From NCBI RefSeq assembly GCF_001593955.1, contig NZ_LTAZ01000013.1, positions 310,001 through 374,000 of the forward strand: a stretch of DNA of 64,000 nucleotides. Reading direction: 5' to 3'. The stretch's first letter is position 1. Each line of letters begins with the position of its first letter. Of this stretch, positions 1 through 64,000 are shown piece after piece. The notes below the pieces were generated by a model. It was not told the DNA's origin, ran no database searches, and saw only the letters and a list, made by a program, of their open reading frames with translations. This DNA comes from Halalkalicoccus paucihalophilus. Lineage in GTDB: Archaea > Halobacteriota > Halobacteria > Halobacteriales > Halalkalicoccaceae. The translations under genes were made by a program, and so were the position numbers.

Positions 1-195
1 TCGGATAAGGAGGTATCTGTCCAGGGCCAGTGCGAATTCCTAAGTGGCAACGCTATCGGGAATCTCGGAGATCCACCGGTCTAGTTGGTAGTACGACACG
101 AGAAGATCCTCGAGAGGGGATCCGAAGCAGCTTCTACTCACAAATCCGCCCGGAATCACGCATCACGGCCCCGCTAAACCCAATGTAGTCTCAAC

Positions 196-212
196 ATCCC
201 ACCAGGTGGGAT
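196..212. promoter_or_regulatory. 17-nt perfect inverted repeat upstream of the sulfatase gene
   Basis: Two 8-nt arms (ATCCCACC and GGTGGGAT) flank a single central A. It lies about 70 nt before the sulfatase-like start codon. It could be an operator or the terminator of a gene ending outside the window. The rest of positions 1-283 shows no coding sequence I can support. Confidence 0.4.
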
Positions 213-283
213 AGAGCCGTGCTTACGGCATCAGCCTTGATTAGGATAAATAGTTATCAACTATCCCGGAGAAAGTCACTTAG

Positions 284-1618
284 ATGAGTAGTGTTGCACT
301 TGTTGTCCTTGATACGCTACGGAAGGATGCATTTGATCGATATTTTGAGTGGCTTCCTGGTCGACGATTCGAGCACGCATGGTCAACTGCTAAGTGGACA
401 ATGCCCGCACACGCTTCGTTGTTCACCGGAAAATATGCAAGTGAGATCGGGGTCAACGCGAAAGCAGAAGGACTTGATTGCCCTGAACCAACCCTTGCTG
501 AAATCGCCTCTGAGGTAGGCTACACTACGCGTGCATTCAGTGCAAACCTCATGGCATCGCCGGTCTTTGAATTCGATCGTGGCTTCGATTCGTTTGATGG
601 GACTTGGCGTGTAAACACTAATAGCAAGGGACTCAGTGGGTGGCGAGAGCTCCTGCAAAACGGCCACTCCGGACTCCAACAATATATTTCACTTCTGCAA
701 CACGCTTCGGGTGGTCATTACCGAATCACTCCCTCGATTGCAGCTGGGCTGTTTAGGCGGCTGTCTGAAAGTTCATTTTTGCCCGCATTCAAAAATCATA
801 GTCACGACGACGGAGCTACAACGCTATTGGATGCGCTTCATAGAGGACAGTACATGAACACGGACTTTCTCTTCGTGAACCTCATGGAAGCACACGCCCC
901 TTATTTACCGCCAGTACAATATCGGACTACTTCGGATCCTTCATATGATGAAGTGGCTGCGACCGTAACGACTGACGAACCAGATGGAGATCTCATTCGA
1001 AGTGCGTACAATGATGCAGTACGATATCTCTCGGATCGCTACCGACAGATCTTCACTGAATTGAACCACCGCTTTGAGTATGTCATCACGCTCAGCGATC
1101 ATGGAGAGCTTTTCGGTGAACACGGAAGCTGGCGTCACCTCCATGGCGTCTATCCAGAGCTGACCCACGTACCAATGGTCATCTCCGGAAATGGATTATC
1201 CGGGAGTTGTACAAAGACGGTCAATCTTCTTGATGTACACCAAACGATCCTGACGTTATTGGAGATAAATGGACCCTCCAGTGGACGAGATCTACTCGGA
1301 AGTATAGACGACCGACCGTGTCTCGTCGAATACGAGGGGCTCCGATCGGCCCGGCTTGAGATGATGAAAAACGCGGGGTATGCAGATGAAGTAATTCAGT
1401 CGTATGATCAACCACTAACCGGCCTCGCTATGGACGGAAATTACTACGGGTATGAGACTCTCGATGGGTGGACGGAGACCGGTACAGCAGGGGCTAAGGA
1501 TCCGTACGCTCTATTACAGAAGCTTAAATCATCACTATCAGTGCCAACGAATCATCATCGCTCTAGAAGTGTTTCTGCTGCAGTCCAAGCACGTCTAAAG
1601 GATCTCGGCTATGCATGA
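284..1618 (+). CDS. Sulfatase-like hydrolase (alkaline phosphatase superfamily)
   Basis: This 444-aa protein has the layout of archaeal sulfatase-family enzymes. Near the N-terminus is a metal-binding LDTLRKD strand (residues 8-14). A TMPAHASLFTG segment (about 39-49) sits where the nucleophile loop lies, and SDHGELFGEHG (about 270) is the second metal-binding block. There is no signal peptide or membrane segment, so it is probably cytoplasmic. In haloarchaea such genes often accompany polysaccharide or glycan modification, but no glycosyltransferase is visible here. The sulfatase Cys/Ser-x-Pro-x-Arg signature is not clear, so the substrate could be another sulfate or phosphate ester. The ATG follows a weak GGAG (268-271), and an AT-rich TATA-like stretch lies near 245-257. 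Confidence 0.75.
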   Translation: MSSVALVVLDTLRKDAFDRYFEWLPGRRFEHAWSTAKWTMPAHASLFTGKYASEIGVNAKAEGLDCPEPTLAEIASEVGYTTRAFSANLMASPVFEFDRGFDSFDGTWRVNTNSKGLSGWRELLQNGHSGLQQYISLLQHASGGHYRITPSIAAGLFRRLSESSFLPAFKNHSHDDGATTLLDALHRGQYMNTDFLFVNLMEAHAPYLPPVQYRTTSDPSYDEVAATVTTDEPDGDLIRSAYNDAVRYLSDRYRQIFTELNHRFEYVITLSDHGELFGEHGSWRHLHGVYPELTHVPMVISGNGLSGSCTKTVNLLDVHQTILTLLEINGPSSGRDLLGSIDDRPCLVEYEGLRSARLEMMKNAGYADEVIQSYDQPLTGLAMDGNYYGYETLDGWTETGTAGAKDPYALLQKLKSSLSVPTNHHRSRSVSAAVQARLKDLGYA

Positions 1619-1701
1619 AGTGAAGACCCTGAACCAGTATCGCGTCTCTGTTCGTCTCCCTTGTCGGCTCTATCAGTAACGAAAGCGGAGTACCATTTAG
1701 C

Positions 1702-1743
1702 CTTGTGCAACAAAACGTCTTTGAATGTAAGGTGTTGCACAAG
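1702..1743. repeat. Inverted repeat family CTTGTGCAACA, copy 1
   Basis: Arm CTTGTGCAACA (1702-1712) is mirrored by TGTTGCACAAG (1733-1743) across 20 nt. The same arms recur at 40802-40849 and 45518-45560, with a decayed copy at 62579-62623. Spacers always measure 19-22 nt while their sequence varies. It lies 84 nt after the sulfatase stop codon. Function is unknown; a recombination site, mobile-element end or structured RNA are all possible. Confidence 0.7.
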
Positions 1744-1881
1744 ATATACTCTTTTTGGAGAAGCGACTACCTTCTGTTGGTCATACGTCCCTTACCAACG
1801 GCCGTATCGTACGTATCTCGATACTGTTGGTGGGGCGCCGTCTCGACAGTCCGGAGATTGAACGTACTTGGATTCCGCTCC

Positions 1882-2001
1882 CTACGCTTTCTCGATCGTG
1901 AGTTCGAATTGGTCGCCTTCTTTGAGCTCGTGGCGTTTTCCATCGTTGCCAGCTAGGTGGTTCGATACCTCGTTCTGCGTTTGATTCCTTGTCGCCTCCA
2001 T
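1882..2001 (-). CDS. Possible 39-aa small protein
   Basis: An ATG-started frame of 39 codons ends in a charged segment (HELKEGDQFELTIEKA), with the acidic, lysine-poor composition of real haloarchaeal proteins. An AT-rich TATA-like stretch lies just upstream on the minus strand (about 2030-2045). It may be an intact small protein or the tail of an eroded gene. I do not recognise the family. Apart from this frame and the inverted repeat, 1619-2088 contains nothing I can support. Confidence 0.35.
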   Translation of the reverse strand: MEATRNQTQNEVSNHLAGNDGKRHELKEGDQFELTIEKA

Positions 2002-2088
2002 TGTGACATCTATTTAGACCTCCACAATCGGAAATATAGAAAATCAATTAAAATAGTATGACCGACAAAATCCAGTCGTTGTGGACAA

Positions 2089-2100
2089 TATCTTTATGCG
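2089..2100 (+). promoter_or_regulatory. TATA box for the alcohol dehydrogenase gene
   Basis: The stretch ATATCTTTATGC lies about 25-33 nt before the ATG at 2123. This is the spacing expected for a leaderless archaeal transcript, and it supports starting the gene at 2123 rather than at the in-frame ATG at 2081. Confidence 0.45.
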
Positions 2101-2122
2101 AGCGCATTCACACATCCATGGT

Positions 2123-3235
2123 ATGGCATCACGTCCTACAGGTAGCCTGATTCACCTAAACGAGCCTGAAACGCTAGAAACGAAGCAATATGAGGTCCCG
2201 GAGCCGGAACCTGGCGCAGTTGTGACTGAGGTCGTTCGTGCGAACGTTTGCGGTTCAGAACTGCATATCTGGCGTGGCCATCATCCCGAGGTGAAAGAAG
2301 GTGTTCTCGGCCACGAGGTGCTCTGTCGTGTGAGTGAACTTGGTGATGGTGTCGAAACCGACTATGCTGGCCAACCCATTGAAGAAGGCGATATTGTTGC
2401 ACCAGTCTACTACATTACCTGTCAGAAGTGCTCCTCGTGTCTTAACGGAGAGTTCCACCTCTGTCAGAACGCGTATCGGTACTGGTCGAAACCGCCAGAG
2501 GAACCACCCCACTTCCACGGGACGTTCGCGACCCACTACTATATCCATCCCAACCAGTACTTCTACAAGATACCTGAGGGACTCGATAAGAAGATTGCTG
2601 CAGGCGCAAACTGCGCGCTTTCACAGGTGATGTTTGGTTTGGACGAGACCGGTGTCGAATATGGTGATGTTGTTCTAGTACAAGGAGCAGGCGGATTAGG
2701 ACTCAACGCTATTGCGGTAGCCAACGAGCAAGGTGCAGAGACGATCGTCGTCGAGGGTGTTGACGGCCGCATCGAACGCGCGAAGGAGTTTGGTGTCGAT
2801 CACGTGATTGACTTCCGGGAACATGATACCGTTGACGCCCGCGCAGAGCGGGTGCGTGAGCTCACTGACGGAATCGGCGCCGATGTTGCCGTTGAAGTCG
2901 CAGGTGTGCCCGAAGCATTCGCCGAGGGGATCTATCTGCTTCGGGACGGCGGGCGCTATCTAGAAATGGGCAACGTTAATCCTGGACACGTTGCGGAGTT
3001 TGATCCCGGAACACTTACCCGAAAGTCGATTGATATCACCGCCGTCGTTCGATACAATCCTTGGTATCTCCATAAGGCGCTTACCTTTCTGGCGGACAAT
3101 GCCGAGCAGTACCCCTATGAAGATCTGATTGATGCTGAGTTCGATCTAATGGACGTCGACGAGGCACTTGCGAAGTCTGATAGCCGAGAGATCACACGAG
3201 CAGCACTAGTACCGCCACATGAGCACAAGGAGTGA
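2123..3235 (+). CDS. Zinc-dependent alcohol dehydrogenase (MDR superfamily)
   Basis: The protein oxidises an alcohol (or reduces an aldehyde) using NAD(P). The catalytic zinc region is visible as NVCGSELHIWRG followed by GHE. The structural zinc lobe has four cysteines (CQKCSSCLNGEFHLC). A Rossmann dinucleotide-binding loop (VQGAGGLGLNAI) follows in the middle. About 370 aa is normal for the family. The in-frame ATG at 2081 would add 14 residues, but the TATA box at 2089-2100 argues against it. The gene converges on the aldehyde dehydrogenase operon with only 5 nt between stop codons, and the two may act in sequence on one alcohol. The substrate cannot be read from sequence. Confidence 0.85.
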   Translation: MASRPTGSLIHLNEPETLETKQYEVPEPEPGAVVTEVVRANVCGSELHIWRGHHPEVKEGVLGHEVLCRVSELGDGVETDYAGQPIEEGDIVAPVYYITCQKCSSCLNGEFHLCQNAYRYWSKPPEEPPHFHGTFATHYYIHPNQYFYKIPEGLDKKIAAGANCALSQVMFGLDETGVEYGDVVLVQGAGGLGLNAIAVANEQGAETIVVEGVDGRIERAKEFGVDHVIDFREHDTVDARAERVRELTDGIGADVAVEVAGVPEAFAEGIYLLRDGGRYLEMGNVNPGHVAEFDPGTLTRKSIDITAVVRYNPWYLHKALTFLADNAEQYPYEDLIDAEFDLMDVDEALAKSDSREITRAALVPPHEHKE

Positions 3236-3240
3236 CTAGG

Positions 3241-3579
3241 TTACTGGCGTCGTTCCACAACGGTCAACCGATAACCAAGCGACACCTCAAGCGAGAACGA
3301 TCCCACACCCTCAGATTCGACCACGTCGATTGCCAACTCGTAGCCGGTACGGGCGTTTTCGCGAATTAAGGGGGCATACACCTTGATGTCCCTGGTCTCG
3401 CCGATGAGAACGTCGCTAACGCCGACTGTATCGGCCTCAACAGCGACAGGCCCCATTCCATCACAGCAGCCGTCGTTGAGTACGAGCGCTACGTTGCTCT
3501 CCCGCTCGCGTTCGATTTCCGTCAGCACGCGACGAGCGCGATCAGTAATCTCGATCGACACTTCTTCCGGATCGCTCAT
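3241..3579 (-). CDS. DUF779 family protein, aldehyde-dehydrogenase partner
   Basis: This 112-aa protein resembles the DUF779 family, small proteins found next to aldehyde dehydrogenase genes. It has an N-terminal helix (ITDRARRVLTEIERE) and a characteristic DGCCDGMGP cysteine motif that might bind metal. Its ATG overlaps the aldehyde dehydrogenase stop by 4 nt (ATGA), so the two are translationally coupled. The longer frame reaching 3600 lies inside the upstream gene and is unlikely to be the start. The biochemical role is not established; chaperone or thiol-linked functions are possible. Confidence 0.75.
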   Translation of the reverse strand: MSDPEEVSIEITDRARRVLTEIERERESNVALVLNDGCCDGMGPVAVEADTVGVSDVLIGETRDIKVYAPLIRENARTGYELAIDVVESEGVGSFSLEVSLGYRLTVVERRQ

Positions 3580-5018
3580 TCCAGCTCGATTCGGGCACAA
3601 ACGTTCTTCACCTGAGTGTACGATTCAATTGCTTCTAGCCCCTTCTCACGGCCAAAGCCACTCTGTTTATAGCCGCCGAAGGGCGTCTCAACGCCGCCAG
3701 CAAACCACTCGTTTATATACACTTGTCCAGCCTCCATCTCGTGAGCGAAGCGGTGAGCACGACCGACGTCAGACGTGAAGATACCCGCGACCAGCCCGTA
3801 GTCAACGTCGTTGGCGAGTTCGAACGCCTCGCGCTCGTCACTGAACTCGATCACTGACAGCACTGGGCCGAATATTTCCTCCTGTGCGATGCGATCGCTG
3901 TTATCGACGTCGTCGAATATTGTCGGCTCGACAAAGTAGCCATCGTGATCAGGTGTCTTACCGCCAACGATTGGGTCACCGACTTCCTCACGACCGATTT
4001 CGACGTACTCGCGGACCTTTCGATGTTGATCCGAAGAAACGAGCGGCCCGACGTCGGGATCCTCGAGGCCAGGTCCGACCGTCAGCTCAGAAGCACGTGT
4101 TGCCAGCCGGTCCACGAATTCACTGTGGATCGACTCGTGGACGAGCAGTCGCGAGCCTGCTGAACAGACCTGTCCGGCGTTAGTCGCGAAGATCGCCGTG
4201 ATTGTCTCGTCAAGGGCGTGATCGAGGTCGGCATCAGGGAAAACAACATTTGGACTCTTCCCACCGAGTTCAAGATGAACCGGCGTAACGTTGTCCGCCC
4301 CGAGCTTCGCGACCTGTCGACCGGTGACGACGGACCCCGTGAAACTAATCGCATTGACATCAGGATGACCAGCTAGTGATGCACCGGCTGTGGCGCCGAA
4401 CCCGGGTACGACATTTAGCACCCCCGGAGGGATTCCTACCTCAAGAGCGAACTCACCTATCTTGAGTGCTGAGAGAGGCGTCTGTTCGGCGGGCTTTGCG
4501 ACAGCGACGTTACCGGCAGCTAGCGCCGGCGCAATTGTCCGGCCGACGAGATTCACGGGGAAGTTCCAGGGGATAATTTGGCCGGTAACCCCGAGCGGCT
4601 CACGAACGGTATAGTCGACGTATTTGTCGGTCAGTGGGATTGAGTCACCGTGGATCTTATCGGCGATCCCAGCGTAATACTCGAAGTAACGGGCGCACCC
4701 CTCGACGTCGCTTCGGGCCTGCGAAATAGGCTTGCCGTTGTCACGGGTTTCGAGTTCAGCGAGGTAGTCTGTTTCCTCTCGGATGCGCGCTGCAAGTGCG
4801 GTCAACAGCCGACCGCGTTCCTCTGGCGCGGTCGAACGCCATTTTGGATATGCCTCGTGGGCGCTCTCGACTGCCCGGTCTATGTCCTCCTTATCTGCGG
4901 CGGCAACCTCGGTGATCGGCTCTTCGGTCGCCGGGTTTAACGTCACAAACCGTTCACCGGACGTGGCGGGAATGAACTCCCCATCGATCAGGAGATCGTG
5001 CTTCTCTGTGGTAGTCAT
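3576..5018 (-). CDS. NAD(P)-dependent aldehyde dehydrogenase
   Basis: A full-length 480-aa ALDH that oxidises an aldehyde to the carboxylate. Visible signatures are PWNFPV (cofactor and substrate region), KPAEQTPLSA (cofactor lysine), FTGS, the catalytic Glu in LELGGKSPNVVF and the catalytic Cys in NAGQVCSAGSRL. The C-terminal half has the usual EEIFGPVL and PFGGYKQSGFGRE blocks. It lies in a minus-strand series with the symporter upstream and the DUF779 gene downstream. The adjacent alcohol dehydrogenase and CoA-transferase suggest a short alcohol/aldehyde catabolic route; the specific substrate is inference. Confidence 0.93.
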   Translation of the reverse strand: MTTTEKHDLLIDGEFIPATSGERFVTLNPATEEPITEVAAADKEDIDRAVESAHEAYPKWRSTAPEERGRLLTALAARIREETDYLAELETRDNGKPISQARSDVEGCARYFEYYAGIADKIHGDSIPLTDKYVDYTVREPLGVTGQIIPWNFPVNLVGRTIAPALAAGNVAVAKPAEQTPLSALKIGEFALEVGIPPGVLNVVPGFGATAGASLAGHPDVNAISFTGSVVTGRQVAKLGADNVTPVHLELGGKSPNVVFPDADLDHALDETITAIFATNAGQVCSAGSRLLVHESIHSEFVDRLATRASELTVGPGLEDPDVGPLVSSDQHRKVREYVEIGREEVGDPIVGGKTPDHDGYFVEPTIFDDVDNSDRIAQEEIFGPVLSVIEFSDEREAFELANDVDYGLVAGIFTSDVGRAHRFAHEMEAGQVYINEWFAGGVETPFGGYKQSGFGREKGLEAIESYTQVKNVCARIELE

Positions 5019-5048
5019 CCTTTCTCAATGTTTCTGGGGGAACGTAAA

Positions 5049-5624
5049 TTAAGATTTGCCCTCAACATCTCGATAGTGATCCTCGATCGCTGTGATCGAG
5101 GTGACCTCCTCAATCTGCTTTGTCAACCCACTGACCACGTAACTGTTGTTGAGAGTTCCATAGTCGATTAGCCAGTAAGGAACAAAGACGAGCTCAAGCT
5201 TATCGAGGGCGGTATCTGGTCGCTTGATGGGTCGGAACCTACGATCAAGGTAGGGGAAGAGCCATTCCTGCCATTCGTCTTCGGCGTCGGCAACCGATAA
5301 CTCGGGCTTGATCACGTCACTTGGAACGACATCGACTGACCGACGCTCAGGGAGGTCGACATCGACCTCGCCGACACGTCCGGTAACAGCGTCGACTCCG
5401 ACGAGGAACTTCTCTATTCGGTCGTTTCGAATGTACCGGTGGAGCTCGACAGTGGTGTAAGCGATATAATCCGGGTAGTACACCAGCGAGACGTTACGTG
5501 GCTGTTCGTCGCGACCGAGCAGCGAGCGCAGCTGCCCAATCAGAAACGCGCTGAGCGTGATGCGATCCTTACGAGCGGTCGCTGACTCGGCGTCAAGTTT
5601 TGGATCGATCGTCCGAATCTCCAT
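5049..5624 (-). CDS. Conserved hypothetical protein within the ALDH/symporter operon
   Basis: A 191-aa soluble protein without signal peptide or membrane segment. It has two hydrophobic, aromatic-rich strands (SLVYYPDYIAYTTVELHRY near 45-63; LELVFVPYWLIDYG near 142-155) and a basic patch (RNDRIEKF). I do not recognise the family. It sits 30 nt upstream of the aldehyde dehydrogenase and 36 nt downstream of the symporter on the same strand. It is probably co-transcribed and may serve transport or the same catabolic route. Confidence 0.65.
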   Translation of the reverse strand: MEIRTIDPKLDAESATARKDRITLSAFLIGQLRSLLGRDEQPRNVSLVYYPDYIAYTTVELHRYIRNDRIEKFLVGVDAVTGRVGEVDVDLPERRSVDVVPSDVIKPELSVADAEDEWQEWLFPYLDRRFRPIKRPDTALDKLELVFVPYWLIDYGTLNNSYVVSGLTKQIEEVTSITAIEDHYRDVEGKS

Positions 5625-5660
5625 CAGTCGAGGAGTGGTCCCGACGGCTACTTAGTTCCG

Positions 5661-7217
5661 TCAGTCGTCGCTAGGGCTTCCGTCGGGAGAAACCCGCTCG
5701 GGACGGAACACCTTGTTGAGATGGCTAGTAGGTAGCGGCTCAGTGAACTTACTAATCACGTAGGTCAGCACGCAGGAAATGATGAAGCCGATTCCAGAGG
5801 ATGCGAATGGGTTTTCGTTGTAGGGATACCACCCCTCGTAGAGCCCGAACTGCGGACCGAGATGGATCACAAAGTAGACGCCGAAAGCGACGACGAATGC
5901 AATGATGGCAGCCGTCTTCGATGTCTCCTCGCGGAATGTGCCGACCAGATATGGACCGCTGTAAGCCGCAATGATACCGCCAATACCGACCCAAAGGAGA
6001 ATCGACAGATATTGCGGCGGGGTCATTACGGCGATGACAGCAGCGATTGTCACAAAGACCGTTGAGAGTCGAGAAATCCACAGTGCTCGCTGATTGACTC
6101 GCTCATCGGTGGGGTCGCCGCCCTTCCACGGCACGTACGTTTTGCGGTAAAGGTCGTTGGCGAAGATCTGTGAGATAGCAATGATTAGGCCGTCAGCTGT
6201 CGAGATAATCGCGCTCAGGATTGCGACGCCAAGGAAGGCGGCGAGCACCGCTGGTAGATTTTCAACGAACAGCATTGGAATGATAGCGTCAGGATTGTCG
6301 ATTTGTATGCCCTGTGCGCGACCGAGCACGCCGCCGAGAAACATAAGCGGCAACGCGATCCCGACGACCGCGGAGACCGTCATAAACTTCTTCATATACT
6401 CAGTGCCCTTGATTGCGAAGAATTTGTTGCCCAGATGCGGCTGTGCGGTGAAGCCGATGTGAGCGATAAATAGCAGGAAGATCACCCACCAGTTGGCGAA
6501 CGTTGGGTTTTCAGGATCGGTATGGGAATTCCAGCCCATGTCACTTGGAAGCGCAGCGTTGACTCCACTCATACCGCCCTCGACACCCCAGCCAGTCGCG
6601 AACATGAATACGATCAGGAGCGTCACGCCGATCATGATCGCCCCTTGGACTGCGTCCGTGAGGATATCGGCGTGGGAACCACCGGCGGTCAGGTACAACA
6701 AGAGCAACGCCCCGGCAACCCAGATACCGATTCCATAATCTAGACCGAGAATCGTTTCGAACATCCAGCCGGCAGCGGTGATTTGGGACATAATGTAAAA
6801 CAGCAAGAAGAGGGCGACTAGTGCCGCTAGTACTCGCAATAGTGGACTCTGATATCGGTCGCCGAGAAAGTCCGGAATTGATTGTGAGCCGAACCGGTCG
6901 CCAACTTTTTTCGTGATTCGAGCGACGAATAGCATCCCGATGTAGATACCAATGGGGTAGATCATAGCGTAGTAGCCAGCCTTAAAGCCCATCCCGTAGG
7001 CCATGCCTGGAATCCCCATGAATGTCGAGCCGCTGGCAACGGTCGCTGCGTATGCGAGTGCCAGTGCAAGAAAACCAAAACCACCGCGAGCAGTAGCATA
7101 GTCGTCTTGAGTATGAGTTCGCTGGTACCCCAAATACCCGAGTCCCAGAATTAACGCTACATATACCGCCAAAAATCCCCATCCCCATGTCGCGACCGTG
7201 CTGCCGACATCCGCCAT
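5661..7217 (-). CDS. Sodium:solute symporter (SSS family)
   Basis: A 518-aa polytopic membrane protein with about 13 hydrophobic segments. It has the SSS look: a glycine-rich first helix (VYVALILGLGYLGYQR), the GFGFLALALAYAATVASG stretch and the conserved STADGLIIAISQIFANDLYR block that marks the symporter signature. It probably imports an organic acid or amino acid with Na+. Its ATG overlaps the stop of the 46-aa membrane protein (TAATG), as expected for a two-component SSS transporter. Operon neighbours suggest a carboxylate or other substrate fed to the aldehyde/CoA-transferase enzymes; that is inference. Confidence 0.9.
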   Translation of the reverse strand: MADVGSTVATWGWGFLAVYVALILGLGYLGYQRTHTQDDYATARGGFGFLALALAYAATVASGSTFMGIPGMAYGMGFKAGYYAMIYPIGIYIGMLFVARITKKVGDRFGSQSIPDFLGDRYQSPLLRVLAALVALFLLFYIMSQITAAGWMFETILGLDYGIGIWVAGALLLLYLTAGGSHADILTDAVQGAIMIGVTLLIVFMFATGWGVEGGMSGVNAALPSDMGWNSHTDPENPTFANWWVIFLLFIAHIGFTAQPHLGNKFFAIKGTEYMKKFMTVSAVVGIALPLMFLGGVLGRAQGIQIDNPDAIIPMLFVENLPAVLAAFLGVAILSAIISTADGLIIAISQIFANDLYRKTYVPWKGGDPTDERVNQRALWISRLSTVFVTIAAVIAVMTPPQYLSILLWVGIGGIIAAYSGPYLVGTFREETSKTAAIIAFVVAFGVYFVIHLGPQFGLYEGWYPYNENPFASSGIGFIISCVLTYVISKFTEPLPTSHLNKVFRPERVSPDGSPSDD

Positions 7218-7357
7218 TAGACCTCACCTCTCGTCTGCTCGTTCTCGTATTGCTGTTTTGCGCGTGTTTGTAGGTAGTCTTCCATCTTGAGAATCCAGAA
7301 AGTGACAAACAGAAAGTACCCAATTGTCGTTAACGTGAGGACCTGTATGACATTCAT
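7217..7357 (-). CDS. 46-aa single-span membrane protein, small partner of the SSS symporter
   Basis: This short frame starts at ATG 7357 with one hydrophobic span (VLTLTTIGYFLFVTFWIL) and a charged tail (KMEDYLQTRAKQQYENEQ). It ends in TAATG, sharing the A with the symporter start, so the genes are tightly coupled. Small one-helix proteins commonly precede SSS symporters of the pantothenate/actP-like group and may stabilise them. A TATA-like TTTATTTTTAA lies upstream (about 7390-7402). Confidence 0.65.
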   Translation of the reverse strand: MNVIQVLTLTTIGYFLFVTFWILKMEDYLQTRAKQQYENEQTRGEV

Positions 7358-7451
7358 TGTCTCACACCGGTACGTAAATCTGACTGATTAAAAATAAAGA
7401 TTTCCCTCAATACATATTGAGATATTATTGAATTCGGCTCGCAGCAGAGAC

Positions 7452-8909
7452 CTATTTGCCCCAGTCGATGTGCCAGTCAAAAACGGTCTCCAGATCATGT
7501 GGTGTTTGTCCATTAGCGTTCACAGCACGATGTCGATAGGCCTCAAGATCGTTTTGAAACGAGGGGTCAGCGATCGAGATTATTTTCGTAGCGCGCTCAC
7601 GCGGAGAACACCCACGGAGATCTGCGACACCGTGTTCAGTAACGACAACCGAAACATCATGTTCCGTATGATCGACATGCGGTGTCATCGGGACGACCCG
7701 AGAGACAGCGCCGTCAGCAGCTGTCGATGGGAGGGCAATGATCGACAGTCGCGAATTTCGGACAAAGTCGCCACCGCCACCGATGCCGTTGATCATATGT
7801 GTTCCGCCAATATGCGTTGCATTTGCATTCCCATAGCAGTCGACTTCAATGGCGCTGTTGACACCAACAACGCCGAAGCGTTCTATCAATATGGGATTGT
7901 TCGAGATATCAGCCGGACGCAAGACAACGTCCGTGGCATACTGATCGATTGCATCGAAGAAGCGCTTCTGGCCTGTTTGTGAAAGCGCAAGCGATGTTGC
8001 ACTTGCTCCAGCCAGTTGCCCTGAATCGAGCATGTCTAATAGCCCGTCTTGGAAGACTTCGCCGAAATAGACGACCGTGCGATCACCGAACTCGATCTCA
8101 GTCAGAGCACCCATGAGTGCGTTCCCTAGGCTACCAACGCCAAACTGTAGCGAAACTGCCGACGAAAACATCGAATTCGACTGAATCTCTGATTCGAGAA
8201 ATGATCCCAGATTAGCAGCGATTGCTTGGTCAATGGGTGTTGGAGTGCGGAACGTGTACGGATCGTCTGCCGTATCGGTCTCAACGACCGCCTCGAGTGC
8301 GTCGGGATCGAACTCGATCCGAGCGTCACCGATTCGATCGGTCGGTCCGTCGATTGGAATCGGCTCTCGATGAGGTGGCGACGCCCGCTCATAGACATCG
8401 TGAATCGTTTTGAGAGCAATCGGTTGGGCATGGTTTACTTCCAAAATGAGTCGATCGGCTGCCTGGACGATCGATGGGGCGTGACCAATCGATGTAGAGG
8501 CGATAAACCAATTCTCTCCTGCAGATACGGCTTCGATGATCGCAACGTCAACATTAAAACCACCACCAAAGCGTAATTCGTCACCGAACTGTGAGACATG
8601 GCGGTCAAAAAATGCAATCTCACCTGCATTGATCGCATCTCGGATTGCCGGCCGGGACTGGAAGTGAGCCCGTCGGTTGATTGTTTCTGAGTTAACTAAC
8701 GTCTCATCGATTTCGCCGCCAACGCTTCCAGCGCTAAGGATCGTTAGCGATTCATGGCCATCTAGCGCTGGAGGGACCACTTTTGGATACCCAACGCTTC
8801 CGAAGCCACTAATTGCGACCGTCATGCCATCGTCAATGACGCTGGCCGCTTCGTCTGCAGTAGTAATCGGCAGCGTGCCCTCAAGCCGGTCGTTTAGTGA
8901 GTCATTCAT
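7452..8909 (-). CDS. Acetyl-CoA hydrolase / CoA-transferase family enzyme
   Basis: The 485-aa protein matches the acetyl-CoA hydrolase/transferase (Cat1, 4-hydroxybutyrate CoA-transferase) family, which moves CoA between carboxylic acids. Recognisable blocks are GMTVAISGFGSVGYPKVVP near the N-terminus, FGVGSLGNALMGAL in the middle, a VYFGEVFQDG segment that fits the active-site Glu region, and IGGTHMINGIGGGGDFVRN plus VTEHGVADLRG near the C-terminus. I use ATG 8909. An in-frame GTG at 9011 would add a low-complexity 34-residue stretch atypical of the family. The gene could convert the acid made by the neighbouring aldehyde dehydrogenase to a CoA ester. Confidence 0.85.
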   Translation of the reverse strand: MNDSLNDRLEGTLPITTADEAASVIDDGMTVAISGFGSVGYPKVVPPALDGHESLTILSAGSVGGEIDETLVNSETINRRAHFQSRPAIRDAINAGEIAFFDRHVSQFGDELRFGGGFNVDVAIIEAVSAGENWFIASTSIGHAPSIVQAADRLILEVNHAQPIALKTIHDVYERASPPHREPIPIDGPTDRIGDARIEFDPDALEAVVETDTADDPYTFRTPTPIDQAIAANLGSFLESEIQSNSMFSSAVSLQFGVGSLGNALMGALTEIEFGDRTVVYFGEVFQDGLLDMLDSGQLAGASATSLALSQTGQKRFFDAIDQYATDVVLRPADISNNPILIERFGVVGVNSAIEVDCYGNANATHIGGTHMINGIGGGGDFVRNSRLSIIALPSTAADGAVSRVVPMTPHVDHTEHDVSVVVTEHGVADLRGCSPRERATKIISIADPSFQNDLEAYRHRAVNANGQTPHDLETVFDWHIDWGK

Positions 8910-9816
8910 TGGTTTCAGATTGGATGTGGTTGCTTCTACGGGGTAGGTGCTAATTACTGTAGGTCCGTTGTTCTGCTTCGGGGGTGACAGTGACACTGAA
9001 TCGTTACTCACTCATGGATGAGACAAGTGGAGCATAACGACGTAACCGGATTTCATGTCCTAATCTGCTAACCCCTACATAGAGTGGGTTTGTCGCTGAG
9101 GAATTCGAAACCAGCACCACGGAGAAAACCACACCACAGCTCTCCTAAGAGATTGAGACGATCGTCCGCCCACTCCGGGGAGCAATTGATGACGATGATC
9201 TGATTGAGAAACCTCTCCGTAATCGGTCCCGCGTCCTTCGCGAAGACGGTTCCGTCGAGCGGAGTGACCCGAGCCATTCACACAGCAGGTCTTCATTGAG
9301 CCGCTTTTTGATGCGCTGAACTAGTTACCACTCTCGCTCAAACAGTCAAAACACGGACTCGGTCGTGATCCACGCGTCGTTATGGTACGGCGCTGCGGGT
9401 TATCTCGTCCTTGAGGTCGAGATACGCGTTACGCCTGGTTATGTTTGGCTTCCCCAACAGAGACACTTCGGTGAGGTTAAAATGAAAGGCTGTTGGGGAA
9501 ATCAGAGTTACTTAGACGTTGTAGACGACCTGGGGTTTCGGATCGTCGACGAGGAAGGCTGCTTCGCTTATTCACTTGACGAACGCTGCAGGGACCTCGG
9601 ACATCCACTCGATTACTGATCTCATCGTCCGCGTTGGGCGTTCAGCTTCCACTACATTACCTTCTTGAGCCGTTCTGGTGTTGTCCATTCAACAAGGGCT
9701 CGTCTGAAACATTCACAGTTCGACGAACATCAGCACGTCAATAAGAACGCTTCAACCCAACTAGAGTAGAGTTCGTCTGAAAGCATCTACCGTCTGTGGA
9801 GCCAGTTTGGCTGTCG
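8910..9816. other. Region without a supportable gene
   Basis: Only short frames occur here: a 69-codon frame on the minus strand (9068-9277) and an 84-codon frame on the plus strand (9365-9619). Neither has a recognisable motif, a neighbour relation or a convincing start. The stretch may be eroded mobile DNA. Confidence 0.4.
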
Positions 9817-10002
9817 TCACTTCTGGTTTCGGTCTCTGTCGTCGGTGTTCGAGTCTTCATTAACCTTTTCCTGAATTTTATGAATACGATCCTTGGCCTG
9901 CTTTTTGTCCATACTGGTACGTTTGCCGACTTGCTCGGCCACCTTGTCTTCGTGGCCCTCTACGAGACCAATGAGTCGACGGAGTTTGTCTTTCACGCTC
10001 AT
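9817..10002 (-). CDS. 61-aa highly charged small protein
   Basis: The protein is rich in Lys, Asp and Glu and is predicted to be mostly helical (DKLRRLIGLVEGHEDKVAEQVGKR, split by short loops, then KKQAKDRIHKIQEKVNED). Composition and the ATG support a real small cytosolic protein. It lies 41 nt downstream of the winged-helix gene on the same strand and may be co-transcribed. I do not recognise the family; an antitoxin-like or CsbD-like stress protein would fit, but neither is shown. Confidence 0.6.
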   Translation of the reverse strand: MSVKDKLRRLIGLVEGHEDKVAEQVGKRTSMDKKQAKDRIHKIQEKVNEDSNTDDRDRNQK

Positions 10003-10043
10003 GTCACCCCTATCTTCGGCTCGCGTGTCCGAAAAGGTGGTGC

Positions 10044-10595
10044 CTAGGTCGCGGAATCACTGGCTAAGGCCCGCTCGAGAAGTGTGATCCGTCGACGTGT
10101 TGTCTTCCACGTTGAGAGTGTTTCCCATACCGATTCGATCGACCGGTCAATATTGGCTGCATGCGCCGAGATCGATACTGCTTCCGGCGATTCGGCATCG
10201 AATTTCTCTCTATAGGTCCGGTCGTGTTCCGTTTCGGTCTGTAGAAAGCCGAGTAGATCGTCGGTAGTGTACTGCTCGCGGAGGTGGTGTACCTGTCGCC
10301 AAGTCAGATACTCTTGGTTCCGTTCGTAGGTGACTGGCGAGTCAGTAATGCGGGTAACGATGCCCATCCGTTCGAACCAGTCCAGGTACTCCTTGGCAGC
10401 ATCGCGTCCGTGGTCGGCACGATCAGCAACCTCGTCGATGGTTGCCGGACTCTCTAACTCGAGAACGGTATCGAGGAAGTCATCGCGTGTTCGGTTGCCA
10501 CGTACGAGTTTCTCAGGGCTCACCAAGGCGTCGAAATCAGGAGCGGTGGCACGCTCGTCGTCGGTGGCTTTCAGGTCTTGGCGTGGCTCCTTCAT
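10044..10595 (-). CDS. Winged-helix regulator-like protein (haloarchaeal)
   Basis: A 183-aa soluble protein with a central winged-helix domain. TRDDFLDTVLELESPATIDEVADRAD forms the first helices (read in two parts), followed by a recognition helix (HGRDAAKEYLDWFERMGIV) and a wing (TRITDSPVTYERN). The C-terminal half is helical and rich in aromatic and basic residues. Haloarchaea carry many paralogues of this TrmB/HTH-like type (similar to DUF7342) as stand-alone regulators. It probably binds DNA; the target is unknown. Confidence 0.7.
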   Translation of the reverse strand: MKEPRQDLKATDDERATAPDFDALVSPEKLVRGNRTRDDFLDTVLELESPATIDEVADRADHGRDAAKEYLDWFERMGIVTRITDSPVTYERNQEYLTWRQVHHLREQYTTDDLLGFLQTETEHDRTYREKFDAESPEAVSISAHAANIDRSIESVWETLSTWKTTRRRITLLERALASDSAT

Positions 10596-10729
10596 AGATG
10601 GCTCTAAGAGGGGAGTCGGAATAAGTCTTTGTCTATACGGGATATTCCCAATTGCAGGGTATAGGGTAGGAAACGTTCTGTGTAAAGGAGACGGACAGGT
10701 GTTGCAGTCATGATCAGGAATAGTATGCT

Positions 10730-10867
10730 ATGATGAAAACTCGACTCAAAAGCATCGTCCCGATGTTCGGTGGTGGGACATACTACGTTACGACGCTGAA
10801 TTTCCTCCTCAATTTTATCAACAGCCACCAACCAACAACTGATGAGCTCATCGAATGGCATCGATGC
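10730..10867 (+). pseudogene. Relic of a haloarchaeal wHTH restriction-type gene, copy 1
   Basis: The frame reads RLKSIVPMFGGGTYYVTTLN followed by TTDELIEWHR, then diverges. A second copy at 14593-14766 preserves the same text. The pattern (VTTLN...F..SHQPTTDELIEWHR) resembles the N-terminal winged-helix part of the broken endonuclease at 14761-16456 (residues around TAYINILER and STYDELLEWF). It is therefore read as an isolated N-terminal fragment. Beyond residue 46 the reading frame overlaps the tail of the ZIP gene and is probably not genuine. Confidence 0.45.
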
Positions 10868-10942
10868 ACGGACTTTGTGGTTGGCGTTGAGTGTCACCAA
10901 CCGGCTCGGGGAAAGCTCCTAATAGAGTCACTAGTACTCTCG

Positions 10943-11803
10943 TCAGGCAACGATGAGCCACGCAAAGAACACTACTAGTCCACCAATAGCGGTACTGGCG
11001 ACAGCATGTATACGCATTCGATCGAGTATTGCATGCGCGTCACCCTTGTAGGCGAGTGACTCATGGACTTCACTGCCGAGTTCACATTCCGGTAAGAAGT
11101 CCATTGCGACATGGAGAAAGACGCCAGTAGCGAAGCCAAAGACAACGCCACGAATCGAAGCGGAAGTAGGAAGCGCAAGAAACGAGGTGACCATTGCAGC
11201 GACCCCAACCCCCGCCGCCGGGAGGAGGATTGCCCACCAGTCGCCGTCCTGTTGGCTATAGCGATGTACTGCCGCATATCCCGCCGGTCCCTTATGCGAA
11301 ACAATAGCGAGCCCCAGCAACGGCCCTAGTCTTGGCATGTTGCCATAGATGATGCCGATAATGGCACCGGCTGCAAGAGCGTGGACCGTCAATTCTGCGA
11401 GCGTGCGGTCCAGCGGGATGTCTATGTGTGCGAGTCGATGGCCAAGTGTGTGAGCGCCGAACCCAGCGAACAGGCCGAGGGCAACACCGAATCCTCCATA
11501 GGTCGCATGCTGGTTCATTGCCTGCGGGAGCAAAAAGACGGCAGCGCTTGTTATCATTGCTCCACTTGCGAGGCCATATCCCCATACGAGCGCACTCGCG
11601 TTCCCGTGGGGGGCACGCTCACCGAGCCAGCCGGCGACTGCCATGCCTAAAAAGGCGATCCAGGCGATCCCCAATAGCTTCTGGTGTCCCCCTCCCCACG
11701 CGAGTCCAGAGGTAGCGATGAGCACAATGGTACTCACTCCGCCGACTAGGGTAACTTCTCTCTGGTCCCCGAGCAGTGAGGAACTACCAGTTTCGCTCAG
11801 CAT
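10943..11803 (-). CDS. ZIP family metal transporter
   Basis: A membrane protein of 286 aa from ATG 11803 (295 aa from ATG 11830) with about eight hydrophobic segments. ZIP-like features are the HALAAGAIIG segment in the fourth span, SHKGPAGYAAVHRY in the fifth and FLHVAMDFLPE near the end; these His/Asp/Glu residues line the metal path in ZIP proteins. It probably imports or exports zinc or another divalent cation across the cell membrane. ATG 11803 has a TATA-like stretch about 27 nt upstream. A perfect 10-nt inverted repeat at 11936-11961 lies before the promoter and could be a metal-responsive operator (inference). Confidence 0.8.
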   Translation of the reverse strand: MLSETGSSSLLGDQREVTLVGGVSTIVLIATSGLAWGGGHQKLLGIAWIAFLGMAVAGWLGERAPHGNASALVWGYGLASGAMITSAAVFLLPQAMNQHATYGGFGVALGLFAGFGAHTLGHRLAHIDIPLDRTLAELTVHALAAGAIIGIIYGNMPRLGPLLGLAIVSHKGPAGYAAVHRYSQQDGDWWAILLPAAGVGVAAMVTSFLALPTSASIRGVVFGFATGVFLHVAMDFLPECELGSEVHESLAYKGDAHAILDRMRIHAVASTAIGGLVVFFAWLIVA

Positions 11804-11935
11804 ATTATTAATACAGAGATGGAGATTCATAAGAGCGCTGGTCTATGGGCCACCTTACTGGATCCGGGCCAACGACCACCTTCCCTCGGAGTAACAGTGG
11901 CGGCCCACGACGTAGCGTACAATAACCCATTCTGA

Positions 11936-11961
11936 AATAGCCTATTTCCAGATAGGCTATT
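11936..11961. promoter_or_regulatory. Inverted repeat between the ZIP and lipoprotein genes
   Basis: AATAGCCTAT (11936-11945) and ATAGGCTATT (11952-11961) form perfect 10-nt arms around TTCCAG. The dyad lies between two divergent genes, about 130 nt from each start. Its size suits a dimeric repressor such as a DtxR/MntR-type metal regulator; no regulator gene is adjacent. Confidence 0.5.
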
Positions 11962-12091
11962 CGGAAGATGACAGCCAGTCCACTCTCCTCGATATCCGAA
12001 CTGAGTCGTTTGCTGACACTTGTTTTCGATCTGCAAAGGTTAAGATCGTATAGCGCGATATCTCAGTCATATCACATGGAGTGAGGCCAAC

Positions 12092-13444
12092 ATGACCGTA
12101 CAACGCCAACAGCTACAGAACCACACGATAATCACCCTACTGGTCTGCGTCTCCGTCATCATGGCCGGCTGCGCCGGCTTCGGGGCCGGCGAGCCAGCAG
12201 ACGACACCGGTACCGACTCGCCAGACCAAAGCGACGACCTCGAAGACGAACAGGACAGTGCGGAGGGCACCAACAGCAGTGCCGACACTGACAGTGAGGC
12301 CGAACACGAAACCTCAGACAGCGATTCTGCGTCAGAATCTGCGTCGGAATCCACATCTGAGTCCTCATCTGAGTCCAGTTCTAACTCCGACACAGACGCC
12401 TCAACGAGTTCGGCAAGCAACCCCTGTGGAGACTCATCAGAGACAGATCCCTGCGATAGCGGATCGCCCGACGACTCTAGTGGATCTGCCGATGAGAACA
12501 CCAGTACCGATGAATCGTCGTCCAACGACAGTGATTCGACCGACGATAACGACTCGACTGACAACACGGGCGACGATGATGATAGTGACGACAGCGACGA
12601 TACAGACGACAGTGAGGGCGGAGAGGAGCCTCTGCCACCAAGCTACACCTACACCGTGACCGTTGAGGTAGTCGACGCGGACGGAAACCCGATCGCGGAC
12701 GAACCCGTGACCGCAACGGTCAACGGCGAGACGACTGAGTACCTAACTGGCGAGGACGGGACGGTCAACGTCACTACCGAATCGACCATCGCGAAAGCCG
12801 TCGAGTACGAGATCACCGTTCGCGACGACACGCGCGGCCTTCCGGTGAACCAATCGGTACAGACCGAGCGCTTCGTGATCGGTGCGCAAGAGGAGCCCGA
12901 ACCGGAGCCTGAGACGTACGACTTCACGGTCTACACTCAAGAAGACATCCCGGTCACCGTCAGGAACGACGATACGCGCGAGGAATGGACCAAGAACGCC
13001 ACCAACGGCTCGGTAACGTTCGAACTCGCCCCGGGCATGTATACCATCCATGCCGATGAACACGCCTCGGTTCTGATGCCGACCGACGTTCCCGGATACA
13101 CGGAGATCGAACTTCAGGGCGAATACGACGAGTTCACAGTGAACGTCGTCGACGCTGAGACCGGCGATCCCATTGAGGGCGCGGAGATCAGCGGTGTCTG
13201 CGATTGGTACTTCTCGAGTGGCGACGCGTACATCACTGGTGAGTCGAACGCCGATGGCGTGATCGAGACCAGCGTGATTTCGCCGAGTGTGTGCTACGAT
13301 GTCCTCGTCGAGGCCGATGAATACGAGTCGACTACGATTTCCGTCATCAACATCCCAGACGATGATGGAATGACAATCGAACTCGACGCAGCTTCGGATG
13401 AATCGGGAGACGAGGAGGAGCAGACGAACGCTTTGGTCGCCTGA
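12092..13444 (+). CDS. Secreted lipoprotein with Ser/Asp-rich stalk and two beta-sandwich-like domains
   Basis: A 450-aa protein with an N-terminal hydrophobic signal (TIITLLVCVSVIMAGC) and a lipobox ending at Cys28, so it should be lipid-anchored outside the cell. Residues 33-180 form a long linker of Ser, Asp, Glu and Thr that includes two cysteine pairs (NPCGDSSETDPCDS). After PLPPSYTYTVTVEVVDADGNPI come domains resembling carboxypeptidase-regulatory/Ig-like folds (YDFTVYTQEDIPVTVRN; FTVNVVDAETGDPIEGAEI). It probably acts as a surface stalk or binding protein; no catalytic motif is visible. Extreme acidity fits a halophile surface protein. Confidence 0.8.
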   Translation: MTVQRQQLQNHTIITLLVCVSVIMAGCAGFGAGEPADDTGTDSPDQSDDLEDEQDSAEGTNSSADTDSEAEHETSDSDSASESASESTSESSSESSSNSDTDASTSSASNPCGDSSETDPCDSGSPDDSSGSADENTSTDESSSNDSDSTDDNDSTDNTGDDDDSDDSDDTDDSEGGEEPLPPSYTYTVTVEVVDADGNPIADEPVTATVNGETTEYLTGEDGTVNVTTESTIAKAVEYEITVRDDTRGLPVNQSVQTERFVIGAQEEPEPEPETYDFTVYTQEDIPVTVRNDDTREEWTKNATNGSVTFELAPGMYTIHADEHASVLMPTDVPGYTEIELQGEYDEFTVNVVDAETGDPIEGAEISGVCDWYFSSGDAYITGESNADGVIETSVISPSVCYDVLVEADEYESTTISVINIPDDDGMTIELDAASDESGDEEEQTNALVA

Positions 13445-13825
13445 TCTCGACTGGAGTAGCTAGTATTCCGCTTTTTGCGCGACCGCCACCGGATTAGTAA
13501 ACTCTTCGAGAAATCGCTCTACTGAAACTATAGTCGAATGACCGTGATCGAGTCAATCCAATAGTCAACGATGATCGCCACTAAACAATCACTCATCTAT
13601 GGCTGATACACCACCGGTCGTCACTCGAAGCAATCATACCGTCAGATGGGAAGGTGAGCCTTCGATGGATGAACGACAAAATGAATCGAGAACGCCTCAC
13701 TAACAGTTGATGTTAGCCCTAATAGGTAGGCCAATCGAGTGTGCATTTGTGAGGAACTCCGAAAACTGGAATCAACATAACACCACCACTGAGCGCTGTC
13801 TTGAGCTTCGGCCACTGGGTAGATC
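13445..13825. other. Region without a supportable gene
   Basis: Only very short frames are present, for example a 34-codon ATG frame at 13599. Just before 13826 another reading frame (GHWVDLARIRDQ) looks coding-like and may be the detached 5' end of the following HEPN-type gene. Confidence 0.35.
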
Positions 13826-14410
13826 TTGCAAGAATTAGGGACCAGTGAGAACCTTTCAGATCGTCGAGTGGGAATTGCCGTTGAAGACACTAATCCAATC
13901 GTTGAGACCGATGAGGATCTCATTGTCCTTTTCGATCTATTGAGCGAAGATCCGTATGTTCTCGTTCAATCATCAGAGGATGCTTCTTTCGAGATTTTAA
14001 CGAACTATGACCTCCTCCATTATTTACGCGAGTCTATTGAGCCCTTTCTACTGATCGAGGACATTGAACGGTCAATTCGTATGCTTATCCAAGACGCGCT
14101 TTCTGATCATTTAGAAGAAGAACTACATAATTTCTTCAATGACAAAGATATTAGGACACCTGATGGAATCGATGAGTGTAGTTTCGGGCATTATATCCAA
14201 TTTATTCCTCCGAATTGGTCTCGATTTGAGGAGTATTTTCAGGAAACTGAGAACGACGGTGATTTCGTTCGTCGTCTTCTCAAGGAGGTCGGTCGTATCC
14301 GAAACGAAATTTTCCATTTTCGATCCGATTCTTATGACTCTACGTTAGAGGAAGAATTAATCAAATTTGCTCATGGCTATTTCCAGAAGCGAACTCAGAT
14401 AGTGAGGTGA
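13826..14410 (+). CDS. CBS-like / HEPN-type protein, probably 5'-truncated
   Basis: The 194-aa frame opens with a TTG directly after an in-frame stop, so its true 5' end is doubtful. Residues 25-68 (NPIVETDEDLIVLFDLLSED...TNYDLLHYL) look like part of a CBS domain. The C-terminal half is helical and ends with RIRNEIFHFR (about 164-173), which contains the R-x4-H motif of HEPN ribonuclease domains. CBS-HEPN proteins of this kind are linked to defence and toxin functions, and this gene sits at the edge of a defence island. It could be functional, or a remnant. Confidence 0.5.
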   Translation: MQELGTSENLSDRRVGIAVEDTNPIVETDEDLIVLFDLLSEDPYVLVQSSEDASFEILTNYDLLHYLRESIEPFLLIEDIERSIRMLIQDALSDHLEEELHNFFNDKDIRTPDGIDECSFGHYIQFIPPNWSRFEEYFQETENDGDFVRRLLKEVGRIRNEIFHFRSDSYDSTLEEELIKFAHGYFQKRTQIVR

Positions 14411-14592
14411 TTTTGAATGCGGATACTGGGCGGATCGAGTCAATTCCTGAGGGATCGTTTGTGAGCGATGGTATATCCTAGTATCCTCTCTACGATCAAA
14501 CCTTCAAATTCGAGGACTACCAGCTTTACGCATAACGCGTCTGCTTTCGAACGGCTTGATGGTGTTGCAGTGACGATCATGAAGGGTATGCC

Positions 14593-14766
14593 ATGACGGA
14601 AACTCGACTCAAAAGCATTGTTCCAATGTTCGGTGGTGGGACACACTACGTTACGACACTAAATTCGCTACTCAATTTCGCTGATAGCCACTAGCCAGCG
14701 ACTGACGAACTCATTGAATGGCATCGCGAGACCTTCACAAACGTCTCGAGTCGGAATTGCTTATAA
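14593..14766 (+). pseudogene. Relic of a haloarchaeal wHTH restriction-type gene, copy 2
   Basis: This is the second copy of the 10730 fragment: MTETRLKSIVPMFGGGTHYV, then LNSLLNFADSH, an in-frame TAG, PATDELIEWHRETFTNVSSRN and a TAA. About 46 codons can be aligned with copy 1. The TAG replaces the Gln codon seen in copy 1, consistent with a CAA/CAG to TAG change. It ends against the tail of the opposite-strand EVE-HNH pseudogene. Confidence 0.5.
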
Positions 14767-16456
14767 TTGTCGCCTGGCTGCTATATAGTCTGGATGGGGT
14801 ATTTGACTATTAGGTCGGCGTATCTGCTGTCCATCCAGCTGCTCGAATTCGTGGTATTCCTCGCGATCCGGGTTGATGAAGACGCTGACCGTATAGTCGG
14901 TTGTGATCTCGATCCAGCCCGTATCGAATGCCCAATGGTGTAATCGACAGAGTGCGATGCCATTTCGAACATCGTCACGACCGTTCTCACTTCGTGAGTA
15001 GATGTGTGCGGCTTCGACCTCCGGTGTTCCATCCGGTGAGTGACGACTTGCACCACAGACAGCGCAGGTTTCATCGTAAGCCTCAACAACGAGTTCACGA
15101 AAGGCTCGGTCGCGTGTTCGTTGGCGGATTGTCGTGTAGTCGGCTGTGTTTTCTGTGAGCTGTGGTTCGGACTCAAGGGCGGCTTCAAGCGCGGATTTTT
15201 CGCGCTCTATTTGGGTTCTATCGGCATCGAACAGTGCTGTTTCGAGTGAGCCATACTCTGTGAGTACTCGCTGGACGCGATCGTCCCGGACACGTTCGAA
15301 GCCATTGACCACCTGGCGGCCGTCATATTCGAGGATATCCCAGACGTGCTCGATACTCGGTGCAGTGTCCTCGTAGTTCTCGATGGTGAAAATGAAGCTA
15401 CTTTCAGGGTTGTCCCAGAGCCACTCGCCGACCGTGGAACTCTCAAATATGCGTCCAACGCTGCCTGTCGCGATGAACTCACCGCTATGATAGAACAGGA
15501 TCCAGTCGCCCGATTCGAGGCGGTCCATATGAGCTTGTTTCTTCGGTGAATCGGTCTCGGTGGTACCCCAGACTCGCAATGAATCGTAGCCTGCGAGTTG
15601 CTCTGGGACATCGTCCGTATTGAGCGTGATTGGTGTGTTGACGGTTCGGTTGAACTGTGGACGCCATGATTCGCTAACGGGGATCAGATAGAGAGCGGGC
15701 ATTGCTGGTTTGTCTAGATACTGACGACCCTTACGAGTTATCCGGTACTGCGAGTCTTGGAACGTAACGGCGCCAAGGCTTCGCAACCAGTTCAGACGGA
15801 ACTTCGTTTGGTGAGGTTTCTCCTATTGTAGTTCGTTGAATGTCTCAAGGATCGCCTCATTGAGTTCATCGGCTGATTTGGGGCCGCTGAAGAGTTCTCG
15901 GAGGAGAAACTCGATACCGATCAACTGATGGTTCAATACTTGGTAGACAACCGCCTCGTCTTGAGTTTCGAGATAGGCGTGTCCGCTTTCAGCCACTTGG
16001 TAGTGCCCGTCGGTACGATCAATGAAGCCGAGTTTCTTTACTAGCGAGATGTCGCGTTTGACGTATGCTTCTCCAGAAAGGTTGAACGTGGTAAAAACCA
16101 CTCAAGCAGTTCGTCGTAGGTCGACTTGTTTGATTCGATATAGAGCAGCATTCGCTCTAGTATGTTGATGTAGGCTGTAACGCCACCAGGAAGTGAATAT
16201 ACCGCGTTGCTTTGGCCGTCACTGTGTTTCATCTCAAAGACGAACACGTCTCGTCCGTTGTGTTCTTCGATTTGGTAGTCATGGACAGCGACGGGTCCTT
16301 GGTACTCCCAGCCCTGGTCAGTCGCGTCCTTATAGAAGAAGTAGATAGGGACCGATGTCTCTACGGCCAGTGAGTTGTTCCCCAGCGATGAAGCGCTTTG
16401 ATCGCCTGATAGGCCTTCACCGATGTACTTGGACTGGCCTTGGCGTACGTTGCCAT
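14761..16456 (-). pseudogene. Broken modified-DNA endonuclease (winged helix + EVE-like + HNH)
   Basis: Read with corrections this is one long gene. The 5' part (16456-16090) holds segments such as GQSKYIGEGLSGDQS and VAVHDYQIEEHNGRDVFVFE, then a winged helix (YDELLEWF). A frameshift near an A-tract at about 16091-16095 leads to VKRDISLVKKLGFIDRTDGH. A TAG at about 15820 interrupts NELQ-EKPHQTKFRLNWL, where Trp is expected. The 3' part (15786-14761) carries an EVE/PUA-like domain (ESGDWILFYHSGEFIATGSV) and a C-terminal HNH nuclease (CAVCGASRH...EAAHIYSR...LCRLHHWAFD). EVE-HNH proteins are thought to cut DNA bearing modified bases. At least two lesions suggest it is inactive unless the 341-aa 3' piece is expressed alone. 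Confidence 0.7.
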
Positions 16457-16570
16457 CTATAGCCCATTCCCTTTTGCGAAGAGGAGTTTATAGCGTTGAT
16501 CGGCGTTGTCTCTGCGAATGCTGACCCCCGTAATCTGATAGCCAAACCCTGTACTGAAGATCGTCTCGAT
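16457..16570 (-). pseudogene. 3' fragment of an unknown gene upstream of the EVE-HNH relic
   Basis: A minus-strand frame of 37 codons reads FGYQITGVSIRRDNADQRY then KLLFAKGNGL and a TAG. Its composition is protein-like, and the stop sits next to the ATG of the following relic, as in an operon. No start codon or upstream part remains. The family is not recognised. Confidence 0.3.
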
Positions 16571-16831
16571 TTAACTTTGATTGTAATAATCTCTGTAAGT
16601 AATCGTTCACGCTACCTTTAGGCGTGAATCAATAGTATACAAGATTGAGTATAGGTAACCGAAACTGTATCATGCTAATAACTAATGAAGTGATATGAGA
16701 GATAGAATATTTGAAGGAGATCGCGAGGTTTGAGGGTTTTCAACCTCCTCAATATATAGTTCTAACCCAAAATGAACTTAATCAACAGATATTATGGAAG
16801 TAATGGGGACGGCACAAGGGTTTAGCCAATT

Positions 16832-16839
16832 CTATATAA
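16832..16839 (+). promoter_or_regulatory. TATA box of the defence island (first drmE-like gene)
   Basis: CTATATAA lies 35 nt before the ATG at 16874 in an otherwise AT-rich leader with a G-run (16857-16861). No gene is seen between 16571 and this box. It is the most likely promoter for the first DISARM-like gene. Confidence 0.55.
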
Positions 16840-16873
16840 ATGGGGCTCAACATCCCAGGGGGTCCTACGGTAA

Positions 16874-19800
16874 ATGGATGAGGAGAAAATAGAGGCTATC
16901 GGTAAAGCACTCCGGACTGAGAGACACAGAGTTAACGCAATTAATTTAATCTCGAAAATTAATCCTCTACCTCAATCTCTGGCTACAGCTTGGATTAATG
17001 ACATAGTCTACGCTCTTGATACCGAGACTGGAGCGTACAATAAATTCCAGATTCTTAAGCAGCTAAAACGGTTAGCCCAAGAACATCCTAGCGAAGCTGT
17101 GGTAGCTGTCCCCTCAGTCGCCAAAGAAGTGAACAATGAATTACGGAACAGTGCTGAGGAGGATCTCTCAAGCAATACCAAGGTGAATTGGGGTACGGAA
17201 ATTCTGCAGTACATTTTAGAAGGGACGGACGCCTCAGAAGCACGCTTTGATATCCATCCAAGAGATATTAATGCGTTCCTTAATTACGGTGGTTCGGAAC
17301 ACCGTTCACTTGGGTACCGGTTGTTAGGACGGAGTGCTACTCCAGAAGCTGTCCGAAAACTTACCAGAGATGATATTTCATACGAACTAGAATTAGTTGT
17401 TAGTTCATATGAGGAGGCAATTAAAGACGCATGTACTATCGTTCTGGATTTTCTTAGCAATGATGAAAATATTACCACTACGGAAACTATTGTTTCGTTT
17501 TCCGAATTGTATTCAGCTGATGTCTTAGAACCTGATTCTCAAACGTTAGAATATGTTCGAAACCAACTCTTAAACCTACTACGAACGGAAGACAGGAATG
17601 AAAAACAACTCCTATCCGTAATTGTGGAAATTTCGAAGGAAAACAAGGACTTCGCAAAGGTGATCGGAGAAGAGGCATTCAAACTCTTAGATGGCGATTC
17701 TAGCGATCAATATGTCGCTTGGCGTATACTGTCAAGAGTTGCAGAGTGTACTCCGATTGTCGTACTTAACAGGTCTGATAAATTGATACAAGAGATTACT
17801 GCTAATGGATCTGATAGCACTTTAGAAGGTTTGAAGATTGTATCAATTCTCGGTAGACATGGTCCTGCGGTTCCGGCGGATCTTGCTAAAGCCACGATAT
17901 GCGCTCTAAAAGAAGAAGAACGAGATATCGTCATCGCGGCAGTAGAAGCCGTTTCTACAATAGATTTTTATCCACCACCAGATCCGTTGATGACTCTGGC
18001 GGAAGGGAACGATAAGGTTGGCAAAGCAGCTTCAAAAGCAATAGACGAATTATTAAAGAGAGAGCGAGACCGTTTGACATCTTCTGATAGGAAATTTCAG
18101 TTAGCTGAATCAGAGGTGAGTCTATTCAAAGGCGATAGAGGAAGGACCCACCTTAAACAACGCACGCGAGATGGATTTTGGGCTGATCTTGATCTTAGTA
18201 AAATAAGGATGGGTACCGTGAAGGAGACGGTAATGACTGTAAATAGGGACGAAAATGTCCCTGTCGTATTTCCCTACTATGAACCGAGGGATGTAGTTCT
18301 CCTTGCAATAGCACTAGTACTGAGTGATACTAAGGCCAAGAGACAGATTGGGATATATTCTCCTGGTTCAAGAGCACACTGGGGAATGAAAGGTGAGATT
18401 AGAGATGAATTAAATAAATTTGCGCTCTCAAATGTTGCGGGCGAAGTAGTTAACGCAGTACCAATTCCCAATATTGTCCCTCACGCCTACGTCTGGGATA
18501 AGGAAGTGAAAAACGATTCCAGAGGGGACGGACCTGGGCGCTTCATCCTCTGTAAGGAGCTACACGATTTAGAATACGTTAGTGATCTCGACGTCATTTT
18601 GTTGAATTTGACATCCAGAACGAAAGAGGATCTACAGGAGAGACTACGAGATGTTGAGGAAAAACACCCACAAGCAACATTCGTTAATGCATATAGTTAC
18701 TATGTGAAAAATGAGAGAGATGGCCGCCCGAGATACGGTCCGCCTCTAGGATTAGATTCAATATCAACTGTTCCCGGCCTCAACACAATTGATACCGTTC
18801 TACAACGATCTAATTTCAATCGGGAATCGTATCTCTCCGAATCTGCCCCCGCCGACTTTACCTTATCTAGCTTGACGAAATGTATCAATACTCAAAAGAA
18901 GTGGTCACTCGGTGAAGACGATATCCGGTCGTTAGCGGATGCAGCGTCAATAAGAATAGACCACGTTAAGGCCAAAGATATCTCGTCGCTACTAGATCAA
19001 GTGTTTAAAGAGTCGGCTAGTCTGAGAGGCGTTGATGATGGCGGTGCAGGGGGGATGATCTTCTCTCGTCAACTGTTCTTTGAACGGCTTCCAGTGCCAG
19101 GTAAAGACTTTGACGAGTGGGTGCGAGAGCGTTACTACAGGGGCGAATGGTTCGTTCCACCGCTCATTAACGAGAGAATTGGGGATATTGAGGAGAGAGC
19201 AGGAACGGTAGAGAATCTCCAAGCAGTACGTCCACTGAACAGATCTGTGCGGATCTTCCAGCAGATAGATCAGCGGCTCCGAGAACAAAATCCTCTATTT
19301 GACAAACTGAAGGAATACATCCGTGATACTAGAGAAAACGATCAACGCTTGGCAATCTTTAGCGAGAGTCCGAAGCATGCAGAGATACTCAAATATTCCC
19401 TCTTGAAACAGGAAGTAGTCACTCAAGACGAACTAGACACGGGTTTTATTTCCGTCGTCTCTCCCGATGAGGCGAGAGGAATGGACGTTCACGACATACT
19501 TGTAGTGTTCGGAGTCCTCCATAGAGAGAATGCTGCGTTTTATATTCATCCAAGAGTCTCTGAGACGCTCATATTGACCTACGATCGGACGTGGGCAACA
19601 ATGGTAGAACGACACGCACGTGAGTTCGTTGAAACCCTAAATGATGTCGTCGGTGGCTCTAACTCCTCTCCATACCTGTATCCCGAGCTATTAGGGGACA
19701 CCGAACAAGAGCCTGTTGATGAGACAAGTAACGTGGAATCTACAGGGGGTAGCGTGGTGGCCGATGGCGACTCTCAACACTACAAGTCCGGTTCACTGGA

Positions 19801-20635
19801 CCCTGCAAGTTCAGCGGGTCAAGGGTTAAAAACGAAGGTTAAAATTCTCGCTGACGCGATGGAAGCTGTCTCAAGTCGGGAGTACCGTGAGGAGTCGGGG
19901 CGGTACGAGAGAGAAATCCGTCATTACATTGTTAAAACTGAATTCGATAAAGAAATCAAACTCACGAACTATGATCGAATCTTGTGTAGACGGCCGAACA
20001 ACAGCAAGGTAGAGTACCATTGGGTCAGTCCGGAAGCACTTACTTCCGGAGATACCATAGTTACGATTCCAGATGAGATAGAGAGAGAACTATGGAGAGA
20101 GCAGCTTCGAAATCTCTACGAAAACGAAGTCAATGCAGACCAGGCAATTAATCGGCTTACCGATTGGTATGAAGCATTGCAGGAAATCTGGCGTCGTATT
20201 GAAGAAGACCTATCCACCACTGAAATTGCCACCGATTCGAAAATCCATGAAGTGATATTTGAAAATCTGGAACAGTCGAATGATAATTTTGAACGTACCA
20301 AGCCAACTGTCCAAACTTGGTTTAACTCGGTTCTGGAGGCAGACGGACCGCTTAATCTTGTTAAGGACCCCTCACTGACGATCGGACCGAGATCGTATTC
20401 AGATATTGAAGCCATTGGTCGTGCATTCAAATATGACCGACTCTCTGCCGACGCGAAGGAAATTGAAGCTGCAATGGAAGGACTCCGAACGATAAACCGC
20501 CAGCAGGGCCACGAACTCCACGATGCGATCCGAGAGCAGATGAATACTAGTAAATCCACGCATGTACGGGAGGCCGCAGAACAGCACGTAGTAAAGGATA
20601 TAAAACAGATAAATAATGAGTTTAATTCTAACTAA
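16874..20635 (+). CDS. drmE: DrmE-like DISARM protein 1 with N-terminal HEAT-like repeats
   Basis: A 1253-aa protein. Residues 1-400 are alpha-helical repeats of HEAT/ARM character (FQILKQLKRLAQEHPSEAVV; SIVSILGRHGPAVPADLA-type units). Residues 460-900 form a core shared with the second DrmE-like protein at 35392: SRAHWGMKGEIRDEL against TSVHWGQKGEVRDTY, YYVKNERDGRPRYGPP against YTKNEGDGVPRYAPP, and LFFERLP against MFFKRLP. Residues 990-1253 form a helical C-terminal domain. DrmE is the class 2-specific DISARM component and its function is not established. The call rests on the adjacent drmA-drmB-drmC genes and the cytosine methyltransferase. The large size comes from the extra N-terminal repeats. 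Confidence 0.65.
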   Translation: MDEEKIEAIGKALRTERHRVNAINLISKINPLPQSLATAWINDIVYALDTETGAYNKFQILKQLKRLAQEHPSEAVVAVPSVAKEVNNELRNSAEEDLSSNTKVNWGTEILQYILEGTDASEARFDIHPRDINAFLNYGGSEHRSLGYRLLGRSATPEAVRKLTRDDISYELELVVSSYEEAIKDACTIVLDFLSNDENITTTETIVSFSELYSADVLEPDSQTLEYVRNQLLNLLRTEDRNEKQLLSVIVEISKENKDFAKVIGEEAFKLLDGDSSDQYVAWRILSRVAECTPIVVLNRSDKLIQEITANGSDSTLEGLKIVSILGRHGPAVPADLAKATICALKEEERDIVIAAVEAVSTIDFYPPPDPLMTLAEGNDKVGKAASKAIDELLKRERDRLTSSDRKFQLAESEVSLFKGDRGRTHLKQRTRDGFWADLDLSKIRMGTVKETVMTVNRDENVPVVFPYYEPRDVVLLAIALVLSDTKAKRQIGIYSPGSRAHWGMKGEIRDELNKFALSNVAGEVVNAVPIPNIVPHAYVWDKEVKNDSRGDGPGRFILCKELHDLEYVSDLDVILLNLTSRTKEDLQERLRDVEEKHPQATFVNAYSYYVKNERDGRPRYGPPLGLDSISTVPGLNTIDTVLQRSNFNRESYLSESAPADFTLSSLTKCINTQKKWSLGEDDIRSLADAASIRIDHVKAKDISSLLDQVFKESASLRGVDDGGAGGMIFSRQLFFERLPVPGKDFDEWVRERYYRGEWFVPPLINERIGDIEERAGTVENLQAVRPLNRSVRIFQQIDQRLREQNPLFDKLKEYIRDTRENDQRLAIFSESPKHAEILKYSLLKQEVVTQDELDTGFISVVSPDEARGMDVHDILVVFGVLHRENAAFYIHPRVSETLILTYDRTWATMVERHAREFVETLNDVVGGSNSSPYLYPELLGDTEQEPVDETSNVESTGGSVVADGDSQHYKSGSLDPASSAGQGLKTKVKILADAMEAVSSREYREESGRYEREIRHYIVKTEFDKEIKLTNYDRILCRRPNNSKVEYHWVSPEALTSGDTIVTIPDEIERELWREQLRNLYENEVNADQAINRLTDWYEALQEIWRRIEEDLSTTEIATDSKIHEVIFENLEQSNDNFERTKPTVQTWFNSVLEADGPLNLVKDPSLTIGPRSYSDIEAIGRAFKYDRLSADAKEIEAAMEGLRTINRQQGHELHDAIREQMNTSKSTHVREAAEQHVVKDIKQINNEFNSN

Positions 20636-20695
20636 GTTTTGAGAACACTCTGATCGTTGAAGGGACTTTTCCCAACGTAAAAAGCCACAACTGAA

Positions 20696-20702
20696 TATTT
20701 AA
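20696..20702 (+). promoter_or_regulatory. TATA box before drmA
   Basis: TATTTAA lies 25-32 nt before the GTG start of drmA, within the 92-nt gap after the drmE-like gene. It suggests drmABC can be transcribed separately from drmE. Confidence 0.45.
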
Positions 20703-20727
20703 GCCCCCACGAGAGAAACGCGGAGTT

Positions 20728-23700
20728 GTGTCTCCTCGATTTGATTCAATACCTCCGAAAACCGATCCGGAGTACGTTCGTCCCCCGGATAGCGCGTATA
20801 AAGTATCAGATGATCCGTCGTATCGACGGCACCAAGCCGTCAACAAGGTTTTCACCGAGAGACTCACGAACCGTATCACTGGGCGTGGTGACAAACAGCA
20901 GAGGGTCTTTGGGATAGACCCGCAGGAGCAGTTCTTCGCCGGTGTTCTCGCCAGTCAGTACCCCTACCGGAAAGCTCAGGCTGAGGACGACACCTTCCAG
21001 AACATCGCCACAAAGGTCGCACCGTTTACACTTGGTCTGAAATTTCGTCTTAATGAGGACGTAGCAGACGACGCAGTTGTAGACGTAACACCAGACGCGA
21101 AGGTCTTTTACCGACGTTATCCGACATATAAGGAACAAGTTGAACACGGGGAACTTGCAAACGCGGCAGAAGACATTGAGATAGAGGAGGTGAAAGAGAC
21201 CGACGTTCGTGCCGATGGCGGCACCGAAGCTGAGGGTGCTCGTACACAGAGCTTGGTCGGAGTGTATGAGCGACTAGAACCGTCCTTCCCATCAATAGAG
21301 CTGACGGGCTCGGATCTTAAGGAAGCTGCTGAGACTGGTCAAACTATAAAACAGAGTTTAGACGAACCATTCGCGGAGGCTCGGAGAGAGTTTGAAAACG
21401 CCAAGCGAACATTCCGTGAAGCCGACCCAGACGCAACATACCGAGAACAGGGAGACGTTCCACCCGAAGCGCGAAAAGACGAGTCCTCGTTTAAGGAGTA
21501 CATCAATCAAGTGTTCTCTGGGGAGCCAGTCCCTACACCGTGGAGGGCTGCAGTTAGAATCACCTGCAGTCGCCGTCCGGAAGAGAGCACTATCGTGGTT
21601 TCCGTTCAACTCGTCAACACACACGGTGAAGACTTTAGCGAAGCCATCAAGTGCGACTCCGAGTGGCAGACGTACCTATTTGATGCTGGAGTCTCTGTCG
21701 ATATTAACGGCGCGTCTCTCCTTCCCTTTGAGTCCCAAGAGATTCGTGACAAGTACCAATATGACGGAGAGATCTACGCCGTTGGCGAGAACTGTGCAGT
21801 GAATTCTAGAGGTGGAGAGACGGTGAGCTATGCCGAGACTACCACGGTTCCTATCCACGAACAACCGAAGTACCGGTCCCGCGAGACTGTCCCCGCACCC
21901 TTTGAAGCTCTCGCTGACGGGGTCACAAACAACGTGTTGGGAGTGATCGCAGACGAGATGGAACGAGCTGCAGAACAGTACGACGAACTGAGAGATGAAG
22001 TGCTTAAGGAGAAATCAGAGGCGGCCGGCGAGGATTTCAATAACGCGATAGAGGAGTTCATTGCGGAGCGTGAGCGTTTTAAGCGAGGGCGCAAGCTGAT
22101 CCAGGAAGACGAAGACGTAGGGCGGGCCTTTAGGGCACTGAACCGAACGTTCTCTCAAATGGGTGATGAGTTCACAGAGTGGCGACTCTTCCAGATTATC
22201 TTCATTGTGATGAGTATCCCGGACATTGTCGCCCAAGCAGACCCCGACCGAGACATCAAAGATCATCTTGATATCGGTGACGTGATTTACTTCCCGACTG
22301 GTGGCGGGAAGACGGAAGCCTACCTCGGACTCGTCGTTTTCACGGCCTTCTACGACCGTCTACGCGGGAAGCACTTCGGCACGACAGCTTGGACAAAGTT
22401 CCCCCTCAGACTACTCTCCCTCCAGCAGTTGCAGCGAATCGCAAACGTGCTCTGTCAGGCCGAGACAATTCGTCGAAAAGATGATAACTTTAGTGGAGAA
22501 GAGTTCAGTGTCGGGTACTTCGTTGGGAAGAACAACACACCGAACAAGGTGATAGAAGGTGATTCAAACGGTGCGAACAACGCACGGAAAGCACGGGACA
22601 ATAAAGAGAAGCAAGAAGATTGGCTCATCGTCTCCGAGTGTCCGTACTGTGGAGAAGATTCCGTTGAAGTCACGGGAGACGAACAACGTCTACGGATTGT
22701 CCACCAGTGTACGAACTCGGAGTGTCCCGAGGTAGAGCGTCAGGGAGGTGAGGCCGCCGAGTTGCCCGTCTACATAACGGATGAAGAGGTATACCGGTAC
22801 GCGCCAACGTTTATCGTGAGTACTATTGACAAGATGGCGATCATGGGGATGCAACGGCGAGCACGTACACTGTTCGGTCGAGTAAAACACAGGTGCCCCA
22901 ACCATGGCTATACGGGTGAGAACAGATGCCTGTGTGACGATTGGAACTACCCGGATGACATACAGTGTGATAGCGAGTCGCTAGAATCCGTAGACCCAGT
23001 TGACCCTCCATCTCTCTTCATCCAGGACGAGTTACACCTGCTACGGGAGGAATTCGGAGCGTTCGACTCACACTACGAGACGTTCCTACAAGAATGGATG
23101 GACAAAGTAACGGACAATGGTTGGACTCCCAAGTACGTCGCCGCCACAGCGACGATAGCTGGTGCGAAAGAGCAGGTCCAGTCTCTCTACTGGCGTGACG
23201 CGAAAATCTTCCCCTCTCAAGGTCCCCGTTTGAAACAGTCGTTTTACGCCTATGAAGACCCCCATCAGCTTGGCAGACAGATGGTCGGGGCTGTACCGCG
23301 GAGTGTCTCTCGGACGTTCGCAATCAACACAGTGATCAAAGAGTACGCTCAGATTGTCCAGAAGTTCCGTGCCGACCTTGATTCGCTCCGCGACGCTCTA
23401 TTTTCTATTGATGCAACGAGCGGGCCTCTTGACCTACCAGATAAAGTCAATGAACAGGAGAACCTCCTCCAAGACCTCTTGACACAGTATGAGACACAGA
23501 TCTCGTACAACATCTCAAAGGGCAACAGCGACATGCTCCAGCGGTCGGTCAAAACGATGATCAACTGGCAGTTAGAGTCCTACGGAGAGCCTTACAAGTC
23601 ACTTACATCCGTGTCGCTGACTGGAGAGACGCCGATGAGTATCGTAAGAGACGCCCTTGATCGGCTGGAATCTGACGACCCAGACCGACCAATCGACATC

Positions 23701-24399
23701 GTCATCGCCACTTCAATGATCTCCCACGGGGTTGACGTCAATAAGTTCAACTTCATCTCATTCTTTGGGATGCCCCGGAATACTGCCGAGTACATTCAAG
23801 CGTACTCACGGGTTGGCCGACGCCACACTGGAAGTGTATTCCTCCTGTTTGACTCAATGCGGGCGCGAGATCGGAGCCACTACACTCGTTTTGATCACTA
23901 TCACCGTTATCAAGACCTTCTAGTGGAAGCGACACCGTTGGAGCGGTGGGCGGAATTCGCCGTTGAGTGTACATTACCGGGGATATTTGCTGGCCTGATC
24001 ATCCAGTACTACGATGAACTCCTGGAAGACCAGTATGACGACCGTGTGTACCTCCACGAAGGACTTCAGGAAGCGGCTCGGAACGGCGATATTGACCGTG
24101 AAGAGATGCTGGAGATGGTACTACGTTGTTACGCCGTCACTGAGGATCATGAGCGCGAGTGGGCCGACACGACCGGGATGCAGCTCTACCGGGAGAAACT
24201 GAAGAAGTACTTTAAGGAACTGTGGACTCGTGCTATGAAGAAACCGCTTAACCCGAAGAAAGACTGGATAGGGTTCCTGCTTGACCGAGAAGAAGATCAC
24301 AGAGGCCCCATGCGGAGTCTCAGAGATATCGACGAACAGATACCCGTCTACCCGACCCCCGGATCGGCCGTCGCTCTCAAGATGTTAACTGACAATTAG
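20728..24399 (+). CDS. drmA: DISARM helicase DrmA
   Basis: A 1223-aa superfamily 2 helicase. Walker A is FPTGGGKTEAYLGL (about 522-535), motif II is QDELHLL (about 764) and motif III is AATAT (about 800). Motif V lies in IVIATSMISHGVDV (about 990) and motif VI in QAYSRVGRR (about 1023). Between motifs I and II are zinc-type cysteine clusters (CPYCGED...CTNSEC near 637-665; CPNHGY...CLC near 725). DrmA is the DNA-engaging ATPase of DISARM and works with DrmB. The start is GTG, supported by TATTTAA upstream. It ends 14 nt before drmB and forms an operon with drmB and drmC. Confidence 0.85.
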   Translation: MSPRFDSIPPKTDPEYVRPPDSAYKVSDDPSYRRHQAVNKVFTERLTNRITGRGDKQQRVFGIDPQEQFFAGVLASQYPYRKAQAEDDTFQNIATKVAPFTLGLKFRLNEDVADDAVVDVTPDAKVFYRRYPTYKEQVEHGELANAAEDIEIEEVKETDVRADGGTEAEGARTQSLVGVYERLEPSFPSIELTGSDLKEAAETGQTIKQSLDEPFAEARREFENAKRTFREADPDATYREQGDVPPEARKDESSFKEYINQVFSGEPVPTPWRAAVRITCSRRPEESTIVVSVQLVNTHGEDFSEAIKCDSEWQTYLFDAGVSVDINGASLLPFESQEIRDKYQYDGEIYAVGENCAVNSRGGETVSYAETTTVPIHEQPKYRSRETVPAPFEALADGVTNNVLGVIADEMERAAEQYDELRDEVLKEKSEAAGEDFNNAIEEFIAERERFKRGRKLIQEDEDVGRAFRALNRTFSQMGDEFTEWRLFQIIFIVMSIPDIVAQADPDRDIKDHLDIGDVIYFPTGGGKTEAYLGLVVFTAFYDRLRGKHFGTTAWTKFPLRLLSLQQLQRIANVLCQAETIRRKDDNFSGEEFSVGYFVGKNNTPNKVIEGDSNGANNARKARDNKEKQEDWLIVSECPYCGEDSVEVTGDEQRLRIVHQCTNSECPEVERQGGEAAELPVYITDEEVYRYAPTFIVSTIDKMAIMGMQRRARTLFGRVKHRCPNHGYTGENRCLCDDWNYPDDIQCDSESLESVDPVDPPSLFIQDELHLLREEFGAFDSHYETFLQEWMDKVTDNGWTPKYVAATATIAGAKEQVQSLYWRDAKIFPSQGPRLKQSFYAYEDPHQLGRQMVGAVPRSVSRTFAINTVIKEYAQIVQKFRADLDSLRDALFSIDATSGPLDLPDKVNEQENLLQDLLTQYETQISYNISKGNSDMLQRSVKTMINWQLESYGEPYKSLTSVSLTGETPMSIVRDALDRLESDDPDRPIDIVIATSMISHGVDVNKFNFISFFGMPRNTAEYIQAYSRVGRRHTGSVFLLFDSMRARDRSHYTRFDHYHRYQDLLVEATPLERWAEFAVECTLPGIFAGLIIQYYDELLEDQYDDRVYLHEGLQEAARNGDIDREEMLEMVLRCYAVTEDHEREWADTTGMQLYREKLKKYFKELWTRAMKKPLNPKKDWIGFLLDREEDHRGPMRSLRDIDEQIPVYPTPGSAVALKMLTDN

Positions 24400-24413
24400 A
24401 GCCCAGAGAAATC

Positions 24414-26300
24414 ATGAGCCACGAGAACGCGGAAATGGAACGCGGTGTAGCGCAGGTGCTAGCAAATTTTGTACCTGGCGACCTGTTTGACTACGCTAGG
24501 TATGGGATCACTATGATGGTAGATGAGTGGCACCACCAAGAGATGGACGTTGATCAGCGACGGATAGCGAACCATGTTGAGGGGCGAGTGTCAAGCTTCC
24601 GGAACGGTGAGAGTCCGCCTTGGTCCGAACTAGACGAAGCCCGTATTGATGTATTTCGCCCACAGCAGGTCTACGGCGAGATCTTCCCAACAACGATGGT
24701 CTGCAAACGGTGTGACCACGTTGAGTATCGAGACACGGCTAAGGGGTTCGAATATACGAATGGACGATGTACACGGGGTGGGTGCGGCGGTCAGCTCCAA
24801 CAACTATCGTTCATAGCGACGCACGACTGTGGGGAGATCTTCACTCTGAAGCCATCAAGTTGCGGCGCACACGGGTATGACGACGTCCGTCTGAATCGGG
24901 GGAATCCGGAAGACATGCGGACGTGGTCCTTTGAGTGTGGAATATGCCACCAGCGGACTGGGGACCTATCTGCTTACTGTGACCGTTGTGATGAAATCGT
25001 CCGATCCATACAACCGACTAACGCTGGGACGGTGTTCTACCCTCAGCGAGAGATCATCGTTGATATTCCCCACGTCGGGGTACAAGAAGACGAAATCCCC
25101 TACGGTGAGGAGTGGACTCGCATTCTGATGGCTGCGCACCTCGGAGACGTTGATTTAGATAAGAAAGATGTCACTCTTGAGGACATAGCGAGCAGTGAGC
25201 AGTCAGAAGAGGAAGTCCTTGAAGACCTGTACGACCAGTTCGGAGAAGAGTGGGTTGAGGAGAACAAGAAACAGGCGCTACAGATTGCGATGGGTAACTC
25301 TCCAAGTCGAGGGACAGTCGTAGCCCAGAACCGCGACCGTATCCAGTTGCCGGCAGAGCGAGGGCAGAACGATGCAGGTGCAGCTTACACCGCAGTCGCC
25401 CACGAACTGTTCACGTTCCTGAGATCCACACGCGGCTACGAAGGAGGTTCAATGCGCGAGAGCGTCGAAGAACGCCACCCTACTCCACGGGCACTGTCCG
25501 AGTTCGTGGATAACAACGAATTCGTAGAGAAGTACCCGCAAGCGAAACTGTACCGAGAGAAGTTAGACCGAATCCACGTGTCCGACGCTTGGGTCGTAGA
25601 TAATTTCCCGCTGTTGAACACCGTGTTCGGCTACACACGCGATTCACCGGACGCCAGTGAGACGGCATTACGGGCGTTTGACCATCCGTACAATCTTGAC
25701 GCTCTCACCGTCTGGGGAGACCGTTCACCGTCAGAGGCGATAGTCCTTGAACTTGACAGAGCGGCCATCGTTGATTGGCTCGTCAAGAACGACTATCTCA
25801 CTGATACATCGGCACCGGACACCGACGATGACGTAGAATTGAAGCGATGGTTCCTGAATACTTTCAACAACACTCAAACCCAGAATCCATTCACGCCGAT
25901 AGAGCATGAGCTGACGGACGTTGTCTATCGACTGATCCACTCCAGCAGTCACGCCTTAATGAGTACCGCGAGTGAACAGTGTGGTCTCGGCACCGACAGC
26001 ATTTCTGAATTGCTCCTCCCAACTGTCCCTGCGATCGTCCTCTACGCTCAGAGCATGGAACACTTCGCACTCGGTGGAATGTTCACGTTGTTTAAGACCA
26101 GGATTCACCCCTGGATTGACAACGCAGTTGACCACGCCTCCCGGTGTATCTATGACCCGGCGTGTCTTGACGACGACGAAGGAGCTGCCTGTCACGCGTG
26201 CCTTTACGTCAGCGAATTCACGTGTGAGTACTATAACGGAGCGCTCGACAGAGAGTTACTCGTCGGGGGTGACAAGCACACCCCATTCTGGGATGTATAG
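24414..26300 (+). CDS. drmB: DISARM protein DrmB (DUF1998)
   Basis: A 628-aa protein of the size usual for DrmB. Cysteine pairs occur at about 96-127 (CKRCDHVEY...CTRGGCGGQL) and 177-195 (CGICHQRTG...CDRC). The C-terminal DUF1998 block is clear: HALMSTASEQCGLG, then LGGMFTLFKT, and CYSTEINE-rich text ACHACLYVSEFTCEYYN near 605. The C-terminal cysteines probably bind zinc. DrmB partners DrmA in DISARM and is thought to be needed for DNA entry control. It begins 14 nt after drmA and ends 6 nt before drmC, so the three genes are co-transcribed. Confidence 0.85.
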   Translation: MSHENAEMERGVAQVLANFVPGDLFDYARYGITMMVDEWHHQEMDVDQRRIANHVEGRVSSFRNGESPPWSELDEARIDVFRPQQVYGEIFPTTMVCKRCDHVEYRDTAKGFEYTNGRCTRGGCGGQLQQLSFIATHDCGEIFTLKPSSCGAHGYDDVRLNRGNPEDMRTWSFECGICHQRTGDLSAYCDRCDEIVRSIQPTNAGTVFYPQREIIVDIPHVGVQEDEIPYGEEWTRILMAAHLGDVDLDKKDVTLEDIASSEQSEEEVLEDLYDQFGEEWVEENKKQALQIAMGNSPSRGTVVAQNRDRIQLPAERGQNDAGAAYTAVAHELFTFLRSTRGYEGGSMRESVEERHPTPRALSEFVDNNEFVEKYPQAKLYREKLDRIHVSDAWVVDNFPLLNTVFGYTRDSPDASETALRAFDHPYNLDALTVWGDRSPSEAIVLELDRAAIVDWLVKNDYLTDTSAPDTDDDVELKRWFLNTFNNTQTQNPFTPIEHELTDVVYRLIHSSSHALMSTASEQCGLGTDSISELLLPTVPAIVLYAQSMEHFALGGMFTLFKTRIHPWIDNAVDHASRCIYDPACLDDDEGAACHACLYVSEFTCEYYNGALDRELLVGGDKHTPFWDV

Positions 26301-26306
26301 AGATAG

Positions 26307-27206
26307 ATGACCCACGGTAATGAGTGGTTCGACTCCGAAATGGATTTTACGATCGCTCGGGGTGTGAGCGACGCTAAACTACTCCTAGCTCTCCGGGACT
26401 ACTTCACTGGGTGTTCCGAACAAAATATCGAGGTAGATCGAGCGAAGCTCAATCGTTCACTGGACGCCGAACTGACGAAATCCGACGCGGAATCCCTCTT
26501 CACGGGATTGGTATTGAGCAGAGTAGCGAATCAGAAGCGCAGAGGGCGATCGTTCGCCGACTACTCGTTCATGGTTGAGTGCGAGCCCGCAGCGAGAGTA
26601 CTTGAGACTCAGAGAATCGCGAGAGCCGCGCTAGAAGAGGCAAGAACGAAGAGTTGGCGGAGCCAAACTCCTGACGCAGAGTTAACCGCCACTTTTCCTC
26701 CAGAAATTACCGACGAGGTATTGACCAATGTTCGGCCTCTTTCTGACGATCTCCGAACGCTGTTTTTTGGCGCCGACTCCCTTGTTCGGATCGCAAATCC
26801 GTACTTTGATCCGAACCCTTCCGTGGTCGGTGACATTGCGAGCCTAGCGAATCGTGGTGTCAAGACGAAGATTCTGACTCGTGAAACGAATTCAGCGAGT
26901 TTGAACCTCGTATCTGCGTTAAACTCCGTTTACGAAGGAATAGATCCACCGAATCGACACAGATTAAAGGTCCGTGATCTCTACGAGAGAGACGGCGAAA
27001 CTGGACGCCAAGCTTACGCAACTCACGCAAAGATCGCGATAGCCGATAGTGAGGTCTGTTACATTGGGAGCGCCAATTTGACCGACACGAGCCTCTCAAA
27101 CAACTTTGAGTTGGGTGTCCTCCTCCGGGGAGAGAACGTCAAAGTCGCTACCGAGGTATTTGATACTGTTTTTGATTTTGCGAGAGAGGTGAAATTACCT
27201 ATCTGA
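26307..27206 (+). CDS. drmC: DISARM protein DrmC (phospholipase D-like)
   Basis: A 299-aa protein with one complete phospholipase D motif near the C-terminus: HAKIAIADSEVCYIGSANL (about 238-256), giving His-x-Lys and a downstream Asp, followed by SNNFELGVLL. The preceding part (RIANPYFDPNPSVVGDIA) is the usual strand before the motif in DrmC-type proteins. The N-terminal 130 residues are helical. PLD-family nucleases act as dimers when one motif is present. In DISARM, DrmC is reported to be dispensable for protection. The gene starts 6 nt after drmB. Confidence 0.82.
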   Translation: MTHGNEWFDSEMDFTIARGVSDAKLLLALRDYFTGCSEQNIEVDRAKLNRSLDAELTKSDAESLFTGLVLSRVANQKRRGRSFADYSFMVECEPAARVLETQRIARAALEEARTKSWRSQTPDAELTATFPPEITDEVLTNVRPLSDDLRTLFFGADSLVRIANPYFDPNPSVVGDIASLANRGVKTKILTRETNSASLNLVSALNSVYEGIDPPNRHRLKVRDLYERDGETGRQAYATHAKIAIADSEVCYIGSANLTDTSLSNNFELGVLLRGENVKVATEVFDTVFDFAREVKLPI

Positions 27207-27315
27207 CGGGAGTCCTAAAATCGTCCTTCTCTCTTCTGGAAAGGACAACCGGAATCATTGACTGGAGTACGTGACTGGCGGACGTTTGTTTGTTTACGGC
27301 ATACTGTCTCAAAGT

Positions 27316-27927
27316 ATGAGTAGAAACACCTGGACACGTGATGAATATCTTGCAACCCTAGACTTGTACATTAACCGACCAGAAGTCGTGGAAGACGAAG
27401 ACGAAGACGATCCATTGGTTCAGGAAGCAGCTTCATTCATCAGTAGAACCCCAGATGGACTCGCTCTACGACTAGCCACCTATCGACACCTATATCCACA
27501 GAGTACAGAGGGAATAATTCACGTTAGTGAAGATTGCCGTGAAATTTGGGAGGAATATTATCGAAATGACGATGAATTAGCTTACGAAGCCAATCTCGCC
27601 AGACAGCAACTCGCATCGGTTAACAGGGATTCGGTTGAGACAGAAGAGTATCGTAGTGTTCAAACCGGAGAGGTAAACACACAACAGAAGAGTCAAATAG
27701 GCCAAAGCGGCTTTCGCTCTCTTGTACGCTCACAGTATCAAGATGCCTGCCTCCTCTGTGATATCTCCACTCCCGGTTTACTCCAAGCAGGACATATTTT
27801 AGATTGGAGCGAATTCGAAGAATTGAGAGAAGACCCCGGCAACGGAATGCTACTCTGTCACAATCATCATTGGGCCTGTGACCTCGGGATTTTCACTATA
27901 TCAGAGACTCACGATTTGATTGTTTGA
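27316..27927 (+). CDS. HNH endonuclease (HNH_2-like) at the end of the DISARM operon
   Basis: A 203-aa protein from ATG 27316; the earlier in-frame GTG at 27271 would add 15 atypical residues. The N-terminal half is helical and acidic (EDEDEDDPLVQEAASF). The C-terminal half holds the nuclease: CLLCDIS (first cysteine pair), LQAGHILDWSEF (catalytic His) and LLCHNHHWACDLGIF (last cysteines and the HNH His/Asn). This is the haloarchaeal restriction-associated HNH type. It may restrict DNA left unmodified by the island's methyltransferase, or be an independent nuclease. It follows drmC by 109 nt on the same strand. Confidence 0.78.
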   Translation: MSRNTWTRDEYLATLDLYINRPEVVEDEDEDDPLVQEAASFISRTPDGLALRLATYRHLYPQSTEGIIHVSEDCREIWEEYYRNDDELAYEANLARQQLASVNRDSVETEEYRSVQTGEVNTQQKSQIGQSGFRSLVRSQYQDACLLCDISTPGLLQAGHILDWSEFEELREDPGNGMLLCHNHHWACDLGIFTISETHDLIV

Positions 27928-28353
27928 CCCGAATTCTCAGATGGAGGGGCATACCTTGAGCGTACATTGAACGATTGAGAGACGATCAACATTCTTGGAC
28001 AATCTCCTGCTAAAGAGTATCTGAAACGACGTAACGAGCGCCTTTCTTAGTGGCCGCCGGAGGATTATGACGAAGCGGGATGAACACAGAAGATAGTGAA
28101 TAGATAAGTTGTAATTCAATGATCCAGACACTAGCTGATAATTTGGTAGAGGAGTACGGGCCGTGACTTACCGGTCCAACTAATATATAGGACCAGTCCA
28201 ACCTCTTTCCGAGATAACGAGCTTTATTTCGGGGTCTTCCCAATCAACAGATGATGGCTGAGAGTCGCCGAATATCCAATTCGTCTCTCGTACTTTCCGA
28301 AAGGAAATGTGACCTTTCTATTCTGAGCTTACAGGAGGGGGGCAGGTAAAGCT
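27928..28353. other. Intergenic region with a small dyad and strong ribosome-binding site
   Basis: No gene is supported here. GAAAGG (28299-28304) and CCTTTC (28313-28318) form a short perfect dyad. AGGAGGGGGG (28333-28342) is an unusually strong Shine-Dalgarno sequence 11-15 nt before the ATG at 28354, in contrast to the leaderless neighbours. Confidence 0.45.
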
Positions 28354-29139
28354 ATGTCCGACTCAGAACAAGATCAAATCCGTATTCTTCACTGCTTTGC
28401 AGACTATGGTGTTGAGAGTGAAGCTCTTGTGACCTACGGAGACGTCGTAAGAGTAGGAATTAACGCACGTGACACGAACGAAAGTGAACCAATTCAAGCC
28501 GACGCATACCATCTTCCGTTCAATGAAGATACTGTGTTTGACCTGGGGTTCTTTCATCCTGTGTGTAAGCGATGGGCCTCACTGACTAGCATTTCGGGAG
28601 ATCCAGAAGACCACCCTGACCAGATACCAAAAGCGCGTGAGATTGGCGAAAAGTACTGTAAACACTACGTGATTGAGAATAAGCCCCAAGCACCACTTCA
28701 AGACCCCGTTGTCCTCAGCGGACAGATGTTCGGCTTACCAATAGCATACGAACGAGGGTTTGAGATGACGTTCCGAGTCCCACAACCGCCCCGTCAGAAA
28801 CAGTTGGGGAGTGAAGATAAAGTTGAGACGTCCCCGTTCTTCTTCTCCGAGCGTTCAAAGGAGTGGTGGGCTTCGGTGAAGGGATATCGTGCCGACCGCT
28901 ATCCAAAGGAGCACCTAGCGAAGAACGCCATCCCCGCTCCCTACGTTCACTATCTTTGTCGTGAGTGGTTGAAAGTTTACGAAGCAGAGAACGGTGCAGA
29001 TGCTGAACGGCCGGATTACTCTGATTATGACGAGCAGATGAACAAGCGTCGACGTACCGAAGCTAACCAGTCAATCTACGATTACGTAGAGGGCACTCCC
29101 GGATCAGACGAAACTCTTGACTCGTATGAAAATGAGTGA
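28354..29139 (+). CDS. Small C5-methyltransferase-like protein
   Basis: A 261-aa protein resembling phage and archaeal cytosine-methyltransferase-like proteins. An N-terminal strand (IRILHCFADYGVESEAL) stands where the SAM loop would be. HPVCKRWASLTS (about 68) takes the place of the catalytic Pro-Cys loop, with His-Pro-Val-Cys instead of Pro-Pro-Cys. VIENKPQAPL (about 107) corresponds to the ENV motif. No long target-recognition domain is present. It could be a methyltransferase with an altered motif, a dead homologue that binds DNA, or a base-modifying enzyme. It is preceded by a strong ribosome-binding site and lies between the HNH gene and the glycosylase relic. Confidence 0.6.
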   Translation: MSDSEQDQIRILHCFADYGVESEALVTYGDVVRVGINARDTNESEPIQADAYHLPFNEDTVFDLGFFHPVCKRWASLTSISGDPEDHPDQIPKAREIGEKYCKHYVIENKPQAPLQDPVVLSGQMFGLPIAYERGFEMTFRVPQPPRQKQLGSEDKVETSPFFFSERSKEWWASVKGYRADRYPKEHLAKNAIPAPYVHYLCREWLKVYEAENGADAERPDYSDYDEQMNKRRRTEANQSIYDYVEGTPGSDETLDSYENE

Positions 29140-29227
29140 CCATGCGTCCGTCTAACAAGGGGGGTATCACCCATTCCCCCTACTCCTGTAATTACTCAAG
29201 TTTGTAACGCACAATCACACGGCTGTC

Positions 29228-29346
29228 TCTGTTGAAATCATTTGTTACTGACAGTCGGAAGAGACGCTCTACGTGCCACTTTCGGTCAAAGCAATGGAAA
29301 CTAGCCACTCTACGAAACTGCAGGACGTGAAGTGGGTTTCAACAGA
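29228..29346. repeat. Possible miniature inverted-repeat element
   Basis: TCTGTTGAAA (29228-29237) and TTTCAACAGA (29337-29346) are perfect 10-nt inverted ends around 99 nt of non-coding DNA. Size and structure would fit a MITE. No second copy was noticed in this window. The surrounding 29140-29492 has no gene I can support. Confidence 0.3.
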
Positions 29347-29492
29347 ACCACACGGTTATGTATTCCGGACGGCTTCGCTCTGATCTGCGAACAGAACATT
29401 ACACTCAGTGATAATGCGATATATTCCTATAGTGCTGTGTACGGATGAGAACAGTAGTACGATTTTAACGAAGAGCGGAACCACTATTCGCT

Positions 29493-30144
29493 ATGGTCCA
29501 AAAACTACCGGAAACAGCTGACCGATTCCGTTCAGGTCTCTCATCCCGGGCGGAAGCCAACTTACGGGAATATTCCTGGAGGGATAAGAAGAAGATTCTT
29601 TACGAGGTATTTATTGATGAATTATTTCTGACATAGATACTTGTGGACGATGTTGCAAGAGTGTACCTAGTCTTTCTTAATTGAATTTCTACTCTTCGCT
29701 CTATTTATGGACAAATATTGAATATTTCGAGAAAAAATTGAAATCCTTGATCTTCAGCGTATGCGAGCCGAAGCCCTATCTCCGATAGCGGCGGAGTACG
29801 ACTATTTACCGAAAGAGCCGCAAGAGATGGTGGATCTGATGCGTGTTAGGACCTTACATAGCCAACGCGACGCTATGTACCGCCTGTGAGCGGGCTCTAT
29901 CGATCCTTGATCGCAATGTTGAGCGCGTGTATCAACGTGTATTCGGAGACAATTCCTCGGAAATGAAGCTAATCGTATGGAGTTCATTAGAAGGATGCTT
30001 CCGAAAGACAACTCTATTGCCCGAGCCTACAATTTAGCTCTTGTGGATTTTGGAACGCTGATATGTGATAAAAGTGAATACAATTGTGAGACCTGTTTCG
30101 CATCAAACTACTGTTTCTACCACGAGAAGGGAGTCAATACGTGA
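29493..30144 (+). pseudogene. Decayed HhH-GPD DNA glycosylase (MutY/Mig mismatch-glycosylase type)
   Basis: Fragments in all three plus frames follow the order of an endonuclease III/MutY fold. They start with LREYSWRDKK...YEVFIDELFLT (29493-29636), then a TAG, VDDVARVYLVFLN, a TGA, and (shifted) EILDLQRMRAEALSPIAAEY. Next comes LGPYIANATLCTACERA with LDRNVERVYQRVFG (HhH and the conserved Asp). The end is ARAYNLALVDFGTLIC, continuing to the [4Fe-4S] loop spaced C-x6-C-x2-C-x5-C and stopping at 30142-30144. Tyr rather than Lys in the HhH (VLGPYIA) points to the MutY/Mig branch. Mig-type enzymes repair T:G mismatches from deaminated 5-methylcytosine and are known beside C5-methyltransferases. 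Several frameshifts and stops make it non-functional. Confidence 0.72.
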
Positions 30145-30155
30145 CGACGAGGAAT

Positions 30156-30863
30156 TTATTCCTTTGATTCGTAGATTTCAGAGAGGATCTGTTGGACCAG
30201 TTCTCGGGCATCAGACTGGCTTAGTCCTTCAAGTTGAACGTTGGTCAACGCGTGGTTGAAACGTCGAGTAGTTTCGTCAATGACCCATGATGGTTCGTCG
30301 GCTAACTCGTCACACAATGCGACGACGGCGGGTCGGTAGCGGGCGAACCAGCGATCGAATACCTTGTTGACTATCGTCTGGTTGGAGAACACCGCGTCGG
30401 TCCGGTTGTAGTCGTCATTTTCGTGAGTGAGTTCCGCTATCCACCAGAGACGGTGGATAGCGTTGGAGTAGAGGTCTGTACCTGCTCCAAGGAACTTCTC
30501 TCGCATCGCTTCTTCTGAGTGGTACTCCCACCGATGGCGGACGAAGTCGGGGTGCCGAACAACGGCTAACCAGTGCCACAGCCCTGGATCGGCAGCGACA
30601 CGACGGGTTATGTCCAAGTGTTGGTGGACATTACTCGCTAATGCTGCATCCATACTCGTATCGTATTTAGAGTGCTTGAGAACTACACGGCCTACGACGG
30701 TATCTAACGCACTCAGGTCGGCAGTTGGGTTCCCTGGGAGAGGCTCAACGTACTCGGACAGGTCGTCTTCGTTAAGTAAGTCCTCCCCTCGGAGGAACGA
30801 GTCGCCGATTAATCTTCGACCGTCCTCGGTGAGCCTCTTCAGTTCGTATGACTCCGTGCTCAT
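30156..30863 (-). CDS. Helical DUF6339-like protein of the GHKL ATPase module
   Basis: A 235-aa, mostly alpha-helical soluble protein. Features include an N-terminal YELKRLTEDGRRLIGD, a Trp/His-rich middle (LWHWLAVVRHPDFVRHRW), and the segment IHRLWWIAELTHENDDY. The overall pattern resembles DUF6339-type proteins found in defence loci, a tentative assignment. It is the last gene of a three-gene minus-strand unit with gaps of only 1-2 nt, so it almost certainly works with the two genes upstream. No catalytic residues are recognised. Confidence 0.6.
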   Translation of the reverse strand: MSTESYELKRLTEDGRRLIGDSFLRGEDLLNEDDLSEYVEPLPGNPTADLSALDTVVGRVVLKHSKYDTSMDAALASNVHQHLDITRRVAADPGLWHWLAVVRHPDFVRHRWEYHSEEAMREKFLGAGTDLYSNAIHRLWWIAELTHENDDYNRTDAVFSNQTIVNKVFDRWFARYRPAVVALCDELADEPSWVIDETTRRFNHALTNVQLEGLSQSDARELVQQILSEIYESKE

Positions 30864-30864
30864 G

Positions 30865-31896
30865 TTAGATTTGGAGGCCCTCCTCCATTAGGTTGATCAG
30901 CTGAGATCGCGGATTAATGAATTCCTGCAACTCATTGTCGATACGCTGTATTAAGTGTGGTAACTTTTTACTGTCCTTAATCTCGTCTCGCAATCGGAGC
31001 GCGGCTTCTGTCACGTCCTCCACTTCGTACAATTGTCGTCCGAACGATTGGATCACCGTTCGTTGCCACTCGTAGTCTACCTCACCTTCGTAATCTATTG
31101 CGCAAGCTGCCCGGACAATAAGCTGCGTCCAGATACCGTAGCTGATCTGGTCCAGTATGACGTCTCGCATTCTCGGCCCAGCTCCTACGGAGCCGTCACG
31201 CTGTAAAACGTCCGTGATTCGAGGGTTGTCCGAGTTGATCCACAGCTTCGGGCGAGATTCGTTACGGAAGTCCAGGTAGTACAGCTTCTCTCCGTCTGGT
31301 AAGTGAGCAGACTGAGAAAAACTCATTTCCTCACCGTCAATGAACGCTCGCTCTTCTCGCTCGGAACTGTCAATGAGGATGGTGTATATCTTACCGTCTG
31401 CGAGCCTAACGTTTGATCTCGTCGCGTAGTCACCGTCACTACTTCCGCGTTCGGCACGGACTAGATACGGTCGTAACTCAACTTTCCCTCGCAGATTTGA
31501 CCACTCTAAGTTAATCTCAACGTCGTAGGTTCCAGGCGTAGTTGGATCCTCTGAAACCATAGAGCGTCCTCGGTATATGGTTTTGTGGCACCGGACCGCG
31601 ACGTACAACTTAGCTGGGGGTTCATCTCGTTCTTCCTCCGGAAAGACAGTAAAAACGACGTCGTCAGGAACTACGAGACGGCCAGACAACGTCGCTTTAT
31701 TCCACGGTTGGTGGCCTTCCGACAAACCGATCGGTCCGTCAGCCGTTAAGTCAACGCGCGTCTGGCCTGCCTTAAGGTTGAGGGAGCCCGTCTCCTGATC
31801 GTCAAGAGTGTAGGTGTCAAGGTCAAATTCGAGACCGTCGTTGGAGTACGGGAACGGAAGTGCTGTCCTCCGATGTCGTTGAGAGAGTTGGACCAT
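30865..31896 (-). CDS. Unknown protein of the GHKL ATPase module
   Basis: A 343-aa protein with a beta-rich N-terminal two-thirds (repeated strands such as ATLSGRLVVPDDVVFTVF and LRGKVELRPYLVRAERG) and a helical C-terminal third (EAALRLRDEIKDSKKLPHL). I do not recognise a family and see no nuclease or ATPase motif. It starts 2 nt after the ATPase gene and ends 1 nt before the 235-aa gene, so the three products probably form a complex. It may be a recognition or scaffold subunit. Confidence 0.6.
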   Translation of the reverse strand: MVQLSQRHRRTALPFPYSNDGLEFDLDTYTLDDQETGSLNLKAGQTRVDLTADGPIGLSEGHQPWNKATLSGRLVVPDDVVFTVFPEEERDEPPAKLYVAVRCHKTIYRGRSMVSEDPTTPGTYDVEINLEWSNLRGKVELRPYLVRAERGSSDGDYATRSNVRLADGKIYTILIDSSEREERAFIDGEEMSFSQSAHLPDGEKLYYLDFRNESRPKLWINSDNPRITDVLQRDGSVGAGPRMRDVILDQISYGIWTQLIVRAACAIDYEGEVDYEWQRTVIQSFGRQLYEVEDVTEAALRLRDEIKDSKKLPHLIQRIDNELQEFINPRSQLINLMEEGLQI

Positions 31897-31898
31897 TT

Positions 31899-33791
31899 TC
31901 AGTCACCAGCAGGGGTTTCCATCTCCGCCTTGATTTCAAGCTGTGTCTCTCCTACGTTACCGCTGAAGAACGCCCCACTACCGATCTCGTAAGACTTTCC
32001 ATGGAATTTGACTTTGTGCGCGTCTCCATCGGCGACGATACGTGCAACACTATCATCCACGTGAACTGTGACAGCCTCAGAATCCGCAGTCAGCGACGAA
32101 ATCGGTACCTCGTCTTGTTTAGATCCGTCTTCACCGATCCCCGTGAGTGAGACCTCTGCGGTCCACTTTTCGAACTCCTCTTCCGGGGATACATACCCAG
32201 TGAAGGCCCAATGGTCTCCCTGGAATGAAGAGGAACTCTTGATCTCAAACACTCTGGAAGGGGAGTCCACTCTATTCTGTCTTTGGACGTTCCCGTGGAT
32301 TGGAAACCGCTTTAGAACTCTATTGGACAGGGTATTGTTCGTATGGCCACTACGAGCGACGAGGTGACGGAGTCCGTCACGTAGGGTATCGAACATTTCG
32401 TCAATAGCTTTCCTGAATCCACGTTGGTACTCATCACGGAGGTTTTCCGTTGATTCCCACTCGTCATGTTCGGGGGGCTCTGCGAACCGGAGAAAACGGT
32501 CAATCTCTGCGTCGCTCTTGATTGTTCGGTCTGCTCGCGCTTCACCGCACGCAAGGACACCGAAGAAGTTCCGGTCACCGAACGCTACCCTGCTTTGGTC
32601 GTAGTACTTCACCACCATCCCGGCCCCTCTGAACAGAGCGACGTGGTTGAGGTAGGTATCTTCGTCAAGCGGCGAGGCGAGCCGGGCTGCAAGCCTGACG
32701 GAGCCATCTGGAGTCTCTCGGTCATCGGACCTACTGGGTATCTTCATCGGGACATCTAAACCAGCCACGTCGCCTGGAGAGTTAAGCGATCCATTTTCAA
32801 TGTGTCGTTCTTCATAACATTCGACAAAGGGACGAATAGCTGAGACGGTATGGACGTCCGCTTCTTGCTCTTCCTCAGGGGTCTCCACAAAAACACGTAG
32901 GTCGCCTCGAGTTATCGCGGGCCAGAAGTACTTCACCGCCGCTTCAAGGAACTCATTGGCCAGGTCTTCCAGTTTTGGTCTAGTGTCGCGGGTAGGATCC
33001 TGGTATCCGATCACCATTGCACTGGTTCCGCTGGTTGCAGGACGATCTACATGCAACCGTTCTGCGAGGTGTTCGGCCTCCACTCCCCAGAGCGACTCTG
33101 GACGGATACCTTCCTCCGTTTCTTCAGTCTGACATAGCCATCCTGCACCTTGATAGGTACTTCCGTCCTGTTCATGTGTGGGGAGTTTGGTTCGGCCAAT
33201 CAACCTCGGTCCTAGTTGCTGGTTGTCTTTGGTATCAACGGGTTGTGAGTTGAAAACGACGGTAGATGTGCTTGAAAACGTCCATAGAACCGATTTTCCG
33301 AGTCCGTAAGACCCTCCGGCTGTATCTTCCTGTTTACTGCTGTACAACTCGTCCCGAACAAGTGCAGCGAAGTTCGAATCTTCATCCCATTCACCAGTTA
33401 ACCCGGTTGTGTTCCGATCTTCTACAATGAGCAACCGTAGTTCGGCGCCAGGATCTTCTAGCCTCTTACAGAACCGCTGGTACCCTCTACTGTGATCGTA
33501 ATTAGAGATGGTAGCTATACGCGCTGAGAGTCCACTCTCCCACTGGAGTGCGTTAAGGAACTCACGACGGTCCTCTCCGCTTAATGTCACGAACCGAAAG
33601 GTGACTTCTACCGGGTCGTCACCATCAATATTCTGATCATTAGAGTTCTGAAGAACTTCCCGAACGAACGTCTCAGTATCGTGATCCACGGCGTGTTTCG
33701 TAGGGTCATCACCGTACCGTGGAGTTCCTGGACCTCCGCTGAAAAAGTACCACTGTGCGCCTCTTGTTCTGCTACTCAGTTCCTGCGTCAT
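31899..33791 (-). CDS. GHKL (Hsp90/MutL-type) ATPase in the defence island
   Basis: A 630-aa protein with the Bergerat ATP fold. The N box is EVLQNSNDQN (45-54), the second box is VEDRNTTG (123-130; Asp-x-Asn in place of Asp-x-Gly) and the lid/G2 box is GGSYGLGKSVLW (159-170). A middle and C-terminal region of about 400 aa lacks a recognised domain; no DHp or membrane segment is present, so it is not a classical histidine kinase. ATPases of this sort power several phage-defence systems. It is transcribed divergently from the methyltransferase at 34091 across a 300-nt region and leads a three-gene operon. Confidence 0.7.
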   Translation of the reverse strand: MTQELSSRTRGAQWYFFSGGPGTPRYGDDPTKHAVDHDTETFVREVLQNSNDQNIDGDDPVEVTFRFVTLSGEDRREFLNALQWESGLSARIATISNYDHSRGYQRFCKRLEDPGAELRLLIVEDRNTTGLTGEWDEDSNFAALVRDELYSSKQEDTAGGSYGLGKSVLWTFSSTSTVVFNSQPVDTKDNQQLGPRLIGRTKLPTHEQDGSTYQGAGWLCQTEETEEGIRPESLWGVEAEHLAERLHVDRPATSGTSAMVIGYQDPTRDTRPKLEDLANEFLEAAVKYFWPAITRGDLRVFVETPEEEQEADVHTVSAIRPFVECYEERHIENGSLNSPGDVAGLDVPMKIPSRSDDRETPDGSVRLAARLASPLDEDTYLNHVALFRGAGMVVKYYDQSRVAFGDRNFFGVLACGEARADRTIKSDAEIDRFLRFAEPPEHDEWESTENLRDEYQRGFRKAIDEMFDTLRDGLRHLVARSGHTNNTLSNRVLKRFPIHGNVQRQNRVDSPSRVFEIKSSSSFQGDHWAFTGYVSPEEEFEKWTAEVSLTGIGEDGSKQDEVPISSLTADSEAVTVHVDDSVARIVADGDAHKVKFHGKSYEIGSGAFFSGNVGETQLEIKAEMETPAGD

Positions 33792-34058
33792 TCAGGATCC
33801 ACTATTGTATTCATTGTTCGGTTAGTCTTCTTTCTTCCATTTTGGTATGTTCTGATTTCTACTATACAGACGGCGATAGTGGCATTCAAATCGGCAGTTC
33901 TCGGTTACCGACTCTCTGGACCACAGGTCATGAGTTCGCCATCACGTCGAGCATATAGACGATAAGTATAGAACACCGATCGAATTATATCAGTGTTTCC
34001 GTAGAGGTGTTTTGCGATCTTGTATATGATCTGGTAATAGGTGTCGAATCAGACCACG

Positions 34059-34068
34059 TTATATATAT
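34059..34068 (+). promoter_or_regulatory. TATA box for the cytosine methyltransferase
   Basis: TTATATATAT lies 23-32 nt before the ATG at 34091, a leaderless arrangement. It argues against the much earlier in-frame ATG at 34007. Confidence 0.6.
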
Positions 34069-34090
34069 CGTTAGAATAAAGACGACCAGC

Positions 34091-35200
34091 ATGGACGTCA
34101 CTGCCGTTGATTTATTCTGTGGTGCCGGCGGTCTCACTCATGGTTTGGAAAAAGCGGGAATCTCCGTCAGCACGGGTATCGACATTAATCCGAAAAGCAA
34201 ATATCCGTACGAACAGAACACAAATAGTTCGTTCAGGCGAACAGATATTCGACCTCTGTCTCAGAATCCCGAACGTATCGCTCGATTGTTTCCTTGGAAC
34301 AGTGATCTTAACGTTATCACAGCCTGTGCCCCATGTCAACCGTATTCTACGATGGGACACTCGAAATCAAAAAATACAACTGACCACGAAAAGTGGGGGT
34401 TGTTAGACGATCTACGGAAAATTGTAGAGTACGTAGAACCTGACGTCGTCATGACCGAGAACGTATTGCAAGTCAGGCATGACGAAGTTTACAAGGACTT
34501 TGTTGAGACGCTAGAAGAGATGGGGTACTTCGTTAACAGTGACGAAAACAAGAACGTATACTGTCCGGAATACGGTATTCCCCAGAAGCGAAAACGGTGG
34601 GTGCTCTTGGCATCCCAGAAAGGCCCAATTCGCCTCCCAGATCCGTTCTACACGGATGAAAAGGAGTATCCGGCGGTGAGAGAAACCATCGGACACTTAC
34701 CCCCAATTGTGGCGGGCGAAGTTCATGATGCCCACGGATTACACCGCTCCCGAAAGCTCTCCAAGAAGAACCTGGAGCGGATTCGAAACATGGAACCAGG
34801 AGAGGACTGGCGCATCTGGGAAGAATGTGGATTAGACCACCTACTCGCCGATTGCCACAAGCGAGATAGCGGACGATCCTACAAAGCGCCGTACAGTAGG
34901 ATGAAACCAGATGAGCCAGCACCAACAATCACGACGCAGTTCTACAATTACGGCAGCGGGCGCTTCGGGCACTACGATACTGACCAGAACAGGGCACTCT
35001 CAATACTTGAAGGAGCACTTCTCCAAACGTTTCCGGAAGATTACGACTTCTACCAAAACTGGGATGATGTCGGTGTAAAGAATCTTGGACAGTTGATCGG
35101 GAACGCCGTACCGCCCCGTTTGGCAGAGGTTGTCGGCGAATCGATTCTATCTCACATGGATGCCGAACTCGCCACTAGTAAAACGCCTGCTAACAACTGA
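34091..35200 (+). CDS. drmMII: DNA cytosine C5-methyltransferase (DISARM DrmMII type)
   Basis: The 369-aa enzyme transfers methyl from SAM to cytosine C5. Motif I is AVDLFCGAGGLTHGLEKAG (about 5-23), motif IV is ACAPCQPYSTMG with the catalytic Cys, motif VI is TENV, and motif VIII is QKRKRWVLLAS. A target-recognition region of about 110 aa precedes motifs IX/X (LLQTFPEDY; LIGNAVPPRLAE). ATG 34091 is chosen from the TATA box; starting at 34007 would add 28 unrelated residues. In class 2 DISARM such an enzyme marks self DNA. It lies 190 nt upstream of the second drmE-like gene and is divergent from the GHKL module. Confidence 0.88.
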   Translation: MDVTAVDLFCGAGGLTHGLEKAGISVSTGIDINPKSKYPYEQNTNSSFRRTDIRPLSQNPERIARLFPWNSDLNVITACAPCQPYSTMGHSKSKNTTDHEKWGLLDDLRKIVEYVEPDVVMTENVLQVRHDEVYKDFVETLEEMGYFVNSDENKNVYCPEYGIPQKRKRWVLLASQKGPIRLPDPFYTDEKEYPAVRETIGHLPPIVAGEVHDAHGLHRSRKLSKKNLERIRNMEPGEDWRIWEECGLDHLLADCHKRDSGRSYKAPYSRMKPDEPAPTITTQFYNYGSGRFGHYDTDQNRALSILEGALLQTFPEDYDFYQNWDDVGVKNLGQLIGNAVPPRLAEVVGESILSHMDAELATSKTPANN

Positions 35201-35391
35201 ACTACTGAGACAACCTAGCCGGTAAGAATTTGTCTGTTAAGCAGATAATGTCTTTGATAGATGGTAGCGTCTATCGTGGATCCCTTGATACGGCTGCATT
35301 TGGTGCAGAACATCAGCCAGGCGCTCTTTCTCCAAGAGATAAGCTTGGCCGACAATTGCTCTACCGATATCCGGGTTAACGGTGGGCGAAC

Positions 35392-37725
35392 ATGACTCAA
35401 AAAGGGCTCCCCACCTCACGTGTTTCAATTGATCGGATCTTCAATAACGGAGAATCTGTCCATAAACGAGAAAACGGTGAAGACCTACATCTTGGACTTC
35501 TACCTCCAGAAGCTGCGGGCAAAGAGTTGCTAGTTGAAATGTGGGATCAAAACGAAGGGAGGGTAGTTGATCCCCGGTATCGCCCCGAGAGAGACCCACC
35601 ACATGATACAATATCGACTTCAAAAACCCAAGCGAGACTCTCAATGGACAGTCCGAATCTGGGGAAGGGAGACTACGTTGTCGGTATTGTGAGAAATGGC
35701 CAGTTTAAGGGAGATCCGAAGTTAGTCACGGGAGGATACCAGATTAAGATCCCCGAGGCACGTTCAGGAGAGATCGCCATCGCTCAAGTTAATGAGGCGG
35801 AGAGGCAGAAGTTCGGAGCCAATCACGCGAAAGCTACGAGAATTGACTACCCGTCCGCCTTCGTGGCGTCCGACAAAGCGGATCTCGGTTTGAAGCGTCT
35901 GATGTCAGACGGCCGTTGGAGGAAAGTCCCCCTTGGTCGGCTGGAGCGGACTGTTCTCCCTGAAATGGTTCGTCTAATTAGAGAGAGAGAATCCGTCTCA
36001 ATACTCAATCCGGGATTTGATCCAGATTTTCCCCTTCGCGCAGTGATAGAACTCCTGTATAACGCAGAGCCGCGGTCAAACGTTGCTCTCCTCACGTCGG
36101 GGACCTCGGTCCACTGGGGCCAGAAAGGGGAGGTACGAGACACATACCGTGGATATGGACTAGCAGTTAACGAAGGGGAAACCAGAACGGCAGTCCCCTT
36201 AGATCAGGTGTTCGCTCACAGCTACGTTTCCAACGGCGAGCTGAAAACGTCATCCGAATCTCTGCTTAATCGGCGGCTTGTGCTCACGAAGAAGATAGAC
36301 GAACTTTCCGCCGTGAGTGATCTTTCCGTGATCACCGTGGACTATACATCTAGGAAGACAGGAGTTAATAAAGAGACGATCACCAAGCTGCGAGAGCGGT
36401 TTCCGAACACGCCGATAGTCTCAATAGCTAGTCTGTACACGAAGAACGAGGGTGATGGTGTACCGCGATACGCTCCACCGAGTTTCTTAGAGGAAGACAA
36501 GGTCATCCCGAATTCTAGTGACATTAAAGAGGCCTGTAATGGATACACTCCTCAAGTCGGGAGAACAACCATCGGGACGAATGGAGAGCACTACGCTTCA
36601 GGCTCAGAGGGAAGTCCGTTTCCACCGAGTATAACCGACACGCTCGGACTACTTCGGGAACCAAGAATAGAAGTCCAACCCGTTGAAGGAGATGATCTTT
36701 CCCGTTGGTTTAAGATGGTCACAAAACACTTCACTGATTTACTTGATAATAATGTAGAACAAGCAGCATACAAAATATACTCAAGAGAGATGTTCTTTAA
36801 GAGACTACCTGTATCGACCTATCTGTACAATGAGTGGATCCGCCAGCAGTACGCTGAAGGCGAACGTTACCTGCCCGAAACCACCGACGGAATACTTGAA
36901 GATCTTGAAACGTACGGAGGACAGATAGAGGACCTCCGAGCGCCGGCATCCATATTTGGGGCCCTGAGGGCTCTGAGAAAAGTTGAAATTAGTCTTAGGG
37001 ATAGGAATCCGATGTTTGAACGCATTCGTGACGAAGTATTGGACGCTGTAGAGAACGGGTTTCGCTTGGGAATCTTCTGTCCGAGGAAGAGCTGGGTTCA
37101 TATGCTCCGAGAGGCACTATCGCAGGATAGTGTGCCGGAGGATGTGATCGGGACAAGCGTAGTGCTCCTTAACAGCGACTCAATCCGTGATATGCCTCCC
37201 TGTCGGCACCTCCTCTTTCCCGGACCTCAACATCCTCACTATGCAGGCTTCTACCTCCACCCCCGTACGAAAAAGACAGTGATCCTCTCCTACAATGACC
37301 AGAGGACGGGTACAATAGAGAAGCACGCTAAGCAATATATAAATCAGTTAAATATAATGACATCGGGGGCTGCCGAAAGTCCATATCCGATGCCTGCGCT
37401 TAATGCCCAAGGTCCCGTTGGTGAGCTTACTTCTAGTGAATCGATCAAAGGAGATCTACTAAAGAAGGATGAGTCAGAGGTTCCAAAGGATAATCAGACT
37501 GTGGACCTCACTAAGAAGGACTTACAGCGTCTGGCACAACTAGTTGAATTCGCGCCGACGAAGAACAGCGAACTTGCGGAGGCATGGGATTACAATTCCG
37601 GATCGGAAGTTTACCAGTATCTCATTGCTAATCTAAAAGAATTCTATACCAGAAACGAAGACAAACTCATTGTGCCAACTAAGGAAGGAGAGCGCGCTGT
37701 TAAGCAACTTAAAAATGAGGACTGA
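35392..37725 (+). CDS. DrmE-like DISARM protein 2 with C-terminal winged helix
   Basis: A 777-aa paralogue of the 1253-aa protein at 16874. The shared core covers residues about 200-650 (TSVHWGQKGEVRDTY, YTKNEGDGVPRYAPP, MFFKRLP, DRNPMFERIRDEVLD). Unlike its paralogue it lacks HEAT-like repeats and has a beta-rich N-terminal domain (1-150). Its C-terminus (about 703-777; SELAEAWDYNSGSEVYQYL then NEDKLIVPTKEG) is a haloarchaeal winged-helix domain. It follows the methyltransferase on the same strand. It may be a second DrmE, a specificity variant, or a regulator derived from DrmE. Confidence 0.6.
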   Translation: MTQKGLPTSRVSIDRIFNNGESVHKRENGEDLHLGLLPPEAAGKELLVEMWDQNEGRVVDPRYRPERDPPHDTISTSKTQARLSMDSPNLGKGDYVVGIVRNGQFKGDPKLVTGGYQIKIPEARSGEIAIAQVNEAERQKFGANHAKATRIDYPSAFVASDKADLGLKRLMSDGRWRKVPLGRLERTVLPEMVRLIRERESVSILNPGFDPDFPLRAVIELLYNAEPRSNVALLTSGTSVHWGQKGEVRDTYRGYGLAVNEGETRTAVPLDQVFAHSYVSNGELKTSSESLLNRRLVLTKKIDELSAVSDLSVITVDYTSRKTGVNKETITKLRERFPNTPIVSIASLYTKNEGDGVPRYAPPSFLEEDKVIPNSSDIKEACNGYTPQVGRTTIGTNGEHYASGSEGSPFPPSITDTLGLLREPRIEVQPVEGDDLSRWFKMVTKHFTDLLDNNVEQAAYKIYSREMFFKRLPVSTYLYNEWIRQQYAEGERYLPETTDGILEDLETYGGQIEDLRAPASIFGALRALRKVEISLRDRNPMFERIRDEVLDAVENGFRLGIFCPRKSWVHMLREALSQDSVPEDVIGTSVVLLNSDSIRDMPPCRHLLFPGPQHPHYAGFYLHPRTKKTVILSYNDQRTGTIEKHAKQYINQLNIMTSGAAESPYPMPALNAQGPVGELTSSESIKGDLLKKDESEVPKDNQTVDLTKKDLQRLAQLVEFAPTKNSELAEAWDYNSGSEVYQYLIANLKEFYTRNEDKLIVPTKEGERAVKQLKNED

Positions 37726-38051
37726 AACGGGTGACTCCATAGAATAAGTTACTCGTCTTTTTGCGGATCAATTATTGCTGGAAGTTTAATAAGTAAATGT
37801 TCTTATCTGACATTATTGTTATAATACGCCATAATGGGCATCAGAGAAAGTATGAAAGTTAAGGATCAGATTTGAGCCCTATTTTGAGTAGATCGGATGG
37901 GAACCCAACGATGGCGAGGCGGGGTATTTTCTCTTGTATTTTTGGTAACTGCAGAGTCCGGATACCTACCCAATTTACTATGCCTCAATGCGTCGGGCAC
38001 TGTCGGATTTAGCAATCTGAGAGGGACCAGTTCGCCACTTCACGGTCGCGT
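37726..38051. other. AT-rich intergenic region after the defence island
   Basis: No gene is supported. A T-tract (about 37756-37761) soon after the drmE-like stop could terminate transcription. Confidence 0.35.
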
Positions 38052-38390
38052 TCAGCAGATCAAGTGGTCACGACCGTCTTTGCGCCACGCGTCGATTGCT
38101 TCTTGAAGTATGTCTTGGATACGTGGATTCAGCGAACTTTTGAGCCGGGAAAGGACCGTGTCGATTCGCAGCGTATGATGGCCCTCATCGCTCACCTCAA
38201 CGATCTTTCCGGCATACGTCGTACACCACTTCTGGAACGCGCTTGAGGCCACCTGGCGCGTCTTGAGGTTTAGGATAGCTGCCGCGGGATCCGCTGCGTT
38301 CTAGATCTGGTACTCCGTGCTCTCGACGATCACTGCGACCTCTTGCTTGAAATTCTTGCTCGCAAATAAGATCTCAGAAAGAGAATTGAT
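38052..38390 (-). pseudogene. Fragment of an unknown protein with an internal TAG
   Basis: The minus-strand frame reads SEILFASKNFKQEV then VIVESTEYQI, a TAG, NAADPAAAILNLKTRQV, FQKWCTTYAGKIVEVSD and IQDILQEAIDAWRKDGRDHL before a TGA. Both sides of the TAG look like genuine protein in the same frame, so the stop (possibly from TGG) interrupts a former gene. There is no start and the family is unknown. It may be part of the eroding edge of the defence island. Confidence 0.4.
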
Positions 38391-38401
38391 TGGCCATTAT
38401 C

Positions 38402-38602
38402 TTAATCTTCACAGACTGTTTCTTGTAATTCGTCAAGAAGTTTTGGTTCGTACTCGGAAAGATACTCAATATCCTGTGGTATTTCGTCCCGTATTCGACT
38501 TCTGATTTCCCAAATAACTTGTTGACGGCGGTTTTCTGACCCTTTTTCACCAGCGAGTACACGTCGGTCGTTTTCCGTGAGGAGGCCGCGTGTTCGTGCC
38601 AT
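38402..38602 (-). CDS. 66-aa conserved small haloarchaeal protein
   Basis: Starting at ATG 38602 (MARTRGLLTENDRRVLAGEK) the protein is a charged helical unit, including NRRQQVIWEIRSRIRDEI and LSEYEPKLLDELQE. Composition and the clean start support a real gene; relatives of this small protein are common in haloarchaea, with unknown function. The nested palindromes at 38660-38725 lie about 60-120 nt upstream and may control it. Confidence 0.6.
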   Translation of the reverse strand: MARTRGLLTENDRRVLAGEKGSENRRQQVIWEIRSRIRDEIPQDIEYLSEYEPKLLDELQETVCED

Positions 38603-38659
38603 CTGATATTGAGTATTCGCGCACATGCAAATGGTAGTGTCGGATACTACCCTATACTA

Positions 38660-38725
38660 CTTTGCCCACAGGCAAAGTTTTGCGTATAGGAAAACTCCTA
38701 AGTGACAGTATTGCATATACGCAAA
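38660..38725. promoter_or_regulatory. Two nested dyads between divergent small genes
   Basis: CTTTGCC-CACA-GGCAAAG (38660-38677) is a perfect 7-nt hairpin. TTTGCGTATA (38679-38688) and TATACGCAAA (38716-38725) are perfect 10-nt arms 27 nt apart. Both contain TTTGC/GCAAA, and they sit between the genes at 38602 (minus) and 38807 (plus). Binding of a dimeric or tetrameric regulator is a reasonable inference. Confidence 0.5.
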
Positions 38726-38806
38726 TAGGAGCACAAGGGGAGCCATAGAAATTGAAATGGCTCGGTGATGGCACACCGAACCCGTGCTCCTGTGGTGACA
38801 GAAGCA

Positions 38807-39013
38807 ATGAGCACTAGCAACTCTACCCCAGAAAACAGTATCGCCTCCGAACGGACGCACCGCATCACCGGTCCCCACCACGAACCCCCAACGGTCGCCA
38901 ACGCCACCACCTACTGGCGCTGTGAGGCCTGCCAACGCGAATTCATCCGTGAGCAAGACCTCCACCGCGAGACCTTCCACGCCGAACACTGCGAGGTGGC
39001 CGACCGATGCTGA
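38807..39013 (+). CDS. Small zinc-finger-like protein
   Basis: A 68-aa protein from ATG 38807 (ATG 38768 and ATG 38765 are in-frame alternatives). It has a C2H2-like pattern: CEACQREFIREQDLHRETFH with a further HC at the end. The N-terminus is Ser/Thr-rich. Its stop overlaps the next start (the ATG at 39007 lies before the TGA), so the genes are coupled. The first gene of a GC-rich run to 40624, typical of haloarchaeal plasmid or integrated-element modules. Function unknown; DNA or protein binding is likely. Confidence 0.6.
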   Translation: MSTSNSTPENSIASERTHRITGPHHEPPTVANATTYWRCEACQREFIREQDLHRETFHAEHCEVADRC

Positions 39014-39756
39014 CCGAAATCTCCACCGACAGTACCCAACTGTTCGCCGGCGCGCGACTCTCGGAAACCAACCCCGACTGCACCGCCTGCAACCGAACCC
39101 TGCGCGAAGGCGAACAGGTCACGATCTATGCCGCCCGCAAAGAGGACGCCCCCACCTTCGCGATCGAACGCATCTACTGCCGTGAGTGCACCCCCGAAAA
39201 CCTCACCAGTCCAACGCGGGGCCTGAGCGAACACCTCCTCCAATCACAGCTCACCCGAACGCTCAACGTCCGTACCCAGAGCGAGTTCCAGACACTCGGC
39301 GAGATCCACACGCTCGACGCAAGCGCCCCCAGCGAAGGTACGGCCGAAGCCCACAACGAAGAACCCCCGACAGCACTCCTCCGGGATACCCACATTCAGA
39401 ACCCCGCAAGCGCCGTCTATCACATCGACGACGGCGAGGGCCAGCCACTGTGCAACTGCAACAGTACCGCCCAGTACACGCCGGTCCCACTCACAGAAGC
39501 CGAGGCGAGTACGGCCCGCCAGTGTGGGAACTGCCAGATCGCCCGCCAGGGCGAACAAGCCACCAAACCCTGTCCGCACTGCAATACCGAGATCGGGATG
39601 AGCGCGTGGCCTCAACACGTCCGGGCGTGTACGGGTGATCCGACCGACGCCGCCGAGCAGACCGATCCCGACGGCGACCCCGCGATCACCCAGACCCAGA
39701 CCCAACGCGCCACAAGCCCGGGCGTTCGCACACAGCTCCACCAGCGCCAGGAGTAA
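39007..39756 (+). CDS. Hypothetical zinc-ribbon protein
   Basis: A 249-aa protein with three cysteine groups: CTACNRTL...YCREC (about 25-58), CNCNSTAQY...CGNC (about 150-177) and CPHCNTEIGMSAWPQHVRAC (about 190-210). Linkers are acidic and Thr/Gln-rich, and the C-terminus is disordered. Several zinc-ribbon units suggest nucleic-acid or protein binding. It overlaps the upstream gene by 7 nt. Similar multi-ribbon proteins occur on haloarchaeal mobile elements; I cannot assign a role. Confidence 0.65.
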   Translation: MLTEISTDSTQLFAGARLSETNPDCTACNRTLREGEQVTIYAARKEDAPTFAIERIYCRECTPENLTSPTRGLSEHLLQSQLTRTLNVRTQSEFQTLGEIHTLDASAPSEGTAEAHNEEPPTALLRDTHIQNPASAVYHIDDGEGQPLCNCNSTAQYTPVPLTEAEASTARQCGNCQIARQGEQATKPCPHCNTEIGMSAWPQHVRACTGDPTDAAEQTDPDGDPAITQTQTQRATSPGVRTQLHQRQE

Positions 39757-39767
39757 CCCGCGCCACA

Positions 39768-39929
39768 ATGGGCGGGCTTTCGCACAGCGCCAGCACTGTA
39801 CGCCCACCGAGAGCCCCGCCTGTAACACCCCGAGTCCTGCGTGGAGTTGCGCCGCTGAGCTACGCCGTCGAAACACTTGCCAGCCACGAGACGGGCCCGA
39901 TCGTCTCACCACAATTCTGTTACCAATGA
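39768..39929 (+). CDS. Possible 53-aa protein overlapping the coiled-coil gene
   Basis: An ATG frame of 53 codons occupies the gap between the zinc-ribbon and coiled-coil genes. It ends with an ATGA overlap (ATG of the next gene at 39926, TGA at 39927-39929). The second half (PLSYAVETLASHETGPIV) looks protein-like. The N-terminal half is Pro/Arg-rich and less convincing. The overlap favours a real coupled gene, but chance in GC-rich DNA cannot be excluded. Confidence 0.35.
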   Translation: MGGLSHSASTVRPPRAPPVTPRVLRGVAPLSYAVETLASHETGPIVSPQFCYQ

Positions 39930-40624
39930 GCGACACTACAACGACCGAAAGCACCGCCACTGATCAGTCCGCGACAACCAACGACCCAACCCTTGAGTCC
40001 GTCTATGAGCAACTCGAAGCGCTCACCGACCGCGTCGAGCAGCTTGAAGCTGAAGTCGAACGCAAGGACGAGCGCATTGAGGAACTGGAAGCGGAGCTCA
40101 CCGAGTACAAGCGCTTTGCCGGCTCGGAGTTCGCGGACGTTCGCGGGCGGATCACCGACGTCGAAGACCAGACCGACGAACTCGAAACAACACTTCAGGA
40201 GACACCCACGGAGACTATCGACCCCGAGGAGAACGGCTCCCAGACCACGATCGCGGAAACACCATTAGAACGGATCTGTGCGCTCCCCGAGCACGTCGCC
40301 GACCAGGAGCTTACGACCAACCAGAAGCGCGCTCGCTTCATCGCCCGTGACGTACTCGATTACGCCGAGAAGGCGCCTGCTGGGCTCGTGCTCGATAGCC
40401 AGACGATCACGAAGGTCATCACCGCGTCTGAAGGCTCGAAGCCCCACACGCAAACTGTGGCCCGTGTCATGAACTTCCTCTCAAAGCTGGGGAAGGACGA
40501 GGTCGAACAGACGAAACGACGCGGGAAGAAACTCGTGGTGGTTGAGGAGAAAGCAGCCGACCGCTATCACGATCGTTGTGATCGGGATATCGAGCACGCC
40601 CCCGCAGGAAGCGTGATGTCCTAA
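39926..40624 (+). CDS. Coiled-coil / winged-helix protein (source of the local duplications)
   Basis: A 232-aa protein. Residues 22-95 form a strong coiled coil (LEALTDRVEQLEAEVERK and ERIEELEAELTEYKRF). The C-terminal half (LTTNQKRARFIARDVLDYAE, then TVARVMNFLSKLGKDEVEQT and KKLVVVEEKAADRYHDRC) is a winged-helix-like domain. Start ATG 39926 follows TGTTACCA; the longer frame from 39635 is an Arg/Pro-rich shadow. Three decayed copies of its 3' half lie at 41142, 42226 and 45207. It may be a plasmid-type DNA-binding or segregation protein; this is inference. Confidence 0.7.
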   Translation: MSDTTTTESTATDQSATTNDPTLESVYEQLEALTDRVEQLEAEVERKDERIEELEAELTEYKRFAGSEFADVRGRITDVEDQTDELETTLQETPTETIDPEENGSQTTIAETPLERICALPEHVADQELTTNQKRARFIARDVLDYAEKAPAGLVLDSQTITKVITASEGSKPHTQTVARVMNFLSKLGKDEVEQTKRRGKKLVVVEEKAADRYHDRCDRDIEHAPAGSVMS

Positions 40625-40720
40625 CAACGGGACAACAACAAGGAGCAGAGTTCGAACCAACCACCCTGGACACGCCCTCCGCTCCTAGTACCAACTCCGA
40701 ACAACCTTACCCTGATGTAG

Positions 40721-40789
40721 TAGTAGTGGAGGGAGTAGAAACGATTTTGCTGGTTCTACCTTCGGAAGTATATCACACCACGGTGTGAT
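40721..40789. repeat. Conserved downstream block A with an 18-nt palindrome
   Basis: TAGTAGTGGAGGGAGTAGAA (40721-40740) and the palindrome ATCACACC-AC-GGTGTGAT (40772-40789) lie 3' of the intact gene. The same two elements follow the decayed copies: near 42636-42705 with one arm mismatch, and near 45436-45504 with more. Preservation while the gene decays suggests the palindrome is a functional site. The window 40625-41141 has no gene otherwise. Confidence 0.6.
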
Positions 40790-40801
40790 TAGTCAGACAA
40801 C

Positions 40802-40849
40802 GCCTTGTGCAACATCGTCTCTTGCTTGACGGGATTTGTTGCACAAGGC
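40802..40849. repeat. Inverted repeat family CTTGTGCAACA, copy 2
   Basis: GCCTTGTGCAACA (40802-40814) and TGTTGCACAAGGC (40837-40849) are perfect 13-nt arms 22 nt apart. This is the longest copy of the family and lies 13 nt after the block A palindrome. Copy 3 has the same placement at block C. Confidence 0.75.
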
Positions 40850-41141
40850 CAGACACGCTGTTCATAGTTTTTCTGGCATAGAACGTCGCTGATACGTCTC
40901 TAGGGCGAGATTCATATTGAACATGTGTAGGCCGGTATCGCTCTCGTCTCGTGTGGGGGAGGAGTGAGTCCACAGTGCCCATGACATACGCAGCAGGTGG
41001 ACTCATCCTAGAGTGGGACTCTACCCATCTCATGTGCGCTATCGCCAATGGATGACACACGATAACACACGGATGGACTGTTATCTCCGTCCCTCTTTAA
41101 TATATATGCTGTCCCACGCAGGCCTTTATTACAGAGGACAC

Positions 41142-41240
41142 GTTGTCGATTGCACACTCACGGCTAACCAGCACCGCGTCCGCTTCATTCTACAGGACGT
41201 GCAGGAGTACGCTGAGAAGGTGCCTGCTGGGCTTGTGCCC
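41142..41240 (+). pseudogene. Fragment of the coiled-coil/wHTH gene, decayed copy 1
   Basis: The frame contains LTANQHRVRFILQDVQEYAE followed by KVPAGLV, matching LTTNQKRARFIARDVLDYAE and KAPAGLV of the intact gene at 39926. About 31 codons remain; sequence before and after is unrelated. A TATA-like AATATATATG lies near 41099-41108. Confidence 0.55.
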
Positions 41241-41488
41241 CATCTGAGCTGTTCACGGGCGAGCCACGTCCGCCGTTTTATATCTACGGCCTCTACGCTA
41301 GTCAGATGCGTGAGCTAGCCTTTGCTCGTGAACATAAGCGCAGGTACAATAGGGTGGCCGATACGTCGTCGACTACTCCAGCGCCCGTATCTACTTGCTT
41401 ATAACCGAAGCGCAAAGTCGAAAGCCTATCAGTGGGTAAAGCTACTATTCAGGGGAATCTTTTGATTGTTCCCACCATAGAGTAGTGT

Positions 41489-41719
41489 ATGTCAAACACG
41501 AGGCTTGACGAACGTGGTCGTCTTACGCTCCCAAAGGAGATTCGGGAGCGATATGGGGAGCACTATCATATCGTTGAACTGCACGACGGAATTAAACTCG
41601 TCCCAGTCGCGGACAATCCGCTCGAGGCACTTCGTGACGAGTTCGCGGACGTCGAAAAGTCAGCTACCGAACTCCGTGATGAGGCGCGGGAAACAGCCCT
41701 TGACGAGGCCGGCAGCTAA
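41489..41719 (+). CDS. AbrB-type antitoxin (VapB-like)
   Basis: A 76-aa protein with an N-terminal SpoVT/AbrB swapped-hairpin fold (RLDERGRLTLPKEIRERYGE, then YHIVELHDGIKLVPV) and an acidic helical C-terminus that would wrap the toxin. It ends in TAA directly followed by the toxin ATG. It should bind its own promoter and neutralise the PIN protein. The pair sits between two decayed copies of the coiled-coil gene. Confidence 0.85.
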   Translation: MSNTRLDERGRLTLPKEIRERYGEHYHIVELHDGIKLVPVADNPLEALRDEFADVEKSATELRDEARETALDEAGS

Positions 41720-42094
41720 ATGTACGCCGAGGTGGATTTCCTCCTTGCCCTTATCAAAGACGACGACTGGCTGGGCGATGCTGCTGAGAAAGTATATCGA
41801 GAGCATCGAGACGAGCTATGGACGTCCCAGTTCACACTCATTGAATTGCTCTTAGTCGCGTATCGCGAGGGACGGAACACTGAACGAGTCATTGCGAATG
41901 CTACCTCCCTCCTCGAAGTACAGGGCGACGTAGAGACCGTCGTCGCCGCGGCAACATACGTCGAAGATCACGGATTCACTCCCTTTGAGGCGCTCCATCT
42001 CGTGGAATCTGCAGGCGATACCATCGTTTCCAGTGACGGCATGTACGAGGGATTCGCACCGCGACTCGATCTTATAGACGTTCAGGAGGAGTGA
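41720..42094 (+). CDS. PIN-domain toxin (VapC-like RNase)
   Basis: A 124-aa PIN protein, a Mg2+-dependent RNase. Acidic residues expected at the active site are in YAEVDFLLALIKDDDW (first Asp), TLIELLLVA (Glu) and TPFEALHLVESAGDTIVSSD (last acidic cluster). It has the usual family length and follows the AbrB-type antitoxin with no gap. The target RNA cannot be read from sequence. Confidence 0.82.
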   Translation: MYAEVDFLLALIKDDDWLGDAAEKVYREHRDELWTSQFTLIELLLVAYREGRNTERVIANATSLLEVQGDVETVVAAATYVEDHGFTPFEALHLVESAGDTIVSSDGMYEGFAPRLDLIDVQEE

Positions 42095-42225
42095 CGCTGA
42101 ATCCAGGCGTGGGCATGAGAGCTTCATCGATCGTGCTCCGAATCCAAACGACAGAACCCGGATCGAGACCCTATCGCTAGAACGGTAGCCACGAGGGACC
42201 GGGGGCGTTCGTTTCTTCGAGCCGT

Positions 42226-42542
42226 CGCTGATCGCGAATTCACGACAAATCAGAACCGCACTTCCTTCATTGCCTGCGATTACGCTGCGAAAGAGCCGAC
42301 TGGACTCGTACTCGACAGTGGACCGATCGTGGAGTCATACCGCCGACGGAGGAATGAAGCCCCACATACGAACTGTAGCTTGTATCGTGGACTTACTCGC
42401 AAAGCTGGGGAAAGACGGCGTCGAGCAGACGAAACGACGTGGGAGGAAGCTCGTTGTCGGTGATTCAGAAGCAGCCGATCGGTATCACGATTGTTGTAAT
42501 CGAACCAAGGAGCAAGCCCCTGCAGAGAGCGTAATATCCTAA
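42226..42542 (+). pseudogene. Decayed copy 2 of the coiled-coil/wHTH gene
   Basis: Two frames carry it. First FTTNQNRTSFIACDYAAKE, then PTGLVLDSGPIVESY; after a frameshift near 42340, VACIVDLLAKLGKDGVEQT, RRGRKLVVGDSEAADRYHDC and a TAA at 42540-42542. The copy also has changes in the middle that remove the HTQTVARV text. Block B follows it. Confidence 0.6.
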
Positions 42543-42635
42543 CAATGGGACAATACGAAGGCGAACAGTCGACGACGACTATTCCGGGTACGCCCTCCTC
42601 TCCTAGTCACAACTCCGAGCAGCCTCCTCCCGTTA

Positions 42636-42705
42636 TAGTAGTAGTAGAGGGAGTAGAAACGGTTTCGTCGGTTCTATCTTCGGAACCATCTCACCACGGT
42701 GTGAT
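42636..42705. repeat. Conserved downstream block B with palindrome
   Basis: TAGTAGTAGTAGAGGGAGTA (42636-42655) and ATCTCACC-AC-GGTGTGAT (42688-42705, one arm mismatch) repeat block A. No CTTGTGCAACA inverted repeat follows in this copy. The rest of 42543-43019 contains no gene I can support. Confidence 0.55.
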
Positions 42706-43019
42706 GAAGACAGAAGGTCCGTCTAGTGCTCTCTTTCTTGTTCTTCATCGATTCAATGGGCTAACTCGTCGTATTCTCTAGCACCATCTCGAAGTAGTCA
42801 TCAGACTCGTCCGAACGTAGCCGCCTGTATCACTGACTTCCCCGATAAGTGATTTCTGGTGCTTAAATCACCCAGGCTATGAGGACGGTGGTGTGACAGG
42901 TGAGCTGTTTACTGAACTGGCGAGCAATCCATCGCTGTGAACAAGACCCAACCACAGTACCAGCGACACGCAGACCTCGATCTGCCAGAAACACTCGATA
43001 CAGCCGACGCCAAACTCAA

Positions 43020-44159
43020 CTACGACTGTTGTGGGAGTCCGGCTACCGATTCGGTGTAGTTTCGACGAGGCGGCTGCTGTCGCGCTGTCGACGTCAGGTG
43101 GTCGACCACATACTTCGCATCCCTGCCGACGCCGGTGAACAGCCCCGACGTCATCGCATACAGAAAGAATAAGCCGACGAAGTACAGTCCCGGCTCGTCC
43201 GGAACGACGCCGCGCACGTGGACAGGCTCCTTGGGTTGTTCCTTTCCGTCGAAGATTGGGAGGTCTATCCACGAAAAGTCAGGATGGAAGCCAGTGCACC
43301 AGATGACATTCTCGACGTTGAGAACGTCGTCATCCCCGACGACGGGGCGACCGTCGCGGACACCGGTCATGCGAGGCACCCGCTCAACGCCGGCCGCGGC
43401 CAGGTCACTTGGTTTCGTGCGCACTAGCGGGCCGCCCTGTGAGAGCACCTTCGGGCGGAGACGGCGCCCGATCAGCGTCCCCGTAGTGAGGATTCGGTGG
43501 AAGAGCACGCGCATCACGAACGGAACCCCGAGGTAACGGCCGACCCACGAGTCGATGTGGAACGGCACGTGGCCGACGTCCCGGCCCGACAGCCACGTTT
43601 CATGTCCGTCGGCGACGTCGAGTGCGATCTCGGCACCGGAGTTGCCCGCCCCAACGACGAGCACGTCCCCGTCCTGAAGCTGATCGGGGTTACGGTAGTC
43701 GATCGAGTGCAGCTGGACGATGTCATTGGAGAGTTCCGCTGCGAAATCCGGGACCGTCGGGACCTGGTAACTCGCCATCGCCACCACGACGTTGTCCGTC
43801 TCTATCCGCCGGTTGCCCGCGGTGACCAGAAAGCCATTGCCGCTCCGTTCCAGCCCGTCCACGCGGACGCCGAGTTCGACGGGCAGGTCGAACCGCTGGG
43901 CGTAGGTCTCCAGGTAATCGGCCACCTCGTCTTTCGTGGGGAAAGCGTACGGTGAGCCCGGAATATCCATCCCCGGTAGGCTCGAGTAACGGGCAGGAGT
44001 GAACACTTGGAGAGAATCCCAGCGTGCCCGCCATGCGTCACCGACGCGGTCGCTCGCATCAAGGATGATGAAGTCCTGGTCGTGCTGCTGCAGGTAGTAC
44101 CCGGTCGCCAGTCCGGCCTGGCCGCCACCGATGACGACGGTGTCATGTCGTTCGATCAT
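43020..44159 (-). CDS. FAD/NAD(P)-dependent monooxygenase-like oxidoreductase
   Basis: A 379-aa flavoprotein. The FAD-binding GxGxxG is VVIGGGQAGLATGYYLQ (about 8-24); the NAD(P)-binding glycine motif is VLVVGAGNSGAEIALDVA (about 165-182). An ATG-like FAD strand (VENVIWCTGFHPDFSW) comes near residue 285. The pattern fits flavin-containing monooxygenases and YcnE/CzcO-type putative potassium or sulfide-related flavoproteins. The GC content is higher than its surroundings. It pairs with the HTH regulator downstream of its start region on the same strand (44317-45129) and may be controlled by it. Confidence 0.78.
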   Translation of the reverse strand: MIERHDTVVIGGGQAGLATGYYLQQHDQDFIILDASDRVGDAWRARWDSLQVFTPARYSSLPGMDIPGSPYAFPTKDEVADYLETYAQRFDLPVELGVRVDGLERSGNGFLVTAGNRRIETDNVVVAMASYQVPTVPDFAAELSNDIVQLHSIDYRNPDQLQDGDVLVVGAGNSGAEIALDVADGHETWLSGRDVGHVPFHIDSWVGRYLGVPFVMRVLFHRILTTGTLIGRRLRPKVLSQGGPLVRTKPSDLAAAGVERVPRMTGVRDGRPVVGDDDVLNVENVIWCTGFHPDFSWIDLPIFDGKEQPKEPVHVRGVVPDEPGLYFVGLFFLYAMTSGLFTGVGRDAKYVVDHLTSTARQQPPRRNYTESVAGLPQQS

Positions 44160-44316
44160 GTCTTCGTTTCTCGGTAAGTGTACGCGTTGGAGGAACGTGA
44201 TGATGCCGCGTGCAAGATTTCATGCCCTGAAATCTCAGATAGACCAGGTGACTGCTACGTCAACAGCTCTTGGCTGACCGATTTGGCAGTTCGACGGCAG
44301 TGGTCGTCGTCCCTAA

Positions 44317-45129
44317 TTACGAGGGCACGCGGGACTCAAAGGTGTCGGGATCGACTGGCGTCGCCTCCACGCGAACCTGCTCGAAGACCGAGATGGCCCA
44401 GTCACGGGCTTCCGGGGCGTTGGTGTCGATAACCGCCACGAGCGCCCCGGTCTCAACGTCATGGCAGCAGATACCGACCCGGTCGTCCACGATGCCGAGA
44501 CCGCAGCGGTCACCGTCGGGGAGGTGGTCGTGGACGAGAACGGTCGCGTTCTCGCAGGCGGTGACCTCCATGATCCGATCTGGGTTCCAGGCAACCATCC
44601 CCTCCAGAGCCTCAGGCGTGAACACATATTCGAACGTCATTCCCTCAAGGACCGCGCCGCAGGCCGTCTCGAGATTGCTTGATTTGTAAACGATGTTGTC
44701 GAACCCGCGCAATGACGAGGTAGACGCGATGAGTTGGCCGAGACGCTCGACAGGCTCGTAGGGGTACCCTGGTCCAGGATAGGAGACTACCGCGTCGGCG
44801 AAGAGATCGACGGAGAAGCCCGGCATCTCGACGGGCAACCACTGCCAGACGTCGCGGAGCTTCTCCTCGATTTTCATCGCGTCCCGCAGAGTCAGGAATT
44901 GGTCGGCGACGTACTCGCCAAGAGGAGTCAGCCCGTACCTTGGGCCGTCCCGTACAAGCCACCTCCGCTCTTGGAAGTCGGTGAGCACCCGTCCGATGGT
45001 CGGTGAGGAGGCGCCGGTGGCCTCACACAGGTCTTGACGGTCGGTCGGTCCGTCGTGCAACATTTCGAGGACGCCGACGCGGTGGACCGACGTGGCCAAA
45101 AACTGGATGTTGTCAATTCCCACAGTCAT
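44317..45129 (-). CDS. HTH transcriptional regulator with FilR1-like domain
   Basis: A 270-aa regulator. The N-terminal winged helix (HRVGVLEMLHDGPTDRQDLC, then SSPTIGRVLTDFQERRWLV) is ArsR/MarR-like, and the following 170 residues resemble the FilR1 domain of archaeal regulators (FEYVFTPEALEGMV; ACENATVLVHDHLP; GLGIVDDRVGICC). Such proteins sense a small ligand or redox state. It lies 157 nt upstream of the flavoprotein gene on the same strand, so the pair may be a regulator-enzyme unit. Both are GC-rich. Confidence 0.72.
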   Translation of the reverse strand: MTVGIDNIQFLATSVHRVGVLEMLHDGPTDRQDLCEATGASSPTIGRVLTDFQERRWLVRDGPRYGLTPLGEYVADQFLTLRDAMKIEEKLRDVWQWLPVEMPGFSVDLFADAVVSYPGPGYPYEPVERLGQLIASTSSLRGFDNIVYKSSNLETACGAVLEGMTFEYVFTPEALEGMVAWNPDRIMEVTACENATVLVHDHLPDGDRCGLGIVDDRVGICCHDVETGALVAVIDTNAPEARDWAISVFEQVRVEATPVDPDTFESRVPS

Positions 45130-45206
45130 ATGCGATGTAGGAGGGCAAGTAGCTTAGCGTTTCTACCATGTGGGAGAGACAGGCGATTCTACGTTAAGGA
45201 AAACAC

Positions 45207-45341
45207 GGGACAGACGAGGTCGAGCAGACGAAACATCCTCGCGAGAAGCTCATCGTGGTCGACGAGAATGCAGCCGATCGGTATCACGATTGTTGTAATC
45301 GGACTAAGGAGCAACCCTCTACAGAGAGCGTGATGTCCTAA
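45207..45341 (+). pseudogene. Decayed copy 3 of the coiled-coil/wHTH gene (3' end)
   Basis: Only the last 44 codons remain: TDEVEQTKHPREKLIVVDEN, then AADRYHDCCNRTKEQ and SVMS with TAA at 45339-45341. It aligns with the end of the 39926 gene and of the copy at 42226. It is followed by block C and by copy 3 of the inverted repeat. Confidence 0.6.
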
Positions 45342-45435
45342 CAACGGGACAACAACACAGAGCATAGTCCGCGAGAGCGAACCACGAAAGCACGGCCGTA
45401 CTAGTAACAACGACGAACAAATCTAGAATAGTACA

Positions 45436-45504
45436 GTAGTAGTGTGGGTAGTAGAACCGGTTTTGCTGGTTGACCTTCGGAATCCCACCCCACCACGGTA
45501 TGAT
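45436..45504. repeat. Conserved downstream block C with a diverged palindrome
   Basis: A TAGTAGTGTGGGTAGTAGAA-type stretch (about 45436-45455) and CCCCACC-AC-GGTATGAT (about 45488-45504) match blocks A and B; the palindrome has lost symmetry on both sides. Confidence 0.5.
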
Positions 45505-45517
45505 CCGTCAGCTACTA

Positions 45518-45560
45518 CCTTGTGCAACAACCTTCATGATCGGCATACTGTTGCACAAGG
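45518..45560. repeat. Inverted repeat family CTTGTGCAACA, copy 3
   Basis: CCTTGTGCAACA (45518-45529) and TGTTGCACAAGG (45549-45560) are perfect 12-nt arms 19 nt apart, 13 nt after the block C palindrome. From here to 45821 no gene is supported, although a 26-codon frame at 45680 (MSQSGDEDVHPHSSLGAMAG) followed by in-frame stops may be another relic. Confidence 0.72.
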
Positions 45561-45821
45561 CTAGGTTTGAGCACAGCGAGGTAATTCATAAATAGCGCCA
45601 AAATTTCCCCTTAGTGGCGGGAGGAGTCGAGTAGGGCTGTCAGAGGCACCTATAACTCCCCGCCCTTCTCCGCTTGCTCATGAGCCAAAGCGGAGACGAG
45701 GATGTTCATCCGCATTCGTCCTTAGGGGCTATGGCTGGAAACCAGTTAGTGCTAGCATAGGAAATCGACCCCAAACAGCCCCTTTACCATTTAGGTAACA
45801 GCCCGTAGAATCCGTAGGAGC

Positions 45822-48800
45822 CTATGCAGCACTGGTCGTAGACGCATCAAACAATACCTCACAGATTTTTCGTTGGGCCGCTCGCAGATGATGCGTGAAT
45901 GTCGGTTGGGAAACATCTAATGAGGCCGCGACTTCCCGACCTGTTTGAACCCGCGGCGATTCGAAATACCCACTCAGGTATGCCGTCTGGAGAACTGCCT
46001 CTTGTTTCTCAGTTAAGCGCTCTCCGCAGACCGTTCGAAACGTTCGTTGCGTTTTGAGCGGGCGCTCACGGGTTTTACGTCCACGTAACTCTATGTTCGG
46101 AACGTTCTGTTCAATCCGCTCAATAAAATTCGCGGACAGCGGCCATATCGGAGATATCTACGACAACTGTTGTTACTCCTTCTTCGATGGTGAGCGTTCG
46201 GATGACTGCACCCTGTTTGGTGAGCATGGACGAAAGTGTTGGCTCGGATGATCGCAATCTAAACAAGGATCCGGTATCACGCTCGTCGATACATCGTAGT
46301 TCTTCAATAGCAACGGACTGCGTACTGGCAGCACGAACCGTTTCCGGTGAACTACCCTTCACGGTGAAAAAGACGTCCGGCTCCCCTTCTGAGCGGTGAA
46401 CAAGCCCCTCGAGGGTGACCGTACACCCCAGTCGCTCTGCGAGGCGACAAAGCGGTGTAGTCGGCTCTCGACATTGAAGCGTAAGTTCAACGACTCGATC
46501 GGTGTGGAGCGTTGCTCGAGTCTCAACAGCGTTGATCGCATGTCCGATCGTCTGACCGAGTTCAGTTAGGACAGCATGATTTCGTTCGTCGGATTGGGGC
46601 TGTGTAGCATAGACTGATAAGACTCCATACAGGGATTCTTCATACACCAACGGGACACTAATACATGAGCGTGCACCCCGTTCGAGCGTCGCCGTCCGTG
46701 CGGGAGCAAACTCCGTTTCTGTAGCAAGATCGGGTACGACCTGTGTATCGTGAGTACGTATCGCAGTAGTGATTGGGTTTCGAGTAGTCGTGGTCTCGTC
46801 AATCGTCGTCTTCAGTTCTTCAACATAGCCACTATCAACGCCGACCCATTCCCGTGGTGTAATCGTGTTTGTGGCCGAATCGTGCTCGCCGATCCAAGCG
46901 AATTGGTACTGATCGGACTCAGCTAACCGCTCACAGACCGCACGATCGATCTCTTCTACACTGTCGGCCTGCACTAATGCTTGATCGATTTCTCGAATGA
47001 GACTATTGAGGCGATTGAGACGGGCTAATTCTTCGTTTTGTTGGGCGAGCTGCTGTTCACCTTTCGCCCGATCCCACGCTGCTTCGATAGTCGACCCAAG
47101 CGCTCCAGCGAGACCGATTGTTGAGTCATCAAACGGTTCTGCCTGAGCAGAGCCAATACAGAGAACACCATGTCTCGACAGTGGAACCAGTATATACTGT
47201 TGTAGCGATGATTCCGAGGAGGGACCCCCAGTGAATGAATCGCCATTTTCAACGTTGATCTCATTGTCGATGAACGCTTGCCACGCCTGCTCTGACAACC
47301 CCTCTAATAGCTCACTTGAAATCTCCTCTATGTCTGGATCCGTGTGGCTAGTACCGTGTCGGAACTCACCAGTTGTCTCGTCGTAGCGCCATAGTGCAGC
47401 ATACTCAGTGTCAAGTACATCCCGTGCGATGTCGACCGATCGGGTGCTGATCTCTTGTGTTCCGGCGTTCATGAGCTCACGACTGATGGTATTCAGCCGT
47501 TCGAGAGCCGTCTGCAGCTCTCTCTGGTTCGTGATATCGTTGAATAGGATCGCGACTTTGCGCTCTTGTGGGTCTCCAAGACGGAACGCGTACACATCGA
47601 ACCAGCAGTCCCAGTCTTCGACGTATTGTTCAAACCGGATCGACTCACCACTGAGAGCAACATTGCCGTACCGTTCATACCACTCTTGTCCGATATTTGC
47701 CCCGAGCTCATTGACAGTCTTCCCCTCGGCATTCTCAAGTCCAGTCAGTACTTCGAAGGCTGGATTAGCCTCGATAATCCGGTAATCAACCGGGTCCTTG
47801 TTCTCATCGAACAGCATCTCAACGATACAAAACCCTTCGTCGATCGATTCGAACAGCGTCCGGTAGCGTTCTTCACTTCTACGCAGTGCTTTTTCAGTTT
47901 CCTTTCGCTCAGTGATATCTGTGAAAATCACTCCAACTTGTTTGCTATTCCGCTCTCCAATGTGGAACGCGTACAACTCTAAAATCCGACCCTCAGATGA
48001 AAATTCGCGTTCGAAGCGGACTGCTTCACCAGTCTGCAAAACGGTATTGTAAACGTCGAACCACTCTTCAGAGATATCGGGAATCGCTTCTCGCATCGTC
48101 TTTCCAACTACATTGTCGACGCCGGATTGCTCGGTGAATGCAGGATTTGCTTCAACATAGCGAAAATCGATTGGGTCGTCTGAATCCGTCTCGACTTTCT
48201 CGATGATACAAAATCCTTCGTCGATCGATTCGAACAGCGTTCGGTATTTCCGTTCTGACTCTCGCAGCCGTTCGCGTGCTTGTTCTTTTGCCCGATGGAG
48301 TTCCCGACCGCGCAGCATAACGTCCGTAGCAAGGTGCGAATCGCATGTATCGAGCCGTGAGAGCAGCTCATCCTCTCCATCTGCCTGCAACTGGCGGACG
48401 ATGGACGTCACATCCTCGACGCGGTGAATGATGTAATCGATCCCACCGGCTTCGTTGAACACCGGGGAGTTCGTTGGACTCCACCAGCGTTCTTCGAACT
48501 CGCTGTCCTCAGATTCACGATCAGGGATTGGATAATAGGTTATCGGCATTACATCTGCTTTCCCCGTCGATCGCACTCGATCAAGCGATTTACGTAATCG
48601 CGGAACCCCCTCTGGATCCGGATTCTCAGGATCGGCAGGGAAGACTTCAAACAGAGTGTCACCGATTATCTCTGCACGTTCGGTCATTGTCGCTTCTAGA
48701 TACGCCTCGCTCACTGCGACAATTTCGTAGTCATCAGGCTCGACAATGAGATACAGCTCCGGAACGTGTTCAAATAATTGTCGAAATGTCGCTTCAGTGG

Positions 48801-49112
48801 CTCGTGCGGCGGCGTCTTTGCGATCGTCATCCGCCCGCTCGGAATTGTTGTTTTCAGTAAGACCAGTTTTCGACTCGATTCGCTCGTCTGTTTTTGAGTA
48901 GGAGGGGATTGCCACCAGACACGACTGTCCGTGCCGACGTTTTTCGTATTCAGCCGACCGTCCTCGGCGAGTCTGTCGAGTTTGTCGTAGATCGTATGAG
49001 TAGAACACTCAAACTGCTCGGCTATTTCTGGCGTTGTGAGTGGTGTTCCGGGTGGAGCAAGCTCATCAACTGCATCAAGAACAGTAGATAGCAGTGGCGT
49101 GTGTGATGTCAT
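45822..49112 (-). pseudogene. Frameshifted multi-domain regulator (wHTH-PAS-GAF-BAT-HTH_10)
   Basis: Three pieces in two shifts form one bacterio-opsin-activator-type regulator. The 5' piece (49112-about 48890) has a winged helix (LTTPEIAEQFECSTHTIYDK, LDRLAEDGRL). The middle piece (in a 962-codon frame, 46120-about 48890) has three PAS domains (one FRQLFEHVPE; two with RTLFESIDEGFCI), two GAF domains and a BAT domain. The 3' piece (46127-45822) is the HTH_10 (LTEKQEAVLQTAYLSGYFES, TREVAASLDVSQ-like). Shifts lie near 48890 and 46125. Intact, it would be a sensor with a DNA-binding end; as read it cannot make the full protein. Either natural decay or sequencing indels could explain it. Confidence 0.75.
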
Positions 49113-49261
49113 GTTACTAGATAACGCTAGGCAACCTTGAAAAGGCTTTGAGGATTACCCTCACGACTCAGTGTTCCGGTGCCCTACTATCGTGTCTCTC
49201 ACGTATAGTCGTCCACGATGCAGGCCGAAAGTTGATAACCATGCTACATGGTTGAATGAAT

Positions 49262-49402
49262 ATGCCCCAATGCGATGAGTGTGGCCAGCACGTGACCGCC
49301 GATTTCCACCGCGTATTCGCTGGTAATGACGGAACGCTCTATGGCTGTCCGAATTGTCTGAGTGCAACGGCAATCAAGAATGGAAAAGCAACCGGCCACT
49401 GA
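49262..49402 (+). CDS. 46-aa DUF7563-like zinc micro-protein
   Basis: From ATG 49262 (or 49256, two residues longer) the protein reads CDECGQHVTADFHRVFAGN then GTLYGCPNC. Two CxxC pairs form a zinc ribbon, as in the small haloarchaeal DUF7563 proteins. It is complete at 46 codons and too short for most gene callers. Function unknown; such proteins are often monocistronic. Confidence 0.72.
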   Translation: MPQCDECGQHVTADFHRVFAGNDGTLYGCPNCLSATAIKNGKATGH

Positions 49403-49639
49403 CCGTTCAGTGGTTATTGATTGCTGCAGCTAAACGAAGTGCTAGGGCAAACAGGACCGCCGGTATTGAACAAAAAGAGAGCAGGCTCGTGCTCGCTCAA
49501 GAATCTCCTCGATTTTGCTCCACCGACGGTCAGCGAGAGTACCAAGATGCGCCGGCATGGGCTCAAACAAAGTGGTGGCTCTTTGGGTAGGGCCTATAGA
49601 ATAATGTAGCCGACCTCAAGGAGAGATCTAGCGTTGCCC

Positions 49640-49978
49640 TCACTTGCTTTCGTCTCGCTTCGCCCCGTTCCCCCTGCGGCTACGAACCCGTGTCCGGTCG
49701 CGCTCATTTCGCTCCCGCTGGCGGTCGTCTGTTCGGTGATCTCGCCGTCGTGGCGGTGGTGTCTCGTCCCGTCGTCTGCTGCTGTCCCTTTGGTTGTCCT
49801 GTCGCCCTCTCTCTCGCCGGTTGTTCCGCCGTCTCCTGTCTCGCTGGTTGTCTCGATCCTGTCGGCGTTCATCGCGCCGCACTGCTTTGGTAACAGACGA
49901 CATGACTGTACCAACTGTCTTGATCGCTTTTCCAATCGGTTTCAACGGTTTGACTGATACCATTTTAGTGTGTGTCAT
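49640..49978 (-). CDS. Arginine-rich basic protein
   Basis: A 112-aa protein with a short amphipathic start (VKPLKPIGKAIKTVGTVMSS) followed by about 75 residues dominated by Arg, Asp, Glu and Gln (RRQDRDNQRDRRRRNNRRER). Strong positive charge is unusual for a haloarchaeon. It might bind nucleic acid or act as a capsid/packaging-like protein. The region reads in several long open frames, so the choice of strand is not certain; the start, the N-terminal composition and a dyad at 49970-49997 favour this one. No family is recognised. Confidence 0.4.
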   Translation of the reverse strand: MTHTKMVSVKPLKPIGKAIKTVGTVMSSVTKAVRRDERRQDRDNQRDRRRRNNRRERGRQDNQRDSSRRRDETPPPRRRDHRTDDRQRERNERDRTRVRSRRGNGAKRDESK

Positions 49979-49997
49979 ATGTTAAGATATCACACAC
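49970..49997. promoter_or_regulatory. Imperfect dyad at the start of the Arg-rich gene
   Basis: GTGTGTCATAT (49970-49980) and ATATCACACAC (49987-49997) are 11-nt arms with one mismatch, 6 nt apart, overlapping the start codon. An operator that blocks initiation would fit. Confidence 0.4.
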
Positions 49998-50127
49998 CCT
50001 CCTATTGTACAGACTTACTCAAGGAACGTAGCTGTTACGGTCATTCCCGTTGTGATTAGTCCTGTGATGCGGTATTGTTTGACTTTGCTCTGTATCACGA
50101 ATACTTCTAAACAACTGGTGGTTGCAT

Positions 50128-50316
50128 TCAGGCCTGTGCTCGCTCAATAGTCTCCTCAAGGTGGTCTTCGCAGACGTACTCCGAGAGTACGTCATCAGTC
50201 AGCACGTAATAGTCGGCATCATGCTCACAATCATCGGTCGCACATGGGCGCGGCGTGTTTCGCTCGCCGAATCCAAGGACGAGATCGACACCCGGCCGAT
50301 CGAGACGATTCGTCAT
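50128..50316 (-). CDS. 62-aa zinc-binding small protein
   Basis: From ATG 50316 the protein carries a Cys/His set (CATDDCEHDADYYV... and YVCEDHLEE), which suits a single zinc site of the AN1/ribbon type. The longer frame to 50430 adds a basic, atypical extension. It is acidic and compact, a common haloarchaeal small-protein type with unknown role. Confidence 0.6.
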   Translation of the reverse strand: MTNRLDRPGVDLVLGFGERNTPRPCATDDCEHDADYYVLTDDVLSEYVCEDHLEETIERAQA

Positions 50317-50437
50317 AGCTACTTCTCTCTTGATAGGCCATATAGTTCTTCTATATTTCTGAGAAAACCGTCTGTTCTGCCTCAGCTGTCTACACCCAGC
50401 TGTTCTAAACGAATCAAGCCGAACAATCACTCTCTAC

Positions 50438-51431
50438 TCAGCTGAGTGGTTCGATCGTGGTCATAACACCCTTAACAGGGCGAAGCGTCGGCGTTGGTCG
50501 TAAATTCCGGAGCTCCTGAGCAACCACCTCGATATCGAATTCCTGTGTCAGGCGAGCGAGCGAGAGCGTCGCTCCCGAGAGGGCAAACTGCGAGCCAATA
50601 CACGAATGAGGTCCCGTACTGAACGGGAAATACGCGCTCACGGCATTCGGTGATCGTCGTTCCCATCGCGACGGATCGAACTTTCGTGGATCGTCGAAGT
50701 ACCGTTTGTCCCGATGAACAGACCACTGCGGAAGGATCACTGCAGATCCCTTCTCTACTACGTAGTCGCCTAGCTTGACTTTCTCACTTGCTTGGCGGAA
50801 CACCGCCCACACTGGTGGATACAATCGTAGCCCCTCCCGATATACACGGCGAGTATACGAAAGATCCGTGAGATGGTCATACCGTGGTTGTTCAGTACCA
50901 AGCGCACTGTCTGCCTCGGTTCGAACGCGATCTCGAATCGCCGGGGATCGAGCAAGCAAACCGAGTGTATAGGTCAGGCTGAGCGCAGTCGTCTCGTGTC
51001 CCGCGATAAGGAATGTGGCGACCTCATCACGGATCTGAGTCTCCGGGTACGTGACCGCCGGATCCGCTTCAGCGCGTAACAAGAGCGCAAGCATATCTCG
51101 CGGAGGTTGGTCCTCGTCCGTAGTTGCTAGTTTGGCCCGTCGTTGCTCGATTATTTCCTCGCTCAAGTTGCGAATGCCTTCAGCTGCTTGCTTGAACTCC
51201 GGGGAGATCCGTTGTGGAAGCCAGTTCAGACGGACAGTCGACGGTGAGAACTCGAATTCGATGCCCGCAATATGCATCCACTCGTGGAACTGTGCTGCCC
51301 GCTCACGGCCGAGATCTTCACCTAAGAGAATTTCCGAGGCGACCCGGATTGTCAGTGCCGTCATAAGTACATCTGCAACAGTGAGTTCTCGTGGCTCGGT
51401 ACCCGACCTCACTGATAGTGCACCTGCTCGC
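50438..51431 (-). pseudogene. Cytochrome P450 lacking its N-terminal third
   Basis: The frame carries a good P450 core: the I-helix oxygen-binding AGHETTALSLTYTLG, the K-helix EGLRLYPPVWAVFRQ (ExxR), the PxxF region FDPSRWERR and the heme-binding FSTGPHSCIGSQFAL with its Cys. About 330 residues align; complete members have around 440. The reading frame enters from within the upstream regulator's 3' end (51432-51484) and has no start of its own, so the first 100 or so residues have been lost. The product is probably non-functional despite an intact heme region. Confidence 0.7.
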
Positions 51432-52082
51432 TCAGTCGTCCTCTGGTGAGACGAGAATGTGAGACAGGATATTCGTGGTCCCACGTCGGATCCGCTCGGT
51501 CACCGCCTGATCCGACACCCCCAGTTGCGTCCCTAACTCCTTGGAGGTTATCTCACGCGGAACCGTAAAGTAGCCCTCCTCAAGCGCGACAAGGAGTGTA
51601 TCGTACTGAATATCCGTCAACCCATAGCGAGTCGGTGATTCAGCGCTGCTGGGCCGATAGGTACGATTGAGTGATAGCGGGAGGCCTGCCTCTTTACAAT
51701 GAGCGTGAAACTCTGAAAGCGCCTCATGGCTCGGAAACCGAAGTTCGAACGTCCACGTGCTGCCTATCCCAACCGCATCGAGGAGATCCGCCCGCTGGGA
51801 TTGGATCTCAGTGAAGATACTATCGGGCTCTTCGGCCCACTCGATGCGATACAACGCCCGATCCTCGAAGACGTCCAGTTGGGTGATCGACTCGATCAAT
51901 CGATGCTCACGAAGGCGCTGTTCGACTGGTTCGGGCTCGTCCGTATGGATCCAGATCAGGGGCACCGTTCGCTCCCCAGCCGGAATCACCCGTTCGAGTT
52001 GGATCGGCACATCCGGCAGCTCCGCGAGCAACTCACTGAGCACGAAATCACCCTCGACCTGGATTTCAGCAATCACACTCAT
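51432..52082 (-). CDS. Bacterio-opsin-activator-type HTH_10 regulator
   Basis: A 216-aa haloarchaeal regulator. Residues 1-150 form the BAT-type ligand domain (SVIAEIQVEGDFVLSELLAE, PLIWIHTDEPEPVEQ, TFELRFPSHEALSEFHAHC). The C-terminal HTH_10 is LTDIQYDTLLVALEEGYFTV, then REITSKELGTQLGVSDQAV and TERIRRGTTNIL. It probably binds DNA near its target promoters. The 64-aa gene at 52101 ends 18 nt upstream of it on the same strand. Its 3' end is directly fused to the truncated P450, so a deletion joined the two. Confidence 0.8.
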   Translation of the reverse strand: MSVIAEIQVEGDFVLSELLAELPDVPIQLERVIPAGERTVPLIWIHTDEPEPVEQRLREHRLIESITQLDVFEDRALYRIEWAEEPDSIFTEIQSQRADLLDAVGIGSTWTFELRFPSHEALSEFHAHCKEAGLPLSLNRTYRPSSAESPTRYGLTDIQYDTLLVALEEGYFTVPREITSKELGTQLGVSDQAVTERIRRGTTNILSHILVSPEDD

Positions 52083-52100
52083 ATGTTACCTACCCCGTCA

Positions 52101-52295
52101 TCAGCGTCCCGCGTCTTTTTTCGCGAGTTCGAGAATCATGATCTCCCAGTCGGAATCGTCGGTTGTGGTCCGACACTCCCATCTTCCTTCGATGTCACCC
52201 TCGTTTTCGTGGGCTGGCTGCACGAGTTTCTGCAGTACAGTAGTGAACGCTTCCTCTGTGGTGACCGTTTCAGCTACTGTTTCAAAATCGTCCAT
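52101..52295 (-). CDS. 64-aa small acidic protein (HalX-like)
   Basis: A complete 64-aa protein (MDDFETVAETVTTEEAFTTV then LQKLVQPAHENEGDIEG, WECRTTTDDSDWEIMIL). The single-domain layout with a C-terminal WE-x-CR and DWE-IMI motif is a recurrent haloarchaeal small family without known function. It sits 18 nt upstream of the HTH_10 regulator on the same strand, probably in one operon. Confidence 0.65.
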   Translation of the reverse strand: MDDFETVAETVTTEEAFTTVLQKLVQPAHENEGDIEGRWECRTTTDDSDWEIMILELAKKDAGR

Positions 52296-52463
52296 GATGC
52301 GGTCTGGTATGGTCTGGATGGGCTGTTTGAGTGCCAGGCTGATCGATCTCTGTCCGTGTCGCGGGCGGGTATCCCTCGATACCAGTGTGACCTTCTCATC
52401 TGGTCCGTATACCCCCTCCGAGCCCGATTCGTATATGACTATGGTCTAATACCTTACATTAAC

Positions 52464-52475
52464 TTGGTATACCAA
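52464..52475. promoter_or_regulatory. Perfect 12-nt palindrome TTGGTATACCAA
   Basis: The palindrome lies in a 457-nt gene-free stretch (52296-52752). A partial second copy (TTGGTATACTCT) starts at 52503, about 39 nt away. Spaced operator-like sites upstream of the minus-strand operon at 52295 suggest binding of a dimeric regulator, perhaps the adjacent HTH_10 protein. Confidence 0.45.
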
Positions 52476-52752
52476 CGTATTGGCGATAGAATGTATAGGT
52501 GGTTGGTATACTCTGTGAATTCCTTTTAGGCGTCCTCGATCTACGCTTCCCAACAACGCTAAATGACACCCAGCGGGACCGGTTCGTTTTATGCAAATAA
52601 CAATTACTATAAAAATACACTTGTTTCTATCTGTTTCACATCTATATTAGTGATCCACACATATCACCCATACACTTCAAAGAGTATAGTCGCTCCAGAG
52701 ATTGTTATGTATGAATACTATAACTATATAACGTGCTAATGATCTTATTGGA

Positions 52753-53037
52753 ATGAGCACCCACGAAGATCGGAAAGAGACCGTCTCTCCTACTCGCTCG
52801 ACATCTACTGTCGAATCGAGGATGCCAAATCCCACACGCTGGCACGAAACAGCACACTTGCAGGATGGCACACCGATTAGTCGTCTCGGTGCATACTGGT
52901 ATATTCTTAACGATGATGGAGATGTGATTAGTGATGGCTATCACGAGATCTATCTCAACGAAACTGAGGATTATGAGGGTAAGCGGAGTACACGACGTGA
53001 ACAGATTACGCTCTATACCAAATCCGAAACAGCCTAA
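52753..53037 (+). CDS. Small hypothetical protein
   Basis: A 94-aa protein from ATG 52753. The N-terminal 25 residues are Ser/Thr-rich; the rest (WHETAHLQDGTPISRLGAYW, then GYHEIYLNETEDYEGKR) looks like a compact beta-rich fold. No family is recognised and there is no close neighbour on this strand. Confidence 0.5.
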   Translation: MSTHEDRKETVSPTRSTSTVESRMPNPTRWHETAHLQDGTPISRLGAYWYILNDDGDVISDGYHEIYLNETEDYEGKRSTRREQITLYTKSETA

Positions 53038-53595
53038 TCAACTCTCAGTGGAAAAGACAGTTCTTGATGAATCTCCGTAGCACTATCGGTTAATTCGGTA
53101 GTTCCGTGTTTGATAGCTGGATGAAACGAGCAGCAATCGAGTGAGCACGGACAATCGATCCAAACACGAAGAGTACCAGTACGAACCATTGCTCACATCG
53201 AGACCGGCGTACTTCCTTCACTGTCGAGTGAGTCGGAGGAGCTCCCATTGAGATGGACTGAAACTGCATCTATGACCGTCGCTCAGAAGTCATAGATAAG
53301 TAGCTCCGTCAAATTAGTTGAGGCTTAAAGATACGCCAGACGTGTCTAGAGACCGCTGCGATACGGGAGATGTCAATACTCGTGGACAGCAACATCATCA
53401 AAACGATTGAAGTGATCGGCTAACAGATCGTACGCGCGTTTACTGAGTGCGATCGTTCTTGTGTCGATTGATGCAATAATTATAGCTACCTATGCTACGG
53501 CTATAAGTATTTGTGCCAACGATTTGCGGCTACGTCCCTGAGATTATTATCCCAACGGCAGTCGAGATTCCACGTCGTTTACGATGTGGAGGATG
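53038..53595. other. Gene-poor region containing a duplicated gene tail
   Basis: No intact gene is seen. Positions 53128-53187 match 54195-54254 at most positions (about 50 of 60 by eye) and correspond to the C-terminal coding end of the DUF7344-type gene (GSIVCAHSIAAQ text, here GSIVRAHSIAAR). It is therefore a relic of a second copy of that gene on the minus strand. Confidence 0.55.
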
Positions 53596-53910
53596 TCAAC
53601 GCTCAGTCTTGAGTTGGCCTCTTATATCCGCAGCTGGCAACTCTCCTCGTGAAAGTCTCTCACACAGCGTTTCTCGATCATAGAAGCGAAAATCATACCG
53701 TTCGAACCACTCTTCACCAACGTCGATTGGCTCTGAGTCCCAATAGTGTGCTTGCCAGAGGATCAGTTCGACCCCCCGACCCGATTGGTGAATGAGGCAT
53801 TGAATATCGATTCCAGCATACCCATTCTGAAGGGCTTTTTGGACTGTCTCTACCAATTGCTTGCGATACGATTGGTGGAGAAGACAACTAATCGCTTCAT
53901 CACTATCCAT
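53596..53910 (-). CDS. Hypothetical protein, 104 aa
   Basis: A soluble protein with an N-terminal helix (ISCLLHQSYRKQLVETVQKA), a beta-like middle (GIDIQCLIHQSGRGVELIL) and an aromatic WFERYDFRFYDRETL segment. The ATG start and acidic composition support a real gene. The family is not recognised and its immediate neighbours are far (274 nt to the next gene). Confidence 0.55.
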   Translation of the reverse strand: MDSDEAISCLLHQSYRKQLVETVQKALQNGYAGIDIQCLIHQSGRGVELILWQAHYWDSEPIDVGEEWFERYDFRFYDRETLCERLSRGELPAADIRGQLKTER

Positions 53911-54183
53911 GGCTTGGTGAGAGGCTGATGGATTCAGTCGTGACCACTCTCGTTCCTGTGAGATGAACGCTATTTCACTAGTACCATAGCGTCCCTACCA
54001 CGTAGTTATTCTCTGAATACAGTGTATGCGAGGACTAGATCAGTAAAATTCCAGGGAATTTTGAACAGTATTCCGACAGCGATGACGGAAAACCGTCTTG
54101 CAACCAGAGGACAGAGGCTATCAGCTCGAAATTCCATGATGAGAGTCCCATGTCTGTAGGTGCAGGAGGAAGTCAATGGATAG

Positions 54184-54822
54184 TTAGGTAGACTGAGCAG
54201 CAATCGAGTGGGCACAGACAATCGATCCAAACACAAACAGAACCAGTATGAACCACGCCACATCAGGCACAGCAGCGAACGGAAAGGCAGTAAACTGGGC
54301 AAGCCCCAGAGCGCTGATGGTTACAAACCCACCACTCAGATAGAGCCGATCCCAGAGCAACGTCCCCGCGTGCGAGTGGTGGAGATACTCCTGCACATAC
54401 TGATAGTCTGGCCCGAGTTCGATCGTGCCCCTCGGTTGATTGTAGTCGATGATATTTGCGTCATCGAGTTTCGGGAGGTGCGTCTGATAGAGCGAGACGT
54501 ACGCGCGCTTTCGGTCTCTGTGGGTCACATAGGCGTCCTCATCCTCCAGCTCCCACTCTGCGAGCGCGTCTGCAAGATCACTCAGTCTCACGACTCCCGA
54601 GTGTGTCTCAAGATACTGCAACACATACCGACGTCGGCGATTGCGAAGGAGGTCGAACAGCAGGTCTTTTGACGGCTCTTGGTCGGACGGTGGTGAGGAG
54701 AATTGTTCTTGGAGTAGCTCGTAGCCAGGCAAATGGCTGATGCCCTCAGTCATCATATCCTCTGGGTCGGTCGATTCAGTCGATTCCCGGTCGGTCTCCG
54801 GTTCAGGTATCTCGTAGCTCAT
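54184..54822 (-). CDS. DUF7344-type winged-helix membrane protein
   Basis: A 212-aa protein with an N-terminal acidic tail, a DUF7344-like winged helix (LLRNRRRRYVLQYLETHSG, then KRAYVSLYQTHLPKLDDAN and DYNQPRGTIELGP) and two C-terminal membrane helices (LYLSGGFVTISALGLAQFT; VAWFILVLFVFGSIVCAHS). Haloarchaea use such membrane-anchored DNA-binding proteins in signalling. A tail of a second copy lies at 53128-53187. Confidence 0.75.
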   Translation of the reverse strand: MSYEIPEPETDRESTESTDPEDMMTEGISHLPGYELLQEQFSSPPSDQEPSKDLLFDLLRNRRRRYVLQYLETHSGVVRLSDLADALAEWELEDEDAYVTHRDRKRAYVSLYQTHLPKLDDANIIDYNQPRGTIELGPDYQYVQEYLHHSHAGTLLWDRLYLSGGFVTISALGLAQFTAFPFAAVPDVAWFILVLFVFGSIVCAHSIAAQST

Positions 54823-55020
54823 GGTGTATCGGCCTCAGGGGACTATTTTCCCTTACAACTCGTTGTCACATGCGACGTAGATAAAGATTGATTGTCAGGT
54901 TCGCTTGTTGCATATCTAACCAGTATTTCTCACTGAATGACACGCCGGAAGGACAACTCTTTTTCGTATTTTCGGATGGATTTCGAAATGCTTCTCTGAA
55001 CACAGCGCTCTCGTCAACTA
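54823..55020. other. Short region without a supportable gene
   Basis: This 198-nt stretch sits between the DUF7344-type gene and the TnpB-derived element. I see no coding signal. Confidence 0.3.
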
Positions 55021-55040
55021 CCCCGGCGTGTACGCCGGGG
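55021..55040. repeat. GC-rich hairpin at the 3' side of the TnpB relic
   Basis: CCCCGGCGT-GT-ACGCCGGGG is a 9-bp stem with a 2-nt loop. It lies 20 nt beyond the tnpB relic stop, where IS200/IS605-type elements keep their right-end hairpin (and an overlapping guide RNA in active TnpB systems). A terminator is an alternative. Confidence 0.5.
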
Positions 55041-55059
55041 CTTGTCGGTGAACTCCCGT

Positions 55060-55396
55060 TCAAGCCGAAACATCGGCGGACGTAAACTCGTCGCTTACGT
55101 TCACCGTTCCCGACTTTAGGGCGAGTTGACGGTTCGCCCGTCCATGCGGAGACTTCTGCCCCGCACGGACATGCTTTATTCCGATATTCTTCGCCGTCGC
55201 AACGTCGCAATACGACGTTGCTGCCCGTCGGATATCATCCGACGACCGCGTTGTAGTCCGCCTGAACCTCGTAGTCACACTTCCGGCAACAGAATCGCTC
55301 CTGTTTGGGTCGGTTCCCCCGCTCGGTGGTTTCGCGGAGGTCGTCGCGCCGCTCTTGTAGAACGGCTAACTTGACAACGACGGTACGCCGTATCAC
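55060..55396 (-). pseudogene. Internally deleted TnpB (IS200/IS605 family)
   Basis: The frame from GTG 55396 begins IRRTVVVKLAVLQERRDDLR and ETTER, a TnpB N-terminus, then jumps directly to FCCRKCDYEVQADYNA, the C-terminal zinc finger and catalytic region. After a short disrupted insertion it continues ATAKNIGIKHVRAGQKSP, then LKSGTVNVSDE. About 300 internal residues are missing, including the RuvC core except its end. With hairpins on both sides this is a miniature, non-autonomous IS derivative. Confidence 0.7.
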
Positions 55397-55480
55397 AATC
55401 CCATATGTGCAGCAGTGTATTATAAACGTCTGAGAGTTGGCCGGCTGTATACGGTGGTTGCGTAGAGGGACTTACGCGAT

Positions 55481-55506
55481 TCCCGCCCTTCGGCCTCAGG
55501 GCGGGA
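55481..55506. repeat. GC-rich hairpin at the 5' side of the TnpB relic
   Basis: TCCCGCCCT (55481-55489) and AGGGCGGGA (55498-55506) pair as a 9-bp stem with an 8-nt loop. It lies 85 nt upstream of the relic start and may be the left end of the IS200/IS605-type element or the terminator of the deacetylase gene. Confidence 0.45.
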
Positions 55507-55558
55507 TTCCCTCGCTGTTTAAAGATGGGCCACAGTCGCGTCATCGCGTCAGATCAAT

Positions 55559-56863
55559 TCATGCGTACCACGGCATGACCTCTGGCACAGGAGGCGCTAT
55601 CTCATCCAATTCCGAGAGGGTGAGTACGTCGAGTTCTCCTGCATCACGACGATCCGCAATATAGCTCATGATCGCATCGAACTCATCAACCGGCGTTTCC
55701 CCAGGAATGGCGTGCCAGAATAATCCGCCGAATCCACCCCACTCAATAAGGAGGTCAACGTACTCAGTCGCCGCTTCGAACGTCCGTTCCGATGATCGAC
55801 CAAGAGCGGGGAAATTGCGTGGGAGCCCGTATCCCGGCTCGCCCCCAATCATCGCGAGCGAATGGTGCTTTCCGATGAGATCGTAACTCGACTGATCATG
55901 CTCACCAAATGGATACGCGAAATACTCCGCTCCCCGTTCGAATCCGTGCTCGATAAGCCATTCTTTTGACTCCCGGATTTGGGTTTCCTGTTCGTCGACG
56001 TCGAGTTCAGTAAGGTGATCATGATAGAGCAGATGGCTACTGATCTCCCAGCCAGCTGCCTGCAGTTCTTCGAGTTGTTCGAGGGTGAGCCGATCATCTC
56101 CCGTATCAACGTTTGTGGGATTGATGAACGTGTTCGACGGAATGTCGTACTTGCGTTGGATCGGAAGTCCCTCGGTATATTGGGAGACGAACCCATCGTC
56201 CCACTGGATCATGAGCTTCGGCGTCTCGGGTAACTCGACGACATCGAGCGAGTCAAGCCACAGTGAGCCGCTTGTGTCTTCCCCGAAGCGCGACTGTATC
56301 TGAATCCGGCGTATCGATGAAAGATCCGGCATCGCCGCTGGTTCCCATTCACGGACGCCGAGATCGACCGGCATGAACGTTGTATCATCGCCTGTTTTAT
56401 GTATTCGTGAGCGAAATCTGAGCTGGCGTTCTTGGTGGTCTTCAACGACGATATCGACTGACTCGCCTTGTGTGTCGGATAGATGCAATTGACAGACGAG
56501 GTTGAGGCGGTGATTACTCAGATCGAGATCAAGGCCTGCACGCTCGACTCGTGCCCACGGCTTAGTCACACTGACGTCAATTCGGGCGGCGTGCTCACCC
56601 GTTATTCGCTCGGTTTGATCAGCTGTGAGTTCGCCGCCGCTCGATTCCCATGCAGTCAGATCATGAAAGTCGAAGAGTGGATCATATGATTCTGGATCCG
56701 GTTTTTCATGGGTGTCTTCTGTTTGATCGTCTGCCTCGTTGTCATCCTGAGTTGATTCGGATTGGTCTGGATCCGTGTCCTCGAGTTGATCTAATTGCCC
56801 GAGACAGCCTGCAACGCTGGTTACCCCGACTGTTGCGAGTAAGGCTCGTCGATTAAGTGTCAT
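55559..56863 (-). CDS. Secreted lipoprotein polysaccharide deacetylase
   Basis: A 434-aa protein with an RR-type signal (MTLNRRALLATVGVTSVAGC) and lipobox Cys20, so it is anchored outside the cell. After an acidic Ser/Asp linker (22-60) comes a beta-sandwich domain (80-215, ITGEHAARIDVSVTKPWAR). The NodB-like deacetylase begins at about 220 (MIQWDDGFVSQYTEGLPIQ, first Asp motif), with HLLYHDH (metal His) and FAYPFGEHDQSS (active-site strand). It probably removes acetyl or similar groups from surface polysaccharide. Confidence 0.82.
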   Translation of the reverse strand: MTLNRRALLATVGVTSVAGCLGQLDQLEDTDPDQSESTQDDNEADDQTEDTHEKPDPESYDPLFDFHDLTAWESSGGELTADQTERITGEHAARIDVSVTKPWARVERAGLDLDLSNHRLNLVCQLHLSDTQGESVDIVVEDHQERQLRFRSRIHKTGDDTTFMPVDLGVREWEPAAMPDLSSIRRIQIQSRFGEDTSGSLWLDSLDVVELPETPKLMIQWDDGFVSQYTEGLPIQRKYDIPSNTFINPTNVDTGDDRLTLEQLEELQAAGWEISSHLLYHDHLTELDVDEQETQIRESKEWLIEHGFERGAEYFAYPFGEHDQSSYDLIGKHHSLAMIGGEPGYGLPRNFPALGRSSERTFEAATEYVDLLIEWGGFGGLFWHAIPGETPVDEFDAIMSYIADRRDAGELDVLTLSELDEIAPPVPEVMPWYA

Positions 56864-56978
56864 TGTGAATACGCTACAATAACTTAGTCTGAGGTATTGT
56901 TATCAGCTACTTACTGAAAACAACCATTCAAACATACGCTATCAATCAATGCTTACTATTAACGTGAGTGAAGACGAA

Positions 56979-57439
56979 TTATGCCTTAATATTGCCGTCT
57001 GTTGCCGATTCCTCGGCCGGTGTAAGCATGAGTTTTCGCCTGAAGATCGCGTATTCAAGGGCGTAGCGTCCTGGCCCACTTAGAACGAGCGCAGTCGTAA
57101 CCAAGAAGAGAGTCAGAGTGAACTCGATCCCGTTGGTACCGGCTGCGAACCCGTTTGGAAGGTGGACAATCCAGGTCGCCACTGCCATATCGATGGCGAG
57201 CAGAATCGCTGCGTACCGGGTGAACAGACCGACAAGCAGTAGGAATCCACCGACAAGCTCAACGAGCCAAACTACCCATGCAAAGAGCGTTGGGAATGGG
57301 ACGCCAAGACTGACGAGGAAACCGGCGAATCCGTCAATACCGGCTGCTTTGGGACCGATATTGAGGACCTTTCCGCCACGGTGACGAGAAACACAATTCC
57401 AAGAGAGACTCTCACCAGTAAGGCGCTCCAGTTATACAT
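56979..57439 (-). pseudogene. DoxX family membrane protein, frameshifted
   Basis: The first piece (from ATG 57439) reads MYNWSALLVRVSLGIVFLVT; a shift near 57378 leads to GGKVLNIGPKAAGIDGFAGF, then LVELVGGFLLLVGLFTRYAA and a hydrophobic tail ending IFRRKLMLTPAEES. Joined, it is a four-helix DoxX-type membrane protein. The 461-nt span is not a multiple of 3, consistent with one 1-nt indel. It could be a sequencing error in an otherwise good gene. Confidence 0.7.
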
Positions 57440-58017
57440 GCTACGCTCAGTCAACGAAATGCCACTAATCATCATATACAAGACTTCCCAGACAATAAAC
57501 GTCTACGGTCTGCTATTATTACAAGGATTTTAATCATAAACGCTCCGTTTTCTTGACAGTACTGAAAAATTATTCTCAGCGGTCCGTTCCAATGAGTATG
57601 TATCGGCTGATGTATCATGAAGAATAATGGTTAAAAATTCTGTTCTAATCCGCTCTCCACGAATTGGCTCAAGAAATTAGCCGGCAAATGACACCGAATT
57701 ATTTCCCAGTAGCCGATACTTATTCGAGAAATTCCTGCAGTAGAGTCCCTCTACAAACAGTCTCTGTTTGCGGACATATCGGTGGCGGGCAAATCACTAC
57801 TAATTCTAAATCTGCTCTAAGCCGCTATTGAGACGTGATCTGAGCGGTATAGGGAGCATATACCAGTCGTTTCAATCGATACTTATCGTTGATGTTATCG
57901 GACCAGCAGTGCTCATCGGATCAGTTGCTCATTACGATTGACTAACTTGTCCCTTAGACGACGTATTGTCCGGATAACAGTATTCCAACTGCCACATGGG
58001 ACTGATTGTCTCGTAAC
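57440..58017. other. AT-rich intergenic region before the copper oxidase
   Basis: No coding frame is supported. CAAACAG-TCT-CTGTTTG (57754-57770) is a small perfect hairpin. The oxidase promoter should be within the last 100 nt, but no clear TATA box is seen. Confidence 0.35.
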
Positions 58018-61000
58018 ATGAACGAGCAAACGTCACCTGGACACACCCAGGAACGAACGGACGAAGCACAGTCACTCGATCAACCGGCCACCACTCGACG
58101 CGAGTTCATGATCGGTGCGGGGGCCGCCGCCACCACGCTCAGTAGTGCCGCCAAGAACGTGGACCTCGACGAGATGGTTCCGGAGACGCCCGATGAGGGC
58201 GGGAAAGTCCGCCACTTCGACGTGCACGCGATCAACGTTGACATCGTTTACAACGCGTTCGGCCAGCACCAGCCCAACGGCGTGATGTACGTCCTCGAAG
58301 AGAACCTGAAGGCCGCCCGACGGGCCTCGGGCTGTGCGCCCGGCGGCGACGTCGATACGTCGGTGCTTGAACCGCTCGTGATCCGCGCCAACGAGGGCGA
58401 CATCGTCGAGATTGACTTCCACAACCATCTCGATTGCCGCGCCTCGATGCACCAGTACGGCCTCCCCTACGAGGTCAACGAAAGCGACGGCCTTGCGGTC
58501 GGTTACAACGAGGACACCACGGTCGCGCCGGACGATTCGATCACCTACCGCTGGTACGCGAACCACCAAGGAACGCGTTTCTTCGGCGACGGCGCCAGCC
58601 CCGCAATGTTGAGCGATCCCGAAGAAGAATTCGACGACAACAACCTCCAGTCGCGTGGCCTCTTCGGCGCGCTCGCCGTCGAGTCGCCTGAGGCCACGTG
58701 GACCGACCCGAAGACCGGCAAGAAACTCGAAAGTGGGGTCAAAGCCGACATCCATGAACCCGACGGGGTGAGCCACCGCGAGTTCGTTGTCTGCTATCAC
58801 GACGCGATCGACATCGTCAATGCCGATGGCAGCGAGCCCGTCTGGCCCGGCACTGACAACCCACAGAGCATCCACGCGATCAACTACCGCGCGGCCACGA
58901 CGAGCGCACGACTTCAGGACGAAGAAGAGGAGACGTTCTACAGTTCGTGGGTCCACGGCGACCCCGGCGGCGGCGACCTCGTCTTCCCCTGCTATACGGG
59001 CGACCCCGTGAAGATGTCCATCGTCGGCGCCCAACACGAAGAGAACCACGTTCACCACCTCCATGGTCACCGCTGGAAGAGCATCCCCGGCGAAACGGAA
59101 TCTGACACCATCGATTCCCAGACGATCGGCCCGACCGCGAGCTTCGAGGCTCGCCTGACCATCGCCCACGGACCGGGTTCAATCTCGCCAGATATCGAGG
59201 CTGAGGAGGCCTTCGAGACTGGTGCGGGCAACGGCGAAAATACGGGCGATTACCTGTTCCACTGCCACATGTTCCCCCACTACGGTGAGGGAATGAACGG
59301 GATGATGCGCGTGCTCGATAAGGAGCACAAAGAGCTCCAGCTGCTGGAGAACAGCGACCCGCCGCTTGACGCGGACTCCGAGATCGAGGGCTTCCCCGAG
59401 TTCATTCCCAACGAGGACGGCGAACTCCCGCCCAAGCCGCCGGGATCGCAAAGGAACGGTCGTGAGGCGGAAGGGGCCGAAGCCGAGGCGCTTGGCGACG
59501 TCGTCCCCGGCGCGCCGTATCAGGACCCGTGCGATCCCGAGGGGTTCGACCCCGAGGTGCTCGGTGAAACACGCGAATATACGATCGTCGCGCTGCCGGC
59601 GGATGTTGTGTATAATGACGCCGGCGATCACGACCCCGAGGGGAAGGTCTACGTCCTCGAGGACGACGCCGAGGCGGTCCGTTCGGGGAAGATGAACCCC
59701 GAGCCGCTCGTAATTCGCGCGAACGTCGGCGATTGTGTCGAGGTCACGTTCAAAAACGAACTCGAACTCGGCAAATCGGTTCACCCCCACTTCGTCAATT
59801 TCGACCCACTGGGGTCGGACTCGGCGAACGTCGGCTACAACTACGATCAAGGGACCGACTCGAACGAGACGATGCACTACCGGTGGTTCGCAAACGAGGA
59901 GGGCACGATCTTCTTCCACGACCACATCACCGGGATCCCGGAGTCCCAAAACGGCATCTTCGGGGCGATCATTGTCGAACCCGAGGATTCGACGTGGCAC
60001 GATCCTCACACGGGTGAGGAGATCGAGAGCGGAACCCAGGCGATGATTAATCCCAAGGACGGGGACGCCTTCCGCGAGTTCGCGCTGCTGTACCACGACT
60101 TCGCCCCGCTCAAGAACTGTGATGGTGAGTTCATCAACCAGCAGATGGAGCACAACCAGAACGCGGGCTCGGGCGCGATCAACTATCGGACCGCGCCGTA
60201 CTTCCGGCGCACCGGCGACGATCCCGCATACGTCCACAGTTCGCGGCTCCATGGCGACCCACCGACACCCACTCTCGAGACGTACGCGGGCGATCCCGTC
60301 CGCATCCGGTTGTTGCAGGGTCCCTACGAGGAACAGCACAACTTCGGAATCCACGGCATTCGTGGTCAGGCCGACGAGCTCCGGCGTGAGGCAACGACCT
60401 CGCAGATCATCGGGCCATCGGAAGCGTTCTCTTTCGATCTGCTCGCGGAGGATACGGCGGCCGACCGGCTGCACGACCTGCCGAACCCGGACGGCCTGCC
60501 GATCTGGGACCACGTCTACGGCTCGGATATAGTCCAGGACCTCTGGGAGGGGATGTGGGGGATCTTCCGGCTGTTCGACGCCGAAGTCGAGCACCTTCAG
60601 ACGCTTCCCGGCAGCGATGCACCCGACGCGAGCATCAGCAACGAGGAGCTCCGGGAGATGGGCCACCCGGCACCGTTCAGCGACTTCGATTGGACGGAGT
60701 TCGGTCACAAGGCGAAGCTACTGTACGCCAAGAACGACGACCGGGAGTTCCCACCCGATAAAGACGCCCGCCAGAACGACAGCATCGGCGAGCGCCCACC
60801 GGTAGCACCCGAGCCTGGTGAACCCTGTCCGGCGGGAGCTCCGGACCGGACGTACAACATCACCGCGATCCAGACGGAGATCGAGTACAACGACTACGGC
60901 GATCACGATCCCTACGGCATCGTCTATGTACTCGACAACGAGGTCGAAGCAATTCGTTCGGGGGAGAAGAACCCCGAGCCGCTGACGATCCGGGCCAATA

Positions 61001-62175
61001 TCGGTGACTGCGTCGAGATCAACCTCACAAACGCGCTAGGCGATCTGGACGACGATCACGCTCACCCGACGTTCGATATCGAGCCGGACGCCGACTGGGA
61101 TCGCTCACAGCGCATCTCGTTAACGACCCAGAACCTGCTGTTCGACGACCAGGGCTCGTCAGGCATGGCCGTCGGATTCAACTTCGATTCGACGGTGGCG
61201 CCGGGCGAGACGATGACCTATCGGTGGTTCGCGGATCCTGCACCCGTCGTCGAACCTGGAGAGGAACCTGAGGGGGCCCGCTCGCTCGGAACGAGCGTCG
61301 TCTCGGACTTCGCGGACGTGCGCAGCAACCGCCACCACGGCGCGTTCGGCAACATGATCGTTGAACCCGAAGGCTCGGAATGGCTTGATCCCGAGACGGG
61401 CAAGCCAGTTCTGAATAGCACCCAAGCGATGATTACGAACCATGAGGAGGAGGACTTCCGCGAGTTCGCCTTGATGTTTACCGACGGGATGTACATCGTC
61501 AACGACGACGGAAGCTGTCCGATTCCGCGAGTAGGATTGGCCGACGAAGAGGACGTTGATGTCGAAGAATTAGCGGACGAACCATGTAATCAGATCCTCG
61601 AACAAGAGGACCAGGGCTTCCAGGGAATCAACTACCGCTCGGAGCCGTTTGCACGGCGGTTCGAAAACGACGAGCGCCAGTACAAGGTCTACAGCTCGGA
61701 GGTCCACGGCGATCCCAACACGCCGCTCCTGCGCGCGTACACGGAGGATCCCGTGACGCTGCGCGTGAGTCAGCCGGCTGATCGAGCCAACGGGATCACG
61801 TTCCATTGTGCCGGTCACCAGTGGCGCCGGAACAACGTCTCAGAAGCACGGCTGGTTGGCACGCAGGACGATCTCTCGACAGGCGCAGCTCGCGAACTGG
61901 TGCTAGACGGTGGTGCCGGGGGCGTGCTTGGCGACACGGGCGACTACGTCTACCAGGAGCGCAAGACCAAGTTCTACCTCGAAGGTGGACTCTGGGGGCT
62001 TATGCGCGTCCAGGATGCGAAAAAGAAGTTCGATCAATCAGTGTTGCCACTCCCTGATCGAGCAGCGGAGTTCGAAGATGACTCAGAATCACGTGACTCG
62101 CTCGGGTTCGGATCGGATTCCGACTCGGAGCAGCTCACGGTGGTTGATTCACTCGGACATTCGAAGGGAGACTGA
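58018..62175 (+). CDS. Giant Tat-exported multicopper oxidase with three cupredoxin-pair repeats
   Basis: From ATG 58018 (a TTG at 58006 is in frame) this 1385-aa protein starts with a Tat signal (TRREFMIGAGAAATTLSS). Three repeats of about 400 aa follow (start near 50, 500 and 930), each with PLVIRANEGD/PLTIRANIGD-type strands. Copper ligands are split. Repeat 1's second half has HHLHGH (about 345) and HCHMFPH with GM (about 414), the type 1 and trinuclear motifs. Repeat 2's first half has HPH (about 587) and FFHDH (about 631). Repeat 3 keeps only partial sets (FHCAGH). The pattern suits a six-domain oxidase such as the Mn(II)-oxidising MnxG type. GC and codon use differ from its surroundings. 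A PadR gene follows 11 nt after the stop. Confidence 0.8.
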   Translation: MNEQTSPGHTQERTDEAQSLDQPATTRREFMIGAGAAATTLSSAAKNVDLDEMVPETPDEGGKVRHFDVHAINVDIVYNAFGQHQPNGVMYVLEENLKAARRASGCAPGGDVDTSVLEPLVIRANEGDIVEIDFHNHLDCRASMHQYGLPYEVNESDGLAVGYNEDTTVAPDDSITYRWYANHQGTRFFGDGASPAMLSDPEEEFDDNNLQSRGLFGALAVESPEATWTDPKTGKKLESGVKADIHEPDGVSHREFVVCYHDAIDIVNADGSEPVWPGTDNPQSIHAINYRAATTSARLQDEEEETFYSSWVHGDPGGGDLVFPCYTGDPVKMSIVGAQHEENHVHHLHGHRWKSIPGETESDTIDSQTIGPTASFEARLTIAHGPGSISPDIEAEEAFETGAGNGENTGDYLFHCHMFPHYGEGMNGMMRVLDKEHKELQLLENSDPPLDADSEIEGFPEFIPNEDGELPPKPPGSQRNGREAEGAEAEALGDVVPGAPYQDPCDPEGFDPEVLGETREYTIVALPADVVYNDAGDHDPEGKVYVLEDDAEAVRSGKMNPEPLVIRANVGDCVEVTFKNELELGKSVHPHFVNFDPLGSDSANVGYNYDQGTDSNETMHYRWFANEEGTIFFHDHITGIPESQNGIFGAIIVEPEDSTWHDPHTGEEIESGTQAMINPKDGDAFREFALLYHDFAPLKNCDGEFINQQMEHNQNAGSGAINYRTAPYFRRTGDDPAYVHSSRLHGDPPTPTLETYAGDPVRIRLLQGPYEEQHNFGIHGIRGQADELRREATTSQIIGPSEAFSFDLLAEDTAADRLHDLPNPDGLPIWDHVYGSDIVQDLWEGMWGIFRLFDAEVEHLQTLPGSDAPDASISNEELREMGHPAPFSDFDWTEFGHKAKLLYAKNDDREFPPDKDARQNDSIGERPPVAPEPGEPCPAGAPDRTYNITAIQTEIEYNDYGDHDPYGIVYVLDNEVEAIRSGEKNPEPLTIRANIGDCVEINLTNALGDLDDDHAHPTFDIEPDADWDRSQRISLTTQNLLFDDQGSSGMAVGFNFDSTVAPGETMTYRWFADPAPVVEPGEEPEGARSLGTSVVSDFADVRSNRHHGAFGNMIVEPEGSEWLDPETGKPVLNSTQAMITNHEEEDFREFALMFTDGMYIVNDDGSCPIPRVGLADEEDVDVEELADEPCNQILEQEDQGFQGINYRSEPFARRFENDERQYKVYSSEVHGDPNTPLLRAYTEDPVTLRVSQPADRANGITFHCAGHQWRRNNVSEARLVGTQDDLSTGAARELVLDGGAGGVLGDTGDYVYQERKTKFYLEGGLWGLMRVQDAKKKFDQSVLPLPDRAAEFEDDSESRDSLGFGSDSDSEQLTVVDSLGHSKGD

Positions 62176-62186
62176 GGTGAGTATCC

Positions 62187-62507
62187 ATGTATGATTTGAC
62201 CGGTTTCCAGCGCGACCTCCTGTACGTCGTTGCTGGCAAGAACGATCCCAACGGGCTCGCAGTCAAAGCCGAGCTCGAGGAGTACTACGAAGGGGAAGTC
62301 GCTCACAGTCGCCTGTACCAGAACTTTGATCGTCTTATTGAGAAAGGACTGATGGAGAAGGGGAACATCGATCGGCGGGCGAACTACTACGTGCTGACTG
62401 ATCGCGGGCGTCGGGAGATCGACGCGCGTCGCGAGTGGGAAAGCCAGTACGTTGCCGTCCCCGTTGTCGACCAGCCCACGAGTGCGACTGTGACCGCAGA
62501 CGAGTAG
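62187..62507 (+). CDS. PadR-family transcriptional regulator
   Basis: A 106-aa PadR protein: a winged helix (FQRDLLYVVAGKNDPNGLAV, then ELEEYYEGEVAHSRLYQN) with the characteristic recognition helix FDRLIEKGLMEKGNIDRRAN and a wing ending YYVLTDRGRREID. It starts 11 nt after the oxidase stop and is probably co-transcribed. A regulator of the copper oxidase is the simplest inference. Confidence 0.82.
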   Translation: MYDLTGFQRDLLYVVAGKNDPNGLAVKAELEEYYEGEVAHSRLYQNFDRLIEKGLMEKGNIDRRANYYVLTDRGRREIDARREWESQYVAVPVVDQPTSATVTADE

Positions 62508-62578
62508 AGACGCCTGATTGAAGGCATCTTCCGATCTTTTCTTCCGGGTTTGACACGGTGGATGACCGTGGATGAGTA

Positions 62579-62623
62579 CCGTGTGCAACAGCCGGTTTTG
62601 TAGACAATTGGTGGTACACAAGG
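62579..62623. repeat. Probable decayed copy of the CTTGTGCAACA inverted repeat
   Basis: CCGTGTGCAACA (62579-62590) and TGGTACACAAGG (62612-62623) resemble the family with three to four mismatches between arms, and the spacer is 21 nt, as in the good copies. It lies after the PadR gene in a gene-free stretch. Confidence 0.4.
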
Positions 62624-62677
62624 AAGTACCGCGGACACAGGTATCTGTTCTCAGAATGTAAGCCCTGTGGATGGGCT

Positions 62678-62800
62678 TCAGTCGTCGTTGTGTTTGTTGT
62701 CGTCGTCCTCGACCTCGCCGTTGTGGAGGTCGTCGTCGGGACGCGAGATGTGGAACGCGTCCTCGTTCTCCTCAAGCGGGACGACCGCCGCGATGTCCCA
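62678..62800 (-). pseudogene. C-terminal fragment of an acidic protein
   Basis: The minus-strand frame reads WDIAAVVPLEENEDAFHISR then PDDDLHNGEVEDDDNKHNDD and TGA. It is highly acidic and protein-like, but a frameshift lies immediately upstream and no start is present. The family is unknown. Confidence 0.35.
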
Positions 62801-62853
62801 TCCTTCCCGTCATCGTTCCGTGGTTCGGGGATGACTTTGCGCACAGGCAAGAA

Positions 62854-63033
62854 TCAAACAATCCAAGGGTACAATAGCGTCTCTCGCTGCAATCGAGTAG
62901 CATCCATCATATCCGAAGCGTCAGGGATCACAATCTGCACGTCGGCAGTGATCTCATCTTGGATTGCTTCGGCGCGTGGCAGCTCAAGACGCTATTTCTT
63001 TGTTAACACGGAGCGCAGCTCTATGGGGTTCAT
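62854..63033 (-). pseudogene. 60-codon relic, PIN-like, with internal TAG
   Basis: MNPIELRSVLTKK, TAG, RLELPRAEAIQDEITADVQI then VIPDASDMMDATRLQRET and TAC-CCT-TGG (LYPW), ending in TGA. Composition and the LYPW ending recall the C-terminus of a VapC/PIN protein. It lies close to an intact VapBC pair. The assignment is tentative. Confidence 0.35.
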
Positions 63034-63214
63034 TGTTAACGTGAGAAACTCGTAATGAAGCTGTTTGTATCGAGAAAGAGCCTCATGGCTGTTCGCGAAG
63101 CTCGCGAATCTTCGACACTGAATCGATATCTTGTCCTAAAGAGATTGATCGAGGGTTAAGGAGGTATCAGATGCCTCATATGCGGTCGGTTCACGCTCCT
63201 GGAGTGAGTAAGAG

Positions 63215-63607
63215 TCAGTATTCTTCGACAGCGATGACCTTGGCCATCGCGGGGTGGGTAAGGTCACTATCAGCGCTGACGACTGGTGCGTCAAGCTCGC
63301 GCCCAACCGCTGCAATCAACGCGTCCATTCCTGCAAGATACGGTCCTTCTGGTCCGACTTCATCAGCGATCGCTGCCGCGGTCACTGCCGTCTGCTTATC
63401 CACGCTGTATACTTCTCCCCACGACAAGGAATCACGCACTTCATCAATATTGCTGTCTTTGGGGCCGTTTCCGACTCCGACAAGCGCTTCGGCGTATGCA
63501 GGGACTGGATGGATGAACACCTCGTCGCTATGCTTTTGAAGGTACTCACGGGTGGCTTCGACGCCACTGAGATAGTCGATCAGAAACGTCGCGTCCAGAA
63601 CCTTCAT
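63215..63607 (-). CDS. PIN-domain toxin (VapC)
   Basis: A 130-aa PIN ribonuclease. Asp5 in VLDATFLIDYLSG, the EALVG region (Glu), and the D-A/D-S-D cluster (GMDALIAAVGRELDAPVVSADSDL; read in two parts) give the acidic site. The ATG overlaps the antitoxin stop by 4 nt (ATGA). A typical haloarchaeal VapC. Confidence 0.85.
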   Translation of the reverse strand: MKVLDATFLIDYLSGVEATREYLQKHSDEVFIHPVPAYAEALVGVGNGPKDSNIDEVRDSLSWGEVYSVDKQTAVTAAAIADEVGPEGPYLAGMDALIAAVGRELDAPVVSADSDLTHPAMAKVIAVEEY

Positions 63608-63852
63608 TCGATGTCTATGCGGCGCATGCGTTCTTTCGATTTCTTTCTACTCTGATCAACGTTCTCACGGACCCGGTCAGCTTCCTCGTCGGATAGTATC
63701 CCAAAGCCAGCGAACAGGTCGCGATCAGTTGAAGGGCGAGTAGCAAACGTTCGTTCGAGGACGTCGTTGTAACTCTCCCCCTCCCGTCGACGGCGCTCGA
63801 TCTCACGTTTCACCGCTTCACTGACCCGAATTTGTTTGTCGGCAACGCCCAT
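63604..63852 (-). CDS. Antitoxin (VapB, ribbon-helix-helix type)
   Basis: From ATG 63852 the 82-aa protein has an N-terminal RHH-like segment (DKQIRVSEAVKREIERRRRE, then SYNDVLERTF) and a C-terminal toxin-binding tail (LSDEEADRVRENVDQSRKKS). The frame to 63978 extends into upstream DNA and is less likely. Downstream overlap with vapC (ATGA) marks one operon. No gene is supported from 63853 to the end of the window. Confidence 0.82.
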   Translation of the reverse strand: MGVADKQIRVSEAVKREIERRRREGESYNDVLERTFATRPSTDRDLFAGFGILSDEEADRVRENVDQSRKKSKERMRRIDIE

Positions 63853-64000
63853 CTTTCGTTGACATTGTACGTTGACGCACCTGAATCTTTCGCCCGTTTT
63901 GGGTGACACTCGGCGCTGTTGATATAGATCCCATGGAGTGGTTTGTTCCCGGATTAGCCTCACGCACCTGCACAGCATCTCGAAAATTCCCTGCCATGGG

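Follow-up and report, generated by a model that had tools for sequence, protein, structure and literature searches.

A defence island lies in the 64,000-nucleotide stretch of DNA analysed here (hereafter the window), on contig C13 of a 3.98 Mb Halobacteria assembly. Its genes run in the order E1> drmA> drmB> drmC> HNH> MTl> (broken glycosylase) GC< GB< GA< M5C> E2>, where arrowheads give the direction of transcription (Table 1). Every open reading frame in the preliminary description was recovered at its coordinates, and the C5-methyltransferase, HNH, small methyltransferase-like and GHKL genes that it listed are present. The drmABC genes are separated by 14 and 6 bp and the genes of the GHKL triplet by 1 and 2 bp, so each group looks like an operon. 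A gap of 1016 bp separates MTl from GC.

Table 1. Features of the island, in window coordinates.
Feature	Position	Strand	Basis
E1: putative divergent DrmE-family protein, 1253 aa, ~450-aa N-terminal extension, drmE position	16874..20635	+	NCBIfam DrmE_fam, profile-profile
drmA: SF2 (YprA-family) helicase	20728..24399	+	PADLOC PDLC02576, motifs
drmB: DUF1998/MZB zinc-binding partner	24414..26300	+	PDLC02582, Pfam MZB
drmC: PLD-fold nuclease, HKD intact	26307..27206	+	PDLC02601, motif
HNH nuclease, accessory	27271..27927	+	Pfam HNH_2, PDLC04132
MTl: small C5-methylase-like protein, HPVC and EN-P motifs	28354..29139	+	phrog_363, viral homologues
Mig-type T:G mismatch DNA glycosylase pseudogene	~29505..30144	+	tblastn
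GC: DUF6339 protein (PDC-M33C), all-helical	30156..30863	-	PADLOC, Pfam, AlphaFold
GB: beta-sandwich + helical domain, no family match	30865..31896	-	AlphaFold
GA: GHKL ATPase (PDC-M33A), paraMORC2-like, ExxxH	31899..33791	-	PDLC04582, motifs
GA/methylase divergent intergenic region	33792..34006	.	head-to-head layout in 22 loci
C5-cytosine DNA methylase; PADLOC label DrmMII, clade = GHKL cassette	34007..35200	+	PDLC02651, tree
E2: putative second DrmE-like protein, 777 aa, C-terminal DUF5797 segment	35392..37725	+	similarity to E1, Halarchaeum homologue

The DISARM core and its DrmE relatives

The products of drmA, drmB and drmC match the PADLOC models PDLC02576 (E=0), PDLC02582 (5.2e-178, with Pfam MZB also found) and PDLC02601 (8.2e-64), respectively. 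The DrmA motifs PTGGGKT and DELH and the DrmC motif HxKxxxxD are all intact, and the three homologues are adjacent and in order as in class 2 DISARM, which bears out the preliminary description. The drmA-drmB-drmC genes are a genuine DISARM core. The HNH protein downstream matches PDLC04132 (9e-35) and Pfam HNH_2, and its gene is also found 3' of drmC in genome G297.

The flanking genes had been described as DrmE-like, an assignment that fails at curated cutoffs and survives in profile-profile comparison. E1 scores 55 bits (3.9e-15) against NCBIfam DrmE_fam, for which the cutoff is 80, and profile search gave no match to the PADLOC DrmE model. Comparison of profiles with the canonical haloarchaeal DrmE, itself matching PADLOC DrmE at E=0, gave a probability of 99.3% (E=8.7e-21) over 668 columns. 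Because this match is strong, though the protein falls below curated cutoffs, E1 is read as a putative divergent DrmE with additional sequence at its N terminus. E2 shares 29% identity with E1 (E 3e-77) and 50% with the product of a gene that Halarchaeum acidiphilum L171 carries between drmC and its GHKL triplet. Both would be divergent DrmE relatives, one preceding drmA and the other at the end of the island.

The island shares three features with class 2 DISARM (drmE-drmA-drmB-drmC-drmMII): the order of drmA, drmB and drmC, a DrmE relative at the drmE position and a C5-methylase close by. However, the methylase lies ~7 kb 3' of drmC, beyond another module, and is of that module's clade, the DrmE is divergent and duplicated, and a GHKL unit has been added. 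The halophile-specific YprA system BRIGADE was also considered and rejected on its description, which calls for an ARMADA-type YprA and deazaguanine genes; profiling of the window's genes from 12 to 41 kb showed none of these.

The GHKL triplet and its partner genes

The GHKL unit (30156-33791) comprises one ATPase, GA, and two non-GHKL partners, GB and GC. GA matches PADLOC PDLC04582 (PDC-M33A, 1e-28) and GC matches the PDC-M33C model (1.4e-15), whereas GB matches no PADLOC model at E<=0.01 despite occupying the same operon position. The ATP-binding motifs of GA (E..QN..D, D.NT.GL and GG..G.GK) are intact. An ExxxH motif is present in 64 of 65 aligned GA sequences, bacterial ones included, and paraMORC2 bears this signature in the C-terminal portion of its ATPase module (PMC2292703). 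Three characters of that family are found here, namely the GHKL motifs, ExxxH, and neighbouring genes for DNA methylases and Vsr-like repair. AlphaFold models GC as a confident all-helical fold (pLDDT 95) and GB as a beta-sandwich plus helices (pLDDT 82); Foldseek searches of the PDB returned no match for GC and nothing informative for GB, and no nuclease was found among the three genes.

A glycosylase gene between MTl and GC was missed by the preliminary description. In the window it carries frameshifts and stops, with tblastn matches (E to 1e-31) spread over several frames. Mig of Methanothermobacter repairs T:G mismatches. It is the closest solved relative of the intact glycosylases found at other cassette loci (PDB 1kea, 1.3e-49, 32 bits above MutY), and these have an invariant Tyr and an invariant Asp where they align with its active site, whereas the counterpart in the window is a pseudogene. 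MTl matches phrog_363 (2e-5). A close homologue of MTl is 42% identical to a protein of Halorubrum pleomorphic virus 9, and homologues also occur in His2 and in mycobacteriophages, where they are annotated as DNA methyltransferases.

These genes belong to a recurring cassette with the layout GC< GB< GA< M5C> glycosylase> MTl> 508-aa protein> GA> GB> GC>, found in genomes both with and without DISARM. The 508-aa protein is conserved and shows by eye a GIY-YIG-like pattern (GLY...YVG...R...E...N), a likeness taken as no more than suggestive, Pfam and PDB profiles having returned nothing. The second triplet is usual, as 25 of the 29 GA-bearing genomes carry two or three copies of GA; the source genome has one, and single-triplet genomes exist elsewhere too. 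With its glycosylase a pseudogene and with no second triplet or 508-aa gene, the cassette in the window is partly decayed. Could the whole island then be largely non-functional debris in the source strain? The glycosylase pseudogene, the missing genes and the gap between MTl and GC speak for such decay, but the remaining genes are full length with motifs intact and tight operon spacing, and other genomes also have a single triplet. We regard wholesale decay as very unlikely.

The cassette resembles the paraMORC2-type GHKL restriction-modification operons of cyanobacteria and Gram-positives (Iyer et al., 2008; PMC2292703) in its ExxxH GHKL ATPase, its linkage to a C5-methylase and T:G repair, and its mobility. 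In haloarchaea, unlike in those operons, the ATPase and its two partners form a fixed three-gene unit that is usually present twice, once on either side of the methylase; a Mig glycosylase replaces Vsr, and there is a virus-like small methylase. The A and C proteins are shared with the PADLOC candidate PDC-M33, which is listed as a stand-alone candidate; GB is unmatched, and the PDC-M33 models do not extend to the methylase, the glycosylase or MTl. Neither PDC-M33 nor DUF6339 was mentioned in any paper text searched, a search whose scope excluded most subscription papers and the preprint defining the PDC candidates. The GHKL system now has a defined, conserved gene set that includes a repair enzyme for m5C deamination.

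Distribution of the cassette and phylogeny of its methylase

Among 394 Halobacteria genomes, DrmA (E<=1e-80) was found in 53 and GA in 29. The two coincide in 14 genomes, always within one locus beside drmABC, as in Halomicrobium urmianum (plasmid NZ_CP084091), where the cassette adjoins drmEABC; the other 15 GA-bearing genomes have no DrmA, and some of these (e.g., G095, G183 and G186) hold the complete cassette. DISARM without the triplet is common. GA and M5C stand head to head in 22 loci. Homologues of the glycosylase at 57% identity or more (22/22), and of MTl at 58% or more (21/21), occur only in GA-bearing genomes. The bacterial triplets of Synechococcus, Deinococcus, Arthrobacter, Terrabacter, Thermoleophilaceae and Stenomitos have a C5-methylase as neighbour, and four of these six also have Vsr and one a glycosylase; those of Lactococcus, Plesiocystis and others had no C5-methylase within the stretch read. 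None of the bacterial triplets examined had a DrmA neighbour.

The C5-methylase of the window, with PCQ and ENV motifs intact, matches the PADLOC model for DrmMII (PDLC02651, 2.2e-188). In a tree of 41 methylases (18 from combined, 17 from cassette-only and 6 from DISARM-only loci), however, a single clade (100/99 support) unites all 18 sequences from combined loci, that of the window included, with 16 of the 17 from cassette-only loci. Outside it fall all six DISARM-only methylases and one at the edge of the G013 region. The combined-locus methylases of Haloplanus, Halarchaeum and a Haloquadratum MAG are 64-75% identical to cassette-only relatives, compared with 31-35% to the DISARM type. This placement argues that the "DrmMII" of the window is the cassette's methylase, reassigning a protein named by a standard defence database to a different and scarcely studied system. 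Within the DrmA clade that holds most cassettes (21 loci), 15 loci carry the cassette and show no DISARM-type methylase, which 5 of the 6 others do have (p=3e-4, with no correction for relatedness). When 97 further ORFs from combined loci were scanned with Pfam and PADLOC, the 25 families listed per scan included no methylase. Genome G358, which has DISARM but neither cassette nor C5-methylase in the 30 kb read, counts against the joint reading set out below.

The extra genes had been attributed to one expanded class 2 DISARM. On that reading the HNH protein and the small methylase, together with the GHKL triplet, would be accessory subunits of a single complex that might define a haloarchaeal subtype. 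The triplet does adjoin drmABC in 14 genomes, where the layout takes several forms, and in Halarchaeum an E2-like gene separates drmC from the triplet. Yet the triplet occurs in 15 genomes free of DrmA, mostly with methylase, MTl and/or glycosylase as a module, DISARM commonly does without it, bacterial triplets lack DrmA neighbours, and the methylase phylogeny follows the cassette and ignores DISARM. Given the independence of the module and the methylase tree, we reject a place for the GHKL unit among the DISARM subunits, and regard a single enlarged complex as unlikely. The extra genes are a separate mobile defence cassette.

Defence genes cluster in islands, and the two systems might be mere neighbours, uncoupled, with DISARM taking or forgoing methylation independently. 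Gene positions and orientations vary from locus to locus, and GmrSD and McrBC relatives and other defence genes are also scattered at the combined loci. However, the preliminary description had asked whether the extra genes accompany drmABC in other Halobacteria, and since they do the association is real. It is well above chance in Fisher tests of GA against DrmA (2e-6 for all DrmA and 5e-12 for close DrmA, without correction for relatedness), and DISARM-type methylases are missing where the cassette is present; simple proximity is an unlikely explanation. On the DrmA tree the cassette label requires 5 changes, compared with a mean of 14.6 in shuffled labels, and 0 of 500 shuffles were as low. 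In closely related combined loci, DISARM and cassette seem to travel as a unit through horizontal transfer, and the independent associations therefore number only a few, so that the association rests on few gains.

A probable methylation mark common to two systems

We favour, as the probable reading, two restriction-like systems joined in one island that have fused repeatedly, with one m5C mark probably common to both. The DISARM core (DrmE-like protein, DrmA, DrmB and DrmC) would load on unmarked invading DNA and degrade it, giving an antiviral action, while the cassette C5-methylase would mark host DNA. GA, GB and GC may act together in the manner of MutL, using ATP to clamp or loop DNA and so allowing a nuclease to act where the mark is missing; candidates for that nuclease are HNH in the window and the 508-aa protein elsewhere. 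For the paraMORC ATPases of restriction-modification systems, a role in looping the DNA that separates recognition from cleavage sites has been proposed (PMC2292703). The Mig-type glycosylase would normally repair the T:G mismatches that arise from deamination of m5C; in the window it is dead.

One m5C mark probably shields the host from both systems, in which case the cassette methylase would do the job of DrmMII. In Serratia DISARM, m5C lowers the ATPase activity of DrmAB (PMC9142583), and a foreign m5C methylase could therefore serve DISARM. Taken further, haloarchaeal DISARM may have lost its own methylase and come to rely on the m5C mark of the paraMORC2 GHKL cassette, a composite immunity with one self-mark and two independent effector arms; we put this at a little under an even chance.

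Each part of this arrangement is of a known kind. The make-up of the cassette, the recurrence of its fusion to DISARM and the probable shared mark were undescribed in the papers searched, the same subscription papers and preprint lying outside that scope. Shared self-marking between defence systems becomes testable in genetically tractable haloarchaea, and the cassette is a good place to study the prokaryotic relatives, functionally obscure so far, of the eukaryotic MORC silencing ATPases.

Cassette protein and genes in and beside the island

The 508-aa cassette protein, found at L132 (a locus of another genome) and with homologues in other loci, is 77-85% identical across families and carries a GIY-YIG-like residue pattern; a profile match was sought for it and none was found, and the window lacks its gene. 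The island does hold a broken glycosylase gene, missing from the gene list of the preliminary description. Just upstream of the island, the 341-aa protein, whose HNH domain is kin to phosphorothioate-DNA restriction enzymes, is possibly a modification-dependent nuclease. The 194-aa ORF is a possible further defence gene.

Coordinates of the features discussed (window unless a locus is named)
Feature	Position	Strand	Remarks
508-aa cassette protein	L132:1866-3389		
194-aa ORF	13826-14410		weak matches to HEPN/DUF3644 and PDC-M34B (PADLOC PDC series) profiles
341-aa protein	14761-15786	minus	HNH domain, weak EVE-like segment
Mig-type DNA glycosylase, broken	29505-30144		

Related loci

At L155 (a Haloquadratum MAG), drmA is directly preceded by a pair of GHKL triplets along with a methylase and MTl (small, virus-like and C5-methylase-like), and drmE is absent, a further DISARM/cassette fusion layout. 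GmrSD-like (DUF262/DUF1524) restriction genes are inserted inside or adjoin DISARM and/or cassette loci in L033, L039, L040, L123, L125 and L131, some of which have another GHKL-type gene placed likewise. The bacterial GHKL triplet of L146 (an Arthrobacter agilis plasmid) adjoins dcm and vsr as well as an EcoRII-C restriction enzyme, neighbours that suggest a CCWGG-type link in bacteria.
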